A stretch of DNA of 64,000 nt, taken from assembly GCA_902765855.1 (NCBI GenBank), contig CACXBF010000008.1, forward strand, positions 1-64,000, written 5' to 3'. A program made the position numbers and the translations under genes. The stretch comes from an uncultured Ruminococcus sp. Its GTDB lineage: Bacteria > Bacillota > Clostridia > Oscillospirales > Acutalibacteraceae. The notes under the pieces were generated by a model. The model was not told the DNA's origin. It worked only from the letters and a program-made list of their open reading frames with translations, and made no database searches. Below, piece by piece: positions 1 through 64,000 of this stretch (position 1 is the stretch's first letter; the number at the start of each line of letters is the position of its first letter).

Positions 1-1
1 T

Positions 2-502
2 AACGGAAATAATACCATAGGAATAGATAATGGCGGATGTTTTGTAGGCATCTGCGGTATGAGTACAGAATATTCCTATAATGCAGGTGATGTTTATATG
101 GCACCAACAAATCGTGAAAGATGCAACAGTAATACTGCATATTGGTATACTTCTACTGACACAAATAGTGCTGCATATATAGGTGTTATGGGAACTTCTA
201 TGCGATATGCAGACCATACTACAAACATAGGAAAGCTAACCGTTGACCTTGATAAGAATAATTTTGACCCTGTTTACGGTACATCAAACCTTACTTCGGA
301 AGACTATTTCTCTCATATTGCAATGTATTCTAATGGTTTGGGTTCGTATAATTCAAGCTATGGAGAAATAAATTTCATTCCAAATAAAAAAGATACTAAT
401 AAAATGATAAGACTTGCAACAATGATTGGTATAATAACAGCAATTATAATCGCAACTATGTTGATATTACAGTTGATACAACTGAAGCTCCGGATTGCGT
501 AA
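2..502 (+). CDS. 5' fragment of giant surface protein (enters from outside the window, frameshifted)
   Basis: This reading frame is already open at base 2, so the gene starts upstream of the window. The residues are rich in Asn, Tyr, Gly, Ser and Thr, like the large protein that follows in another frame. From about base 403 this frame turns into an implausible Ile/Leu/Met run and stops at 502, while the +1 frame (codons beginning at 403) carries on with the same Asn/Tyr-rich composition and stays open to 6480. The simplest reading is one gene with a single-base loss in the AAAA run at 401-404. It may be a true mutation, a phase-variable site or a sequencing error. The last 33 or so codons here are probably not native. 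Confidence 0.7.
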   Translation, partial: NGNNTIGIDNGGCFVGICGMSTEYSYNAGDVYMAPTNRERCNSNTAYWYTSTDTNSAAYIGVMGTSMRYADHTTNIGKLTVDLDKNNFDPVYGTSNLTSEDYFSHIAMYSNGLGSYNSSYGEINFIPNKKDTNKMIRLATMIGIITAIIIATMLILQLIQLKLRIA

Positions 503-3500
503 GAAGTTTAGAAATAACCGGAATAGGCTATAGTAATACAGCAGATTACAATTCAAATAATCAAAATCAATTTACTTTTAATAATAATATTAACTATGGA
601 AATATAACTGTTAAAGGAAAATATAATGGTACGGTTACAATTCGTACACTTGGTTATAAGGCACTTTTCGCAAATAATAACCTTAATCTCGGAGATGTTA
701 CAGTAGACGCTGAGATTACCGGAACACTTACCGTATTTGGTTATCAAACGATGAATCAGAACACTAACCGACAATCAAAGATAAAAAATATAGTTAATGG
801 TTGGTATGATGGCTGTTATATTCCAGATGGTATGAAGTCAGATAAATGGAACGAAGTTTTTAATAGCCTTGATAAATCCCGCAGATATGGAAAAATAAAT
901 ATTTCTGGCAAAACTAAAGCTATAATTGTATATGGTGTATTATATCAATATAATAGTTATCAGGCGGAGAAAACAGAAAATCTTATCAATAATGGCGAGA
1001 TAAATCTTACTAATCTTATGGTTGAGGATTCAAATATAACTGTTTATGCTGTTTCAAATAGTATTTGTTATAAATCAAGGAATTATGCTCCTATGACAAT
1101 CCGAGACAGCTACTTTAATTATATAACTAATAATTATAATGTCTATCTTAACGGTGGCTTATCGGGTGAGAATAATATAAATTTTGCACCTATTACAGTT
1201 GAAAATTGCGTTAATAATGCAAAATATAAAGATTCTGGTTTATATTTATCGGGTATAACACATAGCGGAAGAGCTATTCATAGTGAAAACAGAGGAAAAA
1301 TCACAGTAAGAAATCTTTATACAGCTAATGTCAATGGCACAGAGTATATAAGCTCGTGGTGTAAATCTTCAGGAGCTTCAGGCTTTGGCTGGTATGTTCA
1401 TATCGGTGGAATCAGAAGCATAGGAGGAGAAACAGACTATTGTGTAAACTATGCTGATATTTCCGTAGAAAATGCAGACGCATATCGTGTAGGAGGCATT
1501 GTTGGGTATGTTACTTCAACTTCAGCTATATCGAATAGCATAAATTATGGTGATATAAATATTAACGAGAGTGGTGGTGAAGGTTTTGTTGGTGGCATTG
1601 TGGGATATGTCAGTGTTGCAAAATTCACTTTAAGCCATTGTTATAATTTTGCAAATGTCAATGTAACAAATCCAACATCATATTCTTGGGGTACTGGTGC
1701 AACTCTTTATATGGGAGGCGTTGCTGGATATTTAAATGCAGCTTCTATAACTCAGTCAGAAAATTTCGGAAAGCTTTATTATAATAATGATAAGCCTTAT
1801 AATACTGATAATACCAATGATAATACAAGAAAAAGCTATATGTTTATTGGCGGTGTAGTAGGTAATGCACAATCCTTTGATTACATAAACTCGGTTTTGA
1901 ATTATGGTGATATAGAAATTGGTACCGAACGAAACCGTACTGCAACACATGTAGGCGGTATTATAGGTATAAATGATAGATGGAATGATAAAAACCAAAA
2001 GTATATAGGTTATAATATGATAAACTACGGTAATATAAGCGTTGGTTATCTTGAGAGTGGTGGCTTATATGCGGGCGGAATAATCGGATATGCCTATCCA
2101 TACAATACAAACAGTTTAGGCCCAAGACTTACTAATGGCATAAATTATGGTACAGTCGGATATAAGGGTGATAATAAAAATAATAAGATTTATGTAGGCT
2201 CTATTCTTGGTGTAAATGCTCATGGCACACCTATATATCTTAATAATATGGTAGACCTTTCAGAAGCACCGGAGGGTGTAAGCGATTATCCTGTTATAGG
2301 TGGATACTTGAATAATAACGGAAAGGTTTATGATAATTTAACTCTCTATACCAAAAATAAAGCTGCATATGATTCTAACGACCAAAACAGATGTAAATTA
2401 AAGCTTGTGACTCTTGATAAGACCGATACCGAAGATACAGTAGCTATTTATAGCAATAACTTCATATTCAGAAAAGAGATTATCCACGAGCTTACAGACT
2501 ACGATTCTCACCAAAATAATGCAATGGTTTATCAGGATTATGATAATCTTTCACCATATTTGCAGGCTTATTTGACAAGTCGCTTTGGCGATGAGGTTAA
2601 AAGCAACGGCGCATATGTAATTATAGATAAGGCAATAAATGAGTACAGAAGCGTAGACGTATTTATGCCAAGAAGAAAAAGTATTGAGGATAGCTATAAG
2701 AATATACAATTCGGTGTTCAGTATGATGAAAAGAGCGAATCAGCTTGCTTTGACAGCTCTCTCGTCAACGATAACGAACTTAACTCATTATATTCCTCTA
2801 TGGTTTCTCCGTCAGAGAGAACCCTGCAAAAGGACCTTGATATTTATGCACAGCAGATTAAGGATAGTAGTCTTGATGAGCTTATCGAATATAAAATGCA
2901 GACAAAGTGGGAATATACAAATAATGATACAACCTACTATCAGTTCTTTGATAACTATTTGAGCGATATAGAAACTCATTATGCACAGCTTTCTGACGGA
3001 ACATATTCCGATAAGATTAAGTATACGGATATAAATGTCTATATGTCTATAGATGATATAGATTCTTCTGTAGCTCGCAGAAAAGTTCGTGATTCTCAGA
3101 CCGGCAAACCGATAAAGGATGAAAACAATAACTATGTTTATGAAGATGTTGATACAAATGAATATATCTATATTTCTCCTAATATAGAAAGTATATCAGA
3201 ATATTCAAAAATTCAATTCTATCAAGGCGATACAGTAGATACTACCAAGCGTCTTAAAAAGATGAATCATTATACCGACCCATATCCAAAGAATTTATGG
3301 CTTGACGCTAATAATCTTGAGGATAAGCTTTCTGACGAAAATGTAAAGTGGAGTAAATCCATTAACAGCTATAATGGCGATTCAAAAGTAATATTTAATG
3401 ATAAGCAAGAAAGTATCGAATATCGTGATATGTGGGAAATTGCTGTACCATATCGAACCAACAATGACCTTGATAATATGTATACTAAGGTTCTTGGCGT

Positions 3501-6480
3501 TATAACGGCAGAAGACGGAATTCATAAAAATATAGTTGTTGTCCATGTTGTTATAGATAAATATAAGCCTTATGCAACTCTCGATTCTGTATCACTTAAT
3601 ACACCAACAGATGGCATAGTTACAAGCACAACAGATAATGGCGGACTTGAGATTGACCCTGATAAGCATGATTCGGTTACAGATAAGGATAAAAGCGATC
3701 AAACAAAGCCTGCACAGGATGTTATATATTATTCTGTTTCAGATAATTATAAAAATTCAGATGAAAATAGTTTGAAAGGAGAGAATATCCAGACTTATAA
3801 AACTTATTCAAAGGGAAGTAATATCAGTAAATATCCGATGATAACCGTTACAACTCATAATATGAGCAAAGGTGATAAGATTTGGGCAAGTGTCTATAGG
3901 CAGGACAGACTGCCGTCTGCCGAAAATACAAGCTATAACAAGCTTAAATGGAATGAAGACAAAGCTGCTAATCATTATAAAAACTCCTACAAAATTGAAG
4001 TCGGTGAAGTTGAATATGACGAAGACCAAAAGAGTACGGGTAAGGTAGAGATAAGCATTGACGGCTTGATAAATAATTCGGATTGTTTCTATGGTGGTTT
4101 ATATAAGGTGGACCTTATGTATGAGCGAACCAAAAATTCGGGTTCAGGAAAGCATTTTGCAACAATATATTTCTGCAAAGAACATTCGCCACTTAATGCT
4201 ATTCAAGGAACTGGTTGGGGTTATATAAGTTTAGGAGGCTCTCAATATTATCCGAGCCCAGCTACATATACGCGTTACTGGGGAGCTGAAATTAGAGTTT
4301 TAGACCCTCTTTCATATGATAAGCTATATGGAAAATCTGCTGATGGTTACCAACAGGGTTTACTTTTTGTAGGTAGACCAACATATGGTATAAATCCACT
4401 CAGATATTATTACTATTCTAAAGAAGACAACGATGCAACACGAATAGTTACTAATTCAAATAACTATGGTACATATATGAGCCTCAAAGCCTCTATTGCT
4501 AATAATCCAACTTCTACTTACTATGTTGATGCTGATAATCCTATATATAATAAGGAAGAAGAAACAGGTGAGGGAACAGGCGAAGAGACTGACGAAACAC
4601 CAAAGGGAAAATCTGTATCACTCGAAAATGCCGTAGATAAAATCTATGTCAAGAGCGATGCTAAAACAGGGGCTTACTATCCAACAAAATATACCGGTCA
4701 TACAGATATTATGGCTGAGAATGGTGATATTCGCCGTTATATCTATGAACAAATTCATATGGGCGAATACGGAAAAAAAGAAGACGGTACGGCATGGGGT
4801 ACATATGAAAATGAGCCAAAAGTAATAATAAATTCAGCAACAAAAAATGGCTATACCATTTTTGATAAGAATGAGGACGGCTCATATGTTGGAAAGGTTC
4901 TCGGAAACGAAACAAGCGATGTAACCTTTACTGCACAATGGATGAGTTCTAATGTTTCTATGGCAAGAACAGACTCTACCGCCTATAGTGATGCAAAGTA
5001 TAGTGGAAGTGGTTATGCTGCTGACAGAATAAAGATTTATTTCAAGGGAATTTCCTCTGATGATTATACCGAGCTTACAACAGAACAGATAAATAAATAT
5101 TTCCAAAATTCCAAAGGAGAAACAGGCATATCCGTAACAGGTAATAATAATTGGACATTTATTCTGAAAAATAGCGCACCTGTTGGCACATACAAAATTG
5201 TTCCGTATTTCAAATATCGTATGGACTTTACTGATAAAGCTGTAAACAATACGGCAGTTAAGCTTTATGATTATGATACAGGCGAATATCTTGAGAATAA
5301 AGATGCTCTTAATTTTACATGGACAATTCCTTATAGTGTTCCATTTATTATAGAAAATATCCCTAATGATGAAACCTATATAAAAGAATTTAAGGTAAAT
5401 AATCAGCAGTATACACCTTTCATCTTTGAAAATAGCAATATAGATGGTGCAGATTCAAGAGATGTAACTATTCTTAAAGCCAGCGAGAGCGGAGAAATTG
5501 TCTATAAAGGCTATGAAAATGTTATGACAGGTGATAATAGAGTAGATACCTTTAATGTATTTTCATATGTTAAAAAAGACCAGCAGGAGAGCAAAATAAC
5601 CCTTCGAGTGCCTTATAAAGCTAAGCTTCAAAAATATACAGGAAAGATTTCCGGTGAAGATTCTTACCCGAGCTTTAGTGATAGCAAGTGGGAGAGTGCC
5701 GATGCAGAAGAAATTCTTGTTTATGATGAAGAAGGTAATGTTGTAGAAAACGATTATAAGCAATATAGCTTTACAGTAACATATAACGCATATGACGAAG
5801 AAGCTAAAGATTATAGCTATTCTCCATCTATAACATATTATAAGGCTATTGCCGAAGACGGCAAAACCGAAACTCTTTATAAGGTTTCAGTCGTTCCTGG
5901 TGTAAGAAATAAGAGTACGACGCTCGAAGTTGCACAGGAAGGCGAAATAGAAAAGCTCGGCGGTGAGGATGAATTCAAAGAAAAGATGACAAAGATATTC
6001 CAAAAAAGCGATGAAATCTATAAAGAAATTATAGAGAAATATGGAATGATTTCTGCAACTATCAAAGAGCTTAATGGTGATGAAGTAGACGTTTACCAGA
6101 CAAAATATCTAAGCGGAACTTCATCAGGCGAATCTCAGCCATATATATATAACCTCAAAAGCTTTGCTTATGATATAAGCGTAGATTTACCTGCGGGGTA
6201 TACATATGATGTGTTGGTTTTCAGTCAAAGTATGGACAATGCAAATACTCTTAAAAATTCTCAGAATGGCTTTGATGGCAAACAGCTTATTCTCAGCAGT
6301 AGCAGTAAGCAAGATTTGAATATCCGAATAGTCATAAAGAGAGACACTTCAAGTACAATTTGGGGCGTTGAGTATATTTGGAATATGAATAACGCCGCAA
6401 AAGATAGTAGTAATATTGCAATACTTGGCAAGGGCGGAATTTTCAATAACTATGTTTATAGGCGTGAAATAAATCCATAA
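403..6480 (+). CDS. Giant secreted/surface protein with GLUG-type repeats (main part, downstream of frameshift)
   Basis: The frame is open from base 403 to the stop at 6480; the first ATG is at 751, but codons 403-750 have the same composition and are almost certainly coding. Between about 1190 and 2240 there are at least six repeats of the form GGIxGY followed 15-25 residues later by NYGxI, typical of GLUG repeats in bacterial adhesins, expected to form a beta-solenoid. The middle part (about 2380-3500) is charged. From about 3540 come beta-rich segments, one ending in TFTAQW, as in Listeria-Bacteroides type repeats. I see no LPXTG motif or C-terminal membrane segment, so anchoring is unexplained. 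The product is probably extracellular. Two small membrane-tethered genes follow directly and may form a unit with it. The ligand is unknown. Confidence 0.75.
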   Translation, partial: NDKTCNNDWYNNSNYNRNYVDITVDTTEAPDCVRSLEITGIGYSNTADYNSNNQNQFTFNNNINYGNITVKGKYNGTVTIRTLGYKALFANNNLNLGDVTVDAEITGTLTVFGYQTMNQNTNRQSKIKNIVNGWYDGCYIPDGMKSDKWNEVFNSLDKSRRYGKINISGKTKAIIVYGVLYQYNSYQAEKTENLINNGEINLTNLMVEDSNITVYAVSNSICYKSRNYAPMTIRDSYFNYITNNYNVYLNGGLSGENNINFAPITVENCVNNAKYKDSGLYLSGITHSGRAIHSENRGKITVRNLYTANVNGTEYISSWCKSSGASGFGWYVHIGGIRSIGGETDYCVNYADISVENADAYRVGGIVGYVTSTSAISNSINYGDININESGGEGFVGGIVGYVSVAKFTLSHCYNFANVNVTNPTSYSWGTGATLYMGGVAGYLNAASITQSENFGKLYYNNDKPYNTDNTNDNTRKSYMFIGGVVGNAQSFDYINSVLNYGDIEIGTERNRTATHVGGIIGINDRWNDKNQKYIGYNMINYGNISVGYLESGGLYAGGIIGYAYPYNTNSLGPRLTNGINYGTVGYKGDNKNNKIYVGSILGVNAHGTPIYLNNMVDLSEAPEGVSDYPVIGGYLNNNGKVYDNLTLYTKNKAAYDSNDQNRCKLKLVTLDKTDTEDTVAIYSNNFIFRKEIIHELTDYDSHQNNAMVYQDYDNLSPYLQAYLTSRFGDEVKSNGAYVIIDKAINEYRSVDVFMPRRKSIEDSYKNIQFGVQYDEKSESACFDSSLVNDNELNSLYSSMVSPSERTLQKDLDIYAQQIKDSSLDELIEYKMQTKWEYTNNDTTYYQFFDNYLSDIETHYAQLSDGTYSDKIKYTDINVYMSIDDIDSSVARRKVRDSQTGKPIKDENNNYVYEDVDTNEYIYISPNIESISEYSKIQFYQGDTVDTTKRLKKMNHYTDPYPKNLWLDANNLEDKLSDENVKWSKSINSYNGDSKVIFNDKQESIEYRDMWEIAVPYRTNNDLDNMYTKVLGVITAEDGIHKNIVVVHVVIDKYKPYATLDSVSLNTPTDGIVTSTTDNGGLEIDPDKHDSVTDKDKSDQTKPAQDVIYYSVSDNYKNSDENSLKGENIQTYKTYSKGSNISKYPMITVTTHNMSKGDKIWASVYRQDRLPSAENTSYNKLKWNEDKAANHYKNSYKIEVGEVEYDEDQKSTGKVEISIDGLINNSDCFYGGLYKVDLMYERTKNSGSGKHFATIYFCKEHSPLNAIQGTGWGYISLGGSQYYPSPATYTRYWGAEIRVLDPLSYDKLYGKSADGYQQGLLFVGRPTYGINPLRYYYYSKEDNDATRIVTNSNNYGTYMSLKASIANNPTSTYYVDADNPIYNKEEETGEGTGEETDETPKGKSVSLENAVDKIYVKSDAKTGAYYPTKYTGHTDIMAENGDIRRYIYEQIHMGEYGKKEDGTAWGTYENEPKVIINSATKNGYTIFDKNEDGSYVGKVLGNETSDVTFTAQWMSSNVSMARTDSTAYSDAKYSGSGYAADRIKIYFKGISSDDYTELTTEQINKYFQNSKGETGISVTGNNNWTFILKNSAPVGTYKIVPYFKYRMDFTDKAVNNTAVKLYDYDTGEYLENKDALNFTWTIPYSVPFIIENIPNDETYIKEFKVNNQQYTPFIFENSNIDGADSRDVTILKASESGEIVYKGYENVMTGDNRVDTFNVFSYVKKDQQESKITLRVPYKAKLQKYTGKISGEDSYPSFSDSKWESADAEEILVYDEEGNVVENDYKQYSFTVTYNAYDEEAKDYSYSPSITYYKAIAEDGKTETLYKVSVVPGVRNKSTTLEVAQEGEIEKLGGEDEFKEKMTKIFQKSDEIYKEIIEKYGMISATIKELNGDEVDVYQTKYLSGTSSGESQPYIYNLKSFAYDISVDLPAGYTYDVLVFSQSMDNANTLKNSQNGFDGKQLILSSSSKQDLNIRIVIKRDTSSTIWGVEYIWNMNNAAKDSSNIAILGKGGIFNNYVYRREINP

Positions 6481-6509
6481 TCAGTTAATGTTATAGGGCG
6501 TGATTTATT

Positions 6510-7214
6510 GTGAAAAAGCTGTTTCATAACCGTTACTTTTCATTTCTTATGATATATCTTTGTATAATCTCGATGGTAGGTTTGAGCTTATCTTTTTCCC
6601 GTTATACAAGCGGTGATACTAAAACGGAAGATGCACGAGCGGCAATTTATGATGTTGAGATTCATAGCGGTGATTTGCAGTCTGTTGAACAGAATATGAC
6701 AATGACTGTTTATGCAACGAGCAAAATATCAGAAACAAAAAGTATGATAGATGGAACCTATGAAAAGAAACAAGTAAATATTCATAATTTCAGCGAATGT
6801 GATATTTCACTTTCTGATATGGGAATTCAAGACCAATCGGGAAATTTATACGAAAAGCTTATTATTCCTATGAATGAAGAAGAAATATCCGCTTATGAAA
6901 CAAAGTGCGGAAGTATTCCACTTATGGTTTTAGATTATCTCGGAAAAACTGAAGCTGAACTTGCAAATTATACTGATGTAAGAAATATTATAAATGAAAA
7001 GAACAAAGAATCTTTTAAAGCGATAGAAAATAGTGGAGCTATTGATGCAGGGGAAAGCAGAACGTTCTTTATAATTTCTTGGGTAGAGCATGATAATATA
7101 TACAAAGCAGATGCAGACATAAATGAGGATAAAATTTCTCATAAAACATTAAAAGAACTTAATTCTGAGTCAGAAAGTTTTGCTGTTAAGCTTACTTCAG
7201 CACAGGTAGATTAA
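6510..7214 (+). CDS. Small membrane-tethered/exported protein with SFSRY-type N-terminus
   Basis: A protein of 234 residues from a GTG start, 29 bases after the giant gene. Residues 1-30 are a basic then hydrophobic signal segment ending in SFSRYTS, followed after about 10 residues by an Ala-rich stretch leading into beta-like sequence. This layout (hydrophobic core, aromatic-Arg-Tyr, then an Ala-Lys/Val strand) resembles N-termini of clostridial proteins grouped with TasA/camelysin and SipW-type signal peptidases; that link is inference from pattern. The rest is a hydrophilic, acidic domain with no recognised catalytic motif. The next gene has the same N-terminal plan, so the two may be partners on the cell surface, for example minor fibre or anchoring subunits. 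No signal peptidase gene is visible in the window. Confidence 0.7.
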   Translation: MKKLFHNRYFSFLMIYLCIISMVGLSLSFSRYTSGDTKTEDARAAIYDVEIHSGDLQSVEQNMTMTVYATSKISETKSMIDGTYEKKQVNIHNFSECDISLSDMGIQDQSGNLYEKLIIPMNEEEISAYETKCGSIPLMVLDYLGKTEAELANYTDVRNIINEKNKESFKAIENSGAIDAGESRTFFIISWVEHDNIYKADADINEDKISHKTLKELNSESESFAVKLTSAQVD

Positions 7215-7230
7215 AAGAAAAGGAGAGAGT

Positions 7231-7917
7231 ATGATGAATCTTATCCAATTTAAGAAGTATATAACAAAAAGAAATATTATACTTGCTGCCTTTTCGCTTT
7301 TAATGATAATTGGTTTGATATGCGCAAGTACATTTTCAAGGTATAAATCATTAGAACAGCTTGAAGCTGATGCTTATCTTGAAAATTTCTATGCTATTGC
7401 AAGACTTTATTATATAAAGGACGGAGAAACAACCAGACGAGAGGCGACTATAAACGATGAAGGCTATATAGAGCTTACTCCTAAGGAATTTCAAACGATA
7501 ACAGTTGATGTAGAATATACCGGAAAGGCAAAAACATATTGTCGTTTTAAGCTTGATTGTAGTTGGATTCGCAGTGCCTCAGAAACTGTTCCGGACGAAA
7601 ATGGCAGAACCGTTAAAAATGATTATATTGAATTAGTTCCTCACGATTACCCTGAATATACTTGTAGTGATGAAATTTATAATAATGTTGAAAAGGACGG
7701 ATATTTCTATTTTAAGGATATTTTAGAGTCTGAAGAAAATGTTGTAGAACATTATAATGTAATCACTAAAGTGAACTCAGTTGGTAAAGATGTTGAAGAC
7801 CTTATCAACCCTGATAAAGACTATTCTCAGCGAGTAAGAATAAGCTTAGGTGTTGACTGTGTTCAGTATAATAGAGTTTCAGAGCTTTGGAAGATGAATA
7901 AACTTCCTTGGTGGTAA
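7231..7917 (+). CDS. Small membrane-tethered/exported protein, second SFSRY-type
   Basis: A protein of 228 residues with a clear AAAGGAGAG ribosome site just before tandem ATG codons at 7231 and 7234. Residues 13-33 form a hydrophobic helix ending in STFSRYKS, followed by an Ala-containing strand, closely matching the N-terminal plan of the preceding gene. The remainder looks beta-rich and contains a single Cys pair (residues about 107 and 111) and a C-terminal Trp-rich end. It lies 16 bases after its neighbour and just ahead of a strong terminator, so it is the last gene of the surface-protein unit. I do not recognise a family with certainty; TasA/camelysin-like matrix protein is a possible, untested label. 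Confidence 0.7.
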   Translation: MMNLIQFKKYITKRNIILAAFSLLMIIGLICASTFSRYKSLEQLEADAYLENFYAIARLYYIKDGETTRREATINDEGYIELTPKEFQTITVDVEYTGKAKTYCRFKLDCSWIRSASETVPDENGRTVKNDYIELVPHDYPEYTCSDEIYNNVEKDGYFYFKDILESEENVVEHYNVITKVNSVGKDVEDLINPDKDYSQRVRISLGVDCVQYNRVSELWKMNKLPWW

Positions 7918-7929
7918 TAAAATTATAAA

Positions 7930-7977
7930 AGCATATTTGCACATTCTGTATTGTAGAATTGTGCAGATATGCTTTTT
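7930..7977 (+). terminator. Rho-independent terminator after surface-protein unit
   Basis: Long inverted repeat: AGCATATTTGCACA pairs with TGTGCAGATATGCT, with extra pairing near the loop, followed by a T run. It ends the transcription unit of the giant surface protein. Confidence 0.85.
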
Positions 7978-8011
7978 ATGTTATAATAAATTCAAGTGAT
8001 TTTAATATGAA

Positions 8012-8255
8012 TTAAAAGTTTTGCTCAAGCTTTTTCAAAAGCTTGCAGTTTCCAAAGGCAGAGCCTTTGGTCGCCGTCCTTAGACGGCGAAATACTTAAT
8101 GCTCCCTAAAGCGCAGGAGGGTAGAAAAACATTCCAGTGGAATGTTTTTCGTAGGGAACCCTCGCAGGGGGTTCCCTGGTGAAGTGCTTCCGTTGTAAAG
8201 ATATGAAATTGTTTGACAAATCTTGTTCGTAGTGAGCGTGGGAAGATATTTGATG
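8012..8255. repeat. Intergenic modular hairpin repeat, copy 1
   Basis: Contains in order the CAAGC..GCTTG hairpin, the CCAAAGGC-AGA-GCCTTTGG hairpin, a GTCGCCGTC..GACGGCG hairpin, an additional perfect AAAAACATTCC-AGT-GGAATGTTTTT hairpin, the GTAGGGAACCCTCGCAGGG module and a diverged copy of the GACAAGTCTCGCTCGTAG module. The same modules recur in seven other gaps of this window, in either orientation. No credible gene lies inside; the short ORFs here arise from the palindromes. Confidence 0.8.
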
Positions 8256-8307
8256 CAATCGGAGAAACTACCAAAATGATTTTATAGCAACAATGAGGTG
8301 AAATTTA

Positions 8308-11300
8308 ATGGTGCATATAATAAACGGCAGAAGTGGCAGTGATAAAAGTACAGTTTTATTAGATACTATTTGTGAGAGAGCAAAAAATAATGATAATATA
8401 ATTCTTATTGTACCTGAACAAGCATCATTTCAGAATGAAAGTGAAATATTAAATCGACTTGGCGCAAAAAATGCCAGAAATATAGATGTATTAAGTCTTC
8501 AGCGTCTTTGTGACCATATAGAAAGGAAATATGGCAAAGATTCCAGAAAAGAGCTTTCTGATGGTGCAAGGCTTATTTTGATGAGCCTTGCTATTGAGGC
8601 TGTTCAGGATAAGCTTGAGCTTTATGGCGAGCGTACAGGAAAATCGGATTTAACCTCACTTATGCTTACAGCAGTTTCCGAATATAAAATATGTTTGATT
8701 ACCCCCGAAAAGCTTATGGAGCTTAGTAAGAAGGTTCCAGAGGGCAGACTTAGAAAAAAACTCCATGATAGTGCATTGATTTATGAAGCTTATGACGCAC
8801 TTATTTCAGAAACATATGTAGACCCTTTGGATAAACTTATTTCGGCAAGTTTGGTTATTGCGGAAAAGAGTTTTTTTAGCGGAAAGGTTGTTGCGATAGA
8901 TTCTTTTCACAGCTTTACTGCCGAAGAATTGGGAATTGTTTCTCTTGCGATTCAGCAATCAAAGGATTTTTATATAACGCTTTGCAGAGATATAGAAAAC
9001 AACGATAATGATTCAATGTTCTATTTTGTAAATCGAACACACTCCGTAATAAAAAAACTTGCTTCGGAAAATGGCATAAAGTGTGAGGATATAAATCTTT
9101 CCGTAGATAATAATAAGCGTTATAAAAATGATGATTTAAGATATGTTGAAGAACTGATTTTCCGCAATGAAGATTTAGAGCAGGATTTTGGCGGTTCAGT
9201 TATGCTATATGAAGCGGAAGATATTTACGATGAATCCGAACAAGTCGCTCGTGATATTAAAAAGCTTGTTGCAGATGGATATAGATATGATGAGATTGCA
9301 ATAATATGCCGAGATTCGGAAATGTATAGAGGAATAATAAATTCGTCATTTACAAAATATGATATTCCGCTTTTTGTTTCATATCCGGAAAGATTAGAGG
9401 CAAAGCCGCTTATGCGATTGGTACTTTCAATGCTTGAGGCGGCAGTCGGAAATCTCACAACCGAATCAATACTTACTATATTAAAAACAGGTATGACATC
9501 AATTCCAGATGATGATATATTCACTTTAGAAAATTATGCTTTTGTGTGGAATTTAAAAGGTTCGGATTGGAATAAATCTTTTACAAGAAGTATAGATGGA
9601 TTTGTAGATAGAAGCGGAGAAGACGGTGCGAAAATTTTAGGAAAGCTTGAAACTCATAGAAAGCTTATTTCAGAAACCCTTTTAAGATTGCGTGATAACC
9701 TAAAAGATGCCGATGGTGCAGGAATGACAAGTGCAGTTTTTAAGGCACTTGAAGATTTTGGAGCTTTTGAAAAGGTTAAGCAATTATCCCTTTATTTTGA
9801 ACAAAATGATGAAAGTATACTTGCTGAGGAAGAATTGAGAGTATGGGATATGCTTATGCAGTTATTTGATACTCTTTATGAAACTCTAAAAGAAAAATAT
9901 ATATCACCGAAAAGATATTTTGAACTTATAGAAATGATAATTTCGCAAGGAAATATATCGACTATTCCAAGAACTCTTGATGAAGTTACTCTCGGAAATG
10001 CAGATACAATTCGTCCTGATAAACCGAGAGTAGTATTTATAATTGGTGCAGTTGATGGAATTTTTCCAAAAACGCCAACAGATAATGGAATTTTCACAAG
10101 CTTAGAGCGTGATGAGTTGATTTCAATGGCACTTCCGCTCACAGATTCGATAGGAAATATCTATCTTCAAGAGGAATTTTTCGCTTATAAGGCGTGTTCA
10201 TATGCAAGTGAAAAGCTATTCATAAGCCGATATTTAGAGAATACCGCAGGCGAAACTACAATAGAATCTAAAATTATATCCGAAATAAAAGCAATATTTC
10301 CTGATATAAAGATTCGTGCAAGGTCTGATATGCCTATAACAGATATAGTATGTTCAAAGACAACTGCTTTAGAGCAGTATGCGCTTTTAAAGCATAGAGA
10401 ACCATCAACTTCTGAAACAATCAAAGAATGTATAAAAAAATATCCAGAACTTTCGGGCAGAATTGATTCAACAGACAGAGCCTTTGAGAAGAAACCTTTC
10501 CAAATATCGGACAAAAAAATTGCAAAAAGCCTTTTCGGCAATAATATGAATATTTCTGCGACACAGATTGAAGAATATTACCATTGTCCGTTCAGATATT
10601 TCTGTCACTATGGAATAAAAGCCAAACCAAGTGAAAGAGCAAAATTTGACCCTCGACAATACGGAAGTGCGGTACATTATATATTTGAAAAGCTTCTTTC
10701 AAAGGAATATGGTGTAGAAAAGCTTTCAGAACAAAGCTATGAGGGAAGAAAGAAAGCTGTTGAAAATGTTTTAGACAGCTATCTTGAAAGCTTAGGCGGA
10801 GAGGATGAAAAGTCTGCAAGTTTTATGCGTATGTATAAGGGAATAATTTCATCAGTTATGATTATTCTTGAAAGACTTATTGCAGAACTTACGGAATCTG
10901 AATTTAAACCTGTTGAAGTTGAACTTCCGATAGGCGGAGATGAAGCCAGAATTTCATATAAGATTATCCTGCCTGATGGTGGAAGAGTATTTATAAGAGG
11001 CTCGGTCGATAGAGTTGACAAAATGGAAAAAGCTGATGAGAGCGGAAAAGCCTGTGATTATATAAGAGTAATCGACTATAAAACGGGCAATAAGAAATTT
11101 GTGCTTGATGATATTCTTTGCGGAATAAATGTTCAGATGTTGCTATATCTTTCAGCGATAACCAAGAATGGAAATGAACTTTTCGGCGATAATATCATAC
11201 CTTGTGGAGTTTTATATGTTCCGTCAACAAGTGGTTATATAGATTCAGAAAATAAAAGCTCTGATGATATAGTTGATGAGCGAGAAAAAGAGCTTTCTAT

Positions 11301-11691
11301 GAACGGAATAGTTATAAATGATGAAAGCATACTTTCTGCTATGAACGGAAGTAAGGGGTTTGTTAAGTTTGGAAAATGGGGAACTAATGGCAGAAGAACG
11401 CCGATTGTAGAAACTTGTTCAGATAAGGATTTTGAAAGTATATTTGATAAAATAGATGAAGTTATTTCAGATATGGCTATGGAGCTTCGTGGCGGAAATA
11501 TTTCAGCAGAACCTCTGGAAATCAAAAAAGGTACTAAGGTTGATCTCGATGGTTGTGAATACTGCATATATGACAGTATTTGCAATTTTGAGGATAGTAT
11601 GAAAAGAAAAACTCATATGAGAATAGACAAAGCGGAAAATGTTCTTAAAGAGATTAAGGAAGACGAAGAAAATAATGACGGGAAGGAGTGA
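8308..11691 (+). CDS. addB: ATP-dependent helicase/nuclease subunit B (AddB)
   Basis: A protein of 1127 residues, the usual AddB length. AddB pairs with AddA to process double-strand breaks for recombination. The C-terminal nuclease shows the DYKTG motif (about residue 928) and the four cysteines of the AddB iron-sulphur cluster: C760 in YYHCPFRYF and C1083, C1086 and C1092 in GCEYCIYDSIC. The N-terminal P-loop reads GRSGSDKST (residues 7-15): position 12, normally Gly in GxxGxGK[ST], is Asp, encoded by GAT at 8341. In AddAB the main motor is in AddA, so the complex may still unwind DNA, but nucleotide binding by AddB is probably weakened. The stop overlaps the ribosome-binding region of addA, indicating co-translation. 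Confidence 0.95.
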   Translation: MVHIINGRSGSDKSTVLLDTICERAKNNDNIILIVPEQASFQNESEILNRLGAKNARNIDVLSLQRLCDHIERKYGKDSRKELSDGARLILMSLAIEAVQDKLELYGERTGKSDLTSLMLTAVSEYKICLITPEKLMELSKKVPEGRLRKKLHDSALIYEAYDALISETYVDPLDKLISASLVIAEKSFFSGKVVAIDSFHSFTAEELGIVSLAIQQSKDFYITLCRDIENNDNDSMFYFVNRTHSVIKKLASENGIKCEDINLSVDNNKRYKNDDLRYVEELIFRNEDLEQDFGGSVMLYEAEDIYDESEQVARDIKKLVADGYRYDEIAIICRDSEMYRGIINSSFTKYDIPLFVSYPERLEAKPLMRLVLSMLEAAVGNLTTESILTILKTGMTSIPDDDIFTLENYAFVWNLKGSDWNKSFTRSIDGFVDRSGEDGAKILGKLETHRKLISETLLRLRDNLKDADGAGMTSAVFKALEDFGAFEKVKQLSLYFEQNDESILAEEELRVWDMLMQLFDTLYETLKEKYISPKRYFELIEMIISQGNISTIPRTLDEVTLGNADTIRPDKPRVVFIIGAVDGIFPKTPTDNGIFTSLERDELISMALPLTDSIGNIYLQEEFFAYKACSYASEKLFISRYLENTAGETTIESKIISEIKAIFPDIKIRARSDMPITDIVCSKTTALEQYALLKHREPSTSETIKECIKKYPELSGRIDSTDRAFEKKPFQISDKKIAKSLFGNNMNISATQIEEYYHCPFRYFCHYGIKAKPSERAKFDPRQYGSAVHYIFEKLLSKEYGVEKLSEQSYEGRKKAVENVLDSYLESLGGEDEKSASFMRMYKGIISSVMIILERLIAELTESEFKPVEVELPIGGDEARISYKIILPDGGRVFIRGSVDRVDKMEKADESGKACDYIRVIDYKTGNKKFVLDDILCGINVQMLLYLSAITKNGNELFGDNIIPCGVLYVPSTSGYIDSENKSSDDIVDEREKELSMNGIVINDESILSAMNGSKGFVKFGKWGTNGRRTPIVETCSDKDFESIFDKIDEVISDMAMELRGGNISAEPLEIKKGTKVDLDGCEYCIYDSICNFEDSMKRKTHMRIDKAENVLKEIKEDEENNDGKE

Positions 11692-11696
11692 TAATC

Positions 11697-14600
11697 TTGC
11701 CTAAAAGAATATATACGGAACAGCAGAAAAAAGCAATAAAGGCAAGAGGCGGAAGTGTGCTTGTTTCTGCGGCGGCAGGTTCGGGCAAGACAAGTGTTCT
11801 TACTGAAAGAGTTATAAGACTTATTACAGATAAGGAAAATCCGATAAGAGCAGATAGACTTCTCATTGTTACATTTACAAAGGCATCTGCGGCAGAAATG
11901 AAACAAAGAATAATTTCTGAACTTCAAGAATATCTCAAAGAGGATTCGCATAATACTGAACTTAAACGCCAGCTTATGCTTTTGCGTAATGCTGATATAT
12001 GTACAATAGATAGCTTTTGCAGTAAGATTGTTCGTGAAAATTTCTTTGAATTAGGCGTTAAGCGTGATTTAAGAATAGGTTCAGAAAGCGAACTTGCTAT
12101 TGCAAGCAATGACGCACTTGATGAAGCATTAGAGGAGCTTTATAAAGAGAGTGAAGAACAGAATGGCAATGATGATTTTAATAAACTTGCCGATGCTCTT
12201 GCAACAGTTAAATCTGATAATAACCTTAGAAGTGTCATTCTTTCGATTTATGGAAGTATACTTTCTCACCCATTTCCCGTTGCTTGGATTGAAAATGCTG
12301 TTAAGATGTATGAAACAGATTTGCCATTCAAAGAAACAGAATGGGGAAAGGTGGCTATTTCAAGGCTTGAACATATAAATAGCTATATGGAAAGATTGTT
12401 AAAATATATTTTAAGGGTAATTACTGAAAGATTAGTTGATTTTGAAGGTTTAGCTTCTACGATTTTGGCGGCTACAAGTAAGCCAAAGGGAGAAGATAAG
12501 AAAATTCTTACCTATGTTGAAAAATTGAATGCTTTCAAGAATTGTTTTGAAGATTATGCGAAACTTTCAGAAAAACTTTCTAAAGAACTTTCTTGGAATG
12601 AAATTGTAACTACTATTTCAGAATTTAGTCCTACATCTGTTTCTTTGCCATCAAAAGTTCCTGAGGGGGAAGAAGAACTTAAAAAAGAGATAGCCAACTA
12701 TCGTGAAGAGCTTGTCTCAGCTGTAAAGGAAATTAAGGATTTATTTTCAAGAACCGAGGAACAGTGCAAGGAGGAAATTAAGGATTCTGAAGGTCTTGCA
12801 AGAGGACTTTGCAAGGCGATTAAGCGTTATGATGAGAAATTCAAAGAAATAAAGAATGATAGAGGAATTGCGGATTTCTCCGACCTTGAACATATGACAC
12901 TTAACCTACTTCTTGAAGAAAAAGACGGCAAATATATTCGCACGAAGCAAAGTATAGAAATTGCTGCAAAGTATGATGAGATTATCATAGACGAATACCA
13001 AGATACAAATATGGTTCAGGATATGATTTTTACTTCTGTTTCTAATAATGAGGATAATCTCTTTACTGTTGGTGATGTTAAGCAGAGCATTTACCGTTTT
13101 AGAGAGGCTATGCCTGAAATATTTCTCAACAGGCGAGAAAATTACCGCCAAAAAAATCGTAAAAATTCAGATAGCAAGAGTTATCCACCGATTTTTCTTT
13201 CCGGCAATTTCAGAAGTCGTAAGGGCGTTATCAGCAGTGTAAACTTTATCTTTGAGCAGATTATGTCAGAAACAGTTGGTCAAGTTAAATATGATGACGA
13301 AGAAAAGCTTATTGCAAAGGCTGATTATTCTGAAATAGATGAACCTGAAACTGAGTATCACATAGTTGCCTCAAAGCCTGAAAATCCATGGCAGATTGAT
13401 GAGGCAAACCATATAGCAGATATAATCGAAAATACCGTTGGTAAGCTTCAAATTAAGGATAAAAACGGTACACGCCCCGCTAAATATAGCGATATTTGTA
13501 TTCTTATGAGAAATCTTCAGAATAATATTGATACATACGCAGACATATTCGAGCAGAGAGGTATACCTGTTTCAAGAAATAATAGCGGAAATTTGTTTGA
13601 ACGAAGTGAGATTAAGCTGCTTATTTCATTTATTACGGCTGTGGATAATCCGCAGAAAGATATTCCGCTTACAAGTATAATGATGAGTCCTGTTTATGGC
13701 TTTACTCCTGATGATATGGCAAAGCTAAGACTTACAAATCGTTCGGGTAAGATATATTCTACGGTGATAGAATATATAGGTTTGGAAAATCCGGAAGATG
13801 AACTTTTGCAGAAAAAGTGTATAGATTTTAATAATGAAATGTACTTTTATAGAAAGCTTTCATCGACAGTTCCGTCTGATAGTTTTCTTGATGTGTTTTT
13901 TGCAAGAAGTGGTTTTCTTTCTATTATTGGTGCTGAGCTTGACGGTGAGGCAAGAATAAAGAATGTAAGAAAACTGCTTAATCTTGCGAGAGAATATGAG
14001 AAAAACGGTTTCAGAGGTCTTTCGGGCTTTATACGAATGCTGGAAAGACTTAAAGAAACTGGTGGAGTGCTTTCGAGTAGTCAAAATAAATCTGATGGCG
14101 ATGTTAAGATTATGACTATTCACAGTTCTAAAGGACTTGAATTCCCTGTTTGTATTCTTGCGGGAACTGCCGCACAGAGAAATTCTGATGCGAATGCTGT
14201 TGTATATCACCCGACACTTGGAGTTGCATTCAAAAGCTATGACCGAGAAAATATGCTTTCAAAGACAACAGAAGTTCGCACTATCGTTTCAATGGAGAAA
14301 GGGCGTGAGGCGATAAGTGAGGAAATGCGAATACTCTATGTTGCATTGACAAGAGCAAAGGAAAAGCTTTATCTTGTAAATACGGTAAATGAAACGAAAA
14401 CAAGAGGCGTTGGCGATTGGTTTTTGAGCTTGGTTAGTAAGTTGCCTGTTTATGATGAATTGAACGATTCGGATAATACAGCAATAGACCCTTATGCTGT
14501 TGAAAGCTGTAAGACCTTTGCACAGTGGATAGCACTTTGTGCCTTGCGTCATCCGTCAATGTCGGCTCAGTTAAATAGCTTCGGTGTTGAACATATTGAA

Positions 14601-15377
14601 ACAATTCCGACAGATAGCATTTGGAAAGTTGTTGTGACGGATTCTGATTCTATCGAATATGAAAAAGAATCAGAAGATAAAATGATTGATATTGCAATAG
14701 ATAAAGAACTTGAGAAAAAGCTTACTGAAAATATAGAAATAAAATATAAGTATCAAGACCTCGTTGCTATTCCTACAAAGGTTTCTGCATCATCTGTCAG
14801 CCATAAAAGTACAGGAAAGAGTTTTATTGTAAAAACCAAGCCAAAATTTATGAACACAGGCAAGATTAAAGGTGCTTCGAGAGGTACAGCTTTTCACGAA
14901 TTTTTGCATTATGCGGATATTTTCTCGGATAACTTTGATATGACTGCTGAACTTAAAAGGCTTGTGTCTGATGGTTTTCTTAGTCAGGAACAGGCAGATG
15001 CAATAGACAAAAATGCCGTAAAGAAATTTATGAGCGGAGAGCTTTTTGCGAGAATGAAATCAGCGGAAAGAGTTATGCGTGAATATCGTTTTGCTGTTAT
15101 GATTCCTGCGAAACTTGCAGAGATAGCCGTAACAGATGAAACAGCAGATACACCGATTTTTATGCAAGGTGCGATTGACTGTGCATTTATTGAAAACGGA
15201 AAGGCTGTTATTGTGGACTATAAGACAGACAGAATTGATTCTGTTGAAAGCTTGGCGGAAAGCTATTCAAAACAGCTTTTACTTTATAAAAATGCTTTAG
15301 AACAATCCGAAGAGATAGAGGTTTCTGAGTGCATAATTTATTCATTAGAACTCGGAGAACAGATAAAAATATGCTAA
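11697..15377 (+). CDS. addA: ATP-dependent helicase/nuclease subunit A (AddA)
   Basis: UvrD/RecB-type helicase-nuclease, about 1226 residues, motor subunit of AddAB. Visible motifs: Walker A AAAGSGKTSVL near the N-terminus, motif II IIIDEYQDTN, motif III region VGDVKQSIYRFR, motif V TIHSSKGLEFP and motif VI RILYVALTRAKEKLY. The C-terminal RecB-family nuclease has GAIDCAFIE followed by IVDYKTD. I favour the TTG start at 11697: the ribosome site GGAAGGAG (11681-11688) lies 8 bases upstream of it but overlaps the alternative GTG at 11688. The gene follows addB with coupled translation and ends just before a repeat-rich gap, so addBA forms its own unit. Confidence 0.95.
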   Translation: MPKRIYTEQQKKAIKARGGSVLVSAAAGSGKTSVLTERVIRLITDKENPIRADRLLIVTFTKASAAEMKQRIISELQEYLKEDSHNTELKRQLMLLRNADICTIDSFCSKIVRENFFELGVKRDLRIGSESELAIASNDALDEALEELYKESEEQNGNDDFNKLADALATVKSDNNLRSVILSIYGSILSHPFPVAWIENAVKMYETDLPFKETEWGKVAISRLEHINSYMERLLKYILRVITERLVDFEGLASTILAATSKPKGEDKKILTYVEKLNAFKNCFEDYAKLSEKLSKELSWNEIVTTISEFSPTSVSLPSKVPEGEEELKKEIANYREELVSAVKEIKDLFSRTEEQCKEEIKDSEGLARGLCKAIKRYDEKFKEIKNDRGIADFSDLEHMTLNLLLEEKDGKYIRTKQSIEIAAKYDEIIIDEYQDTNMVQDMIFTSVSNNEDNLFTVGDVKQSIYRFREAMPEIFLNRRENYRQKNRKNSDSKSYPPIFLSGNFRSRKGVISSVNFIFEQIMSETVGQVKYDDEEKLIAKADYSEIDEPETEYHIVASKPENPWQIDEANHIADIIENTVGKLQIKDKNGTRPAKYSDICILMRNLQNNIDTYADIFEQRGIPVSRNNSGNLFERSEIKLLISFITAVDNPQKDIPLTSIMMSPVYGFTPDDMAKLRLTNRSGKIYSTVIEYIGLENPEDELLQKKCIDFNNEMYFYRKLSSTVPSDSFLDVFFARSGFLSIIGAELDGEARIKNVRKLLNLAREYEKNGFRGLSGFIRMLERLKETGGVLSSSQNKSDGDVKIMTIHSSKGLEFPVCILAGTAAQRNSDANAVVYHPTLGVAFKSYDRENMLSKTTEVRTIVSMEKGREAISEEMRILYVALTRAKEKLYLVNTVNETKTRGVGDWFLSLVSKLPVYDELNDSDNTAIDPYAVESCKTFAQWIALCALRHPSMSAQLNSFGVEHIETIPTDSIWKVVVTDSDSIEYEKESEDKMIDIAIDKELEKKLTENIEIKYKYQDLVAIPTKVSASSVSHKSTGKSFIVKTKPKFMNTGKIKGASRGTAFHEFLHYADIFSDNFDMTAELKRLVSDGFLSQEQADAIDKNAVKKFMSGELFARMKSAERVMREYRFAVMIPAKLAEIAVTDETADTPIFMQGAIDCAFIENGKAVIVDYKTDRIDSVESLAESYSKQLLLYKNALEQSEEIEVSECIIYSLELGEQIKIC

Positions 15378-15423
15378 GTGAATTATATTATTATAAACTA
15401 AATAATATAATTTACTAACAGAC

Positions 15424-15745
15424 TTTTCTGAGACAATTAAAAGTTTTGCTCAAGGCGAAGTGCCTTCGCTGTCAAGTCGCGGAATCGGTTTTGCAAGCAA
15501 AACCTCGACATTGACAGAGAAAGTTCATTGACGCGAATTAAGAATTTATCAATGAATTATCGCTTAGACAACAAACTTCCCAAAGATACTTAAAAGTTTT
15601 GCTCGAGCCTTTTTAAAGGCTCGCAGTTTCCAAAGGTATTCACCTACGGCAGAGCCTTTGGTGGGTTTTAAGAACGAAGCTCATCTCACACTCTCTAAGA
15701 GGTGAACGAAGTTCGCCTCTTAATTTCTTTTGATATAAAAGGCTG
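15424..15745. repeat. Intergenic modular hairpin repeat, copy 2
   Basis: Fills most of the gap between addA and the AAA+ gene. It holds the CGCGGAATC module with a perfect GGTTTTGC-AA-GCAAAACC hairpin (shared with the locus at 19.2 kb), then TTAAAAGTTTTGCTCGAG with the CGAGCC..GGCTCG hairpin, and a CCAAAGG..GCCTTTGG hairpin whose loop is enlarged by about 13 bases. It ends with a GAGGTGAACGAAGTTCGCCTC hairpin. No coding potential seen. A TATAAT at 15800-15805 downstream could be a -10 element for the next gene, but no convincing -35 is present. Confidence 0.8.
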
Positions 15746-15891
15746 ACCTAAACTTTGAGTGTCTTGAGGAAAGATTGTTAGCTATTGACTGTTTTTTTGT
15801 ATAATGGTAAAATTATAATTGATAAACTGAATGGCGGAATATCATCTTATTTTATTATATGATGGTAAAATATTTTGCGGAGGATTTATAA

Positions 15892-17892
15892 ATGCACTTT
15901 AAAAAAATAAGTATAGAGTTTGACGGAGAGTGGATTTTAAGACACAGACTATCTAAAAAGCTTCCGATAAGCACTTTTATTGATTTAATAAATGATAGAT
16001 TCAATGGTGAAATTGAGGTACTTTATACTTCCTTTACCGATTGCGAAATTTCTGTTAAAGTTCCCAATATTTCAAAGGAAGATATAGCATATGCCATTGA
16101 TGAGATTTTATCAGAAAATTTTGATATAGAAAATGATGAAATAATAAATCTTCGTATAGATGATTTTTCTGAAGATAGTATTAAGAACAAAGAAAGTATA
16201 GTTGAAGAAAAGAAACCTGTTATTGTTGAAAGCAAAAAGGCAACAAGACCTGCGGCTCTTGATAAGATAGAGGATTTGATAGGTGCGGACGATTTTAAGG
16301 CACTTATCAGAGAAATAGTTACTATTGCACCGGGTATTATCAGACATAATACTTTTGAGGCGTTTGCATTTCAAAACTATCTTTTTTCTATAAATGACGG
16401 TTGCGGATTTACAACATATCTCAATCTTTTTGCAGAGCTTTTAGAAGAATTGAAGCTATTTAAATTCAGAAACAGACAGAAGGTTGTTGAAGTAAAGCTT
16501 CCACCGCAAGGAAATGACAGGGTAGACCCGTTTGCGGGGGTTATGAATTGTTTTCAATCACATACCAATAACAAGGGTATGCTTATTTCGATAGATATAA
16601 GCGAATGGATGACAAAGATTACTGAAAAGCAATTCCGTGATTTCTTGCTTTATCTTGAGGACTATACTAACGATAATGTTATTGTTTTTAGAATACCATT
16701 TGTTGAAAAAGATGTTCTTAGAGATATAAATACCGCTTTACAGGATATTCTTTTTGTGAGGGAGGTTTCCTTTCCGCCTTTGGGAATGGAAGAACTTACA
16801 GAATGTGCTGAAAGATTTCTTACAAGGATGGGCTTTACTGCAAATAATGATGTATGGGATGTTTTTCATGCAAGAGTTATGGAGGAAAAAAGCGACGGAA
16901 GATTTTATGGCATAAATACTGTCAATAAAATTGTTCGTGAAATGATATATCGCAAACAACTTAGCGATGCACAGAATAATAAAGATAATTCAATTATAAG
17001 AAAAGAAGATATTCTTTCACTTTCGCAGTCTTATAGCAATAATAGTAGTAAAGGTATGGATATGCTTGATGATATGATTGGTATGGAGCAGATTAAGCAT
17101 AGTGTAGAAGAAATTATAGCACATATTAAATTTTCACGAAGGATTCCAAATATAAGCTATCCTTGCATACATATGAGATTTGTCGGTAGTCCTGGAACTG
17201 GTAAAACGACTGTCGCAAGAATAATCGGAAAGATTTTAAAGGAAAACGGCGTTTTAAGAAATGGTAATTTCTTTGAATATTCTGGCAGAGATTTCTGTGG
17301 AAGATATGTCGGCGAAACGGCTCCCAAAACTGCTGAAATGTGCCGAGATGCTTATGGTTCTGTGCTGTTTATAGACGAGGCTTATTCACTTTACAGAAAC
17401 GAAAATAATACACACGATTTCGGGCAAGAGGCACTTGATACGCTGATTTCAGAAATGGAAAATCATAGAGATGATTTTGTTGTTATTATGGCGGGATATA
17501 CAGACGAAATGAATGAGCTTATGAAGGGCAATAATGGTCTTGCAAGCCGTATGCCTTATGTTATAGAATTTCCGAATTATACCAGAGAACAGCTTTGCCT
17601 GATTTATTTTAAAATGCTTGGCAATTCCTTTGAGTATGACGAAGATTTCAAGGCTGCTGTTACTGAATATTTTAATTCTATCAGTGATGAAACTCTTGCG
17701 GCTAAGGATTTCAGCAATGCGAGATTTGTTCGCAATCTTTTTGAGAGAACTTGTGCAAAGGCAAGTATGAGAATGCAGTTGAGTGGAGTAAGTAAGCTTA
17801 CTCTTACAGTAGATGATTTTAAGCTTGCTTCAACAGAAAGAGCTTTTCAGGCTTTAATTGCTAAGAAATCAAGAATAACAATCGGATTTTAA
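15892..17892 (+). CDS. Tandem AAA+ ATPase, CbxX/CfxQ (SpoVK)-like, with degenerate first domain
   Basis: A protein of 666 residues after a good GGAGG site. Residues 1-120 are an unrecognised acidic domain. Residues about 130-380 look like a decayed AAA+ module: at the P-loop position there is NDGCGFTTY (169-176, F173 in place of the essential Lys), and the Walker B site reads LISIDI without the Glu. Residues about 395-660 are an intact CbxX/CfxQ-type AAA+ domain: Walker A GSPGTGKTT (432-440), Walker B VLFIDEAYSL, a sensor region VIMAGY and an Arg-finger region ASRMPY. Proteins of this group remodel partner proteins (rubisco activase CbxX, sporulation SpoVK, EccA of type VII secretion). The partner here is unknown; two YbjN-like genes directly downstream are natural candidates. 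Confidence 0.85.
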   Translation: MHFKKISIEFDGEWILRHRLSKKLPISTFIDLINDRFNGEIEVLYTSFTDCEISVKVPNISKEDIAYAIDEILSENFDIENDEIINLRIDDFSEDSIKNKESIVEEKKPVIVESKKATRPAALDKIEDLIGADDFKALIREIVTIAPGIIRHNTFEAFAFQNYLFSINDGCGFTTYLNLFAELLEELKLFKFRNRQKVVEVKLPPQGNDRVDPFAGVMNCFQSHTNNKGMLISIDISEWMTKITEKQFRDFLLYLEDYTNDNVIVFRIPFVEKDVLRDINTALQDILFVREVSFPPLGMEELTECAERFLTRMGFTANNDVWDVFHARVMEEKSDGRFYGINTVNKIVREMIYRKQLSDAQNNKDNSIIRKEDILSLSQSYSNNSSKGMDMLDDMIGMEQIKHSVEEIIAHIKFSRRIPNISYPCIHMRFVGSPGTGKTTVARIIGKILKENGVLRNGNFFEYSGRDFCGRYVGETAPKTAEMCRDAYGSVLFIDEAYSLYRNENNTHDFGQEALDTLISEMENHRDDFVVIMAGYTDEMNELMKGNNGLASRMPYVIEFPNYTREQLCLIYFKMLGNSFEYDEDFKAAVTEYFNSISDETLAAKDFSNARFVRNLFERTCAKASMRMQLSGVSKLTLTVDDFKLASTERAFQALIAKKSRITIGF

Positions 17893-17919
17893 TTGTAGTT
17901 AATGAGAGGTAATTTTATA

Positions 17920-18393
17920 ATGTCTGACAAGAAAAAACAGATTGATTTTGTTTTGAAAAATATTATTAAAGCTCTTGATGAGGAGGGAATAGAATATTCA
18001 AAGGATGAGGAAAATCTTAGCATAAGCTGTATGACGCACAAATTTGGTTTACATATAGATTTTATATTTAAAGTAAATGTAGAGAATATGTCTGTACTGC
18101 TTGTATCTGAACTACATTGTATAATTAAAAAAGATAGAATAGAAGATTTAGCGGCAGCGGTTTGTTTTATCAATAACTTTACTGCAAATGGTTGTTTCGA
18201 TTTTGACATTGATAATGGAAAGATATTTTTCCGAATGGCAAATTGTTTTTTTGATAGCCTTATTGGAAAAGAAGCTTATGAGTATATGATAAACTGTTTG
18301 TTGAATATGTTAGATGAATATAGCGAACAGTTTAAATTGCTTGCTGAAGGCTCAATAAGTCTGGACGAATTTGTTGATAGAAATGGTATTTAG
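17920..18393 (+). CDS. YbjN-like (type III secretion chaperone-fold) protein 1
   Basis: A protein of 157 residues. The ATG at 17920 is preferred because AGAGGT lies at the right distance; an in-frame ATG at 17902 has no site of its own. The pattern of a short helix, a four-to-five-stranded sheet and C-terminal helices, with FDFDIDNGKIFFRM near the middle, is that of the YbjN/DUF1790 superfamily, whose fold matches type III secretion chaperones. No catalytic motif. It starts 27 bases after the AAA+ gene and is followed 11 bases later by a second, related protein, so the three genes form an operon. A role as adaptor or substrate-binding partner of the ATPase is inference. Confidence 0.7.
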   Translation: MSDKKKQIDFVLKNIIKALDEEGIEYSKDEENLSISCMTHKFGLHIDFIFKVNVENMSVLLVSELHCIIKKDRIEDLAAAVCFINNFTANGCFDFDIDNGKIFFRMANCFFDSLIGKEAYEYMINCLLNMLDEYSEQFKLLAEGSISLDEFVDRNGI

Positions 18394-18404
18394 GAGTGTA
18401 GATT

Positions 18405-18833
18405 ATGGCTGATAAGAATGAAATGATTTCTGCTAATAGAGTTTATGAGTCACTTTTGAATATCGTTAGAAAGAATAAATACGATTTCGATGACGATGAA
18501 GAAATAATGACAGTAAATTTTGATGTTCAAAGTAAGGAAAGTACTGTACCATTTACTATGACTGTTGATGTTGAAAGACAGCTTATAAGACTTTATTCGC
18601 CACTTGATGTTCAGATTGACGAGAATAACAGGTTTGAAGCTTGTGTGAACATTTGCAAGTGTTCTTGTGAATTGGATATGGGCAGTTTTGATTATGATTT
18701 ATATAGCGGCTCGATAGAATTTAGAATGACGACTTCGTTTAATGGAAGTTTAATAAGCGATAGGCAAATGGAGAATATGATTTCGTATACTTGTGAAGTA
18801 GTAAAGAAATATACGGATAGGCTTTGTAGCTAA
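18405..18833 (+). CDS. YbjN-like protein 2
   Basis: A protein of 142 residues with an AGGAGTG site ahead of ATG 18405. It shares its plan with the previous gene: N-terminal helix, beta strands, and the segment FDYDLYSGSIEFRM that aligns with FDFDIDNGKIFFRM there, followed by helices. The two are probably diverged paralogues that could form a heterodimer. Last gene of the AAA+ operon; a terminator hairpin lies 133 bases downstream inside the repeat region. Function unknown. Confidence 0.7.
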   Translation: MADKNEMISANRVYESLLNIVRKNKYDFDDDEEIMTVNFDVQSKESTVPFTMTVDVERQLIRLYSPLDVQIDENNRFEACVNICKCSCELDMGSFDYDLYSGSIEFRMTTSFNGSLISDRQMENMISYTCEVVKKYTDRLCS

Positions 18834-18837
18834 CAAA

Positions 18838-19290
18838 ATTTCCCAAGGACCTCAAAGTTTAGGTCAAGCCTTTTTAAAGGCTTGTGGATTTCAAAGTTAA
18901 AGCCTTTGTTCGCTCTACGCAGAGAGCGAAACATTTTTGGGCGAAGCCAAACATTCTTTACTTTTAAGCGGCGGATTTTATCCGCCGCTTTTTTCTTTTG
19001 TCAGCAACATTAGTAACACAGGGCCCCCCCTGCGAGGGTTCCCTACGCTTAGAGGAGCATAAAGTATTTCGCTGCCTGCGGACGGCGACCAAAGGCTCTG
19101 CCTTTGGAATCTGCAAGCTTTTGAAAAAGCTTGAGCAAAACTTTGCGGCGAGCCGCCGCTCACAAGACGCGGAATCGGTTTTGCAAGCAAAACCTCGGCA
19201 TTTGCATAGGCAGTTTATTGACGCGGATTAAGACTTTAGCAATGAATTACCTAATCAACAAGAAGAAACTTAAAAGTTTGTTAGGTAGCT
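18838..19290. repeat. Intergenic modular hairpin repeat, copies 3a (forward) and 3b (inverted)
   Basis: 18838-18960 carries the AAGCC..GGCTTG and CTCTACGCAGAGAG modules in the same orientation as copy 1. After a terminator hairpin, 19020-19290 carries the same set in reverse complement: GAGGGTTCCCTACG, the GACGGCGACC module, ACCAAAGGCTCTGCCTTTGG, CAAGCTTTTGAAAAAGCTTG, then the CGCGGAATCGGTTTTGCAAG module seen in copy 2. A C-rich run sits at 19021-19029. Head-to-head arrangement around 18.97-19.02 kb. ORFs predicted here follow the palindromes and are not credible genes. Confidence 0.8.
18966..18994 (+). terminator. Terminator after YbjN-like genes
   Basis: AAGCGGCGGA-TTTTA-TCCGCCGCTT followed by a T run. 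Strong stem; it would end the AAA+/YbjN operon. Confidence 0.85.
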
Positions 19291-19402
19291 CGCTACTTGA
19301 AATAAAAAGAAAAATTCTTGCAAAAAAATTGTTGAAATTTTGTGAAACTATCATATACTAATTGAAATTATGAATTTTAATAAAAAAATATTGCATAAAA
19401 GC

Positions 19403-19431
19403 TTGACAAACAAGAATATATATGATATTCT
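19403..19431 (+). promoter_or_regulatory. SigA-type promoter of gltBD
   Basis: TTGACA (19403-19408), 17-base spacer, TATTCT (19426-19431). Transcription would begin near 19438, giving a leader of about 125 bases that contains the hairpin described next. Confidence 0.8.
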
Positions 19432-19437
19432 AAACGA

Positions 19438-19527
19438 GTAAATGAGTATTGGGAATAATGGCGTTCACCAATTTGGGCTCATTCCGCACAAAATTGGGAA
19501 TGAGCTCTAATGGTGGACGCATTTTTT
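19438..19527 (+). promoter_or_regulatory. gltBD leader with terminator hairpin, candidate attenuator
   Basis: The leader folds into a two-part stem: GCGTTCACCA (19461-19470) with TGGTGGACGC (19511-19520), and GGGCTCATTCC (19475-19485) with GGAATGAGCTC (19497-19507). A run of six T at 19522-19527 follows, so this is a strong terminator ahead of the gltB start codon. The nonamer ATTGGGAAT occurs twice, at 19448-19456 and 19493-19501. The first copy can pair with CCAAT (19468-19472) or ATTCC (19481-19485), which would break the terminator. Mutually exclusive folds upstream of a nitrogen-assimilation operon suggest regulated antitermination. The trigger (protein, ANTAR-type regulator or metabolite) cannot be told from sequence. 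Confidence 0.6.
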
Positions 19528-19563
19528 GACCTATAAATCAACTGTAAAGGAGAATTACTTCTG

Positions 19564-22500
19564 ATGGATAATTTCAGAAATCAGGAACCTTTCGCAAAAC
19601 AGGGACTTTATGACCCTCGCTTTGAGCATGATAACTGCGGTATAGGTTCCGTAGTCAATATCAATGGTATAAAATCTCGTCAGGTTGTAGATAATGCTTT
19701 GAGCATTGTTGAAACTCTCGAACACAGAGCTGGTAAAGATGCAGAGGGCAAGACCGGTGACGGTGTTGGTATTCTCTTGCAGATTTCACACGAATTTTTT
19801 AAGGCTGAAACAGCTAAGCTTGGCTTTGACATTGGCGGAGAAAGAGATTATGGTGTCGGAATGTTCTTCTTCCCACAGAATAACCTCAAAAGAATGCAGG
19901 CTATGAAGCTTTTTGAAATCGTTATAGAAAAAGAGGGTATGGAGTTCCTCGGTTGGAGAGAAGTTCCTACAAACCCTTCTGTTATCGGTCAGAAAGCTCT
20001 TGATAGTATGCCGTACATTATGCAGGCTTTCGTTAAGCGTCCTGTAAATGTAGAAAAGGGTCTTCCTTTTGATAGAAAGCTTTATGTTGCTCGTAGAGTT
20101 TTTGAGCAGAGCAACGAGGAAACTTATGTTGTTTCACTTTCAAGCAGAACTATCGTTTATAAAGGTATGTTCCTTGTTAAAGAACTTCGTAAGTTCTTTT
20201 ATGACCTTCAGAGTGAAAAATATACTTCTGCTATTGCGACTGTTCACAGCCGTTTCAGTACAAACACAAATCCGAGTTGGCAGAAGGCTCACCCGAATCG
20301 TATAATCGTTCACAATGGTGAAATCAATACTATCACAGGTAATGCCGACAGAATGCTTGCAAGAGAAGATTCAATCTCAAGCGACATTTTCAAGGACGAT
20401 ATTGATAAGGTTTTCCCGATTGTTGATACAAACGGTTCTGACTCCGCTCGTCTTGATAACTCTCTTGAGTTTATGATGATGGCCGGTATTCCACTTCCGC
20501 TTGCGGTTATGATTACAATTCCTGAGCCTTGGGAAAACAGCAAGACAATCTCAAACACAAGAAGAGATTTCTATCAATACTACGCAACAATGATGGAGCC
20601 TTGGGACGGTCCTGCATCAATTATCTTCTCTGATGGCGATATCGTTGGTGCAGTTCTCGATAGAAACGGTCTCAGACCTTCAAGATATTATATTACAACA
20701 GACGGCTTCCTCGTACTTTCATCAGAGGTTGGCTGTATAGACATTCCACCTGAAAAGGTTCTTGTAAAAGAGCGTTTGCGTCCTGGTAAGATGCTCCTTG
20801 TTGACACAACAAAGGGTAAGCTTATTGATGATACTGATATTAAGGACTACTACTCACATAGACAACCTTACGGTGAATGGCTTGATAATAACCTCGTTCA
20901 CCTCAAGGATTTGAAGATTCCTAATAAGAATGTTATCCACTTTGATGATGAACAGCTTGTAAGACTTCAAAAAGCTTTCGGTTACACATATGAGGAAATC
21001 AGAACAAGTATTCTTCCTATGGCTAAGAATGGCACAGAGCCTATTGCGGCTATGGGTGCAGATGTACCAATTCCTCCGCTTGCTGATGAAAAAGCTCCGC
21101 TTTTCAACTATTTTAAGCAGCTTTTCGCACAGGTTACAAACCCACCATTTGATGCAATCCGTGAGGAAATAGTTACTGATACAAGCGTTTATATTGGTTC
21201 TGATGGTAATATCCTTGATGAAAAGCCTGAAAACTGTCATGTACTTAAAATTCATAATCCTATCTTGACAAACACTGATATGCTCAAGATTAAAAATATG
21301 AATGTTCCGGGAATTAAGCCGGCAGTTATTCCTTTAACATATTATAAGAATACAAACCTTGCTAAGGCTATTGACCAGCTTTTCTTAAAGGCTGATAAGG
21401 CTTATAAAGACGGTGCAAATATTCTTATTCTTTCAGATAGAGGCGTTGACGAATATCATGTTGCTATTCCGTCATTGCTTGCAGTTTCTGCACTTCAACA
21501 GCACCTCGTTTCTACAAAGAAGAGAACTTCTGTTTCTATGCTTCTTGAGAGTGCAGAGCCTTGCGAAATCCATCATTTCGCAACACTTCTTGGTTATGGT
21601 GCTTGTGCTATTAACCCATATCTCGCACAGGAAACTATCCGCCATCTTGTTGATACAGGTGCTTTGGATAAGGATTACTATGCAGCTGTATATGACTACA
21701 ATTCAGCAGTTCTTCACGGTATCGTAAAGATTGCTTCTAAGATGGGTATTTCTACAATCCGTTCTTATCTTGGTTCTAAGATTTTTGAGGCTATCGGTAT
21801 CTCTAAAGAGGTTATCGACAAATATTTCACAAATACAGTAAGCCGTGTAGGCGGTATTACTCTTGATGATATAAGCAAGCGTTCAGAGAAACTTCACTCC
21901 GCAGCATATGACCCACTTGGACTTAATGTTCTTCTTGAGGTAAATAGTGCAGGTAGCCACAAGCTCAGAAGTGGCAAGGAAGAGCATCTCTATAATCCTG
22001 AAACTATACATCTTCTTCAAGAGTCTACAAGAACCTGCAACTATGATATGTTTAAGCAGTATTCTGAGGCTATCAACAAAGAAGACAGACATATGAATCT
22101 CAGAAGTTTGCTTGATTTCAACTTCCCAGAAGATGGCGGAATTCCTATTGATGAGGTAGAGAGCGTTGAGAGTATTTGCCACCGATTTAAGACTGGTGCT
22201 ATGTCTTACGGTTCAATTTCACAAGAGGCTCACGAAACAATGGCTATCGCTATGAATACTATCGGCGGTAAGTCTAACTCCGGTGAGGGTGGTGAAGATG
22301 TTGAGCGTCTTACAATCGGTAAAGACGGTCTTAATCGCTGTTCTGCAATCAAGCAGGTTGCTTCTGGTCGTTTCGGCGTAACTTCTGAATATCTTGTAAG
22401 TGCTAAGGAAATTCAGATTAAGATGGCACAGGGTGCTAAGCCTGGTGAGGGTGGACATCTTCCTGGTAAGAAGGTTTATCCTTGGGTTGCTAAGACAAGA

Positions 22501-24126
22501 CATTCAACACCAGGTGTTGGTCTTATCTCTCCGCCACCACATCATGATATTTATTCTATCGAAGACCTTGCACAGCTTATCTATGACCTTAAAAATGCAA
22601 ACAAGAATGCAAGAATTTCTGTAAAACTTGTTTCTGAGGCTGGTGTAGGTACAATCGCAGCCGGTGTTGCTAAGGCTGGTGCAGGAGTTGTATTGATTTC
22701 CGGTTATGACGGCGGTACCGGTGCTGCTCCGAGAAACTCAATCTATAATGCCGGTCTTCCTTGGGAGCTTGGTCTTGCTGAAACTCATCAGACACTTATT
22801 ATGAACGGTTTGCGTTCTAAGGTTGTTATTGAAACAGATGGTAAGCTTATGACAGGTCGTGATGTTCTTGTTGCAGCACTTCTTGGTGCAGAGGAATACG
22901 GCTTTGCTACTGCTCCGCTTGTTACAATGGGTTGTGTAATGATGAGAGTATGTAATCTCGATACATGTCCTGTTGGTATAGCAACTCAGAACCCTGAACT
23001 CAGAAAGAGATTTAAAGGTAAGCCTGAGTATGTTATAAACTTTATGCACTTTATTGCACAGGAACTCAGAGAGTATATGGCTAAGCTTGGTATCAGAACT
23101 GTTGATGAGCTTGTTGGCCGTTCTGATCTCCTAAAAGTAAAAGAAACTGAGGACGGTTCTAAAGAAGGCAAGATTGATATGACAAATATTCTCCGTAATC
23201 CTTATATTGGAGAAGATGTACCAAGAATATTCAATCCTGCTGATAAGTATGATTTTGAGCTTGAAAAGACAATAGACGAAAAGGTTATTATGAAGAAGCT
23301 CGGTTCTGCTCTTAAAAATAAGACCAAGAAATCTATTGATATTGATGTTACAAATACAGACCGTTCAGTTGGTACAATCTTTGGTTCAGAGATTACAAAG
23401 CGCTATCATGATAACACTCTTGATGACGATTTCTTCGTTGTAAGATGTCATGGTGCAGGTGGTCAGAGCTTTGGTGCATTTATTCCAAAGGGCTTGACAC
23501 TTGAACTTGAGGGCGATAGCAACGATTACTTCGGTAAAGGTCTTTCTGGTGGTAAGCTTAAAGTTTATCCTCCAAAGGGTTCTAACTTCAAGAGAGATGA
23601 AAATATCATTATCGGTAATGTCGCACTTTATGGTGCAACAAGCGGTAAGGCATTTATCAGCGGTGTTGCCGGTGAACGCTTCTGCGTAAGAAACTCCGGC
23701 GCAATCGCTGTTGCTGAGGGTGTCGGCGACCACGGCTGTGAATATATGACTGGTGGTAGGGTTGTTATTCTTGGAAAGACTGGCAAAAACTTTGCCGCAG
23801 GTATGAGCGGCGGTATTGCTTATGTTCTTGACGAGGATTCCGACCTCTATATGAAGATGAATAAGGAACTTGTTTCTATCGGCGGTGTTAAGGATAAGTA
23901 TGACATTGCAGAGCTTAGAGATATTATCCAAGAGCATGTTGATGCAACAAATTCTCCTAAGGGTAAGGAAATTCTTGATAACTTCGAGTATTATCTGCCT
24001 AAGTTCAAAAAGATTCTTCCAAATGATTATGCTAAGATGATGCAGGCTATCTTTGTTCTTGAAGAAAAGGGTATGAGTCCTGAGCAAGCAAAAATCGAAG
24101 CATTCTATATGACAACTAAAAAGTAA
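19564..24126 (+). CDS. gltB: Glutamate synthase large subunit
   Basis: A protein of 1520 residues, the normal GltB length. It makes glutamate from glutamine and 2-oxoglutarate. The class II amidotransferase nucleophile is C25 in HDNCGIG; the first 24 residues are a propeptide to be cleaved. The central and FMN/2-oxoglutarate synthase domains follow, with GAKPGEGGHLPG and SGYDGGTGAAP. The 3Fe-4S cysteines are C1124, C1130 and C1135 (spacing 6 and 5, as in Escherichia coli GltB). The C-terminal beta-helix GXGXG domain is complete, with repeats such as GGRVVILG. It is followed 13 bases later by gltD. Codon use is biased toward frequent codons compared with its neighbours, suggesting high expression. 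Confidence 0.97.
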   Translation: MDNFRNQEPFAKQGLYDPRFEHDNCGIGSVVNINGIKSRQVVDNALSIVETLEHRAGKDAEGKTGDGVGILLQISHEFFKAETAKLGFDIGGERDYGVGMFFFPQNNLKRMQAMKLFEIVIEKEGMEFLGWREVPTNPSVIGQKALDSMPYIMQAFVKRPVNVEKGLPFDRKLYVARRVFEQSNEETYVVSLSSRTIVYKGMFLVKELRKFFYDLQSEKYTSAIATVHSRFSTNTNPSWQKAHPNRIIVHNGEINTITGNADRMLAREDSISSDIFKDDIDKVFPIVDTNGSDSARLDNSLEFMMMAGIPLPLAVMITIPEPWENSKTISNTRRDFYQYYATMMEPWDGPASIIFSDGDIVGAVLDRNGLRPSRYYITTDGFLVLSSEVGCIDIPPEKVLVKERLRPGKMLLVDTTKGKLIDDTDIKDYYSHRQPYGEWLDNNLVHLKDLKIPNKNVIHFDDEQLVRLQKAFGYTYEEIRTSILPMAKNGTEPIAAMGADVPIPPLADEKAPLFNYFKQLFAQVTNPPFDAIREEIVTDTSVYIGSDGNILDEKPENCHVLKIHNPILTNTDMLKIKNMNVPGIKPAVIPLTYYKNTNLAKAIDQLFLKADKAYKDGANILILSDRGVDEYHVAIPSLLAVSALQQHLVSTKKRTSVSMLLESAEPCEIHHFATLLGYGACAINPYLAQETIRHLVDTGALDKDYYAAVYDYNSAVLHGIVKIASKMGISTIRSYLGSKIFEAIGISKEVIDKYFTNTVSRVGGITLDDISKRSEKLHSAAYDPLGLNVLLEVNSAGSHKLRSGKEEHLYNPETIHLLQESTRTCNYDMFKQYSEAINKEDRHMNLRSLLDFNFPEDGGIPIDEVESVESICHRFKTGAMSYGSISQEAHETMAIAMNTIGGKSNSGEGGEDVERLTIGKDGLNRCSAIKQVASGRFGVTSEYLVSAKEIQIKMAQGAKPGEGGHLPGKKVYPWVAKTRHSTPGVGLISPPPHHDIYSIEDLAQLIYDLKNANKNARISVKLVSEAGVGTIAAGVAKAGAGVVLISGYDGGTGAAPRNSIYNAGLPWELGLAETHQTLIMNGLRSKVVIETDGKLMTGRDVLVAALLGAEEYGFATAPLVTMGCVMMRVCNLDTCPVGIATQNPELRKRFKGKPEYVINFMHFIAQELREYMAKLGIRTVDELVGRSDLLKVKETEDGSKEGKIDMTNILRNPYIGEDVPRIFNPADKYDFELEKTIDEKVIMKKLGSALKNKTKKSIDIDVTNTDRSVGTIFGSEITKRYHDNTLDDDFFVVRCHGAGGQSFGAFIPKGLTLELEGDSNDYFGKGLSGGKLKVYPPKGSNFKRDENIIIGNVALYGATSGKAFISGVAGERFCVRNSGAIAVAEGVGDHGCEYMTGGRVVILGKTGKNFAAGMSGGIAYVLDEDSDLYMKMNKELVSIGGVKDKYDIAELRDIIQEHVDATNSPKGKEILDNFEYYLPKFKKILPNDYAKMMQAIFVLEEKGMSPEQAKIEAFYMTTKK

Positions 24127-24139
24127 GGAGGCGGACAAA

Positions 24140-25624
24140 ATGGCTAAACCAACAGGTTTTATGGAATTTGAGAGAAAAAATAACAAAGGTTCAGAGCCTT
24201 CGGAAAGAATAAAGAATTTTAACGAATTTCATACGCCTATGCAGGCTGATGAGCGTCAAAAGCAGGCTGCAAGATGTATGGACTGCGGCGTACCGTTTTG
24301 TCAGAACGGCAGACCGATTATGGGTATGGTTTCGGGCTGTCCGCTCAACAATCTTATCCCAGAGTGGAATGAGCTGGTATATACAGGCGAATTTGATGCG
24401 GCTGCTCACCGCCTTTTGATGACTAATAACTTCCCGGAGTTTACTTCAAGAGTTTGTCCCGCACTTTGTGAGGCGGCTTGTACTTGTGGACTTAATGGCT
24501 TGTCGGTAAGCGTTAAAGAAAATGAAAACTTCATTATCGAAAACGCTTTTGAAACCGGTATGATTAAGCCTAATCCTCCGAAAGTCAGAACAGGCAAGAG
24601 GGTTGCTGTTATCGGTTCAGGCCCTTCTGGTCTTGCTTGTGCAGCACAGCTTAATATGAGAGGTCATAGCGTTACTGTATATGAAAAGGACGATCGTCTT
24701 GGCGGACTTCTTATGTATGGTATTCCTAATATGAAGCTTGAAAAACAGATTATCGAAAGACGAATAGAGCTTATGAAAGCAGAGGGAGTTAATTTCGTAA
24801 CAAACGCTAATGTCGGTGAAAATTACGATGCTAATTCAATTCTCAATGATTACGATGCTGTTGTTCTTGCTTGTGGTGCAGGAAATCCTCGTGATATAAA
24901 TGTTTCTGGCAGAGATGCAAACGGAATCTACTTTGCAGTTGACTTCCTTACATCAACAACAAAAAGTCTTTTAAATTCTAATCTTGAGGACGGAAATTAT
25001 ATTTCTGCAAAGGATAAGAATGTTATAATTATCGGTGGCGGTGATACAGGTAATGACTGCGTTGGTACTTCTATCCGTCACGGTTGTAAGTCTGTTATTC
25101 AGCTTGAAATGATGCCTAAGCTCCCTGATAGCAGAGCAGAGAATAACCCTTGGCCTGAATGGCCTCGTGTCTGTAAGACAGATTACGGTCAACAGGAGGC
25201 TATCGCTGTATTTGGTTCAGACCCAAGACGCTATCAGACAACCGTTAAGGAATTTGTCAAGGACGAAGGCGGTAATCTCAAGGGTGTTGTTATTGTTAAT
25301 GTTCATTTCGTCAAGGACGAGAATGGTAGAAATGTGATGCAAACAGTTGAAGGCTCAGAGCAATATCTTGAAGCAGAGCTTGTACTCATTGCAGCAGGTT
25401 TCTTAGGTCCTAAGGGATATATTGCAGACGCTTTTGGTGTTGAAACTAATGCAAGAAGTAATGTTGCAACTGAGGCTGGTAAGTTTAAGACAAATGTTGA
25501 AAAGGTATTCACAGCAGGAGATATGCATAGAGGACAATCTCTCGTTGTTTGGGCAATCAGAGAGGGCAGAGATGCTGCCGCTGATGTAGACGAATATCTT
25601 ATGGGCTATGCAGGCTTAAAGTAA
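24140..25624 (+). CDS. gltD: Glutamate synthase small subunit, NAD(P)H-dependent
   Basis: A protein of 494 residues with an AAGGAGGCGG site. It feeds electrons from NAD(P)H to GltB through FAD and 4Fe-4S clusters. Visible: N-terminal cluster cysteines in CMDCGVPFC and GCPLNN, then CPALCEAACTCG; the FAD-binding VAVIGSGPSGLACA (about residues 154-167); the NAD(P)-binding VIIIGGGDTGNDC (about residues 295-307); and the C-terminal FAD contact TAGDMHRGQSLVVWAI. It forms an operon with gltB and is followed by a strong terminator. Confidence 0.97.
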   Translation: MAKPTGFMEFERKNNKGSEPSERIKNFNEFHTPMQADERQKQAARCMDCGVPFCQNGRPIMGMVSGCPLNNLIPEWNELVYTGEFDAAAHRLLMTNNFPEFTSRVCPALCEAACTCGLNGLSVSVKENENFIIENAFETGMIKPNPPKVRTGKRVAVIGSGPSGLACAAQLNMRGHSVTVYEKDDRLGGLLMYGIPNMKLEKQIIERRIELMKAEGVNFVTNANVGENYDANSILNDYDAVVLACGAGNPRDINVSGRDANGIYFAVDFLTSTTKSLLNSNLEDGNYISAKDKNVIIIGGGDTGNDCVGTSIRHGCKSVIQLEMMPKLPDSRAENNPWPEWPRVCKTDYGQQEAIAVFGSDPRRYQTTVKEFVKDEGGNLKGVVIVNVHFVKDENGRNVMQTVEGSEQYLEAELVLIAAGFLGPKGYIADAFGVETNARSNVATEAGKFKTNVEKVFTAGDMHRGQSLVVWAIREGRDAAADVDEYLMGYAGLK

Positions 25625-25641
25625 TATATAAGCAAAATTAA

Positions 25642-25680
25642 GAAATGCGAATCTCAAAACGAGGTTCGCATTTTTCTTTT
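25642..25680 (+). terminator. Terminator after gltBD
   Basis: AAATGCGAATCTC-AAAAC-GAGGTTCGCATTT followed by TTCTTTTT. It sits between the convergent gltD and padR-type genes and may work in both directions. Confidence 0.85.
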
Positions 25681-25689
25681 TAATGATAT

Positions 25690-26085
25690 TTATAATTGAG
25701 TGGAAAATAATTCCTCTTTAGAAATTTCAGCAATTTTACAGATTGCTTTTATATTGGTAATATAGTTATTTTTTGTTTCAGCAAGATAAACCTTGCCAGA
25801 TTCTTCGAGATGATAGTATACTCTGGTTCGCCTTTGACCTATTTTTTCTATTCTACTTGTAATATAACCTTTTTCCATAAGCTTATATAAAACAGGGTAC
25901 ATTGAACCTTCTTTAAGGCATAGGTGGCCATCGCTCAAATCTAACGTTTCTTGAGAAATCTGATAACCATACTTATCTTCATTTTTTAGCATGGCGAGCA
26001 AAAGTAATTCTACAACGCCAAATTTAAAACTATCTTTAGCAGCCAAAATTTTCATCATCCTTTTATTATATATTTTATTTATCAT
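25690..26085 (-). CDS. PadR family transcriptional regulator
   Basis: A 131-residue winged-helix protein on the minus strand. Hallmarks: LLAMLKNEDKYGYQI, then LKEGSMYPVLYKLMEKGYI (recognition helix region) and the wing RRTRVYYHLEESGK, all typical of PadR. The short C-terminal helix suits dimerisation. The first ATG (26085) has no clear ribosome site; an internal ATG pair at 26058/26055, preceded by AAAAGG, may be the true start (MMKILAAKDS). PadR proteins usually repress neighbouring transporter or stress genes. The divergent neighbour is the small surface-type protein at 26279, a possible target. The AT-rich gap between them has repeated AGTTTATT-like motifs. Confidence 0.9.
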   Translation of the reverse strand: MINKIYNKRMMKILAAKDSFKFGVVELLLLAMLKNEDKYGYQISQETLDLSDGHLCLKEGSMYPVLYKLMEKGYITSRIEKIGQRRTRVYYHLEESGKVYLAETKNNYITNIKAICKIAEISKEELFSTQL

Positions 26086-26202
26086 AATATATAATAAACT
26101 ATAAATAAAAATAAACTATATCAACTAATTTATACTTTTTAAACAACATTAAATCTTAATTATTGCTTTTTCAAGCAATAATGCGTAATTTTCGTACAAA
26201 AG

Positions 26203-26231
26203 TTGCTTTTTTTATAAATAGGTGTTATAAT
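26203..26231 (+). promoter_or_regulatory. Promoter of the small anchor-like protein
   Basis: TTGCTT, 17-base spacer, TATAAT (26226-26231), preceded by TGT, which makes an extended -10. A small hairpin, ATTGCTT-TTTC-AAGCAAT, lies just upstream at about 26160-26179. The start codon is 48 bases downstream. Confidence 0.75.
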
Positions 26232-26278
26232 GTTCAAGTAGGAAAAAATTATCGGAAATTTTTTAGGAGGAAAATATT

Positions 26279-26521
26279 ATGAAAAAGTTTCGTGCAGTTA
26301 TTGCGTCCGTTTTTACAGCATTGACACTTATTTGTGCTTCAGCAATGAATACATTTGCTGCTGAATTAGGAAAGTCAACAATTGTGAAGCCTGACGACAT
26401 AAATAATACAGTAAAAACAGGCGACAACAGCCAGACTATTATCTTGATTGTAGCTGGTGTTGCTGTTGTTGCACTTGCTGTTATTATTATCAGCATTGTT
26501 GCAAGCAAAAAGAAAAAGTAA
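26279..26521 (+). CDS. Small secreted, sortase-substrate-like protein
   Basis: An 80-residue protein with a strong TTAGGAGG site. Residues 1-28 are a signal peptide ending in NTFAAE. The mature part is only about 25 residues before VKTGDN (about residues 45-50), which is followed by a 20-residue hydrophobic helix and SKKKK. This TG-hydrophobic-basic tail has the layout of sortase sorting signals, though the motif departs from LPXTG. If sorted, the displayed peptide would be tiny; if not, it is a bitopic membrane peptide. It has its own promoter and terminator, so it is a free-standing gene. Family not recognised. Confidence 0.75.
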   Translation: MKKFRAVIASVFTALTLICASAMNTFAAELGKSTIVKPDDINNTVKTGDNSQTIILIVAGVAVVALAVIIISIVASKKKK

Positions 26522-26541
26522 TAATTATGCAATAAAAATTT

Positions 26542-26580
26542 AACTCGGCTTGTCTACTTAAAAACAAGCCGAGTTTTTTA
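26542..26580. terminator. Bidirectional terminator
   Basis: AACTCGGCTTGT-CTACTTAAAA-ACAAGCCGAGTT followed by T residues on the plus strand and A-rich sequence before it. It separates the small surface protein from the convergent peptidase gene and ends both. Confidence 0.85.
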
Positions 26581-27435
26581 TTTTTGCAATTTATAAAAGC
26601 TTCCGATTTTTATTGCTTTGGAATCTTTTGAATGTCCAATTTCTTGCGTTCTTACAATAGGAATATCTTCGTTTTCTATTTCACGCAAGATTATTTCTTC
26701 TATTGATGGTTTGCAGTTATTTTCTGTCATATATGTAAATTGTCCTAAAATGACTCCTTTTATACGATTGAAAACTCCAAGCTGTCTGAGTTGACTTAAA
26801 CATGCTACTGCTCGTTCAACACCTCCGCCTAAACTTTCAAGAAATAAGATTTTTTCTGAAAAATCAGGCATATACTCAGTTCCTGCAAGCTTTAATAAGC
26901 AACGAATATTTCCGCCGACAACAATTCCACTCATGGACTCTCCTCGAATAAAGCTGTAATCAAAATTAATAAGTGAATTTTTACCAAGCATTATTGTATC
27001 AATAAATCTTTTTTGCTGTTCATTAGAATATTCTGAGGCAATGTTTTTTATTTGGTACAGATATGATATATTTCCTGTTTTGGTATAAATTGCATTTATG
27101 ATAGCAGTTAAATCGCTATATCCGAAAAATATTTTATTGCTTTCTTTGATGATGTTATAATCAAGTTTATCCAATAGCTCATTGCACATATCTCCGCCGG
27201 AAATATCAAATATGGCTTTAATGCGATTATCAGTATAAAGCTCCATAAGTGCATTTGCTTTTTCTTTGATACTCGTTGAAAAAGTATCATTATTTGCATA
27301 AATATATTTACTTGTAATAATATTTAAGCCCATATTTTTTAAAACATTATATAGCTCATCAATGTTTTTTCTTTCAGATTCTTTTCTACCATCAGAGCAG
27401 GCAGATATTCCAATATAATCTCCTTTTTTAAGCAT
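26578..27435 (-). CDS. S66 family peptidase (LD-carboxypeptidase/MccF-like)
   Basis: A 285-residue protein on the minus strand, preceded by an AAAGGTGG site. The S66 Ser-Glu-His triad is visible: Ser in FFGYSDLTA (about residue 116), Glu in ILFLESLGGG (about residue 198) and His in EIGHSKDSKAI (about residue 267). The ISGGD element before the nucleophile is the usual oxyanion region. Members cleave L,D bonds in murein tetrapeptides (LdcA) or hydrolyse acyl-sulfamoyl adenylates as self-protection (MccF). This one is nearer the short MccF-like group by its compact length, but the substrate cannot be fixed from sequence. It stands alone between a terminator and its own promoter. Confidence 0.85.
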   Translation of the reverse strand: MLKKGDYIGISACSDGRKESERKNIDELYNVLKNMGLNIITSKYIYANNDTFSTSIKEKANALMELYTDNRIKAIFDISGGDMCNELLDKLDYNIIKESNKIFFGYSDLTAIINAIYTKTGNISYLYQIKNIASEYSNEQQKRFIDTIMLGKNSLINFDYSFIRGESMSGIVVGGNIRCLLKLAGTEYMPDFSEKILFLESLGGGVERAVACLSQLRQLGVFNRIKGVILGQFTYMTENNCKPSIEEIILREIENEDIPIVRTQEIGHSKDSKAIKIGSFYKLQK

Positions 27436-27471
27436 AAAACCACCTTTGCTTATTGACTTAATCTCTTTATA

Positions 27472-27500
27472 ATGATACTATTTCAAATGAATAAATTCAA
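27472..27500 (-). promoter_or_regulatory. Promoter of the S66 peptidase gene
   Basis: Reading on the minus strand: TTGAAT (27500-27495), 17-base spacer, TATCAT (27477-27472). It lies 37 bases upstream of the start codon. The 230 bases between this and the divergent promoter at 27737 are very AT-rich, and I see nothing else in them. Confidence 0.65.
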
Positions 27501-27736
27501 GATTTAAAAATGATTTAGCAATATAATAAATAGTAAAATAAGATTTTAGTATAAAATTTATTTTACTATATTATATAAGATTTTTAAAATTATATTCCAA
27601 ATGTTGTAAATAATAAAAATTATTTAAAAAGATAAACGGCGAATTTTTTCCATAAAATCAGCAATAATTATATTATGACAAATTCAATTATACATTATAC
27701 AAATTCAAAAATCCTAAAAAAATTGAAAGATAGCAT

Positions 27737-27765
27737 TTGACAATAGCGTATAAGTGTATTATAAT
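27737..27765 (+). promoter_or_regulatory. Promoter of the acyl-CoA synthetase gene
   Basis: TTGACA (27737-27742), 17-base spacer, TATAAT (27760-27765): a consensus promoter. The leader to the ATG is about 103 bases. It has a weak ATTTTCGCGAAAT palindrome (about 27781-27793) just after the start point, a possible operator. Confidence 0.8.
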
Positions 27766-27874
27766 GAAATTAATCCACCGATTTTCGCGAAATTTTAAGA
27801 TTAAAAGTTACTTTTGTGTAAATTTTACGACATATCGTATTATATAAAAATTTATTCAGAAAAGGAAGTTAAGT

Positions 27875-29548
27875 ATGTTACTACACAAATTCTTACCGAG
27901 AACCGAATTTGACTCATATGAGGATTTTAAGGCTAATTATAAGGTCAATATCCCAGAGGATTTCAACTTTGGTTTTGATGTTGTTGACGCCTGGGCAGAG
28001 GCTGATGAAAACAAGAAAGCTCTTGTATGGTGTAATGACCACGGCGAAGAAAAAACATTTACGTTTAGTGATATTAGCCGTCTTTCAAATAAGACTGCTA
28101 ACTATTTCAGAAGTCTTGGTATCAAAAAAGGCGATGTAGTTATGATGATACTTCGTCGTCGTTGGGAATACTGGATTTGTGCAACCGCACTTCATAAGGT
28201 TGGCGCTATTTTAATTCCAGGTTCACTTCAGCTTACTAAGAAAGATATAGTTTATAGAGGTAATTCAGCTGAGGTTAAGGCTATTATCTGTATAAATGAT
28301 GATTTTGTTATCAATCAGGTTGAAGCGTCTGAAAAGGAAATTCCAACACTTGAAAATAAAATTGTTGTTGGCGAGCCTCGTGACGGTTGGCGTTTCTTTG
28401 AAGATGAAATCGAACCTTTCTCAGATAAATTCCCTCGTCCAACAGGCGACCAGGCTACTAACTGGAACGATATTATGCTTGTTTACTTCACAAGTGGTAC
28501 AACAGGTATGCCAAAGATGGTTCAGCACAATTTTGCTCACCCTCTCGGACACATTGTTACAGCTAAATATTGGCAAATGGTTCAGGAAGATAAGCTCCAT
28601 ATGAGTGTTTCTGACTCAGGTTGGGCTAAGTTCGGCTGGGGTAAAATTTACGGTCAATGGATTTGCGGTGCAGTTATCTTCGCTTATGATATGGATAAAT
28701 TTATCCCTGCAAAGCTCCTTGAAGTTATTTCTAAGTATAAGATTACTACTTTCTGTGCACCTCCTACAATGTACAGATTTATGCTTCAAGAGGACTTGAA
28801 AAAGTACGACCTTTCAAGCATTCAGCGTTGCTGCACAGCAGGTGAACCTCTTAATCCTGAGGTTATCAAGAAATGGCAAGAATATACAGGTCACTTCATT
28901 TATGAAGGTTTCGGTCAAAGTGAAGGCAGCGTTCTTCTCGCCAATTTCCAATGGTTTGAGCCTCGTCTTGGTTCAACAGGTAAGCCATCACCTATTTATG
29001 ACATTCACCTTGTTGACAAGGATGGAAACGATGTTAAGCCAGGCGAGGAAGGCTCTATCGTCGTTATGGATGTTAAGAATCATCCTCCTGTCGGTCTTTT
29101 CACAGGTTACTACAAAAACCCTGAGATGACAGAAGAAAAGCTTCTCGGAAAGTTCTACAACACTGATGATATGGCATCTTGCGATGAAGACGGCTACTAT
29201 TGCTTTATCGGTCGTGACGATGATGTTATCAAGTGCTCCGGTTACCGCATTGGACCTTTCGAGGTTGAAAGCGCATTGCTTGAGCATCCATCTGTTGTTG
29301 AGTGTGCTATTACAGGCGCTCCGGACCCGATTCGTGGTCAGGTTGTTAAGGCAACAGTTGTTCTTGCAGCTGGTTATACACCAAGCGAAGAACTTAAAAA
29401 GGAACTTCAAAGCCATGTTAAGAGAGTAACTGCTCCTTATAAATATCCAAGAGTTATTGAGTTTGTTGATGAACTTCCTAAGACACTTGGAGGTAAGATT
29501 AAGCGTGGTCAAATCCGTAAGTCTGATGAGGACGCAGCTAATAAATAA
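27875..29548 (+). CDS. AMP-forming acyl-CoA synthetase (ANL superfamily, medium-chain type)
   Basis: A 557-residue protein with an AAGGAAG site. ANL enzymes activate a carboxylate with ATP and transfer it to CoA. Motifs in order: ATP loop YFTSGTTGMPKM (about residue 205), YEGFGQSEG (about residue 347), the hinge region FIGRDDDVIKCSGYRIGP and the catalytic Lys in LPKTLGGKIKRGQ near the C-terminus. Length and the GYRIGPFEVE motif fit the medium-chain/acetyl group (MACS, AcsA-like). The exact acid is not decidable; butyrate, branched-chain or aromatic acids are all plausible in a gut anaerobe. Single-gene unit with a consensus promoter and a terminator. Its regular, frequent codons suggest strong expression. 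Confidence 0.9.
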   Translation: MLLHKFLPRTEFDSYEDFKANYKVNIPEDFNFGFDVVDAWAEADENKKALVWCNDHGEEKTFTFSDISRLSNKTANYFRSLGIKKGDVVMMILRRRWEYWICATALHKVGAILIPGSLQLTKKDIVYRGNSAEVKAIICINDDFVINQVEASEKEIPTLENKIVVGEPRDGWRFFEDEIEPFSDKFPRPTGDQATNWNDIMLVYFTSGTTGMPKMVQHNFAHPLGHIVTAKYWQMVQEDKLHMSVSDSGWAKFGWGKIYGQWICGAVIFAYDMDKFIPAKLLEVISKYKITTFCAPPTMYRFMLQEDLKKYDLSSIQRCCTAGEPLNPEVIKKWQEYTGHFIYEGFGQSEGSVLLANFQWFEPRLGSTGKPSPIYDIHLVDKDGNDVKPGEEGSIVVMDVKNHPPVGLFTGYYKNPEMTEEKLLGKFYNTDDMASCDEDGYYCFIGRDDDVIKCSGYRIGPFEVESALLEHPSVVECAITGAPDPIRGQVVKATVVLAAGYTPSEELKKELQSHVKRVTAPYKYPRVIEFVDELPKTLGGKIKRGQIRKSDEDAANK

Positions 29549-29570
29549 ATTTTAATCGAATATAATTACT

Positions 29571-29609
29571 AAAAGGCTAACCGATTTTATTGTGAATTGG
29601 TTAGCCTTT
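29571..29609 (+). terminator. Terminator after acyl-CoA synthetase
   Basis: AAAGGCTAACCGATT-TTATTGTG-AATTGGTTAGCCTTT, a long near-perfect stem with a short 3' T run. Confidence 0.8.
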
Positions 29610-29617
29610 GCATATTA

Positions 29618-30130
29618 AACGGAGTGCCTCCGCTCCCAGGACGCGGAATCGCTCGACAAGTCTCGCTCGTAGAGAATTAGACAAGATTATTGCCGCGGTC
29701 GATGAATTTTCCAATGAACTACCGATTAGTTTCATAACTTATCTAAGACAATTAAAAGTTTCGCGCGAGCCTTTTCAAAGGCTCGCGGATTCCAAAGGCA
29801 GAGCCTTTGGTGAGTTTTAAGGGCGAAGCCCTTAACCTGTTTTGCTCCCTTAGGGGTGAACTTTGTTTGCCTCTAAATTCTTTTGTTAGCACCATTAGTT
29901 ATTAGGTGCGGACAAAGTCCGCACTTAGAAAGCAAAGAATGTTAAGGGCGTTGCCCTTAAAACCCATGAGGGACTCCGTCCCTCAACCCTGCAAGCTTTT
30001 GGAAAAGCTTGTGCAAAACTTTTCGGCGAGCCGCCGCTCCCAAGACGCGGAATCGCTCGGCTTTGCCTCGCTCGTAGTTGATTAGATAAGATTGTTTCCG
30101 CGGTTAAAGTAATTACCAGTGAATTACTTT
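29618..30130. repeat. Intergenic modular hairpin repeat, copies 4a (forward) and 4b (inverted)
   Basis: 29618-29880 forward: the GACGCGGAATCGCTCGACAAG module, then GACAATTAAAAGTTTCGC with CGAGCC..GGCTCG, the CCAAAGGC-AGA-GCCTTTGG hairpin and AAGGGCGAAGCCCTT. 29941-30130 is inverted: bases 29941-29992 are an exact 52-base reverse complement of 51440-51491, 21 kb away. They are followed by an inverted AAGCTTTT..AAAAGCTT hairpin and a second GACGCGGAATCGCTCG module. GTGCGGAC-AAA-GTCCGCAC lies between the two halves. No coding potential. Confidence 0.85.
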
Positions 30131-30214
30131 TTAGATAGAAGTAACTTCATTGTGCATAATGCTGAAAATTGCTTTTAATTATGTGCAGTTTGCACGAAGA
30201 TTTCCGTTTTGCTG

Positions 30215-30243
30215 TTGACTTAATCTTAATAATATTAGATAAT
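30215..30243 (+). promoter_or_regulatory. Promoter of the yicC-gmk operon
   Basis: TTGACT (30215-30220), 17-base spacer, GATAAT (30238-30243). It lies about 70 bases upstream of the yicC start and just downstream of repeat copy 4b, so it probably drives the long housekeeping operon. Confidence 0.65.
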
Positions 30244-30315
30244 ATATTAGTAGATTTCTTGAAATTTCGAGAAATGAATATTATCTTATCCCATAATAGA
30301 AACGAGATGATAAAA

Positions 30316-31194
30316 ATGATAAAGAGTATGACAGGCTTTGGAAGGTTTGAGGGTACTGCTGGAGGAAGAACTATTTCTGTTGAGATTAAAACGGTAAATC
30401 ATAGATTTCTTGACTTTACTTGCAAGACTAACCGAGGATATGGCTTTCTTGAGGAGCGTTTAAAAGGCTTTATATCTGATTATATTGCAAGAGGTAAGGT
30501 TGATGTTTTTGTAGGAGTTTCTGAGGACGAAAACACAGAATCTATTGTTCAAATCAATCATTCGCTTGCCGCAGGCTATGTAAATGCTTTGCATGAGCTT
30601 GCACAAAAGTACAATATAAGAGAGGATATTTCAGTTTCACTTCTCTCAAGATATAATGATGTTCTTACTGTTCGTAAGCCTCCTGAGGACGAAGAGCAGG
30701 TATGGCTTTTGGTTAAGGAATGTGCTGAAAAGGCAGTTTCCGGACTTGTAGCTATGAGAGAAAAAGAGGGTGAAAAGCTGAAAGAAGATGTTCTTTCGCG
30801 CTGTGATATAATACTTTCTCTTGTTGAAAGTGTTGAAGAACGTTCTCCCAAAACAGTTGAAGAATATCGCCAGAAGCTTGTACTTCGTATGCAGGAGATT
30901 CTCAACGGAGTAGAAATTGATGAACAGAGGATTCTTACAGAGGCAGCAATTTTTGCTGATAAAACTGCTGTTGCTGAAGAAACAATACGCTTGCGTTCAC
31001 ATATTGCTCAGATGCACGAAATGCTTGAAAGCGATGTGCCAATCGGACGAAAGCTTGATTTTATCGTACAAGAAATGAACCGAGAGGCAAATACAATCGG
31101 CTCTAAGGTCAGTGACGCTGATTTGGCGCATATTGTCGTTGACATTAAAGGCGAGATAGAAAAGATTCGTGAGCAGATTCAGAATATTGAATGA
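30316..31194 (+). CDS. yicC: YicC/YloC family endoribonuclease
   Basis: About 292 residues. The start is set by the family's invariant N-terminus MIKSMTGFGR, preceded by GAGATGAT; in-frame upstream codons are noncoding leader. Other conserved parts: VEIKTVNHRFLD and the C-terminal GRKLDFIVQEMNREANTIGSK. Members are RNases that act in RNA turnover in Escherichia coli and Bacillus; the role here is by homology. It is the first gene of the operon, with remA 13 bases downstream, the same order as yloC-remA-gmk in Bacillus subtilis. Confidence 0.93.
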   Translation: MIKSMTGFGRFEGTAGGRTISVEIKTVNHRFLDFTCKTNRGYGFLEERLKGFISDYIARGKVDVFVGVSEDENTESIVQINHSLAAGYVNALHELAQKYNIREDISVSLLSRYNDVLTVRKPPEDEEQVWLLVKECAEKAVSGLVAMREKEGEKLKEDVLSRCDIILSLVESVEERSPKTVEEYRQKLVLRMQEILNGVEIDEQRILTEAAIFADKTAVAEETIRLRSHIAQMHEMLESDVPIGRKLDFIVQEMNREANTIGSKVSDADLAHIVVDIKGEIEKIREQIQNIE

Positions 31195-31206
31195 TGAGGG
31201 ATTAAG

Positions 31207-31491
31207 ATGCGACTTATCAATATAGGATATGGAAATCTTATTTCGTCCGAAAGAATGATAAGTGTTGTTTCGCCTGATGCCGCACCTATTAAGCGTATGG
31301 TTCAGGATGCAAGAGACAGAGGAACACTTATTGATGCAAGTTGTGGAAGAAAAACTAAAGCAGTTATATTTACCGATAACGGTTATATCGTTTTATCAGC
31401 TTTGCAGCCGGAAACGATAGCTAATCGTGCTAATAGTAAAGAAGAAAATTCTGACAAGGTTATAGAAAGGAGAAATTTTAATGAAGAATAA
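31207..31491 (+). CDS. remA: RemA-like regulatory protein (DUF370)
   Basis: A 94-residue protein that begins [18 protein letters not shown], the DUF370/RemA signature, and contains [19 protein letters not shown]. In Bacillus subtilis RemA is a DNA-binding activator of biofilm matrix and osmoprotection genes and forms oligomeric rings. The last 20 residues are a hydrophilic tail specific to this protein. It overlaps gmk by 11 bases, which points to translational coupling. A biofilm role in this organism is inference, of interest given the large surface-protein locus at the left end. Confidence 0.92.
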
Positions 31492-32071
31492 AGGCTTATT
31501 GTTTATACTTTCAGGTCCTTCCGGAGCAGGAAAAGGAACTCTCGTAAAGGAGCTTGTAAAGCTACCTGAAAACGAAGTTTCTGTATCTGTTACGACAAGA
31601 AAACCAAGAGAGGGAGAAATTGATGGTGTACATTATCATTTCTTTACAGTAGATAAATTCAGAAAGCTTATAGATGAAAACGGATTTCTTGAGTATGCAC
31701 AATATTGTGAAAACTACTATGGAACTCCTCTTGCACAGATTGAAAAGTGGCTTTCTGAGGGCAAAAATGTAATTCTTGAAATTGATGTTCAAGGGTGCCG
31801 TCAGGTTAAGGCAAAGCGTCCTGAGACTGTTACATTATTCATCGCACCACCTTCTATGGAGGTTCTTGAACATAGACTCAGAAATAGAGGTACAGAGGAT
31901 GAGAAAACTATCCAGAAGCGCCTGAATGCTGCTAAGAGCGAAATGCAAAAAGCGGGTGAATATGACTATGTGGTCATAAATGGCCCTATTGAAGAATGTG
32001 TTGAAGATGTTCTTGCAATTTTCAAGGCTGAGAATATCAAGGCTCAAAATTCAGAAAGTATTAACCTTTAA
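31481..32071 (+). CDS. gmk: Guanylate kinase
   Basis: A 196-residue protein; converts GMP to GDP with ATP. The N-terminal P-loop [10 protein letters not shown] (about residues 11-20), the GMP-binding [19 protein letters not shown] and [14 protein letters not shown] are all present. It overlaps remA, from which an AGAAAGGAG site for gmk is also read. The C-terminal 15 residues extend beyond the usual end. Part of the housekeeping operon in its conserved place before rpoZ. Confidence 0.97.
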
Positions 32072-32148
32072 TTGATTATAGATAAAATTTATTAAGGCGA
32101 AGGTTTTGACTATTCGCCGCTGATATTATATTTTTGAGGTGTATTATA

Positions 32149-32352
32149 ATGATAAAATCATCACTTGACGATATGTTAATGGGAAGACAGAGCCGTTATG
32201 CTCTTGTTATTGCAGTTGCTAAGAGAGCAAGAGAACTTTCAGAGGAAATGGCTGAGGGTAAGATTGAAAAGAATGAAAAGCCTGTTCTCGTAGCTTATGA
32301 GGAATTTAAAAATCATAAGTATGCTATCTATGAAGCGGAAGTAGATGACTAA
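32149..32352 (+). CDS. rpoZ: RNA polymerase omega subunit
   Basis: 67 residues from the ATG at 32149, which has a TGAGGTG site; the in-frame TTG at 32134 overlaps that site and is unlikely. The motif RYALVIAVAKRAREL is the omega core helix that holds the beta' subunit. Omega stabilises RNA polymerase and, in many bacteria, contributes to ppGpp response. It overlaps priA by 8 bases. In Bacillus coaBC lies between rpoZ and priA; it is absent here. Confidence 0.93.
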   Translation: MIKSSLDDMLMGRQSRYALVIAVAKRARELSEEMAEGKIEKNEKPVLVAYEEFKNHKYAIYEAEVDD

Positions 32353-34792
32353 GCTTATTGCAGGAATTGCCGTTGAAAAAACGGCTCTCCACTTTGATAA
32401 AATTTACGATTATATAATTCCGGAAAACCTTTTGGAATCGGCACAGGTAGGCTGTCGTGTTATAGTTCCGTTTGGAAATAGTCCAAGGAGACAGGGCATA
32501 ATTGTTTCAATCTTTGAGGAAAAAGAGGCTAAAAAAGGTCTTAAAAAAATAAAAGAATTGCTCGATAGCGAGCCTGTTCTTTCTAAAGAAATGCTTGCTA
32601 TGGCTAAATTTATGAAGGAACGCTATTATTGTACCTTTTATGAGGCTTGTGCGGCAATGCTGCCTGCCGGCTTGGGTATGAAGCTGACATATGCTTATAC
32701 CTATACTCAAGACGGTGCAGAGGCTGAAAATCTTTCTGCTGATGAGAGTATGCTTATAAACTTTCTTATGGTAAGAAAAAAGCCGGTAAGACACGATATT
32801 CTATTGAAGAATATGGGCTTTTCTGATGACGGCATTTTGATTAAGTTATGCAAAAAGGGCTATATTCTGAAAAAAGAAGTTATTAAGAAACGCTTTCTTG
32901 AACCGACCATAAAAATGGTTCGTATATGTGAGGATGCAGATATTCCAGAAAGGTTATCACCTAAGCAAAGCGAGGTTATTTCACTTTTACAGACGGCCGG
33001 AGAATGTTCTGTTAAGGAACTTAATTACTTTCTTGGTGTAACTTCGGCGGTTTCAGACGGTCTTGTCAAAAAGGGAATATGCGAATATTTCGAGGAGGAA
33101 GCTCCAAAATATATTCCAAGTGTAGAATCCAAGCCAAAGCAACAACCTGTAATATTTCTTACTGACGAACAGCAGAAAGCTTATGACGATTTACTCGAAA
33201 GACAAAATTCCGGAAAGGCGTCTGTTTCCTTACTCTATGGAATTACAGGAAGTGGAAAAACTTCTGTATTTATGAAGTTGATAGATAATGCGATTGATGT
33301 AAATAACGGAAATGTCATTGTAATGGTTCCGGAAATTTCACTGACACCACAGCTTTTGGACAAGTTTACTACACGCTACGGCGATAGAGTTGCTATATTT
33401 CATAGTGGATTGCCGATTGGCAAGCGTCTTGAAGAATGGAAGCGTGTCAAAAATGGCGAGGCGAAAATAGCTGTCGGAACTCGTTCCGCAATATTTGCAC
33501 CATTTGATAAAATTTCGCTCATTGTAATGGACGAAGAACAGGAATATACCTATAAATCTTCTGCAACACCGAGATTTCACGCAAGAGAACTCGCAAAATT
33601 TCGTTGTGCTGAGAATAATTGTTTACTCTTACTTTCTTCTGCGACACCTTCTGTTGAAAGTTTTTACTTCGCAAATGAGGGAAGATACGGCTTGCAAATC
33701 TTAAAAACAAGATACGGCACAGCCAAATTGCCAGAAGTAATAACAGCAGATATGAATATTGAGCAAGAACAGGGCAATATGAGTGCGTATAGCTCAAAAT
33801 TGCTTGGGTCTATTGAGGAAAATCTGAAAAATCAAAAGCAATCTATTATTCTTTTGAATAGGCGTGGTCATAATACCTTTGTTTCGTGCCGTTCGTGCAA
33901 GGAGGTTATATCTTGTCCGAACTGCTCAATTTCGCTGACCTATCATTCTGCGAATCATAGGTTGATGTGTCACTATTGCGGATATTCTATTCCTGTTCCG
34001 AAAAAGTGTCCTGCTTGCGGAAGTGAAAAACTTCGTTTCGGCGGAACTGGTACTCAAAGGGCAGAGGAAGAACTTTCGGAAATTTTCCCAAGTGCAAGAG
34101 TTCTTAGGCTTGATACAGATTCTACTATGCAGAGATTTGCTTATGAGAAAAAGCTTGCACAATTTGCGAATGGTGAATATGATATTCTGCTTGGAACGCA
34201 GATGGTTGCAAAGGGACTTGATTTTCCGAATGTAACTCTTGTCGGAGTTATAAATGCAGACCAGATGCTTTATGGCGGAGATTTCAGAAGTTATGAGAGA
34301 GCATTTTCGCTCTTGACACAGGTTGTCGGTCGTTCGGGCAGAGGTGATTTCGAGGGAAAGGCCATTATTCAGACCTATGCTCCTGAGAATCCTATTATAG
34401 CTCTTGCAAAATCTCAGAATTATGATAAATTTTATAGTAGTGAGATTAAGCTAAGAAAGGCAATGATATATCCGCCGTTTTCGGATATAGGTGTTGTGGC
34501 TTTTGTCGGAACAAACAGAAATCTTGTTGAAAAATCAGCACAGCATTTTTCGGAGCTTTTAAAAGAAAAGCTCGCTAATGAATATAAGGGTATGCCCCTT
34601 GTTATATTAGGTCCTGCACCTGCGCTTGTTTCTAAAATAAGCAATAAATACAGGTACAGACTTATATTGAAATTCAGAAATAATAAGGCATTTCGCAGTC
34701 TTTTATCATCTTTACTTTGTGAACTTGGTGCAGACAGAAATTATTCTGAGGTTACTATTTATGCAGATATTAACCCGGAAAATGTAATGTGA
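32345..34792 (+). CDS. priA: Primosomal protein N' (replication restart helicase PriA)
   Basis: A protein of 815 residues that reloads the replisome at stalled forks. N-terminal 3'-DNA-binding domain, then the helicase core with Walker A LLYGITGSGKTSVF, Walker B IVMDEEQEYTYKS, and the zinc-binding insertion with four CxxC pairs (CRSCKEVISCPNC, CHYCGYSIPVPKKCPAC). Helicase motif V/VI region GTQMVAKGLDFPNV and QVVGRSGRG is intact. The ATG overlaps the rpoZ end, so no separate ribosome site is needed beyond AAGCGGAAG. Followed 25 bases later by def. Confidence 0.97.
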   Translation: MTKLIAGIAVEKTALHFDKIYDYIIPENLLESAQVGCRVIVPFGNSPRRQGIIVSIFEEKEAKKGLKKIKELLDSEPVLSKEMLAMAKFMKERYYCTFYEACAAMLPAGLGMKLTYAYTYTQDGAEAENLSADESMLINFLMVRKKPVRHDILLKNMGFSDDGILIKLCKKGYILKKEVIKKRFLEPTIKMVRICEDADIPERLSPKQSEVISLLQTAGECSVKELNYFLGVTSAVSDGLVKKGICEYFEEEAPKYIPSVESKPKQQPVIFLTDEQQKAYDDLLERQNSGKASVSLLYGITGSGKTSVFMKLIDNAIDVNNGNVIVMVPEISLTPQLLDKFTTRYGDRVAIFHSGLPIGKRLEEWKRVKNGEAKIAVGTRSAIFAPFDKISLIVMDEEQEYTYKSSATPRFHARELAKFRCAENNCLLLLSSATPSVESFYFANEGRYGLQILKTRYGTAKLPEVITADMNIEQEQGNMSAYSSKLLGSIEENLKNQKQSIILLNRRGHNTFVSCRSCKEVISCPNCSISLTYHSANHRLMCHYCGYSIPVPKKCPACGSEKLRFGGTGTQRAEEELSEIFPSARVLRLDTDSTMQRFAYEKKLAQFANGEYDILLGTQMVAKGLDFPNVTLVGVINADQMLYGGDFRSYERAFSLLTQVVGRSGRGDFEGKAIIQTYAPENPIIALAKSQNYDKFYSSEIKLRKAMIYPPFSDIGVVAFVGTNRNLVEKSAQHFSELLKEKLANEYKGMPLVILGPAPALVSKISNKYRYRLILKFRNNKAFRSLLSSLLCELGADRNYSEVTIYADINPENVM

Positions 34793-34817
34793 TTTGCCGA
34801 AAAGGAGTCTTTAAACT

Positions 34818-35285
34818 ATGGCACTTAGAAATATTGTTAAAGAGGGCGACGAAATTTTAACAAAAAAATGCCGTCCTGTTGAAAAGTTTGACGAAAGACT
34901 TGCATCTTTGCTTGACGATATGTACGAAACAATGATGGCAGGAAATGGTGTTGGTCTTGCTGCACCACAGGTAGGTATGCTAAGACGAGCATTTGTTATA
35001 GACATCGGCGAAGGTAAGCTTGAGTTTGTCAACCCTGAAATTATTAAGACAAGCGGCAGACAAGAAACAGGCGAAGGCTGTCTTTCCTGCCCCGGTGAAT
35101 ACGGAATAACTGTTCGTCCGAGATTTGTTACTGTTAAGGCTCAGGACAGAAACGGCAAGGAATTTACTATGGACGCTTCTGATTTGCTTGCAAAGGCAAT
35201 TTGCCACGAAAATGACCACCTTGATGGAATACTTTTCAAGGCTCATGTAATAAGAATGTTAGATGAGGACGAATTGGAGGGATAA
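34818..35285 (+). CDS. def: Peptide deformylase
   Basis: A 155-residue metalloenzyme that removes the formyl group from N-terminal Met. All three motifs are present: GVGLAAPQVG, EGCLSCPGEYG (metal Cys) and HENDHLDG (HExxH). The short length and lack of insertion fit the type 1 form. AAAGGAG site. It is followed 3 bases later by fmt, which attaches the same formyl group to initiator tRNA. Confidence 0.97.
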   Translation: MALRNIVKEGDEILTKKCRPVEKFDERLASLLDDMYETMMAGNGVGLAAPQVGMLRRAFVIDIGEGKLEFVNPEIIKTSGRQETGEGCLSCPGEYGITVRPRFVTVKAQDRNGKEFTMDASDLLAKAICHENDHLDGILFKAHVIRMLDEDELEG

Positions 35286-35288
35286 ATA

Positions 35289-36203
35289 TTGCGAATAGTA
35301 TTTATGGGTACTCCTGAATTTGCTGTTCCTTGCTTATCAGCCCTTATTGAAAAATATGAGGTTCTTGCTGTTTTTACTCAACCGGATAAACCAAAGGGCA
35401 GAAAGCAGATTCTTACACCGCCTCCGGTTAAAGAAGAGGCTTTAAAGCATAATATCCCGATTTATCAGCCAAAAACTCTCAAGGACGGCGAGGCTTTTAA
35501 GATTCTTTCAGAGATTAAGCCTGATGTCATTGTAGTAGTTGCATATGGTAAAATCTTGCCTAAGGAAATTCTTGAATTGCCGAAATATGGCTGTATAAAT
35601 GTTCACGCTTCACTTTTGCCTAAGTATCGTGGAGCGGCTCCGATTCAGTGGTCAATCATTGACGGCGAAAAGGAAACAGGCGTTACAGCTATGCAGATGG
35701 ATATTGGTCTTGATACGGGAGATATGATTAAATCTGCATCACTTACTATTGGTGAGAATGAAACTGCCGATGAACTTCACGACAGACTTTCCGCACTCGG
35801 TGCAAAGCTTATTATTGAAACACTTGAATCTGTTGAAAATGGTACAGCAACACGCACAAAGCAAGATGATAGCTTATCTAATTATGCGTCTATGCTTTCT
35901 AAGGACATTTCACCGATTGATTTTACACAATCTGCACAAGCAGTTCATAACAAGGTCAGAGGACTTAACTCTTGGCCGTCTGCAACTGCGATTATGGATG
36001 GTAAGCGTATAAAGATTCATAAGACAAGGCTTGCTGATGCTTGCGGACAGGCCGGAGAAATAGTTTCGCTTGAACCTTTTATTGTAACTTGTGGGAGTGG
36101 TGCTATTGAAATTCTTGAACTTCAGCCTGAGGGCAAAAAGAAAATGAATGCGGCGGACTTTTTGAGAGGCCATAAAACAGAACTTCATTCATTTTTGAAA
36201 TAA
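35289..36203 (+). CDS. fmt: Methionyl-tRNA formyltransferase
   Basis: A 304-residue protein from a TTG start with a GGAGGG site 9 bases upstream. Begins MRIVFMGTPEFAVP, the family N-terminus. The 10-formyltetrahydrofolate-binding/catalytic segment HASLLPKYRGAAPIQW and the distal catalytic Asp in MDIGLDTGDM are intact, followed by the C-terminal OB-type tRNA-binding domain with VRGLNSWPSA. It acts with def in the formylation cycle of translation initiation. Confidence 0.97.
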   Translation: MRIVFMGTPEFAVPCLSALIEKYEVLAVFTQPDKPKGRKQILTPPPVKEEALKHNIPIYQPKTLKDGEAFKILSEIKPDVIVVVAYGKILPKEILELPKYGCINVHASLLPKYRGAAPIQWSIIDGEKETGVTAMQMDIGLDTGDMIKSASLTIGENETADELHDRLSALGAKLIIETLESVENGTATRTKQDDSLSNYASMLSKDISPIDFTQSAQAVHNKVRGLNSWPSATAIMDGKRIKIHKTRLADACGQAGEIVSLEPFIVTCGSGAIEILELQPEGKKKMNAADFLRGHKTELHSFLK

Positions 36204-36215
36204 GGAGATTTTTGT

Positions 36216-36914
36216 ATGGGATTTTATTATTTTGATTATACTTATCTGCTATTTGTAGTTCCCGGACTTTTGATTTCGATTTATGCACAATATTGTGTTT
36301 CGACTGCTTTTAATAAGTATTCTAAGGTTAGAAATTCTGCAGCTATGTCGGGTAGAAATGCCGCTGAAATGGTTCTTAGAATGAATAATGTTCCGCCTAT
36401 TCCGATAAATCCGATAAGCGGAAATATGAATGACCACTTTGACCCCCGTTCAAATTCTATAAGACTTTCTGACCCTGTTTATAACAAGACAACAGTTACA
36501 GCAATGTGCGTTGCGGCACATGAAGCAGGACACGCCGTACAACACGCAACAAGCTATGCACCTATGACTATAAGACGAGCATTAGTTCCAATAACACAAA
36601 TAAGCTCATCTCTTGCTTGGCCAATGGTTTTAATAGGCTTGATACTTCCTGTACAATATGATTTCTTCATTTACCTTGGAATTTTGCTCTATGGCGTAGC
36701 ACTTCTTTTCTCTATCGTTACACTTCCTGTTGAATTTAATGCAAGCCGCAAAGCAATGGTTGCACTTGAAAATTCAGGTCTTTGTACTGCGGAAGAATTG
36801 GCAGGAGCAAAAAAGGTACTTCGTGCGGCCGCTATGACCTATGTAGCATCTACACTTACAGCAATGCTCAATTTGCTCAGAATTATTTTTATAGCAAATA
36901 ACAGACGGAGATAG
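36216..36914 (+). CDS. Membrane zinc metallopeptidase, YugP family
   Basis: A 232-residue protein with a TAAGGAG site. An N-terminal membrane helix (about residues 6-26) precedes the zinc motif HEAGHAVQH (H102, E103, H106); two or three further helices follow at about residues 125-175 and at the C-terminus. This matches the Zn_peptidase_2 (YugP) family of integral-membrane metalloproteases, whose substrates are unknown. It sits between fmt and rsmB, a place common in Clostridia but not in Bacillus subtilis. The rsmB start codon is only one base after its stop, so the two genes are coupled. Confidence 0.9.
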   Translation: MGFYYFDYTYLLFVVPGLLISIYAQYCVSTAFNKYSKVRNSAAMSGRNAAEMVLRMNNVPPIPINPISGNMNDHFDPRSNSIRLSDPVYNKTTVTAMCVAAHEAGHAVQHATSYAPMTIRRALVPITQISSSLAWPMVLIGLILPVQYDFFIYLGILLYGVALLFSIVTLPVEFNASRKAMVALENSGLCTAEELAGAKKVLRAAAMTYVASTLTAMLNLLRIIFIANNRRR

Positions 36915-36915
36915 T

Positions 36916-38244
36916 ATGGATAACAATATAAATGGCAGAACCCTTGCATTTAATGCTTTGTTAAGAGTGCTTGAGGACGATGCTTATTCAAACATAGCCT
37001 TTGATACGATAATTTCAAGGTCAGAGGCAAATCCGAGAGAAGTCGGACTTGCGGCGGCTATATTCTATGGTGTGCTTGAGAGAAAGCTTACTCTTGATTA
37101 TGTAATCTCAAAATTCTCAAAAACACCTATAAAGAAGATTGAGCCAAAGGCATTAATAATTCTTTATATGGGTATTTATCAGATAATCTATATGGATAGA
37201 ATACCTGATTCCGCCGCAGTAAATGAGTGCGTTAAGCTTTGCAAAAAACAAAAGCTATTTTCAGCGAGTGGTTTTGTAAATGGTGTTTTGCGTTCGGTTT
37301 CGAGAAGCGGTATGCCCGAAATTCCAAACAAAAATAAAGCTAAGTATTTTTCTATAAAGTATTCATTCCCGAAAGAGATAATCGCTCTTTGGCAAAAATC
37401 ATATGGTGAAGAAATTACTGAAAAGTTGCTTGAATCTCAATCGGGCAGACCGCCTCTTTGTGCAAGAGTAAATACACTCAAAACTAATACCGATGAGCTT
37501 ATTAAGTTACTTACTGATAAGGGAATTTCGGTTGAAAAAAGTAAAATTCTTGAAAATGCTATTCTTATAGAAAATTCTGGTTCGCTTACAAGGCTTGCTG
37601 AATTTAAGAAAGGCTTATTTCATATCGAGGATATTTCGAGCCAACTTTGCTGTGAGGTGCTTTCTCCGAAAAAAGGTGACAGAGTGCTTGATGTTTGCGC
37701 CGCACCTGGTGGCAAAAGCGTTACTATGGCAGAAATGATGCAAAATGACGGTATGATTCTTGCCTGCGACCTTTATCCGCAAAGGCTCAAACTCATAGAA
37801 GAAAATGCAAAAAAGACTTCTGTTGATATTATCAGAACGAAGGTTGCTGATGCACAAAATCAGGATTATGAACAAAAATTTCAGAGAGTTTTGTGCGATG
37901 TGCCATGCTCAGGTTTTGGAATTATAAGAAGAAAGCCTGAATTACGATATAAAAGCGTTACAGGGCTTGACACTCTGCCGGATTTGCAGTACCTTATATT
38001 ATGTAATGTTGCGAGATTTGTTGCGGACGGTGGAGTATTAGTTTACTCTACCTGTACGCTAAATCCAAACGAAAATGGTAAAAATGCGGAACGCTTTTTA
38101 AAAGAGCATAACGACTTTAAGCCTTACGATATAAAGCTTGATAATATTGTAAGAGGAATAGATGAGCCAAACAATCAGCTTACACTTTTCCCTCATACAA
38201 ATGGCACAGATGGTTTCTTTATATCTGCATTTGTGCGTAAATAG
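36916..38244 (+). CDS. rsmB: 16S rRNA (cytosine-967-C5)-methyltransferase
   Basis: A 442-residue protein with an N-terminal NusB-like RNA-binding domain (about residues 5-130) and a C-terminal SAM-dependent m5C methyltransferase. Motif I region VCAAPGGKSVTMAE, the catalytic motif IV CDVPCSGFG and motif VI YSTCTLNPNENG, which supplies the second Cys, are intact. A PUA-type RNA-binding part is not evident. Last gene before a repeat-filled gap of about 290 bases that splits it from rlmN. Confidence 0.95.
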   Translation: MDNNINGRTLAFNALLRVLEDDAYSNIAFDTIISRSEANPREVGLAAAIFYGVLERKLTLDYVISKFSKTPIKKIEPKALIILYMGIYQIIYMDRIPDSAAVNECVKLCKKQKLFSASGFVNGVLRSVSRSGMPEIPNKNKAKYFSIKYSFPKEIIALWQKSYGEEITEKLLESQSGRPPLCARVNTLKTNTDELIKLLTDKGISVEKSKILENAILIENSGSLTRLAEFKKGLFHIEDISSQLCCEVLSPKKGDRVLDVCAAPGGKSVTMAEMMQNDGMILACDLYPQRLKLIEENAKKTSVDIIRTKVADAQNQDYEQKFQRVLCDVPCSGFGIIRRKPELRYKSVTGLDTLPDLQYLILCNVARFVADGGVLVYSTCTLNPNENGKNAERFLKEHNDFKPYDIKLDNIVRGIDEPNNQLTLFPHTNGTDGFFISAFVRK

Positions 38245-38274
38245 GCTGTTAGTTAATGTGAATTTGATAATAAC

Positions 38275-38505
38275 TGTTAGTTTATAATTAAAGTTGAAAA
38301 GTCTTGAGAGAGACTTTTCGAGTGATTTCTCATCTTGGGAACGGAGGCTTGCCGTCAGGGAACCCTCTGCGAAGGTTTCCTACGATTAGATGAGCATAAA
38401 GTGTTTCGCTCTCTGTGGAGAGCGACAAGGGCGTTGACCTACGAGTAGCTTTCATCAACGAAGCTTGTGTAGAAAAGGCTCGAGCGAAACTTTTAATAAA
38501 AATTG
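38275..38505. repeat. Intergenic modular hairpin repeat, copy 5 (inverted, diverged)
   Basis: Contains AAAGTCTTGAGAGAGACTTTT, GGGAACCCTCTGCGAAGGTTTCC, GATGAGCATAAAGTGTTTCG with CTCTCTGTGGAGAG, then AAGGCTCGAGCGAAACTTTT, which is the reverse complement of the AAAAGTTTCGCTCGAGCC start of copies 6 and 7. It interrupts the otherwise tight housekeeping operon between rsmB and rlmN. No gene or clear promoter seen here. Confidence 0.75.
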
Positions 38506-38535
38506 CTTGAAAGAAAACTGAAAGGAGGATAGTTT

Positions 38536-39606
38536 GTGATAGATATAAAGTCTTTGACTCTCGAGGAATTGCAGGCAGAGCTTAAAAATATGGGACAGCC
38601 ATCATTCAGGGCAGGTCAGATATTTAAATGGCTTCACGAAGGGGTAAAATCCTTTGATGAAATGACTAATATTTCTAAGAGCTTAAGAGAAGAACTTGGT
38701 CAAAAGTGCTATATATCCTCTGCAACTATTGAAAAAAAACTCGTTTCGGATTATGATGATACAGTAAAATATCTCTTTTCATTCAGAGATGGGGAAACCG
38801 TAGAATCAGTTTTGATGAAATATCATCATGGATATACAAGCTGTATATCAACGCAAGTTGGCTGTAAGATGGGTTGCACCTTCTGTGCAACAGGTATGGG
38901 CGGATATGTTAGAAATCTTACACCGAGCGAAATGCTTGCACAGCTTCAAGCTGAACAGGCAGATAGAAATATCAGAATTTCAAATATCGTTCTTATGGGT
39001 ATGGGAGAACCACTTGATAATTTCGATAATGTAATACGCTTTCTGAAGCTTGTTTCTGACGATAAGGGAATGAATATCGGTATGCGGCATATATCGCTTT
39101 CAACCTGTGGAGTTGTGCCGAAAATATATGAGCTTGCAGATTTGAAGCTTCAACTTACACTTTCAGTTTCACTTCATGCACCAAACGACCAGATAAGAAG
39201 TAAAACTATGCCTGTAAACAGAAGATGGGGGATAGATGAACTTCTTGAGGCTTGCCGATATTATCTTAAAATGACAAACAGACGCATATCATTTGAATAT
39301 GCGATGATTGATAATGTAAATGACAGCGATGCCTGTGCAAGAGAATTAGCTAAAAAACTGCATGGAATGTTGGCTCATGTCAACCTTATTCCTGTTAATG
39401 CAGTAAATGGCACAGGATATAAAAAGAGTAAGGCAGAAAGGCTTAGGGCTTTTTCTAATATACTTGAAAAAAGTGGAATCACCGTCACTGTACGAAGAAC
39501 CCTCGGAAGTGACATAAATGCCTCGTGCGGGCAGTTGAGGCGGGGTACAAAATCTGAAACGGCTAAAAAGGGGGCTGAGAATGATGCAGGTATTCAGCAA
39601 GAGTGA
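38536..39606 (+). CDS. rlmN: Dual-specificity 23S rRNA/tRNA adenine-C2 methyltransferase
   Basis: A 356-residue radical-SAM protein from a GTG start with an AAAGGAGG site. The cluster motif is CKMGCTFCATG; flanking QVGCKMGC and ISNIVLMGMGEPLDN are diagnostic for RlmN. The second catalytic Cys is in the C-terminal RRTLGSDINASCGQL. It methylates A2503 of 23S rRNA and some tRNAs at A37. Its end overlaps the PP2C gene by 26 bases. Cfr, the resistance paralogue, is unlikely given operon position and the RlmN-type motifs. Confidence 0.96.
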   Translation: MIDIKSLTLEELQAELKNMGQPSFRAGQIFKWLHEGVKSFDEMTNISKSLREELGQKCYISSATIEKKLVSDYDDTVKYLFSFRDGETVESVLMKYHHGYTSCISTQVGCKMGCTFCATGMGGYVRNLTPSEMLAQLQAEQADRNIRISNIVLMGMGEPLDNFDNVIRFLKLVSDDKGMNIGMRHISLSTCGVVPKIYELADLKLQLTLSVSLHAPNDQIRSKTMPVNRRWGIDELLEACRYYLKMTNRRISFEYAMIDNVNDSDACARELAKKLHGMLAHVNLIPVNAVNGTGYKKSKAERLRAFSNILEKSGITVTVRRTLGSDINASCGQLRRGTKSETAKKGAENDAGIQQE

Positions 39607-40312
39607 TACGGGAATTGTCAGAAAGCAAAATCAGGACAGTTGCAAAACAGGTGAGTTTGATGAAAAGACCGTTTGGGCTGTTGTCTGTGATGGTATGGGC
39701 GGAGCAAATGGCGGAAGTGTAGCAAGTGCAACTGCTGTTGATGAAATCTCGCAATACATATCAGAAAATTATGAGCTTGACTTTGACGAAGACCGCATAA
39801 AACAACTTCTGGCAGATGCAGCTACTGTTGCAAATAATGCAATATATGCAAAGTCTGTTAGCTGTCAGGAGCTTAGCGGAATGGGGACAACGCTTGTTGC
39901 TGCAATCGTCAAAGAAAATAAGCTTTATATTATTCACGCAGGTGACAGCCGAGCCTGTCTTATAGATGGTGAAAGCTTTATTCAGCTTACACAGGATCAC
40001 TCTATTGTTCAGGAAATGGTTGATATGGGAGAAATCACTCCTGAACAGGCAAAGGTTCACCCTAAGAAAAACATAATAACAAGGGCTTTGGGAGTAGAAC
40101 CGAGGATAAGGCTTGATTTTACCGTTTCTGATTTTCCGGAAAACTCGATTTTTATGATATGTACTGATGGACTTACAAATTATCTTAGTCCAGAAAGAAT
40201 GGTCGAGCTTTATAAGAAATTCAACGGTGATGAGCTTACTGAGGCTATGGTCGCAGAAGCTAACGAGCAAGGCGGAGGTGACAACATAACTGTTGTCATC
40301 ATAAACCGATAA
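39581..40312 (+). CDS. prpC: PP2C-type Ser/Thr protein phosphatase
   Basis: A 243-residue protein with AAGGGGG upstream of tandem ATG codons. Metal-binding motifs of the PPM/PP2C fold: VRKQNQDS, VVCDGMGGANGG, HAGDSRACLI, ITRALGV and the final GGGDNITVV. In Firmicutes this phosphatase opposes the PASTA kinase encoded by the next gene (24 bases downstream) and adjusts cell-wall, growth and germination proteins. No membrane segment, so cytoplasmic. Confidence 0.95.
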   Translation: MMQVFSKSDTGIVRKQNQDSCKTGEFDEKTVWAVVCDGMGGANGGSVASATAVDEISQYISENYELDFDEDRIKQLLADAATVANNAIYAKSVSCQELSGMGTTLVAAIVKENKLYIIHAGDSRACLIDGESFIQLTQDHSIVQEMVDMGEITPEQAKVHPKKNIITRALGVEPRIRLDFTVSDFPENSIFMICTDGLTNYLSPERMVELYKKFNGDELTEAMVAEANEQGGGDNITVVIINR

Positions 40313-40336
40313 TCGGTTGAAAGGGGTTATTTTTAA

Positions 40337-42778
40337 ATGGATAAATATGTTGGTAAAAGGCTTGACGGCAGATATGAGCTTCAAGAGCTTATAGGCGTCG
40401 GCGGTATGGCAACGGTTTATAAAGCATATGACACTATTGATGATAAGATTGTTGCTGTAAAAATCTTGAAGGAAGAATTCCTTGGCAATGATGATTTTAT
40501 TCGTAGATTCAAGAATGAATCTAAGGCTATTGCAGTGCTTTCTCACCCAAATATAGTTAAGGTTTTTGATGTCAGCTTTGGCGATAGGATTCAATATATC
40601 GTTATGGAATACATTGATGGTATAACTCTTAAAGAATATATTGAGCATCAGAAGGTTATAAACTGGAAAGAGGCTGTACATTTCACAGTTCAGCTTCTTG
40701 AGGCTCTTGAGCATGCTCACGAAAAGGGCGTTGTCCATAGAGATATTAAACCTCAGAATATAATTCTTCTTCAGGACGGAACTATTAAAGTTACAGACTT
40801 TGGAATAGCTCGTCTTACAACAAGCGAAACTCGTACAATGACAAATACAGCTATTGGCTCAGTTCATTATATCGCACCTGAACAGGCTCGTGGCGATTTG
40901 ACAGACGGTAAGGCTGATATTTATTCTGTTGGCGTAATGCTTTATGAAATGCTTACAGGTAAGCTTCCTTTTGAGGCTGATAGTGCCGTTTCTGTGGCTA
41001 TTATGCAGCTTCAAACAGAGCCAAGTCCTTTGCGTGATATAAATGAGGAAATTCCTGAGGGACTTGAAGAAATTACCCTCAAGGCTATGAGAAAAGACCC
41101 TGCACAGCGTTATGAAACAGCCGCAAAAATGCTTGAGGCTCTCGAAACTTTCCGCAGAAATCCAAGCGTTCGCTTTAATTATAAATATTATGATGACACC
41201 ACAAGCGGAGACACAAAGTTTGTTGAAACCTCTATAAAAAATAATAATGCACCCGCTGTCCCTGACCAGCTTTATAATGATAATTATGATTATGATGAGG
41301 AAACATCAAGCGATACACGCTCAAGAACCGCAGTAAAATGGGTAACAATAGGAATTGCTTCTGTTGTTGTTATTGCTATTGCAGTTCTGATATTTATGTT
41401 TACTTCAAAATCTTGTCAGGGCGGTTCATCAAAAGATGTTGAAATTCCGGACTTCATCGGTCAAATGCTTGATGATGTTCAGTCGAACAAATCATATAAA
41501 TTTAACTTCAAGATTGAGGTTAAATATGACGCTTCAAAGCCTCTTATGATGATTCTCGACCAAGACCCTAAGGCAGGAACTAAAACTGTTAAGGAAAATT
41601 CTGAAATTATTCTTACTGTCAACAGTAGTGAATCTAAGGTTAATGTTCCGATAGTTAAGGGACTTAGCCAAAAGGATGCTGAAGAAAAGGTTCAAAATGC
41701 AAACCTTTATACAGAGATTAAGAAGGTTTATAGCAATGTAGTTGATAAGGGCTATGTAATTGACTGCTCACCTGGAGAGGGTACTGAACAGCAAATCGGT
41801 ACAAAAATTACTTTGTTTATAAGTGATGGTCCTGAGGGCGAAACAGTTCAGATTCCTACAAAGCTTATTGGCAAGACTAAGGACGAGGTTAAGGCAGAGC
41901 TTGAAAAGCTTGGTTTAAAGACAGAGTTTAGCGAACAGCCTTCTACTGAAAAGAAAGATATAGTAATTAACCTTGAGCCATATGAGGGCAATACAGTTCA
42001 AAAGGGTACACTTGTTACAATCTATGCAAGTAACGGTAAACTTCCGACAGGTTCAGAAAGAAAAATTGAACTTGACGTGGGTTGGCCAAACGAAGAAGCA
42101 AAGGTAAATCTTGAAGTATTTATCAATGGTATTAAGGACGACAGCCTTTCAAATGATTCCGTATATCTTCCTGATGTAGGAAAGCTTAAAATTACTGGCA
42201 GAGATAAAGATGTAAAGGTTAAGATTAATATTAACGACAGCGAATATAAGATTTTCACAATCGACTTTACTAAGGACCCGCCTGTTGCAACTCTTACAAA
42301 GGAAAATCCTTACACATCAAATTCATTCAAGGTTCCATCCGTTGCAGGTTCTTCTGAGGAAGATGCAAGAAAGGCTTTGATTTCAGCTGGTTTTGATGCA
42401 GCAAATATCTCTGTTGAAGAAGAAACAAGCGATACAGTTTCTAAGGGAAATGTTACAAGAACAAATCCTTCAGAGGGTTCAGTTGTTTCTGCACATTCTT
42501 CAATTACAATCTTTGTAAGCACAGGTAATGGCGAATCTCTAGATGAATCATCTGAGCCATCTTCTGGATCATCAAATGAGGAATTTAATGATATTATCGG
42601 CAGCACATTCAGATATGTATATGATAAGTATGGTGCAAATTATCGCTTTAGCTATGAGGGCAATCCTTCTGACAGTACAACGATAAAGAGCTACTCTGTA
42701 TCTGGTAACGAAATTACACTTTATTTCAATGAGGAATCATCGGGCGAAACAACTGATGTTCCATCAAATAACCAATAA
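40337..42778 (+). CDS. prkC: PASTA-domain Ser/Thr protein kinase (PrkC/Stk1 type)
   Basis: An 813-residue protein. Kinase domain at about residues 12-275: GVGGMATVY, K42 in VAVKIL, VHRDIKPQNI, DFGIAR and the SVHYIAPEQARG activation segment. A single membrane helix at about residues 335-356 precedes extracellular PASTA repeats starting at VEIPDFIG, VNVPIVKG, VQIPTKLIG and FKVPSVAG. Between the third and fourth lies an extra beta-rich domain of about 80 residues (RKIELDVGWP to FTIDFTKDPP), and a Ser/Glu-rich linker and small beta domain end the protein. PASTA repeats bind muropeptides or lipid II. With prpC it forms the eSTK/eSTP signalling pair. The inserted domain is unusual compared with the tandem PASTA arrays of Bacillus. 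Confidence 0.95.
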   Translation: MDKYVGKRLDGRYELQELIGVGGMATVYKAYDTIDDKIVAVKILKEEFLGNDDFIRRFKNESKAIAVLSHPNIVKVFDVSFGDRIQYIVMEYIDGITLKEYIEHQKVINWKEAVHFTVQLLEALEHAHEKGVVHRDIKPQNIILLQDGTIKVTDFGIARLTTSETRTMTNTAIGSVHYIAPEQARGDLTDGKADIYSVGVMLYEMLTGKLPFEADSAVSVAIMQLQTEPSPLRDINEEIPEGLEEITLKAMRKDPAQRYETAAKMLEALETFRRNPSVRFNYKYYDDTTSGDTKFVETSIKNNNAPAVPDQLYNDNYDYDEETSSDTRSRTAVKWVTIGIASVVVIAIAVLIFMFTSKSCQGGSSKDVEIPDFIGQMLDDVQSNKSYKFNFKIEVKYDASKPLMMILDQDPKAGTKTVKENSEIILTVNSSESKVNVPIVKGLSQKDAEEKVQNANLYTEIKKVYSNVVDKGYVIDCSPGEGTEQQIGTKITLFISDGPEGETVQIPTKLIGKTKDEVKAELEKLGLKTEFSEQPSTEKKDIVINLEPYEGNTVQKGTLVTIYASNGKLPTGSERKIELDVGWPNEEAKVNLEVFINGIKDDSLSNDSVYLPDVGKLKITGRDKDVKVKININDSEYKIFTIDFTKDPPVATLTKENPYTSNSFKVPSVAGSSEEDARKALISAGFDAANISVEEETSDTVSKGNVTRTNPSEGSVVSAHSSITIFVSTGNGESLDESSEPSSGSSNEEFNDIIGSTFRYVYDKYGANYRFSYEGNPSDSTTIKSYSVSGNEITLYFNEESSGETTDVPSNNQ

Positions 42779-42802
42779 GTTTAATAACAATAGTTAAGTG
42801 AT

Positions 42803-42840
42803 TAAGGTCTGCTTTGCGGATATTCGCAGAGCAGACCTTA
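42803..42840 (+). other. Perfect long hairpin between prkC and rsgA
   Basis: TAAGGTCTGCTTTGCG-GATATT-CGCAGAGCAGACCTTA: 16 base pairs with one G-U. There is no T run after it, so it is not a classic terminator. It could act as an RNA-processing or stabilising element that sets relative levels of prkC and rsgA. Confidence 0.7.
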
Positions 42841-42869
42841 TCTATAGAGAATTTTTAAGAAGGTGTGAA

Positions 42870-43757
42870 ATGAAAAAAATAGATGGATTGCTTATAAAGG
42901 TTTTGGGCGGTTTTTATTATGTAGAGGCCGAGGATAATATGTATGAGTGTAAGGCTCGCGGAAGCTTTCGCAGACAAAAGCTTTCGCCGTATGTTGGCGA
43001 TAGAGTGACGATTTCTATTCCTGATGACGGCTACTGTGCAATAGAAAGCATTGCAGAGCGTAAAAATTCCCTTATAAGACCACCTCTTGCAAATATAGAT
43101 ACTTTGTTTATTGTGGCATCTACGACCGAACCGGAGCCAAATATGCTTGTTATTGATAAAATGACAGCGGCAGCAGTTTCAAAGGGAATAGAGCCTATTA
43201 TAGTTATTTCTAAGACGGATTTAAGCGGTGCGGAAAAGCTTAAAGAAATTTATGCGACAACAGGTTTTAAGCTTATAGAATGTTCTAAGGAAAATAACGA
43301 TGGAGCAGAAGAGATTAAGTCTATGCTTGGAGGAAAAATTTCAGCTTTTACCGGAAATTCAGGTGTAGGAAAGTCTACTATACTTAATTCTATTCTTCCT
43401 GAGCTTGAACTTGAAACTGGTGATATAAGTCGAAAACTTGGTCGTGGCAGACACACTACTCGTCATACAGAGCTTTATAAAATTTGCGGAGGTTATATAG
43501 CCGATACACCAGGATTTTCTACAGTTGATATAGAACGATATGAACTTATTCGCAAAGAGGATTTGCCGAATTGCTTTCCCGAGTTTGAACCTTATATCTG
43601 TAATTGTAAATTTACTTCGTGTGCTCACATAAAGGAAAAAGGTTGTGGCGTCCTTGAGGCACTTAACGAGGGAAAAATAAGTCAATCAAGGCATAACAGT
43701 TATGTTATGATGTATGACGAGGTTAAAGACATCAAGGATTGGATGAATAAATCATAA
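42870..43757 (+). CDS. rsgA: Ribosome small subunit-dependent GTPase A
   Basis: About 295 residues from the ATG at 42870, which has an AGAAGGTG site; in-frame codons upstream overlap the hairpin. It has the N-terminal OB fold, a circularly permuted GTPase with TKxD-type G4 (VISKTDLSG) ahead of the P-loop FTGNSGVGKSTIL, then DTPGFSTVD (G3), and a C-terminal zinc knuckle with cysteines in CNCKFTSCAHIKEKGC. RsgA checks maturation of the 30S subunit. It keeps its Bacillus neighbourhood between prkC and thiN, but rpe is missing. Confidence 0.95.
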   Translation: MKKIDGLLIKVLGGFYYVEAEDNMYECKARGSFRRQKLSPYVGDRVTISIPDDGYCAIESIAERKNSLIRPPLANIDTLFIVASTTEPEPNMLVIDKMTAAAVSKGIEPIIVISKTDLSGAEKLKEIYATTGFKLIECSKENNDGAEEIKSMLGGKISAFTGNSGVGKSTILNSILPELELETGDISRKLGRGRHTTRHTELYKICGGYIADTPGFSTVDIERYELIRKEDLPNCFPEFEPYICNCKFTSCAHIKEKGCGVLEALNEGKISQSRHNSYVMMYDEVKDIKDWMNKS

Positions 43758-43767
43758 GGAGAATAAT

Positions 43768-44394
43768 ATGAGTCGTTGCGTTATTATATCTTCCTCACCC
43801 AAAATAGAGATTCCGTTTTTGCTGGGTGAGGTTCGTTCTGATGATTTTATAATATGTGCTGATGGCGGATATAAACACGCCGAAAAGGCAGGTCTTACGC
43901 CTGATATAATTATTGGAGATTTCGATTCCGCAGAAGCACCGTCAAATACAAATGCTAAGGTTTTGAAGCTTCCTACAAAGAAAGATGATACAGATACTTT
44001 CAGATGTGTTAAAGAGGCTCTGAACCGAGGGTTTGACGAAATAATTATATTTGGCGGTACAGGTGGAAGAATGGACCATACCTATGCAAATATTTCTGTT
44101 TTAAGTTATATCCGTTTGCACAATGCAAGGGGAACTCTTATTGATGAAAGCAATTCATTGACGGTTATTTCTGATGAGGAAATTCTTATAAATGGTAAGT
44201 GCGGAGAGCGATTTTCAATTTTTCCTTTTGGCTGCAAAAGCTGTGTTGTTACGCTTTCCGGTTTTGAATATGAGCTTGAAAAAGGCAGACTTTTTGCAGA
44301 AATACCATTAGGAATAAGCAATGTTATAACTGCTGATACTGCAAGAGTGAAAATTGATGAGGGCAGTGCCGTAATAATTTTTTCAAAGGAATAG
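43768..44394 (+). CDS. thiN: Thiamine pyrophosphokinase
   Basis: A 208-residue protein that forms thiamine diphosphate from thiamine and ATP. Motifs: FIICADGGYKHAEKAG, DIIIGDFDSAE, LPTKKDDTDTF and IIIFGGTGGRMDHTYAN, all typical of the TPK catalytic domain, then a beta C-terminal thiamine-binding domain. AAGGAG site, 10 bases after rsgA. In Bacillus the next gene is spoVM, and the same holds here after a small extra ORF. Confidence 0.95.
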   Translation: MSRCVIISSSPKIEIPFLLGEVRSDDFIICADGGYKHAEKAGLTPDIIIGDFDSAEAPSNTNAKVLKLPTKKDDTDTFRCVKEALNRGFDEIIIFGGTGGRMDHTYANISVLSYIRLHNARGTLIDESNSLTVISDEEILINGKCGERFSIFPFGCKSCVVTLSGFEYELEKGRLFAEIPLGISNVITADTARVKIDEGSAVIIFSKE

Positions 44395-44405
44395 GCACAA
44401 AAATT

Positions 44406-44469
44406 ACACCGCCGAGTATTATGTACTAAGAGCGTTACGAAAGGCTCAAATACATAAAAAAGGCGGTGT
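44406..44469 (+). promoter_or_regulatory. Structured RNA element covering the ribosome site of the 54-codon gene
   Basis: Three nested helices: ACACCGCC (44406-44413) with GGCGGTGT (44462-44469), GTATT (44416-44420) with AATAC (44449-44453), and GAGC (44430-44433) with GCTC (44444-44447). The outer 3' strand GGCGGTG is also the ribosome-binding site for the ATG at 44475, so folding would block translation. No T run follows, so it is not a terminator. I know of no named family that matches. Confidence 0.5.
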
Positions 44470-44474
44470 TATTT

Positions 44475-44639
44475 ATGGCAAGAAAGCGAAGGGGCTGCAA
44501 TAACTGCAATAGCGGAAAAACAGCGCTTGCGTTTGCTTTAGGGCTTTTGATTTCACTGCTTTTCCCACAAAGATGCCTTTTGATTATCGCAGCGATAATT
44601 GTAATAATACTTGCGATTGCGTTGTCGAAATGCTGCTGA
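44475..44639 (+). CDS. Cys-containing small membrane protein between thiN and spoVM
   Basis: A 54-codon ORF, too short for usual gene calling. It begins MARKRRGCNNCNSGKTALAF: a basic N-terminus with a CNNC pair, then two hydrophobic stretches (about residues 17-27 and 33-50) separated by FPQRC, ending in SKCC. The GGCGGTG ribosome site is 5-6 bases upstream and its codons are coding-like. It lies inside a conserved sporulation-linked neighbourhood, 18 bases ahead of spoVM, so a role in the spore coat or membrane is possible but unproven. Family not recognised. Confidence 0.65.
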   Translation: MARKRRGCNNCNSGKTALAFALGLLISLLFPQRCLLIIAAIIVIILAIALSKCC

Positions 44640-44657
44640 ATTTATGGAGGTATACTT

Positions 44658-44750
44658 ATGAAAATTGTTGTAGTTGACAGACCAAAATTCTTTTCATTCT
44701 TTTTAAGAAAGATGTTCGGAATTAAAAAATTAAAGCCTGAGGAAATTTAA
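44658..44750 (+). CDS. spoVM: Stage V sporulation protein M (SpoVM-like)
   Basis: A 30-codon ORF with a TATGGAGGT site. Residues 1-20 read MKIVVVDRPKFFSFFLRKMF. Compared with Bacillus subtilis SpoVM (26 residues), the positions K2, P9, K10, F11, R17, M19 and G21 match, including the Pro that shapes its amphipathic helix. SpoVM sits on the convex forespore membrane and recruits SpoIVA for coat assembly. The place directly after thiN is the same as in Bacillus. Tail of about five residues longer than usual (KLKPEEI). This call rests on short sequence plus gene order, which agree well. Confidence 0.85.
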   Translation: MKIVVVDRPKFFSFFLRKMFGIKKLKPEEI

Positions 44751-44779
44751 AGTTTATTTTCTATATTTTTCAATAAACG

Positions 44780-44806
44780 GGAGCGGATATAATCCGCTCT
44801 TTTTTG
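44780..44806 (+). terminator. Terminator of the housekeeping/spoVM operon
   Basis: GGAGCGGAT-ATA-ATCCGCTC followed by six T residues. It closes the operon that began at yicC. The 283 bases from here to the next gene are AT-rich and show only a candidate TATAAT at 45006-45011. Confidence 0.85.
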
Positions 44807-45089
44807 TGTGAATAATTATCCTGAATATATGCATAATAATTGTATATATAAAATTAAAAATCGTGTCGAATCTTTGGTCGATTGATAAATTATTAACAAA
44901 CATATACTAAAATCATTGTTAAAATTTAGACAAATTGTCTTATTGCACAAAAAACTAACTAAAACTTAATGCACATTACATCTATCTTTTATTCAAATTG
45001 TGTAGTATAATAACAACATCAGATACAGAAACACTTGATTCTAAGAAATCTGTTAAACTAAATATAAAAGCCGAAAGGGGACTTAATTT

Positions 45090-45842
45090 ATGACATTCGA
45101 AAAAGTTTTAGCTGAACGCAAAGATAAGGTTATTTACAAAAATGGCGACACTACTATAAAAGTATTTGACAGCAACTATCCTAAGTCAGATATTCTTAAC
45201 GAAGCTCTTAACCACGCAAGAGTTGAGGAAACAGGTCTTCCTATCCCTGCAATTAAGGCAGTTTCGGTTATTGATGGCAAGTGGGCTATTTCTATTGAGT
45301 ATGTAGAAGGTAAGACACTTGAAGAAATTATGGAAGAAGACCCGGATAATTTCGATAAATATCTTGAACAATTCGTCGACCTTCAGCTTATGGTTCAGAG
45401 CAAGAAAGCCCCTCTCCTTAATAAGCTAAAGGATAAGATGAACAGAAAGATTTCAAGCCTTAGCAATGAGATTGACGCAACAACTCGTTATGAACTTCAT
45501 ACAAGACTTGAATCTATGCCAAAGCACGATAAGGTTTGCCACGGCGATTTTAACCCGTCAAATATCATTGTTGCTCCTGACGGCTCAATGCATATTCTTG
45601 ACTGGTCGCACGCTACTCAGGGAAATGCTTCCGCGGACGCAGCAAGAACATATCTTTTGTTTGCTCTTAAAGATAAGACTGTTGCTGATAAGTATCTTGA
45701 CTTGTTCTGCAAGAAGTCTGACACTGCTAAACAATATGTACAGCAGTGGTTGCCGATAGTTGCAGCCTCACAGCTTGTAAAGCATCGCCCAGAAGAAGAG
45801 GATTTCCTCAAGACTTGGATTGATGTTATCGACTATCAGTAA
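45090..45842 (+). CDS. APH/choline-kinase-like phosphotransferase
   Basis: A 250-residue protein with an AAAGGGG site. Kinase-like fold of the aminoglycoside phosphotransferase superfamily: N-terminal lobe with EYVEGKTLEEI, catalytic loop CHGDFNPSNII (about residues 150-160) and metal-binding ILDWSHA. Small families of this type in gut Clostridia phosphorylate unknown small molecules or sugars; nothing points to aminoglycoside resistance specifically. It has its own candidate -10 and a downstream terminator, so it is a single-gene unit. Frequent codons suggest good expression. Substrate unknown. Confidence 0.8.
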   Translation: MTFEKVLAERKDKVIYKNGDTTIKVFDSNYPKSDILNEALNHARVEETGLPIPAIKAVSVIDGKWAISIEYVEGKTLEEIMEEDPDNFDKYLEQFVDLQLMVQSKKAPLLNKLKDKMNRKISSLSNEIDATTRYELHTRLESMPKHDKVCHGDFNPSNIIVAPDGSMHILDWSHATQGNASADAARTYLLFALKDKTVADKYLDLFCKKSDTAKQYVQQWLPIVAASQLVKHRPEEEDFLKTWIDVIDYQ

Positions 45843-45898
45843 TATTTAATTTCGATTATAAGTTTTCTTTTTTCTTCCTTTCTTTTTTTCATAAACAG

Positions 45899-45933
45899 GA
45901 ATGCCAACCGAGCTTTTCGGTTGGCATTTTTGT
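45899..45933 (+). terminator. Terminator after APH-like gene
   Basis: GAATGCCAACCGA-GCTTT-TCGGTTGGCATT followed by TTTTG. Strong stem. It may also serve the convergent small gene. Confidence 0.85.
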
Positions 45934-45973
45934 ATTTCAATATGAATAGTAATAAAAATAATTATTTTGTGCT

Positions 45974-46225
45974 TTAATCATAAATCTTATGTTCAACATA
46001 CATCATCATTTTATTTCTGAAAAAAATATATTCTATAATACCGATTAAAGAAATTCCTGCGATAAATTCAGGGCGATGAAAAATTCCAGCAAAAATAAGA
46101 GCAATAATGTTTAAAATAACTACAAATAGAATTAAGGCTAAATGCTCTTTAAGCCATTTTGATTTCCAGAATTTATACTTTTCATCAAGTGAAAATGTTG
46201 CTTTCATAAATATCACAACTTTCAA
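45974..46225 (-). CDS. Small two-helix membrane protein, unknown
   Basis: 83 residues on the minus strand. An N-terminal basic amphipathic part (KYKFWKSKWLKEHL) precedes two membrane helices at about residues 30-50 and 55-72, ending with a short polar tail. The internal ATG at 46207 (MKATFSLDEK) is an alternative start; neither has a strong ribosome site. No family recognised. Convergent to the APH-like gene and divergent from the YfhO gene. Confidence 0.55.
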   Translation of the reverse strand: MKVVIFMKATFSLDEKYKFWKSKWLKEHLALILFVVILNIIALIFAGIFHRPEFIAGISLIGIIEYIFFRNKMMMYVEHKIYD

Positions 46226-46448
46226 TTTTTATTTTATAATTAAAATATACCAAATAAAAATGATTTTGTCAATATTTATTCAATCCTTATTGTAAATCGT
46301 AGATATATCATTTTTTCAAGTGTTGCAACAAGCTTGAATTTTATAGGTATGTGTGGTAAAATTGCCTTATGTAAATTGTTGCCTATCCGATAAATTGAGG
46401 ATATTTTTATATATAAATAAAACAAAATTAAATATAAGGAGAGATAAA

Positions 46449-48980
46449 ATGGAAAACGCCATTCCCCAGAATACGCTCCTCGGCAACAAAAAGGGGCATT
46501 ATTATCTAAAAGCATTTTTGATTCCTGCTATAATAGCAATCGTGCTTTTTCTTCCATTTATTATAATGGATAAAGGATATTTTCTTTATTACGGTGACTT
46601 TAATGTTCAGCAGATACCGTTTTATCAGATGATTCATGATTCCATTCAGAGCGGAAATTTTGGTTGGAGCAATACCACAGACCTCGGAGCAGATATAGTT
46701 GGTTCATATAGCTTTTATATGATAGCAAGTCCGTTCTTTTGGCTGACAATGCTTTTCCCAAGTACAGCTGTACCGCATCTTATGGGACCACTATATGTTC
46801 TGAAATTTGCTTGCTGTTCACTTTCAGCTTTTGTATATCTGAAAAGATATGTCAAGAATAAAGACTATGCAGTTATCGGTGGTATACTTTACGCATTTTC
46901 AGGCTTTGGAGTTTATAACATATTCTTCAACCATTTCCATGAGGCAATGATTACATTTCCACTGCTTCTTGCAGCGGTTGATGAGGTTATGTATACGGGA
47001 CGCAAGGGTGTACTTGCAATTACAGCATTCCTAAGCTGTACTATAAACTACTATTTCTTTGCAGGACAGGCTGTTTTTGCGATCATTTATTGGTTAGTAA
47101 AGCTTGCTTGCGGAGATTTTCAGCTTACACTTAAAAAGTTCTTTCAGCTTGCCTTTGAGGCAGTGCTTGGCTTTGCCGCAAGCTCATTCATATTCTTGCC
47201 AACACTTGCAACTATAACAGAAAATCCTCGTATATCAAATTCTCCGAGTGGTTGGAGTGCTTTGTTATATGGTTGGGAACAGAGATATATGCACATTATA
47301 GAATCTTTCTTCTTCCCACCGGATTTGCCGGCAAGACCAAACTTTACTCCGGATTCAAATGCAAAATGGGGTTCTGTTGCAGCATATCTGCCGATGTTCA
47401 GTATGGTTGGCGTATTCAGCTTTATGAAACTTAGAAAGAAAAAGTATAAGTGGTTAAAATATCTACTTCCGATACTTTTCCTTTGTGCTTTAGTTCCGAT
47501 ATTAAACAGTGTATTCCAGTTGTTTAATGCATCATATTATGCAAGATGGTATTATATGCTTACGCTTGTTATGGCTCTTGCAACTATACTTTGTCTTGAT
47601 AGTGAAAGAGCAAATTTCAAATATGGATTGAATTTTACATTCGGAATTACCATAGGCATAGCGGCAGCTATCGGACTTATGCCCAAAACAGAGAAAGTTA
47701 ACGGTATAGAAACTACCACATATGGCTTAATGGAATATCCTGAACGCTTCTGGATTTATGTTGCTTTTGCACTTATAGGACTTGTTCTTACAACCATTGT
47801 ACTTTATCTTTGGAAAGCTAAGAATAAAAACTTTATGCGAGTTACATCTATCTTGCTTTCAATCTTCTGTGCGGGTTATTCCCTTTATATTGTTGGTACA
47901 GGTAAAGACCAAGGACAATATAAGAGTGATTTTATAACTTCAGATGTTATTGATGGTGGCAATAGATTAGAGCTTGACGATATAAAAGATGTTCGTTCAG
48001 ATTTCTATGATTGTATGGACAATATGGGTATGTTCTGGCAGATTCCTACTATTCAGGCATTCCAGAGCGTTGTGCCGGGTTCTATAATGGAATTTTATGA
48101 ATCTGTCGGTGTAGAGCGTTCAGTTGCATCAAGACCTGAGGCAGATTATTATGGTTTAAGAAGTTTCCTTTCTTGCAAATATCTCTTTAATTACAATGGC
48201 AAGTTCAGAAATGTTGTCACAAAGGAAACAAAGATGCCATACTGGACATATCTCAATAAGCAGAATAATTTCGATGTTTATACAAACGATTGCTATATTC
48301 CATATGGCTTTACCTATGATGAATATATCACAGAAAAACAGTATGAACAGTGTTCCGAATCTAACCGTCATTTGCTCTTGCTGAAAGCTATGGTTCTTAC
48401 AGATGAGCAAGCTGAAAAATATGGTGATATTCTTACTAAGGCAAAGAATATCTATAAGTATGAATATACCGAAGAAGCTTATAAAAAGGACTGTGAAAAC
48501 AGAAACAAGCTTACCTGCACAGACACAAAATTTGATAACGGCGGCTTTACTTCTCACATTACAACAAAGGACAGCGATGAACTTGTATTCTTTAGCGTAC
48601 CATACACAAAGGGCTGGACAGCATATGTAAATGGTAAGCAAACTGATATTGAAAAGGTAAATGTTGGCTTTATGGCTGTAAGAGTTCCTGCTAATACAAA
48701 GTGCGAAATTCGTTTTGATTATAAAACACCTAATTTTACACTTGGTTTAGGTATTACAGGTGCTTGCGTAGTTATCTTTATAGCTTATATGATTGTCCCT
48801 GCAAAGCTTAAAAAGAAAAAAGAGGGAAAACACGCTCTTGCTGAGGATAATACCGAAACAGATGATGTTGATATTTCCGGCTACGCAAATTCAGAGGTTG
48901 AGGAGAACATTCCGCAGGAAAATGAAAAAGAACCTGAAAATAGTTCTCAAGATAAAAATAATGAATCCGATTTAGAATAA
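46449..48980 (+). CDS. YfhO family multi-pass membrane protein
   Basis: About 843 residues from the ATG at 46449 with an AAGGAGAG site; the in-frame extension upstream is leader. N-terminal helix followed by YYGDFNVQQIPFY, the YfhO signature in the first extracellular loop, then LGADIVGSYSFY and ten or more membrane helices up to about residue 525, an extracytoplasmic beta domain and a last helix at about residues 770-790. A Glu/Asn-rich cytoplasmic tail ends the protein. The family has a GT-C-like fold; in Bacillus YfhO glycosylates lipoteichoic acid together with CsbB. The sugar donor partner is not in this window. Likely role: decoration of cell-envelope polymers. Confidence 0.88.
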   Translation: MENAIPQNTLLGNKKGHYYLKAFLIPAIIAIVLFLPFIIMDKGYFLYYGDFNVQQIPFYQMIHDSIQSGNFGWSNTTDLGADIVGSYSFYMIASPFFWLTMLFPSTAVPHLMGPLYVLKFACCSLSAFVYLKRYVKNKDYAVIGGILYAFSGFGVYNIFFNHFHEAMITFPLLLAAVDEVMYTGRKGVLAITAFLSCTINYYFFAGQAVFAIIYWLVKLACGDFQLTLKKFFQLAFEAVLGFAASSFIFLPTLATITENPRISNSPSGWSALLYGWEQRYMHIIESFFFPPDLPARPNFTPDSNAKWGSVAAYLPMFSMVGVFSFMKLRKKKYKWLKYLLPILFLCALVPILNSVFQLFNASYYARWYYMLTLVMALATILCLDSERANFKYGLNFTFGITIGIAAAIGLMPKTEKVNGIETTTYGLMEYPERFWIYVAFALIGLVLTTIVLYLWKAKNKNFMRVTSILLSIFCAGYSLYIVGTGKDQGQYKSDFITSDVIDGGNRLELDDIKDVRSDFYDCMDNMGMFWQIPTIQAFQSVVPGSIMEFYESVGVERSVASRPEADYYGLRSFLSCKYLFNYNGKFRNVVTKETKMPYWTYLNKQNNFDVYTNDCYIPYGFTYDEYITEKQYEQCSESNRHLLLLKAMVLTDEQAEKYGDILTKAKNIYKYEYTEEAYKKDCENRNKLTCTDTKFDNGGFTSHITTKDSDELVFFSVPYTKGWTAYVNGKQTDIEKVNVGFMAVRVPANTKCEIRFDYKTPNFTLGLGITGACVVIFIAYMIVPAKLKKKKEGKHALAEDNTETDDVDISGYANSEVEENIPQENEKEPENSSQDKNNESDLE

Positions 48981-49006
48981 AATATTAAATAAGGATAGGT
49001 GATATT

Positions 49007-50362
49007 ATGAGTTTTGGTGAAAAGATTCTTGATTATAAGGAAGATATTTTAAAAGACTTAGATGAACTTTTAAAGATACAGTCTGTTTCGTCCAAAAGCC
49101 AGGAAGATGCGTCTGAGGCATTAAAATTCATTCTTAAGAGAGCAGAAGAAATGGGACTCACAACAGAGAATGTAGACGATATTGCCGGTCATGCAGAATA
49201 TGGCGAGGGAGACGAGATAGCCGCTGTACTTTCTCATGTTGATGTAGTGCCGAGCGGTGACGGTTGGAGTGTTGAACCATTTGCACTCACAAGAAAGAAT
49301 GGCAGACTTTATGGCAGAGGAATCGCTGATGATAAAGGTCCTGCAATAATTGCACTTTATTGCTTAAAGGCATTAAAGGATAGCGGAGTTCCATTTAAAC
49401 GCAGACTTCGCACTATCTTTGGTGCCTCTGAGGAAGTCGGTATGGCTGATATGGATAGATATTTCTCAAAACAGCCACTTCCTAATATGGGTTTTACTCC
49501 AGACCTTGAATACGGAATCTGCAATGTTGAAAAGGGTATCCTACAAATTGAAGTTTACTCCAACGAAAACAATGCAAAAACTCTTACTGCTATGAAAGCA
49601 GGAAACGCAATTAATGCAGTTGCAGCAAAGGCTTATGCACTTATAGACTGCTCCGAAACAGAAGACCATCAGCTCCGCCGTTTTGCTGATGCAAAACCGG
49701 GCGATTATGATTTCGATTACACAATAGACGGTATGCAGATTATCTCAAAGGGTAAGGCGGCTCATGGGTCAACTCCTGAACTTGGTTTTAATGCGGCAAC
49801 AAATCTTATAAGACTTCTTGCCGCTAATTTCGGTCAAACAGTTCTTGGTGGACTTTGTGCATTTATTGATGATGCTATAGGTCTTGAAACAGACGGTTTC
49901 TCACTTGGAATCAAGTGCAGTGACGAACAATCAGGAGCTTTGACAGTAAATGTTGGTACAGTAGATATTGGCGAAACTTATATGAAAGCTACTCTTGATA
50001 TAAGATATCCGGTATCAGCGGATAGCGATGATATTATCTTCAAAATTCGTCAGCGTGCCGCATATGATGGTTTGAAAATTAAGATTAAAACAAATAATCC
50101 TCCGCTTTATGTTCCTGAAACTGCTCCGATTATCGAACTTCTCAAGGATGCATATAAGACTGTAACAGGAGAAGAAGCTAATCTTTTCTCAACAGGCGGC
50201 GGCACTTACGCAAGAACTCTCAAAAATAGAGGAGTTGCGTTCGGTGCAATTATGAATGAGGAGTGCAACATTCATGCCGTTGATGAGAGTATGGACGAAG
50301 AAAAATTCTTCCTCCATGCGCAAATTTGCCTTGAGGCTATGTATAATCTCGCAACAAAATAA
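49007..50362 (+). CDS. pepV: M20 family dipeptidase, PepV/Sapep type
   Basis: A 451-residue protein with an AAGGATAGG site. Two-zinc exopeptidase for short peptides. Metal and catalytic residues: LSHVDVVPSG (His), GRGIADDKGP (bridging Asp), GASEEVGMAD (catalytic Glu-Glu), TPDLEYG and C-terminal ECNIHAVDE (His). The substrate-binding HGSTPELG is present in the lid domain. Such enzymes recycle dipeptides in the cytoplasm. 26 bases after the YfhO gene, so possibly co-transcribed. Exact dipeptide preference cannot be inferred. Confidence 0.92.
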   Translation: MSFGEKILDYKEDILKDLDELLKIQSVSSKSQEDASEALKFILKRAEEMGLTTENVDDIAGHAEYGEGDEIAAVLSHVDVVPSGDGWSVEPFALTRKNGRLYGRGIADDKGPAIIALYCLKALKDSGVPFKRRLRTIFGASEEVGMADMDRYFSKQPLPNMGFTPDLEYGICNVEKGILQIEVYSNENNAKTLTAMKAGNAINAVAAKAYALIDCSETEDHQLRRFADAKPGDYDFDYTIDGMQIISKGKAAHGSTPELGFNAATNLIRLLAANFGQTVLGGLCAFIDDAIGLETDGFSLGIKCSDEQSGALTVNVGTVDIGETYMKATLDIRYPVSADSDDIIFKIRQRAAYDGLKIKIKTNNPPLYVPETAPIIELLKDAYKTVTGEEANLFSTGGGTYARTLKNRGVAFGAIMNEECNIHAVDESMDEEKFFLHAQICLEAMYNLATK

Positions 50363-50412
50363 GAAAATTAGAAATTTCTTCTGATATTTATAAATAAAAG
50401 TTAAAAAAGTGC

Positions 50413-50441
50413 TTGCATTATTTTTACTATTGTGATAAAAT
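50413..50441 (+). promoter_or_regulatory. Promoter of secG
   Basis: TTGCAT (50413-50418), 17-base spacer, TAAAAT (50436-50441) with TG one base upstream, an extended -10. The block ATTGTGATAAAATAATA is almost the same as in the miaB promoter at 55.68 kb. Confidence 0.75.
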
Positions 50442-50502
50442 AATAAAGCTATTGAAATGAATTTACTTATTTTTGTTTATAGATTTTAGGAGGAAATTAT
50501 CA

Positions 50503-50751
50503 ATGAGTATTTGGGAAATCGTTTTGGGTGCAGTTCTTCTTCTTTTGGCAGTTGTAATTATAATTATCATCATGCTTCAAGAGGGACATCAACAGGGTAT
50601 GGGTGCAATTATGGGCGGAAGCTCAGATACATTCTACTCAAAGCATAAGTCACGCTCACTCGATTCTTTCCTTGCAAGATGGACAAGAATAATTGCTATT
50701 GTATTCTTCCTCTTGGTTATAGCTCTTAATGCTATCGCATTCTTCTCTTAA
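50503..50751 (+). CDS. secG: Preprotein translocase subunit SecG
   Basis: 82 residues from the ATG at 50503 (site TTAGGAGG); in-frame codons before it are leader. Two membrane helices (about residues 4-25 and 58-80) flank the conserved cytoplasmic loop QEGHQQGMGAIMGGSSDTFY. SecG helps SecYE and SecA in export. It is a single-gene unit with its own promoter and terminator. In many Firmicutes rnr and smpB follow; they are absent here. Confidence 0.94.
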   Translation: MSIWEIVLGAVLLLLAVVIIIIIMLQEGHQQGMGAIMGGSSDTFYSKHKSRSLDSFLARWTRIIAIVFFLLVIALNAIAFFS

Positions 50752-50773
50752 TCAGAGAAATATAATAAAGATT

Positions 50774-50806
50774 TTAACGGCATAGCTTGTAGGCTGTGCC
50801 GTTTTT
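50774..50806 (+). terminator. Terminator after secG
   Basis: TTAACGGCATAGC-TTGTA-GGCTGTGCCGTT followed by TTTT. Confidence 0.85.
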
Positions 50807-50830
50807 ATGTTATTCTGAATAGGTGATAAA

Positions 50831-51367
50831 ATGAAATTTTTTAAGCATTTAAAAACGATAAATCATCATAAATGGCTTGTTATGAAACATTGTTTTAAGG
50901 CCGGCTTATATAAGCAGGGACTCTTGCACGATATGTCGAAATATTCTCCGACGGAATTTTGGGCAGGCGTGAAATATTATCAAGGAACAAGAAGTCCAAA
51001 CGATGCTGAAAGAGAAGATAAAGGCATAAGCTATGCTTGGCTTCACCATAAAGGCAGAAATAAGCATCATCTTGAATATTGGATAGATTATTCGCTTGAT
51101 AAAGGTAAGCAGATGGCAGGTCTAAAGATGCCTATAAAATATGTTGTAGAGATGTTCTGCGATAGGGTTGCCGCAAGCAAAAATTATAATGGCGATAAAT
51201 ATACCGACGCTGATGCTTATAATTATTACCTAAGGTCAAAAGACCACTATATGATTCACCCGGAAACGGCAGCCTTGCTTGAAAAGCTTTTAATAATGTT
51301 AAGGGATAAGGGTGAGGACGAAACCTTTGCATATATAAGAAAAGAAATTCTCGGAAAGAAAAAATAA
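50831..51367 (+). CDS. DUF5662 family protein (HD-like metal-binding)
   Basis: A 178-residue protein with an AATAGGTG site. Conserved His/Asp positions: NHHKWLVMKHC, LLHDMSKYSPTEF (HD pair), and WLHHKGRNKHHLEYW (four His) suggest a helical, metal-binding fold related to HD phosphohydrolases. The family DUF5662 is widespread in Clostridia and has no assigned reaction. The C-terminal helices contain YYLRSKDHYMIHPET. It follows the secG terminator, so it needs its own promoter, which I could not define. Cytoplasmic by lack of hydrophobic segments. Confidence 0.8.
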   Translation: MKFFKHLKTINHHKWLVMKHCFKAGLYKQGLLHDMSKYSPTEFWAGVKYYQGTRSPNDAEREDKGISYAWLHHKGRNKHHLEYWIDYSLDKGKQMAGLKMPIKYVVEMFCDRVAASKNYNGDKYTDADAYNYYLRSKDHYMIHPETAALLEKLLIMLRDKGEDETFAYIRKEILGKKK

Positions 51368-51397
51368 GCTTTGTTTCTTATTAGCTAATAAACTTGT

Positions 51398-51500
51398 CTT
51401 AGACAATTAAAAGTTTCGCTCGAGCCTTTTCAAAGGCTCGCAGGGTTGAGGGACGGAGTCCCTCATGGGTTTTAAGGGCAACGCCCTTAACTTTTCTTGC
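51398..51500. repeat. Intergenic modular hairpin repeat, copy 6 (forward)
   Basis: The cleanest short copy: TTAGACAATTAAAAGTTTCG, the CGAGCC-TTTTCAAA-GGCTCG hairpin, GAGGGAC-GGA-GTCCCTC and TTAAGGGC-AAC-GCCCTTAA. Bases 51440-51491 match the reverse complement of 29941-29992 without a mismatch over 52 bases. Confidence 0.85.
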
Positions 51501-51503
51501 CTT

Positions 51504-51533
51504 TAAATGGCGGACTTTGTCCGCCATTTTTAT
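51504..51533 (+). terminator. Terminator within repeat-flanked gap
   Basis: AAATGGCGGAC-TTT-GTCCGCCATTT followed by TTA. It ends the DUF5662 transcript after the repeat; GTGCGGAC-AAA-GTCCGCAC in copy 4 is a similar element. Confidence 0.75.
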
Positions 51534-51619
51534 TTATGTATTTGCTGAATAAATTAAGATGTATATAAATCCCACTTCGTAAACAGTTTGTAAAATTATG
51601 TAAAATATTTAAGCTTTAC

Positions 51620-51648
51620 TTGCGGAAATTTTGTCGAACTGATATAAT
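51620..51648 (+). promoter_or_regulatory. Promoter of the ppx-like/ppk pair
   Basis: TTGCGG (51620-51625), 17-base spacer, TATAAT (51643-51648). The GTG start is 41 bases downstream with a TAGGGGG site between them. Confidence 0.65.
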
Positions 51649-51689
51649 AAAAACAATAACGCTTATATCTGTAGATAGGGGGTTCTTTT

Positions 51690-53252
51690 GTGAATAAACG
51701 AAAAAATGTAAAGGAAAATAAAAATATTGCCGCTGTTATAACTATTGGTTCGGAATCCGTAAATATGAAAGTAGCAAGTCTTTCTCTTGGTGAAATAAAA
51801 CTTGTAGATACATTATCCTATCCGCTTAATCTTGGACATGAGGTTTTCGCCACAAAGAAAATCAGCTTCGAAAGCCTGAAGGAGATTTCAAAGGTTCTCG
51901 ATGGCTTTATGAGAATTATGGACGAATACGGTATTACGCAATATAAAGCGGTTGCGACTTCTGTTTTTAGAGAAGCTACTAACCGTGAATTTGTAATCGA
52001 CCAGCTTAAAATCAGAAACGATATAAATATAGAGGTCTTTGGTCTTGACCGAGCAAAAAGCTTGATTTTCAATGAAATCATAAGACGCTCAGGTATTGAT
52101 GAAAGCAGTCTTGCGAATACTCTTATTTCATATCTCGGAACAGGAAGTATTGCCCTTTCTGTTTATAAAAAGGGTACTATGGAATACACAAGAAATTTTT
52201 CTATAGGTTCAATGAAGCTTATGGAAATCCTTGATATGGACGATGGAACTCTTGATGAATACTATACCGCCCTTGATGAGTATATAGATTCTGTTCTTGA
52301 TAAGGTTGTATATGAAAATGTAAATAAGGGCATAAACAATATAGTTTTGTCTGGCTCAATGGTTAGGACTATTGCAAAACAATGCGGCGTAGAATCTACT
52401 AATGGAAATTATCGTATAAAGCTTGAAGCAATAGAGAATTTTTATAATCAGTTAAGAAAAATGCCGCTTAATGATATGTGCAAAAAATTCAATATAACAA
52501 CCGCAGACGCAGAACTTCTTTATACAGCTTCCGCACTTTATATACATCTTTTAAAGCTAACAAAAGCAAATGAAATTATCGCAGTAGATACCCATATATC
52601 TGATGCACTTATGGCACAGCTTTTGCTTAAATCTGAAAAGAATAGCTATGAAGAACATGTAGCAAAGAATGCAGCCTCCTGTGCAAGAGCTTTAGCAAAA
52701 CATTATGGTTGTGATAGCAAACATTATGAGGCCGTATGTAAATATGCTCTTGCCATATTTGATAAACTCAAGAAACTTCATGGTCTTAACGCAAGGCGTA
52801 GACTTATCTTAGAGCTTGCCTGCATACTGCATGAAAGTGGTTCATTCATAAATACACATCACAAACTTCTTGGTACATATGATATTCTAAAAAATACAGA
52901 ATTTTACGGACTTACTGCAGAAGAGTCACTTCTTATTGCTACAACGGCAAGTACCGATGAAATGCACCTGATAGATATAACAGAGCCTTTTGAGAATCTT
53001 TCTCATAAAAATAGCCTTGTTGTAACAAAGCTTTGCACTATACTTTGCGTAGCAAACGCCTTAGATAAATCCCAAAATTGCAAATTTGATAATGTAAGCT
53101 TAAAGCTCAAAGAAAACGAGCTTATAGTTTATGCTGAAACAGATAAAAATGTTCATCTTGAGAAGTGGGCGTTTGGCGAGTGTACAACGCTATTTGAAGA
53201 TGTTTTTGGAATAAAACTAAGACTTGTAGTAAAAACACCGTTTTTTAAATAA
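51690..53252 (+). CDS. Ppx/GppA-like phosphatase homologue with altered active-site motifs
   Basis: A 520-residue protein from a GTG start. The overall plan is an ASKHA-fold N-terminal half with AVATSVFREATN (residues about 89-100), typical of Ppx/GppA, and a C-terminal HD-type helical domain with ACILHESGSFI and HHKLLGTYDI. Ppx/GppA proteins hydrolyse polyphosphate or pppGpp. Two glycine-rich motifs that usually carry the metal-binding and catalytic Asp differ: IDxGSNS reads ITIGSES (T18) and DxGGGS reads YLGTGS (Y148). It is directly followed by ppk1, so a polyphosphate role fits, but catalytic activity is in doubt. It could be a sensor or regulator of Ppk. Confidence 0.85.
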   Translation: MNKRKNVKENKNIAAVITIGSESVNMKVASLSLGEIKLVDTLSYPLNLGHEVFATKKISFESLKEISKVLDGFMRIMDEYGITQYKAVATSVFREATNREFVIDQLKIRNDINIEVFGLDRAKSLIFNEIIRRSGIDESSLANTLISYLGTGSIALSVYKKGTMEYTRNFSIGSMKLMEILDMDDGTLDEYYTALDEYIDSVLDKVVYENVNKGINNIVLSGSMVRTIAKQCGVESTNGNYRIKLEAIENFYNQLRKMPLNDMCKKFNITTADAELLYTASALYIHLLKLTKANEIIAVDTHISDALMAQLLLKSEKNSYEEHVAKNAASCARALAKHYGCDSKHYEAVCKYALAIFDKLKKLHGLNARRRLILELACILHESGSFINTHHKLLGTYDILKNTEFYGLTAEESLLIATTASTDEMHLIDITEPFENLSHKNSLVVTKLCTILCVANALDKSQNCKFDNVSLKLKENELIVYAETDKNVHLEKWAFGECTTLFEDVFGIKLRLVVKTPFFK

Positions 53253-53266
53253 AGGGGGAGAACGCT

Positions 53267-55399
53267 GTGTCAGATAAGATTAAAAAGCAAAAGGAAAAAG
53301 ATAAAGAAAAAAATTATCCATTCAATAATCGTGAACTAAGCTGGATGGATTTCAACTATAGAGTTCTTGAGGAGGCACACGAAAAAGAAAATCCGATTTT
53401 GGAGAGAGTTAAGTTTCTTGCAATCACTGCCTCTAATCTCGATGAATTTTTTATGGTAAGAGTTGCAGGACTTATGGATCAAGTACATTCGGGTTATAAG
53501 AAAAAAGACCCATCTGGTCTTACACCTGCCGAACAGCTTGAAAAGCTCATAGAAAAGACGCATATATTTATGGATAAGCAATATTCATGCCTATCCCGTT
53601 CAATAATTCCCGCACTTAAAAAGCATAATCTTTTCTTTTTAAGATATGAAGATATGAACGAGAAACTCAAAGAAAAGTGTGATAGCTATTTTGATAAAGT
53701 GCTTTTCCCAGTATTAACTCCACTTGCAGTTGATACGAGCCGTCCATTTCCGTTTCTTGCAAATAAGACACTTAATATCGCAGTAAGACTTGCAAAGGAT
53801 AGCGGAGATGCTTTCGCAGTAGTTCAAGTTCCGTCAATCATTCCAAGATTTTTTGAAGTTTCAAGCGAGAACGGCAGATACTTTGTTATGCTTGAAGACA
53901 TTATTAAGAATAACCTCAATAAGCTTTTCCAGCTTTATACTATTGAAGCTTATGCAGATTTCAGACTTACAAGAGATTCAGACCTTGACATTGACGAAGA
54001 AGCAGAAGATTTGATGGTTGCTATTGAGAAATCTATCAAAAAGCGTCAGAGAGGCGAACCGGTCCGAGTTGAGATTGCTCAGAAGTGTGACCAAGCATTG
54101 AGAGAATTTCTTGTAGATATGCTCAAAGTAAATGAGAGCGAAATTTATGAAATTCCGGGACCACTCGATTTAACATTCTTATCAAAGTTTGGTTCTATTA
54201 AAGGCTGTGATGATTTAAGATTTGAGCCAATCAAACCGGTAACACCGCCAGCAGATTTCTATGGATATGATGATGTTTTCGAGGCTATTCGTGAAAAGGA
54301 TAGACTTGTACACCACCCATTTGAAAGCTTTGATTCAGTTATTCGTTTTGTTCAGGCTGCCGCAGAGGACGAAAATGTTCTTGCTATCAAGCAAACACTT
54401 TATCGTGTCAGCGGAAATTCCCCGATTGTTGCCGCATTGATTCGTGCCGCAGAAAATGGCAAGCAGGTTACTGTACTTGTCGAGCTTAAAGCAAGATTCG
54501 ATGAAGAAAATAACATCGTATGGGCGAAAAAGCTCGAAAAAGCTGGTTGCCATGTAATCTATGGTCTGCAAGGACTTAAAACCCACTGCAAAATTTTACT
54601 TGTTGTACGCCGAGAGGAAGACGGTATTCGCCGTTATCTTCACCTTGGAACAGGTAACTATAATGATATTACCGCAAGATTCTATACAGATATTGGTATG
54701 TTCACTTGTCGTGAATCTTTCGGTCGTGACGCATCATCATTATTTAATGTAATTACAGGTTATTCTGCACCGCCTGAATATCTCAAAATGAATGTCGCAC
54801 CACTCGGACTTCGCACATTCTTTGAATCTATGGTTCAGAGAGAAATAGCAAATGCCAAGAATGACCTTCCTTCAGGCATTATAATTAAGGTTAATTCAAT
54901 GGTTGACCCGGATTTGATTTCACTTCTGTATGATGCCTCAAGATCAGGAGTTAAGATTACACTTATCGTTCGTGGAATCTGCTGTCTTATTCCTGGAATA
55001 GAGGGAGTCAGTGAGAATATTACCGTAATAAGTATAGTTGGTCAGCTTTTGGAGCATAGCAGAATTTTCAAGTTTGAAAATGGCGGAGAACCGGTTGTAT
55101 ATATCGGTTCAGCAGACTGGATGCAGAGAAACCTTGATAAGCGAGTTGAGCTTGTTTTCCCTGTTGAAGATGAAGACTTAAAAAAGCGTGTTTTCGGTAT
55201 GCTCGATATTATGATGAACGATACTATAAATGCAAGGGTTCAAAAAAGTGATATGACATATGTTATGATTGATAAGCGAGGAAAACAACCACTTAATTCC
55301 CAGCTTGAATTTTACAGACTTGCAAAAGAAGCTTTAGAAGAAGTCAAGAACGATAGGCAACAACCAATGTTCGTACCAAAAGAAAGTGAAAATAACTAA
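53267..55399 (+). CDS. ppk1: Polyphosphate kinase 1
   Basis: A 710-residue protein from a GTG start with an AGGGGGAG site. It makes polyphosphate from ATP. The N-terminal domain begins NNRELSWMDFNYRVLEEA. The autophosphorylated His is in GLKTHCKILLVV and the second essential His in LLEHSRIFKFENG; HLGTGNYND and YIGSADWMQRNLDKRVE complete the phospholipase-D-like C-terminal domains. Operon with the Ppx/GppA-like gene 14 bases upstream and a terminator just after. The pair would set polyphosphate levels for stress and phosphate storage. Confidence 0.97.
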   Translation: MSDKIKKQKEKDKEKNYPFNNRELSWMDFNYRVLEEAHEKENPILERVKFLAITASNLDEFFMVRVAGLMDQVHSGYKKKDPSGLTPAEQLEKLIEKTHIFMDKQYSCLSRSIIPALKKHNLFFLRYEDMNEKLKEKCDSYFDKVLFPVLTPLAVDTSRPFPFLANKTLNIAVRLAKDSGDAFAVVQVPSIIPRFFEVSSENGRYFVMLEDIIKNNLNKLFQLYTIEAYADFRLTRDSDLDIDEEAEDLMVAIEKSIKKRQRGEPVRVEIAQKCDQALREFLVDMLKVNESEIYEIPGPLDLTFLSKFGSIKGCDDLRFEPIKPVTPPADFYGYDDVFEAIREKDRLVHHPFESFDSVIRFVQAAAEDENVLAIKQTLYRVSGNSPIVAALIRAAENGKQVTVLVELKARFDEENNIVWAKKLEKAGCHVIYGLQGLKTHCKILLVVRREEDGIRRYLHLGTGNYNDITARFYTDIGMFTCRESFGRDASSLFNVITGYSAPPEYLKMNVAPLGLRTFFESMVQREIANAKNDLPSGIIIKVNSMVDPDLISLLYDASRSGVKITLIVRGICCLIPGIEGVSENITVISIVGQLLEHSRIFKFENGGEPVVYIGSADWMQRNLDKRVELVFPVEDEDLKKRVFGMLDIMMNDTINARVQKSDMTYVMIDKRGKQPLNSQLEFYRLAKEALEEVKNDRQQPMFVPKESENN

Positions 55400-55408
55400 A
55401 AGCTATAA

Positions 55409-55438
55409 CAAGGCGTGGAGATTATCTCCACGCCTTTA
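55409..55438 (+). terminator. Terminator after ppk1
   Basis: AAAGGCGTGGAG-ATTAT-CTCCACGCCTTT, long perfect stem; short T run. Confidence 0.85.
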
Positions 55439-55444
55439 ATATTT

Positions 55445-55635
55445 TTTAGAATCAAGTTGATGCGGTTGGAGAATTTTCCAATAAACTATCGAACTGGCGA
55501 ACACAGTTCACCCCTACGATTTGTTGACCAATTTTCCCAAGGCAATTAAAAGTTTCGCTCGAGCCTTTTCAAAGGCTCGCAGGGTCGAGGGACGGGGTCC
55601 CTCGTGGGTTTTAATGGCAAAGTCCTTAACATTAA
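55445..55635. repeat. Intergenic modular hairpin repeat, copy 7 (forward)
   Basis: Begins with the GCGGTTGGAGAATTTTCCAA end of the CGCGGAATC module, then GGCAATTAAAAGTTTCGC, CGAGCC-TTTTCAAA-GGCTCG, GAGGGAC-GGG-GTCCCTC and TGGGTTTTAATGGC. Compared with copy 6 the stems are kept while loops and linkers differ. No gene inside. Confidence 0.8.
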
Positions 55636-55665
55636 ACATACCGATTCGCTAAATTTTGAAAACCC

Positions 55666-55694
55666 TTGAAGAAAAAGCCTAATTGTGATAAAAT
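55666..55694 (+). promoter_or_regulatory. Promoter of miaB
   Basis: TTGAAG (55666-55671), 17-base spacer, TAAAAT (55689-55694) with TG one base upstream. Same extended -10 block as the secG promoter. Start of transcription near 55701, leader about 55 bases. Confidence 0.75.
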
Positions 55695-55755
55695 AATACG
55701 GAATACCTTTTATAAGGTCTATTTTTGCAATATTTTTAGGAACGGAGAGTTCATT

Positions 55756-57171
55756 TTGGATAATCAACTTAATCAAAATCTTAACACAGCCGATTTGAAC
55801 GGGATTCACGAATATTCCGAACTCTTGAGCGATATTCTTAAATTTCGTGCAAGAGGCGAAGTACCGATGGCTCTTGTCAGAACATATGGATGTCAGCAGA
55901 ATGTTGCTGATAGCGAAAAGCTAAAGGGAATGCTCAAAGAAATGGGTTGTGATTTTACCGAAGATGAAAACGAAGCAGATATTATAATTTTTAATACCTG
56001 TGCTATTCGTGAACACGCCGAGGATAGAGTTTTCGGAAATGTCGGTGCATTAAAGAATATAAAACGCCGTCACCCGTCATTGATTATAGCATTATGTGGC
56101 TGTATGATGGAGCAGGAACATATAGCAGAGAGAATTTATAAGAGCTTTTCGTTTGTTTCGCTTGTTTTTGGAACACACGAAATTCATAATTTCCCGAAAC
56201 TGTTATATTCCACAATTACAGAAAATCATAGAATAGTTGCTCGTGGAAATGACGATGGAATGATTCACGAGAATATTCCAACCCTGCGTGACGGAACTTT
56301 CAAGGGTTGGCTTTCGATTATGTATGGTTGCAATAATTTCTGCACATACTGTATTGTCCCTTATGTTCGTGGCAGAGAGAGAAGTCGTGAGCCGGAAGTA
56401 ATTATGCAAGAGGCTCGGGATATGATTGCCGCAGGCTATAAGGATATTACACTTCTCGGACAGAATGTAAATTCCTATGGAAAAACTCTCGAAAGCAAAA
56501 AGACCTTTGCATCATTGTTGGCAGATATAGCCGAACTTGACGGCGATTTCAGACTTCGCTTTATGACTTCACACCCGAAGGATTTATCAAATGAACTGAT
56601 TGATGTTATTGCGTCACACGATAAGATATGCAACCATATTCATTTGCCTTTCCAGTCAGGAAGTGACAGAATTTTAAAGCTTATGAACCGCCACTATGAC
56701 AGAAAGCGTTATATGGAGATAGTAAACTATGCCAAGGAGAAAATTCCGAATCTTTCTCTTACAAGTGATATTATAGTAGGTTTCCCTGGTGAAACTTATG
56801 AAGATTTTCAGCAGACCTTGAGCCTTATCAAAGAAGTTGAATATACCTCATTGTTTACATTCATATTCTCTCCAAGAGTCGGTACTCCGGCCGCAAAAAT
56901 GGACGACCCGATTCCATATGAAGAAAAGTCAAAGTGGTTCTCCGAGCTTTTAAAGGTTCAGGAAGAGATTGCCGCAAAACGCTGTGAATCTATGGTTTCA
57001 AAAACATATAGGGTACTTGTCGAGAGTGCAAAGCCGAATGGCGAGCTTACTTCTCGAACAGAAGAAAATATAATAGTCGAGTTTGAAGGCAGTGAAGACC
57101 TCATAGGAACATTCCAAAATGTAGAGGTCACAAAGGCAAGAAACTGGATATTAAAAGGAAAATTAGTATAA
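55756..57171 (+). CDS. miaB: tRNA-2-methylthio-N6-dimethylallyladenosine synthase
   Basis: About 471 residues from a TTG at 55756, with an ACGGAGAG site at the right distance; longer in-frame starts would lie inside the promoter. The N-terminal UPF0004 domain has the three cluster cysteines in YGCQQN, NTCAIREHAEDR and LCGCMMEQ. The radical-SAM motif is CNNFCTYCIVPYVRGRE, and a TRAM domain ends the protein. It adds the methylthio group to i6A37 of tRNAs reading UNN codons. It lies directly ahead of a ylbF/ricA-type gene, as in Bacillus. Confidence 0.96.
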   Translation: MDNQLNQNLNTADLNGIHEYSELLSDILKFRARGEVPMALVRTYGCQQNVADSEKLKGMLKEMGCDFTEDENEADIIIFNTCAIREHAEDRVFGNVGALKNIKRRHPSLIIALCGCMMEQEHIAERIYKSFSFVSLVFGTHEIHNFPKLLYSTITENHRIVARGNDDGMIHENIPTLRDGTFKGWLSIMYGCNNFCTYCIVPYVRGRERSREPEVIMQEARDMIAAGYKDITLLGQNVNSYGKTLESKKTFASLLADIAELDGDFRLRFMTSHPKDLSNELIDVIASHDKICNHIHLPFQSGSDRILKLMNRHYDRKRYMEIVNYAKEKIPNLSLTSDIIVGFPGETYEDFQQTLSLIKEVEYTSLFTFIFSPRVGTPAAKMDDPIPYEEKSKWFSELLKVQEEIAAKRCESMVSKTYRVLVESAKPNGELTSRTEENIIVEFEGSEDLIGTFQNVEVTKARNWILKGKLV

Positions 57172-57185
57172 AGGAGATTTTCAAA

Positions 57186-57599
57186 ATGGCAGATGTAATA
57201 GAAATGGCAAGAGAAATCGGCAGACAGCTTCAGAAAGATGAGCTTTACCTCAAGCTTGAGCTTACAAGACAGCAGAGCGAGGAAGACGAAGAACTTCAGA
57301 ATGCTATTGGCGAATTTAATTTAAAGCGTATGGCAATAAATAATGAAGCATCAAAGGCAGATAGAAGCGATGAAAAAATGCAGCAGCTCAACGCAGAAAT
57401 GCGTCATGCTTATGCAATTATTATGTCTAACGAAAATATGATAGCTTATAATGAAGCTAAGGCAGAATTTGATGTTGTTGTAAACAGAGTTCTTGCAATT
57501 ATCAATCAGTCAGCACAGGGAGCAGACCCAGAAACAGCCGATTATACACAAAGCAGCTGTTCAGGTAGTTGCGAAACTTGTGGCGGTTGCGGTGCGTGA
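57186..57599 (+). CDS. YlbF/YmcA (RicA/RicF) family protein with Cys-rich tail
   Basis: A 137-residue helical protein with an AAGGAG site, 14 bases after miaB. The first 110 residues are the YlbF/YmcA coiled-helical domain (VIEMAREIGRQLQKDELY at the start). In Bacillus the Ric complex (YlbF, YmcA, YaaT) carries iron-sulphur clusters and directs RNase Y maturation of mRNAs, competence and sporulation. Here the C-terminus ends in CSGSCETCGGCGA, four cysteines that could bind a metal or cluster. Position after miaB equals that of ymcA. Which Ric subunit it replaces is uncertain. Confidence 0.88.
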   Translation: MADVIEMAREIGRQLQKDELYLKLELTRQQSEEDEELQNAIGEFNLKRMAINNEASKADRSDEKMQQLNAEMRHAYAIIMSNENMIAYNEAKAEFDVVVNRVLAIINQSAQGADPETADYTQSSCSGSCETCGGCGA

Positions 57600-57785
57600 C
57601 AGCACAGGACAAGACACGGAATCGCTCGACAAGTCTCGTTTGTAGTAAGTATTAGAAGTTGGTTAACGCGGTCGAAGAAACTCTCGAGTAGCTAATAAAC
57701 TTTCCTAAGACACTTAAAAATTTCGCTTAAAATTTTTTAACAGCAACACTCTTGTCGCTCTCCGCAGACGGCAAAATACTTTATA
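57600..57785. repeat. Intergenic modular hairpin repeat, copy 8 (partial)
   Basis: ACACGGAATCGCTCGACAAG and TCTCGTTTGTAG, GCGGTCGAAGAAACTCTCGA, then AAGACACTTAAAAATTTCGC without the usual GAGCC/GGCTC hairpin, and CGCTCTCCGCAGACGGC with AAAATACTTTAT as in copies 1 and 3. It separates the miaB unit from mutS. A decayed copy. Confidence 0.75.
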
Positions 57786-57805
57786 AATTTAAGGAGGTGA
57801 TAGCA

Positions 57806-60409
57806 ATGGCAGAATTTTCGCCTATGATGAAACAATATTTTGAGGTCAAGGAACGAAATAAGGACGCTCTACTATTCTATCGTGTCGGTGACTTTTATGA
57901 AATGTTTTTTGATGATGCCATCACCGCATCAAAAGAACTTGACTTAACCCTTACAGGCAAAGACTGCGGGCAGGAAGAAAGAGCACCTATGTGCGGAGTG
58001 CCTTTCCATAGCTGTGAGCCATATATTGCAAAGTTAGTTCAAAAGGGCTATAAAGTCGCAATCTGTGAACAGACGGAAGACCCTGCAAAGGCTAAAGGAC
58101 TTGTTAAGCGTGATATTATACGAGTTGTAACTCCGGGTACAGTTATAGAGCCTACTATGCTTGATGAAGCACAAAATAGCTACATCGGCTGTATATACTG
58201 CGAAAATGGAATAGCCGGACTTGCTTTCTGCGATACGTCTACTGGTGAATTTGTTGCATCAACTATAAATGGCAAGGATATAATTCGCTCAATCAAAGAC
58301 GAATTACTGAAATTCTCTCCAAAAGAAATATTAATCAGTACAGGAGTTCTCAACTTTAAAGAACTTGTACCATTTCTAAAGGAAAAAATTGTTTGCTCGG
58401 TAGAAGCTCTTGACGATACAGACTTTGACGAGTACAACGCTAATGAAATCCTTAAAAAGTATTTTGATGATACTATTGATAATATGCTCGGAAATTCATA
58501 TTCCAAAGAAAGTAAGCTTGCGTCTGCGGCACTTTTAGGCTATCTAGAAAGAACTCAAATGACAGGCTTAGAGCGAATAACGAAAATTATCCCCTTTGCT
58601 GAAAGCGAGTATATGAGCCTTGATTTTTCAGCAAAGCGTAATCTTGAGCTTACCGAAACTTTGCACGAAAAAAAGCGTTACGGTTCGCTTTTATGGGTTC
58701 TCGATAAGTGCGAAACCTCTATGGGTAAGCGACTTTTAAAGAGTTTTATAGAAAAACCGCTTGTAAATATCGGCAAAATCACACGCCGACAAAATGCCGT
58801 TGCAGAGCTTTTCGAAAATGTTCAGATGCGAATTGATTTGAGAGATGCTCTTGGAGGTATTCCGGATATTGAACGAATTATGACAAAGATTGTCTATGGT
58901 TCTGCTAATGCGAGAGATTTAATTTCTTTGCTGTCAGCTTTCAATAAACTTCCTGAAATAAAAGAGGCTATCAAAAATTCCGAAAGTACGCTTATGAAAG
59001 AACAACTTTCAGAGCTTAATCTTCTTGAAGATTTGAAGGATTTAATTGAAAATTCCATTGTTGAAAGTCCTCCGTTTTCAGTTCGTGAGGGTGGAATCAT
59101 CAAGGAAGGCTGTAATAAAGAACTTGATGAACTTCGTTATGATATGAATAACAGTGCGGAGCTTCTTTCAGGAATAGAATCAAGAGAAAGAGAACGCACA
59201 GGTATACCTAAGTTAAAGGTTGGTTATAATCGTGTTTTCGGATATTATATAGAGGTTACGAATTTATATAAAGATTCAGTTCCGAATGATTATATCCGAA
59301 AACAAACTCTCACAAACTGCGAAAGATACATAACAGAGGAACTTAAAGAAGTTGAGAGAAGAATACTCGGAGCAAAGGAGCGTTCGTTCGCACTTGAGTA
59401 TACTATCTTTGAGGAAATCAGAAAGCAAACGGCAAAGCATATTGAGCAGATTGAAAACACAGCAAGAGCGGTTGCTATGCTTGATACAATTTCTTCACTT
59501 GCACAGACAGCCTATGACAATAACTATTGCCAGCCTGATATAACACAAAACGGAAAAATTATAATAAAAGACGGCAGACACCCTGTTGTCGAAAGACTTT
59601 TAAAGACTATGCCGTTTGTGCCGAATGATGTTACACTTGATTCGGCAGAAAATCGTGTTGCGATTATAACAGGTCCGAATATGGCAGGTAAATCTACTTA
59701 TATGAGAAGCGTAGCCTTGATAGTGCTTATGGCTCAGATAGGCAGCTTTGTTCCTGCAAAATCTGCAGAAATATCAATCTGCGATAGTATTTTTACAAGA
59801 ATAGGCGCATCTGACGATATGACAACAGGTCAATCTACATTTATGGTAGAGATGAACGAGGTTGCATATATTCTGAAAAATGCCACAAAGGATAGTCTAC
59901 TTATTCTCGATGAGATAGGCAGAGGAACATCAACCTTTGACGGAATGAGTATTGCGAGAGCGGTTCTTGAATTTGTTGCAGATAAGAAAAAGCTTGGTGC
60001 AAAAACGCTTTTCGCAACACACTATCACGAATTGACAGTGCTTGAGGACGACCTTGACGGCGTTAAGAACTATAATATTGCCGTTAAAAAGCGTGGAGAT
60101 GATATTACATTCCTGCGAAGAATAGTTCGAGGTGCTGCTGACGATAGCTATGGCGTAGAGGTCGCCAAGCTTGCAGGCTTGCCGACAAGCGTTATAAATC
60201 GTGCAAAGCTTGTTCTAAAGGAACTTGAAAGCGGCAGAAATGACGCTCCCAAAAAACAAACGGAGCCGGAAGAAGCCGAGGAACAGCTTTCATTTGTTCC
60301 TGAAACAGACGAAATTCGTGAAATGCTGAGAAGTACAGATATAAATACATTAACCCCAATAGAAGCTATGAATGTTCTTGTTAAGCTTATTGCTCTTGCT
60401 GAAAAGTAA
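57806..60409 (+). CDS. mutS: DNA mismatch repair protein MutS
   Basis: About 867 residues from the ATG at 57806, which has a perfect AAGGAGGTGA site; the upstream in-frame part is repeat DNA. The mismatch-wedge motif is GDFYEMFF (F-x-E). Core and clamp domains follow, then the ATPase with TGPNMAGKSTYMR (Walker A), a TTGQSTFMVEM signature and LLILDEIGRGTSTFDG (Walker B), and the HYHELTVLE switch. It recognises mispairs and recruits MutL. mutL is not next to it in this window, unlike in Bacillus, where cotE precedes mutS as well. Confidence 0.97.
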   Translation: MAEFSPMMKQYFEVKERNKDALLFYRVGDFYEMFFDDAITASKELDLTLTGKDCGQEERAPMCGVPFHSCEPYIAKLVQKGYKVAICEQTEDPAKAKGLVKRDIIRVVTPGTVIEPTMLDEAQNSYIGCIYCENGIAGLAFCDTSTGEFVASTINGKDIIRSIKDELLKFSPKEILISTGVLNFKELVPFLKEKIVCSVEALDDTDFDEYNANEILKKYFDDTIDNMLGNSYSKESKLASAALLGYLERTQMTGLERITKIIPFAESEYMSLDFSAKRNLELTETLHEKKRYGSLLWVLDKCETSMGKRLLKSFIEKPLVNIGKITRRQNAVAELFENVQMRIDLRDALGGIPDIERIMTKIVYGSANARDLISLLSAFNKLPEIKEAIKNSESTLMKEQLSELNLLEDLKDLIENSIVESPPFSVREGGIIKEGCNKELDELRYDMNNSAELLSGIESRERERTGIPKLKVGYNRVFGYYIEVTNLYKDSVPNDYIRKQTLTNCERYITEELKEVERRILGAKERSFALEYTIFEEIRKQTAKHIEQIENTARAVAMLDTISSLAQTAYDNNYCQPDITQNGKIIIKDGRHPVVERLLKTMPFVPNDVTLDSAENRVAIITGPNMAGKSTYMRSVALIVLMAQIGSFVPAKSAEISICDSIFTRIGASDDMTTGQSTFMVEMNEVAYILKNATKDSLLILDEIGRGTSTFDGMSIARAVLEFVADKKKLGAKTLFATHYHELTVLEDDLDGVKNYNIAVKKRGDDITFLRRIVRGAADDSYGVEVAKLAGLPTSVINRAKLVLKELESGRNDAPKKQTEPEEAEEQLSFVPETDEIREMLRSTDINTLTPIEAMNVLVKLIALAEK

Positions 60410-60494
60410 ATTATGATATATAAGCTTTAATCATTCAAATTACAGTAAGTCGGTGCTTTTGACTGAGAGATGAATTTGGAGAGGAAAACACAAT

Positions 60495-60869
60495 ATGAAA
60501 AAAGTAAAAAGGACATTGCATAATATGTTTATTGCGGTAGGGTTTGGAACAATGGTGTATGTTCCTATGCTTTTGCTTGATAAGGGTCTTAATGATACTA
60601 TGCAATCGGTTCTTACTTGGGTATTTGCCTCTGTTCTATATGGACTATCATTTGAGATAATAAAAATTAAGTCAAAAATAAAATATCCGATACATATTGC
60701 AGTATGTTTTATTATTACAATCGCTACACGCCTGGTTTATTCATATATTGAGAATGGAACAGTCGATGTGATAAAAACGGTGATAATCACAATACCGATA
60801 TTTGTGGGTGTTTATATCGCGCTATATCTATTTATGAAATATATTGGAAATGTAAAAGAAGAAAAGTAA
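60495..60869 (+). CDS. Small four-helix membrane protein (DUF3021-like)
   Basis: 124 residues with a GGAGAGG site. Four membrane helices at about residues 11-28, 38-54, 66-84 and 94-114, with short loops and a basic C-terminus. Size and layout resemble DUF3021 proteins, which usually sit next to a LytTR-type regulator; none is present here, so the label is tentative. Weak coupling to mutS, 85 bases upstream. Function unknown. Confidence 0.65.
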   Translation: MKKVKRTLHNMFIAVGFGTMVYVPMLLLDKGLNDTMQSVLTWVFASVLYGLSFEIIKIKSKIKYPIHIAVCFIITIATRLVYSYIENGTVDVIKTVIITIPIFVGVYIALYLFMKYIGNVKEEK

Positions 60870-60968
60870 AATTCTGATTTATATAAAGATATATTAACTG
60901 CGAGAAATCGCAGAAATAATAAAATTATGGAAAGCTTAGTCTTTCCGAAATAATGGAGGATTATAAAA

Positions 60969-61855
60969 ATGGGTAAAAAAGGCGAAATCGTATCATTCAG
61001 ACCTGATATAAAAGTTCTTGACGCTACAATCAGAGATGGCGGACTTGTAAACAATTTCTACTTCACTGATGAGTTTGTAAGAGATTTGTATAAGACAAAT
61101 ATTAAAGCAGGCGTCGACTATATGGAATTTGGCTATCGTGCGTCTAAAGAACTTTTCGATGTAGATAAGTTTGGCAAGTGGAAATTCTGCGATGAAGAGG
61201 ACATAAGAAATATTGTCGGTGAGAATGATTCTGATATGAAGATTTCAGTTATGGCTGATGTTGGCAGAACTGATTTCAAAAAAGACATTATAGACAGAAA
61301 GGATTCTGTTGTTGATATGTATAGAATTGCAACATATCTCAATACAATCCCTTCAGCAATCGAAATGATTGAATACTGCCATAATAAGGGCTATGAAACA
61401 ACTGTAAATATTATGGCTATTTCAAATGCAAATACAGCCGACCTTGATACAGCACTGGATATTCTCGGTCGTTCTTGCGTTGACGGAATCTATATCGTTG
61501 ACACGCACATAATAACCAACAACTTGCTTTCGCAAATACAATAGAAGCACTTTCTCTCGGTGTAAACTACCTTGACGCAACGGTCAGCGGTATGGGAAGA
61601 GGTGCAGGAAACTGCTATATGGAGCTTCTTTTGGGCTTCTTAAAGAATCCTAAATATCATCTTACACCACTTCTTAACTTTATCGAAAACCACATTCAGA
61701 AGCTAAGAGATGAAGGTGTAGTTTGGGGCTATGATGTTCCGTATCTCCTTACAGGCAGACTTAATAAACACCCAAGAGCTGCTATTGAATTTATCAAAGA
61801 GCATAAGACAGGCTATGCAAATATGTATCTTGAGCTTTTGGAAAACAATATTTAA
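60969..61855 (+). pseudogene. HMGL-like aldolase, broken by internal deletion and frameshift
   Basis: ATG 60969 with an AATGGAGG site. The first part (191 codons, to 61544) is a TIM-barrel of the HMG-CoA lyase/4-hydroxy-2-oxovalerate aldolase type, with KVLDATIRDGGL (metal Asp) and DGIYIVD. At about 61500 the text jumps to the +1 frame, which reads HAHNNQQLAFANTIEALSLG from 61502, the metal-binding HxHN element that normally follows some 30 residues later. The missing piece between VD and HAHN is therefore a deletion of about 80-100 bases that also shifts the frame. Sequence from 61502 to 61855 completes the barrel C-terminus. The gene is very likely inactive, unless an assembly error lies here. 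Confidence 0.8.
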
Positions 61856-61898
61856 GCTTGTTTTTTAGATATGTCATTGATTTAAGGAGACTTTCAAA

Positions 61899-62516
61899 TT
61901 GAAAATCGGGATATTAGAGAAAACCATGTGGACAGTATTTCGCCCTACATTTCAGAAGAACACTTCAATTATTGGTGTTGAAGATTCTAAATCACTTATG
62001 AAAAAAGCAAAGATAAAATATTATGAAATTCTGAAAGATATTCCTGAATATGGAGAAAATGACGTTCTTCTGATAAACCTGATTGGTGCGGCTATGTATG
62101 CTGCAGTATACATAAGCCTTGAAAAAAAGCCAACTATTGACCAGCTTTCCGAATATTATGAGATTGCGATGAATTCAAATATTGTAATGAAAATATTTTT
62201 GAAATCCTCCGATTACTATTCAAAAAAATATCAGAACTCCTTGAAAAAATCAGCAGAGAAAAGCCAAAAGTCTTCAAATCCATATACATGGAGATTCAAG
62301 GTTATACAGGGCGATACCTTGGAAAGCTTTGACGCCATTTTCGATAAATGCGGAATATGGCATATGATGAATCAGCTTGGCATACCTGAAGCTACACCGG
62401 CTCTGTGCAGATATGATTACGCTATGGCGAAGCTTACAAATACAGTTTTCACAAGAGAACAAACACTTGCGGGCGGCGGCACTATGTGCGATTGTCATTA
62501 CCGAAAGAAAAAATAA
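61899..62516 (+). CDS. L-2-amino-thiazoline-4-carboxylate hydrolase-like protein
   Basis: A 205-residue protein from a TTG start with a TAAGGAGA site. The C-terminal half shows CGIWHMMNQLGIPE, LCRYDY and TLAGGGTMCDCHY, which match the conserved Cys/His positions of the ATC hydrolase family (PF14196). Named members open the thiazoline ring on the way to L-cysteine, but most homologues in gut Clostridia are of unknown substrate. It follows the broken aldolase by 43 bases and precedes a GNAT gene by 14, so the three may have been one accessory operon. Confidence 0.75.
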   Translation: MKIGILEKTMWTVFRPTFQKNTSIIGVEDSKSLMKKAKIKYYEILKDIPEYGENDVLLINLIGAAMYAAVYISLEKKPTIDQLSEYYEIAMNSNIVMKIFLKSSDYYSKKYQNSLKKSAEKSQKSSNPYTWRFKVIQGDTLESFDAIFDKCGIWHMMNQLGIPEATPALCRYDYAMAKLTNTVFTREQTLAGGGTMCDCHYRKKK

Positions 62517-62530
62517 GTGGGGAATTCTAA

Positions 62531-63034
62531 ATGATAAGATTGCGTCCATATAAAGCCTGTGATGCAGAGCATATTATTAAGTGGATAAAAGATGAAGTTT
62601 CATTTCGTCAATGGTGTGCGGATAGATATGATAAATTTCCGATTACAGCCGATGATATGAACAAACACTACAACAATTTTGCTTATGCCGATAATTTTTA
62701 TGAAATGACAGCATTTGATGAAACGGGTGTAGTTGGACATCTTATTATGAGATTTACAGATGAAGAAAAGAAAACACTCCGTTTTGGCTTTGTAATTGTA
62801 GACGATACAAAGCGCGGTATGGGCTATGGAAAAGAAATGCTTATACTTGCGATAAAGTATTCTTTCGATATATTAAAGGCTGAGAAAATTACTTTAGGTG
62901 TATTTGAAAATAATGAATCCGCCTATTATTGTTATAAGTCTGTAGGTTTTAAAGATGTTCAGTTAAATGAAACAGAATTTTATTATATTTTTAATGAAGA
63001 TTGGAAATGCTTAGAGCTTGAGATGCAAGGATAA
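62531..63034 (+). CDS. GNAT family N-acetyltransferase
   Basis: A 167-residue protein beginning MIRLRPYKACDAEHIIKWI, as in RimJ/RimL-type acetyltransferases. The acetyl-CoA pyrophosphate loop appears as DDTKRGMGYGKEM (R/Q-x-x-G-x-G/A), and LGVFENNESAYYCYKSVGF is motif B. GTGGGG site. Substrate unknown; could be a protein N-terminus or a small amine. It is the last intact gene before the decayed stretch at the right end. Confidence 0.85.
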   Translation: MIRLRPYKACDAEHIIKWIKDEVSFRQWCADRYDKFPITADDMNKHYNNFAYADNFYEMTAFDETGVVGHLIMRFTDEEKKTLRFGFVIVDDTKRGMGYGKEMLILAIKYSFDILKAEKITLGVFENNESAYYCYKSVGFKDVQLNETEFYYIFNEDWKCLELEMQG

Positions 63035-63039
63035 TTTGA

Positions 63040-63538
63040 TATATAAAGTGTTCCTTTGACAGCGGTGCAGACGCACGAATTTTAGAGGATTTGGCATATG
63101 GGCTGTTTGTGCACGGCTATTATGATGACATACATTCGGTTTATGAATATACTACACAGACTAAATTCCCAAGTAAGGGAGTATTTAATGTTTGGAGCTC
63201 ATTACATAACATCTGGGGTTTAGAAATTTATCTGTCTCCTAACGAGCCTGAACGCAATTATAATTGCCGAGATAGAGAAACATATAGTAACTGCTCATAT
63301 GTATAATGAGCTTTCAGAAAAATTAAGGCGTGAAAGAATAGATTTTGAATTTATTTTCTGTGAGAATAAGTTTGAATCTGATGATAAATCTGCCTTTGCT
63401 ATGGGTTACAGACTTATCGGCTTACAGGAAATGATAAGTATGACCTCCATAGGAATTTACCCTAAGCTTTTAGCTGATAAACAAAGAATAGGCGAAAACA
63501 TAGAAGAGTATCTTGAGATATTGAGAACGGTAAAGTAA
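63040..63538 (+). pseudogene. Decayed gene, two frames of one former protein
   Basis: From about 63040 frame 1 reads IKCSFDSGADARILEDLAYG and continues to a Trp-rich part (FNVWSSLHNIWGLEIYLSP) up to about 63255. The frame 2 text then continues as NAIIIAEIEKHIVTAHMYNE (from about 63254) to AFAMGYRLIGLQEMISM and the stop at 63538. Each half alone has no good start site, and the two join smoothly if one base is removed near 63245-63260. No start codon with a ribosome site precedes it, so the 5' end is lost too. Family uncertain; possibly one of the small uncharacterised cytoplasmic families of gut Clostridia (DUF6707-like). Confidence 0.65.
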
Positions 63539-63560
63539 AATTAACCTATAAGGAGTAATA

Positions 63561-64000
63561 ATGTCTGTAACAGATAGAAATGTAATTGACCAGATGGTAA
63601 TAGATGAGAATAAAAAATTAAGGCTTATTATCTTTGATTATTTGCAGTGGAACTGTGTTATAAGATAGAATCATACACATATTCTTAAGGATAAGATAAA
63701 TGATTATCTGAATTTTATTGTAAGTGGTCAGATAAATGAAAGCTATGGCAGCTCGCAGTATGAAAGAATTGTAATAACAATAGTCGCACAATATTATTAC
63801 AGTAAATACTGTATAGAATTTTTAGAGAGATTTAAGAACGCCATAAAGCAAAACGGCGACTTATGCGAACTGGAATGGACGCATCTGCCTTCCGAGCAGG
63901 AAAATGGAAACTTTGATGACGGTTTCAGCGATGACTATGTTTTTGACCCTGAAAAAATTTATCCCAAACTGAAATATAACTTTGCAAAAAATCCCTTAGA
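63561..64000 (+). pseudogene. DUF6572-like gene with internal TAG stop, runs off the window
   Basis: ATG 63561 has a TAAGGAG site. The first 35 codons include VIDQMVIDENKKLRLIIFDY and then meet TAG at 63666-63668. In the same frame the text continues past the stop as HILKDKINDYLNFIVSGQIN and stays open to the window end. The plan (a start with VID, then a strand and DYLxW, then LKDKINDYLNFIxSG) resembles DUF6572 proteins, small proteins of unknown role. Either a nonsense mutation, an amber readthrough or a sequencing error. It directly follows another broken gene. Confidence 0.6.

What the first reader, a model, noticed from the sequence alone, without database searches (positions are those of the whole stretch)
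8012..57785. Family of modular, structure-conserved intergenic repeats in at least eight loci
The gaps at about 8.0, 15.5, 18.9-19.2, 29.7-30.1, 38.3, 51.4, 55.5 and 57.7 kb are built from the same set of short modules, mixed in order and orientation. The stems are kept by paired changes: CAAGCTTTT/AAAAGCTTG at 8.03 kb versus CGAGCCTTT/AAAGGCTCG at 51.42 and 55.56 kb; GGGCGAAGCCC, GGGCAACGCCC and GGGCGTTGCCC keep the stem and change the loop. This is the signature of selection on a folded RNA or DNA (or of a hairpin-mobilised element). All copies avoid genes. It resembles BOX/RUP-type mosaic elements in style, but the modules do not match any I can name.
Basis: partly seen in the sequence, partly recalled or inferred. 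Interest (0 to 1): 0.7.

Follow-up and report, generated by a model that had tools for sequence, protein, structure and literature searches.

The report
Invertible mosaic hairpin repeats in Clostridia
The gaps between genes in this gut bacterium carry many copies of a DNA repeat built from interchangeable hairpins, which turns up patchily in distant relatives and faces the other way at several shared sites in its sister species, so it behaves more like a small mobile DNA element than like a gene regulator.

Summary
All eight gaps carry one repeat family; the genome (a sister species of Pseudoruminococcus massiliensis, 94% identical where compared) has at least 76 matches. A copy is an 'arm': AAAGTTT, then a chain of hairpins, each existing as interchangeable alleles. 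Two arms often form a long palindrome; a second unit lies beside them, often in tandem.

Stems covary (15 of 25 pairs change on both sides; score 0.392 against 0.168 in shuffles). Loops stay fixed while stems vary (CGCA in 51 of 56 hairpins of one kind). Signs of strand-specific, RNA-like pairing are weak.

The 31-base core is exact in scattered Clostridia: 16 of 394 genomes of the order match, three with 54-73 copies, the rest with one to six. Three copy-rich relatives show no REP-type transposase. Between sister species whole hairpin alleles differ at shared sites, and 4 of 11 two-arm palindromes are inverted, including the window's at 29.75-30.02 kb.

Best reading: a non-autonomous BOX/BIME-like mobile DNA family that spreads between Clostridia and reshuffles by module exchange and inversion. 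Mobiliser, exact ends and any function are unknown. Rfam and nine searches of an open-access paper library gave no name. New variant of a known kind.

The parts
7990..8272 (+). Element: arm 8015-8090, then CGCC..GGCG, AAAACATTCC and GGGAACCC hairpins and a degenerate end of the second unit
   Evidence: cluster 8010-8272
15412..15771 (+). Second unit (about 15412-15590) followed by an arm (15593-15686) and part of a reversed arm (15734-15771)
18839..19264 (.). Two-arm element: arm 18854-18928 (+), reversed arm 19085-19144 (-), second unit 19145-19264 (+)
29620..30133 (.). Two-arm palindrome (arm 29755-29835 +, arm 29942-30022 -) with a second unit on each side (29620-29725 and 30023-30133); the interior is inverted relative to P. 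massiliensis
   Evidence: inversion
38306..38497 (-). Partial element: GGGAACCC and CGCTCTC hairpins and the first half of a reversed arm; a 38-bp hairpin module present in P. massiliensis is absent here at about 38386
51382..51531 (+). Single arm with four hairpins (model match 51410-51490), present at the same place in P. massiliensis
55492..55633 (+). Single arm (model match 55549-55629) preceded by a GGCGAAC..GTTCACC hairpin; absent at the orthologous site in G002
57610..57784 (.). End of a second unit, start of an arm and part of a reversed chain, just upstream of mutS; absent at the orthologous site in G002

Best explanation
A high-copy family of non-autonomous, hairpin-modular mobile DNA elements that works like BIME, BOX or MITE repeats. 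The unit is an arm: AAAGTTT, then several short hairpins (two to about six by eye) whose stems exist as interchangeable alleles and whose loops are nearly fixed. SHOWN: arms occur singly and as palindromes of two arms, with a second unit beside them, often tandem; the copies placed in three genomes lie almost all between genes; sister species differ at shared sites by whole hairpin alleles, by module gain or loss and by inversion of the palindrome; the same core is at high copy in a few scattered Clostridia and was not found in most genomes of the order that were searched. INFERRED: copies spread horizontally and insert into intergenic DNA, mobilised in trans by an enzyme that reads the hairpins, probably by their loops on single-stranded or cruciform DNA; inversion and module exchange come from recombination or template switching between arms; effects on neighbouring genes are by-products.
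For: Patchy, jackpot distribution: 16 of 394 genomes, 54, 73 and 70 copies in three, one to six in the other 13; exact core in at least 118 stretches of named Clostridia. Absence from same-genus G002 at 38.3, 55.5 and 57.6 kb, where the G000-G001 lineage has copies. Inversion at 4 of 11 two-arm elements shared with P. massiliensis (6 direct, 1 ambiguous). Allele differences at shared sites, all-combination mosaics and a one-step 38-bp module difference. Fixed loops on varied stems. Covariation. A few presence/absence sites, two with a 7-9 bp direct duplication round the extra DNA.
Against: No mobiliser, no autonomous copy and no constant terminal repeat was found. Only two of about five presence/absence sites show a target-like duplication, and both targets are A+T-rich. 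Most sites are shared by G000 and G001, so recent movement is slow at best. Convergent-gap enrichment in G000 (12 of 36 against 11 of 139 other gaps, p 0.0003) and six terminator-like matches against 0.8 expected in one element leave room for a transcriptional role. Sister-species inversions rest on draft assemblies.
Confidence: 0.66

Rival explanations
1. The modules are cis-acting RNA structures (terminators, processing or stability hairpins, or small RNAs) kept by selection on transcripts of neighbouring genes.
For: Strong RNA folding (z -11.5 and -5.4); covariation; mild excess of G-T over A-C mismatches (17:9 and 17:6); convergent enrichment and divergent depletion in G000 (12 of 36 and 2 of 36, against 11 and 30 of 139) and fewer divergent gaps in the named set (7 of 69 against 59 of 282); six terminator-like matches in 29560-30180 against 0.8 in shuffles.
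Against: The gap-type bias is not significant in G001 and absent in G026. By eye, terminator-like hairpins of the upstream gene precede the elements at 8.0, 29.6 and 55.4 kb, and G002 keeps such a hairpin at the 55.4 kb site without the element. Palindromes lie in either orientation at shared sites, which directional signals would not tolerate. Most genomes of the order lack the core.
Confidence: 0.15
2. Palindromic debris: an old element shaped mainly by replication template switching, which keeps stems perfect, swaps alleles and flips palindromes without any enzyme of its own or any current function.
For: Whole-allele differences and inversions are what strand switching between palindromes would give; no enzyme or phenotype was found.
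Against: Exact core in scattered genera needs transfer as well. Loops, which template switching leaves free, are the constant part while stems vary: CGCA in 51 of 56 over 12 stems, AGA 96 times over 27 stems, GGA 79 times over 13 stems among 326 cores (sister-genome copies are many among these).
Confidence: 0.15
3. True REP/BIME elements mobilised by a RAYT (TnpA-REP, Y1 transposase).
For: High-copy intergenic palindromes in mosaic arrays; G000 has three Y1_Tnp matches (one intact, one with stops, one below cut-off) and G026 three, all with stops.
Against: G001, G396 and G013, all copy-rich, have no Y1_Tnp match (G013 is only 79% complete). The hairpins carry no GTAG at the foot (read).
Confidence: 0.04

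Closest known systems
BOX elements of Streptococcus pneumoniae and S. suis (PMC3049150; passages seen)
   Same: Composite intergenic repeats of separable modules in varying number and order, strongly structured, over 100 per genome, slow current insertion, mobiliser not named in the passages seen
   Different: Modules here are single hairpins with allelic stems and fixed loops, shared over several families of Clostridia, and the palindromes invert; sequence likeness to boxA/B/C was not tested
REP/BIME with TnpA-REP (PMC8266576, passages; PMC3733652 and PMC3116915, listings)
   Same: High-copy intergenic palindromes in mosaic, alternating arrays
   Different: No GTAG tag, no Y1 transposase in three copy-rich genomes, and chains of different hairpins instead of one or two palindromic units
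MITEs (definition as given in PMC3049150, passages)
   Same: A small structured non-coding element; two sites with direct duplications; a terminal-repeat-like sequence recurs at G026 copies
   Different: No constant terminal repeat in G000 and no partner insertion sequence found
Invertons, i.e. invertible segments between inverted repeats (recalled, no call)
   Same: A short segment between inverted repeats is found in both orientations
   Different: No invertase or promoter identified; orientation differs between species, not yet shown within a population

Membership tests
REP/BIME (RAYT-dependent) | Y1 transposase (PF01797) in the same genome | tested here: not met
   No match in G001, G396 and G013; matches in G000, G026, G032, G279, G413 and G447, several broken or partial
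REP/BIME (RAYT-dependent) | GTAG (or CGTC) tag at one end of the palindrome | tested here: not met
   Not seen at the foot of hp1, hp2 or hp3 in the copies read; checked by eye
BOX | boxA-boxB-boxC sequences | not tested
   No BOX reference sequence was compared; only the style is alike
MITE | Constant terminal inverted repeats | tested here: inconclusive
   Arms are inverted repeats, but no common outer end in G000; a CCACCTGAGCGGTTG-like end recurs 15 times in 194 kb of G026
MITE | Target-site duplication of constant length | tested here: inconclusive
   TTAAAATAA (9 bp) and TAACAAA (7 bp) at two of about five presence/absence sites between G000 and G001
MITE | An autonomous partner with the same ends | tested here: inconclusive
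   No transposase seen among 54 recurrent neighbour clusters, 9 representatives scanned with Pfam, the rest by eye; one 2.5-kb pair of G026 ends holds none; genomes were searched in part only
Structured RNA family | Match to an Rfam model at its cut-off | tested here: not met
   0 gathering-level matches in the window; sub-threshold matches only in two elements
Structured RNA family | Transcription and processing | not testable with these tools
   No transcript data
Inverton | Both orientations within one population | not testable with these tools
   No reads held; only between-species inversion seen

The most novel reading that the evidence does not exclude
A new kind of trans-mobilised hairpin-array element: an unknown enzyme reads nearly fixed loops (CGCA, purine triloops) on variable stems in single-stranded DNA, copies and recombines modules between elements and between Clostridia, and the resulting palindromes flip freely, making dozens of intergenic regions per genome potential two-state switches.
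Probability: 0.15. Interest if true: 0.8.

Novelty: new variant of a known kind. Interest (0 to 1): 0.58.

Why it matters
I found no description of a REP- or BOX-like family in gut and rumen Clostridia (nine keyword, exact-string and organism searches of one open-access library). The family is abundant, spans several families of Clostridia, and several of its matches lie at contig ends, so it may break assemblies. It is a natural experiment in hairpin evolution: stems exchange while loops stay. If the inversions occur within populations, they would be a new source of phase variation in commensals; if a loop-reading enzyme exists, it would be a new DNA-hairpin mobilisation system. Both are directly testable.

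Tried and rejected
Hot spot for large rearrangements: only 1 of 12 synteny-block edges that I picked between G000 and G001 on contig C8 lies in an element; dropped. RAYT mobilisation: dropped. Autonomous element with a gene inside: the one 2.5-kb pair of G026 ends encloses no transposase by eye. Recurrent neighbour genes: 995 ORFs near cores in 259 loci form 54 clusters from three or more sources (one search printed only part); 9 representatives scanned with Pfam are housekeeping, surface or phage proteins, one without a match, the others judged by eye; no transposase seen. A terminal repeat TGTAARTTYGAT suggested by two G000 insertions: fuzzy hits at 17 clusters, no consistent end. Empty sites in the G396 genus: listed matches only 65-83% identical outside G396 itself, no clean sites. 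Phage and plasmid records: none with the window copy; with an 85-nt arm three partial, unannotated phage records and one 29-nt plasmid match that looks like chance. Terminator role: not general.

Counts to read with care. Candidates were scored only in part (40 of 207; 40 of 128; at most 76 per genome), so genome counts are lower bounds. Tallies of relatives include G000 itself. Stretches were chosen round known copies, so densities from them are not averages. The arms were picked by a pattern that fixes AAAGTTT and the outer hp3 pairs, so helix 3 pairs partly by selection; hp1 and hp2 were free. Of 40 arms printed I first used 33, dropping two misparsed, one near-duplicate, three with an unlike second hairpin and one with a broken first hairpin; with all but the two misparsed (38) the result holds. 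One measure does not exceed shuffles: further pair types, 27 observed against 29.1. In one search, two arm pairs were counted twice and swaps at inverted loci were included; one search gives the breakdown used here (17 arm pairs after removing the repeats, one further replaced arm set apart). One search had overlapping intervals; one search merges them. In one search, 6 of 100 arms with a misaligned hairpin were dropped. Alignment A2 is fitted to the model. The ORF caller is crude.
Full report
WHERE. The window is contig C8:1-64000 of a 2.39-Mb, 43-contig genome, G000. Its relative G001 is Pseudoruminococcus massiliensis Marseille-P3876: 2001 of 2001 bases of record NZ_OLMR01000005.1 match G001, and G000 is 94% identical there; NCBI family Acutalibacteraceae. 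G026 has contigs of the same lengths as MAG RUG10751, a Ruminococcus sp. (inferred from length only).

OBSERVATION. The eight gaps share direct and inverted repeats and read as one set of modules. One copy (51380-51524) has 76 matches in the genome and a second unit (30023-30133) has 50, with only part of the candidates scored. GGGCGTTGCCC is the other strand of GGGCAACGCCC.

ANATOMY. By eye and by counts, an arm reads AAAGTTT, hp1 (stems CGAGCCTTT 33, CAAGCTTTT 32, CAAGCCTTT 16 of 94 sister-genome arms), a GCRG linker, hp2 (CCAAAGGC 34, CGAGGGAC 29, TGAGGGAC 17), TGGGTTTT, hp3 (TTAAGGGC) and often hp4 (GGCGGAC type). An alternative chain has a CGC..CGCA..GCG hairpin, then AAAACATTCC and GGGAACCC hairpins. 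In G000 two arms often face each other round a short centre; in G396 arms point outwards from a centre, and G026 has single arms and two-arm forms. The second unit (GCGGCGAGCCGCCGC, GACGCGGAATCG, a CTCG hairpin, GACGCGGTCGAAG) lies beside arms, sometimes in tandem about 120-200 bp apart (places).

STRUCTURE. In 38 arms from G000/G001, G026 and other loci, 97.5% of 949 cells are standard pairs (shuffled 86.1%), 15 of 25 pairs change on both sides (13 of them in hp1 and hp2, which the selection left free), and the covariation score is 0.392 against 0.168 shuffled and at most 0.149 for slid partners; the number of further pair types does not exceed shuffles (27 against 29.1) (first set of 33). 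Fold z-scores are -9.6 (DNA) and -11.5 (RNA) for 302 nt and -5.4 (RNA) for a single arm. Among 326 distinct core contexts, the CGC-type hairpin has loop CGCA in 51 of 56 cases over 12 stems, and the first hairpin after hp1 has loop AGA 96 times (27 stems) or GGA 79 times (13 stems). Mismatches in 94 sister-genome arms: 17 G-T, 9 A-C, 11 other, of 2350 cells (p 0.17); in a model-fitted set 17 G-T, 6 A-C, 6 other, of 3121 (p 0.035). So a mark of one strand being read as RNA is weak.

MODULE EXCHANGE. hp1 and hp2 alleles occur in nearly all combinations (18, 16, 14, 14, 12, 8, 5, 4 for the eight common ones). At the same sites in G000 and G001, 17 arm pairs at 14 loci differ by 47 two-sided and 13 one-sided stem changes (counted without the repeated locus C3 7046): 18 of the two-sided changes are at two loci that are inverted, and 29 are at six other loci, mostly as whole hp1 or hp2 alleles. 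One further arm differs throughout, at an inverted locus. A 38-bp hairpin module is present in G001 and absent in G000 at about 38386.

INVERSION. Orthologous intervals were found by collinear flanks and merged to 49 loci, 36 of them with 150 bp or more in both genomes: 26 align better directly, 5 better inverted, 5 are ambiguous (unmerged figures 26, 5 and 6 of 37). Many are single arms. Of 11 with both arm orientations in both genomes, 6 are direct, 4 inverted (the window's 29618-30118 and loci L004, L007, L015) and 1 ambiguous (C1:49.2 kb, scored inverted). In the window's element 239 of 269 aligned bases (about 29754-30023) are identical when inverted, against 308 of 413 in a longer direct alignment; the hp2 alleles, hp4 sequences and centre are all exchanged. 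An assembly error cannot be excluded, but the arms share only short exact stretches.

DISTRIBUTION. The 31-base core is exact in at least 118 stretches of named genomes, with record titles naming Oscillospiraceae, Ruminococcus, Angelakisella, Anaerotignum neopropionicum, Defluviitaleaceae and others (scan stopped at its limit), and a looser core in 17 viral-contig stretches. With up to two mismatches, 16 of 394 genomes of the order match: G000 54, G026 73, G396 70, the other 13 one to six; the reversed control is zero throughout. The structure model finds 12 of 60 genomes, G000 included, among them 18 weaker matches in same-genus G002, but in the 83 kb of G002 taken around sites syntenic to the window its best match is E 0.041, and G002 has no element at 38.3, 55.5 and 57.6 kb.

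INSERTION. Presence/absence differences between G000 and G001 are few. At C3:31.4 kb G000 has about 300 bp flanked by TTAAAATAA on both sides where G001 has it once; at C1:148.7 kb TAACAAA is doubled. The other sites show no clear duplication, and no common end sequence emerged.

PLACEMENT. Of the 150 best-scoring model matches in stretches of three genomes, 141 are intergenic, 2 in ORFs, 7 at stretch edges, in DNA that is 83-84% coding. G000 copies favour convergent gaps (12 of 36 against 11 of 139 other gaps) and avoid divergent ones (2 of 36 against 30 of 139); G001 leans the same way without significance and G026 not at all. In the named set 7 of 69 placed copies are in divergent gaps against 59 of 282 gaps, and 25 of 124 fall in ORFs of the crude caller.

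MECHANISM. Shown: mosaic hairpin DNA whose alleles, modules and orientation differ between sister species and which is patchily shared. Inferred: trans-mobilisation, horizontal spread and loop recognition. A RAYT is not found in G001, G396 or G013, and no other candidate emerged. I put 0.66 on a mobile-DNA family, 0.15 on cis-acting RNA, 0.15 on palindromic debris and 0.04 on true REP.

KNOWN OR NOT. No Rfam family at its cut-off; the matches in the permissive scans were all below their gathering scores. Nine searches of one open-access paper library showed no description. Term look-ups found no mention of repeats in PMC8726730 on P. massiliensis and none of five Clostridia or Firmicutes terms in the REP survey PMC3733652. 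Most subscription journals are not in that library, so an earlier description cannot be excluded.

Noticed in passing
window 19455-19540: A nested inverted repeat ending in a T run lies just upstream of the glutamate synthase gene (19564-24126); it looks like a leader terminator or attenuator and is not part of the repeat family.
   Followed up: no
window 57752-57808: The mechanical mutS ORF starts at a TTG inside the repeat; an AGGAGG and ATG at 57806 suggest that the real start lies after the element.
   Followed up: no
window 446-2043: Short direct repeats (D8, D14) run through the first ORFs, 59-502 and the 1909-aa ORF 751-6480.
   Followed up: no
L004, L037, L209, L304: Copies lie near rnpA or dnaA in G000 and in G026 (RNase P domain; dnaA by recall of the sequence), so the family sits near the probable origin in two genera.
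   Followed up: partly
L219, L223, L227-L230: Six viral-contig loci carry the core beside the same SNF2-type helicase gene and four or more beside terminase genes, so one phage lineage seems to have a fixed copy.
   Followed up: partly
G026 stretches L295-L304: G026 has a further very abundant single-arm form of about 150-165 bp, with matches on both strands at the same places and in three other species of its genus (G444, G446, G447).
   Followed up: partly
L290, L293, L294: Another hairpin head (GCTACTTTTTGGCACAAAAAGTAGC or CTTCCTTTTGGCACAAAAGGAAG) replaces hp1 in some G396 copies; it may be a sister module.
   Followed up: no
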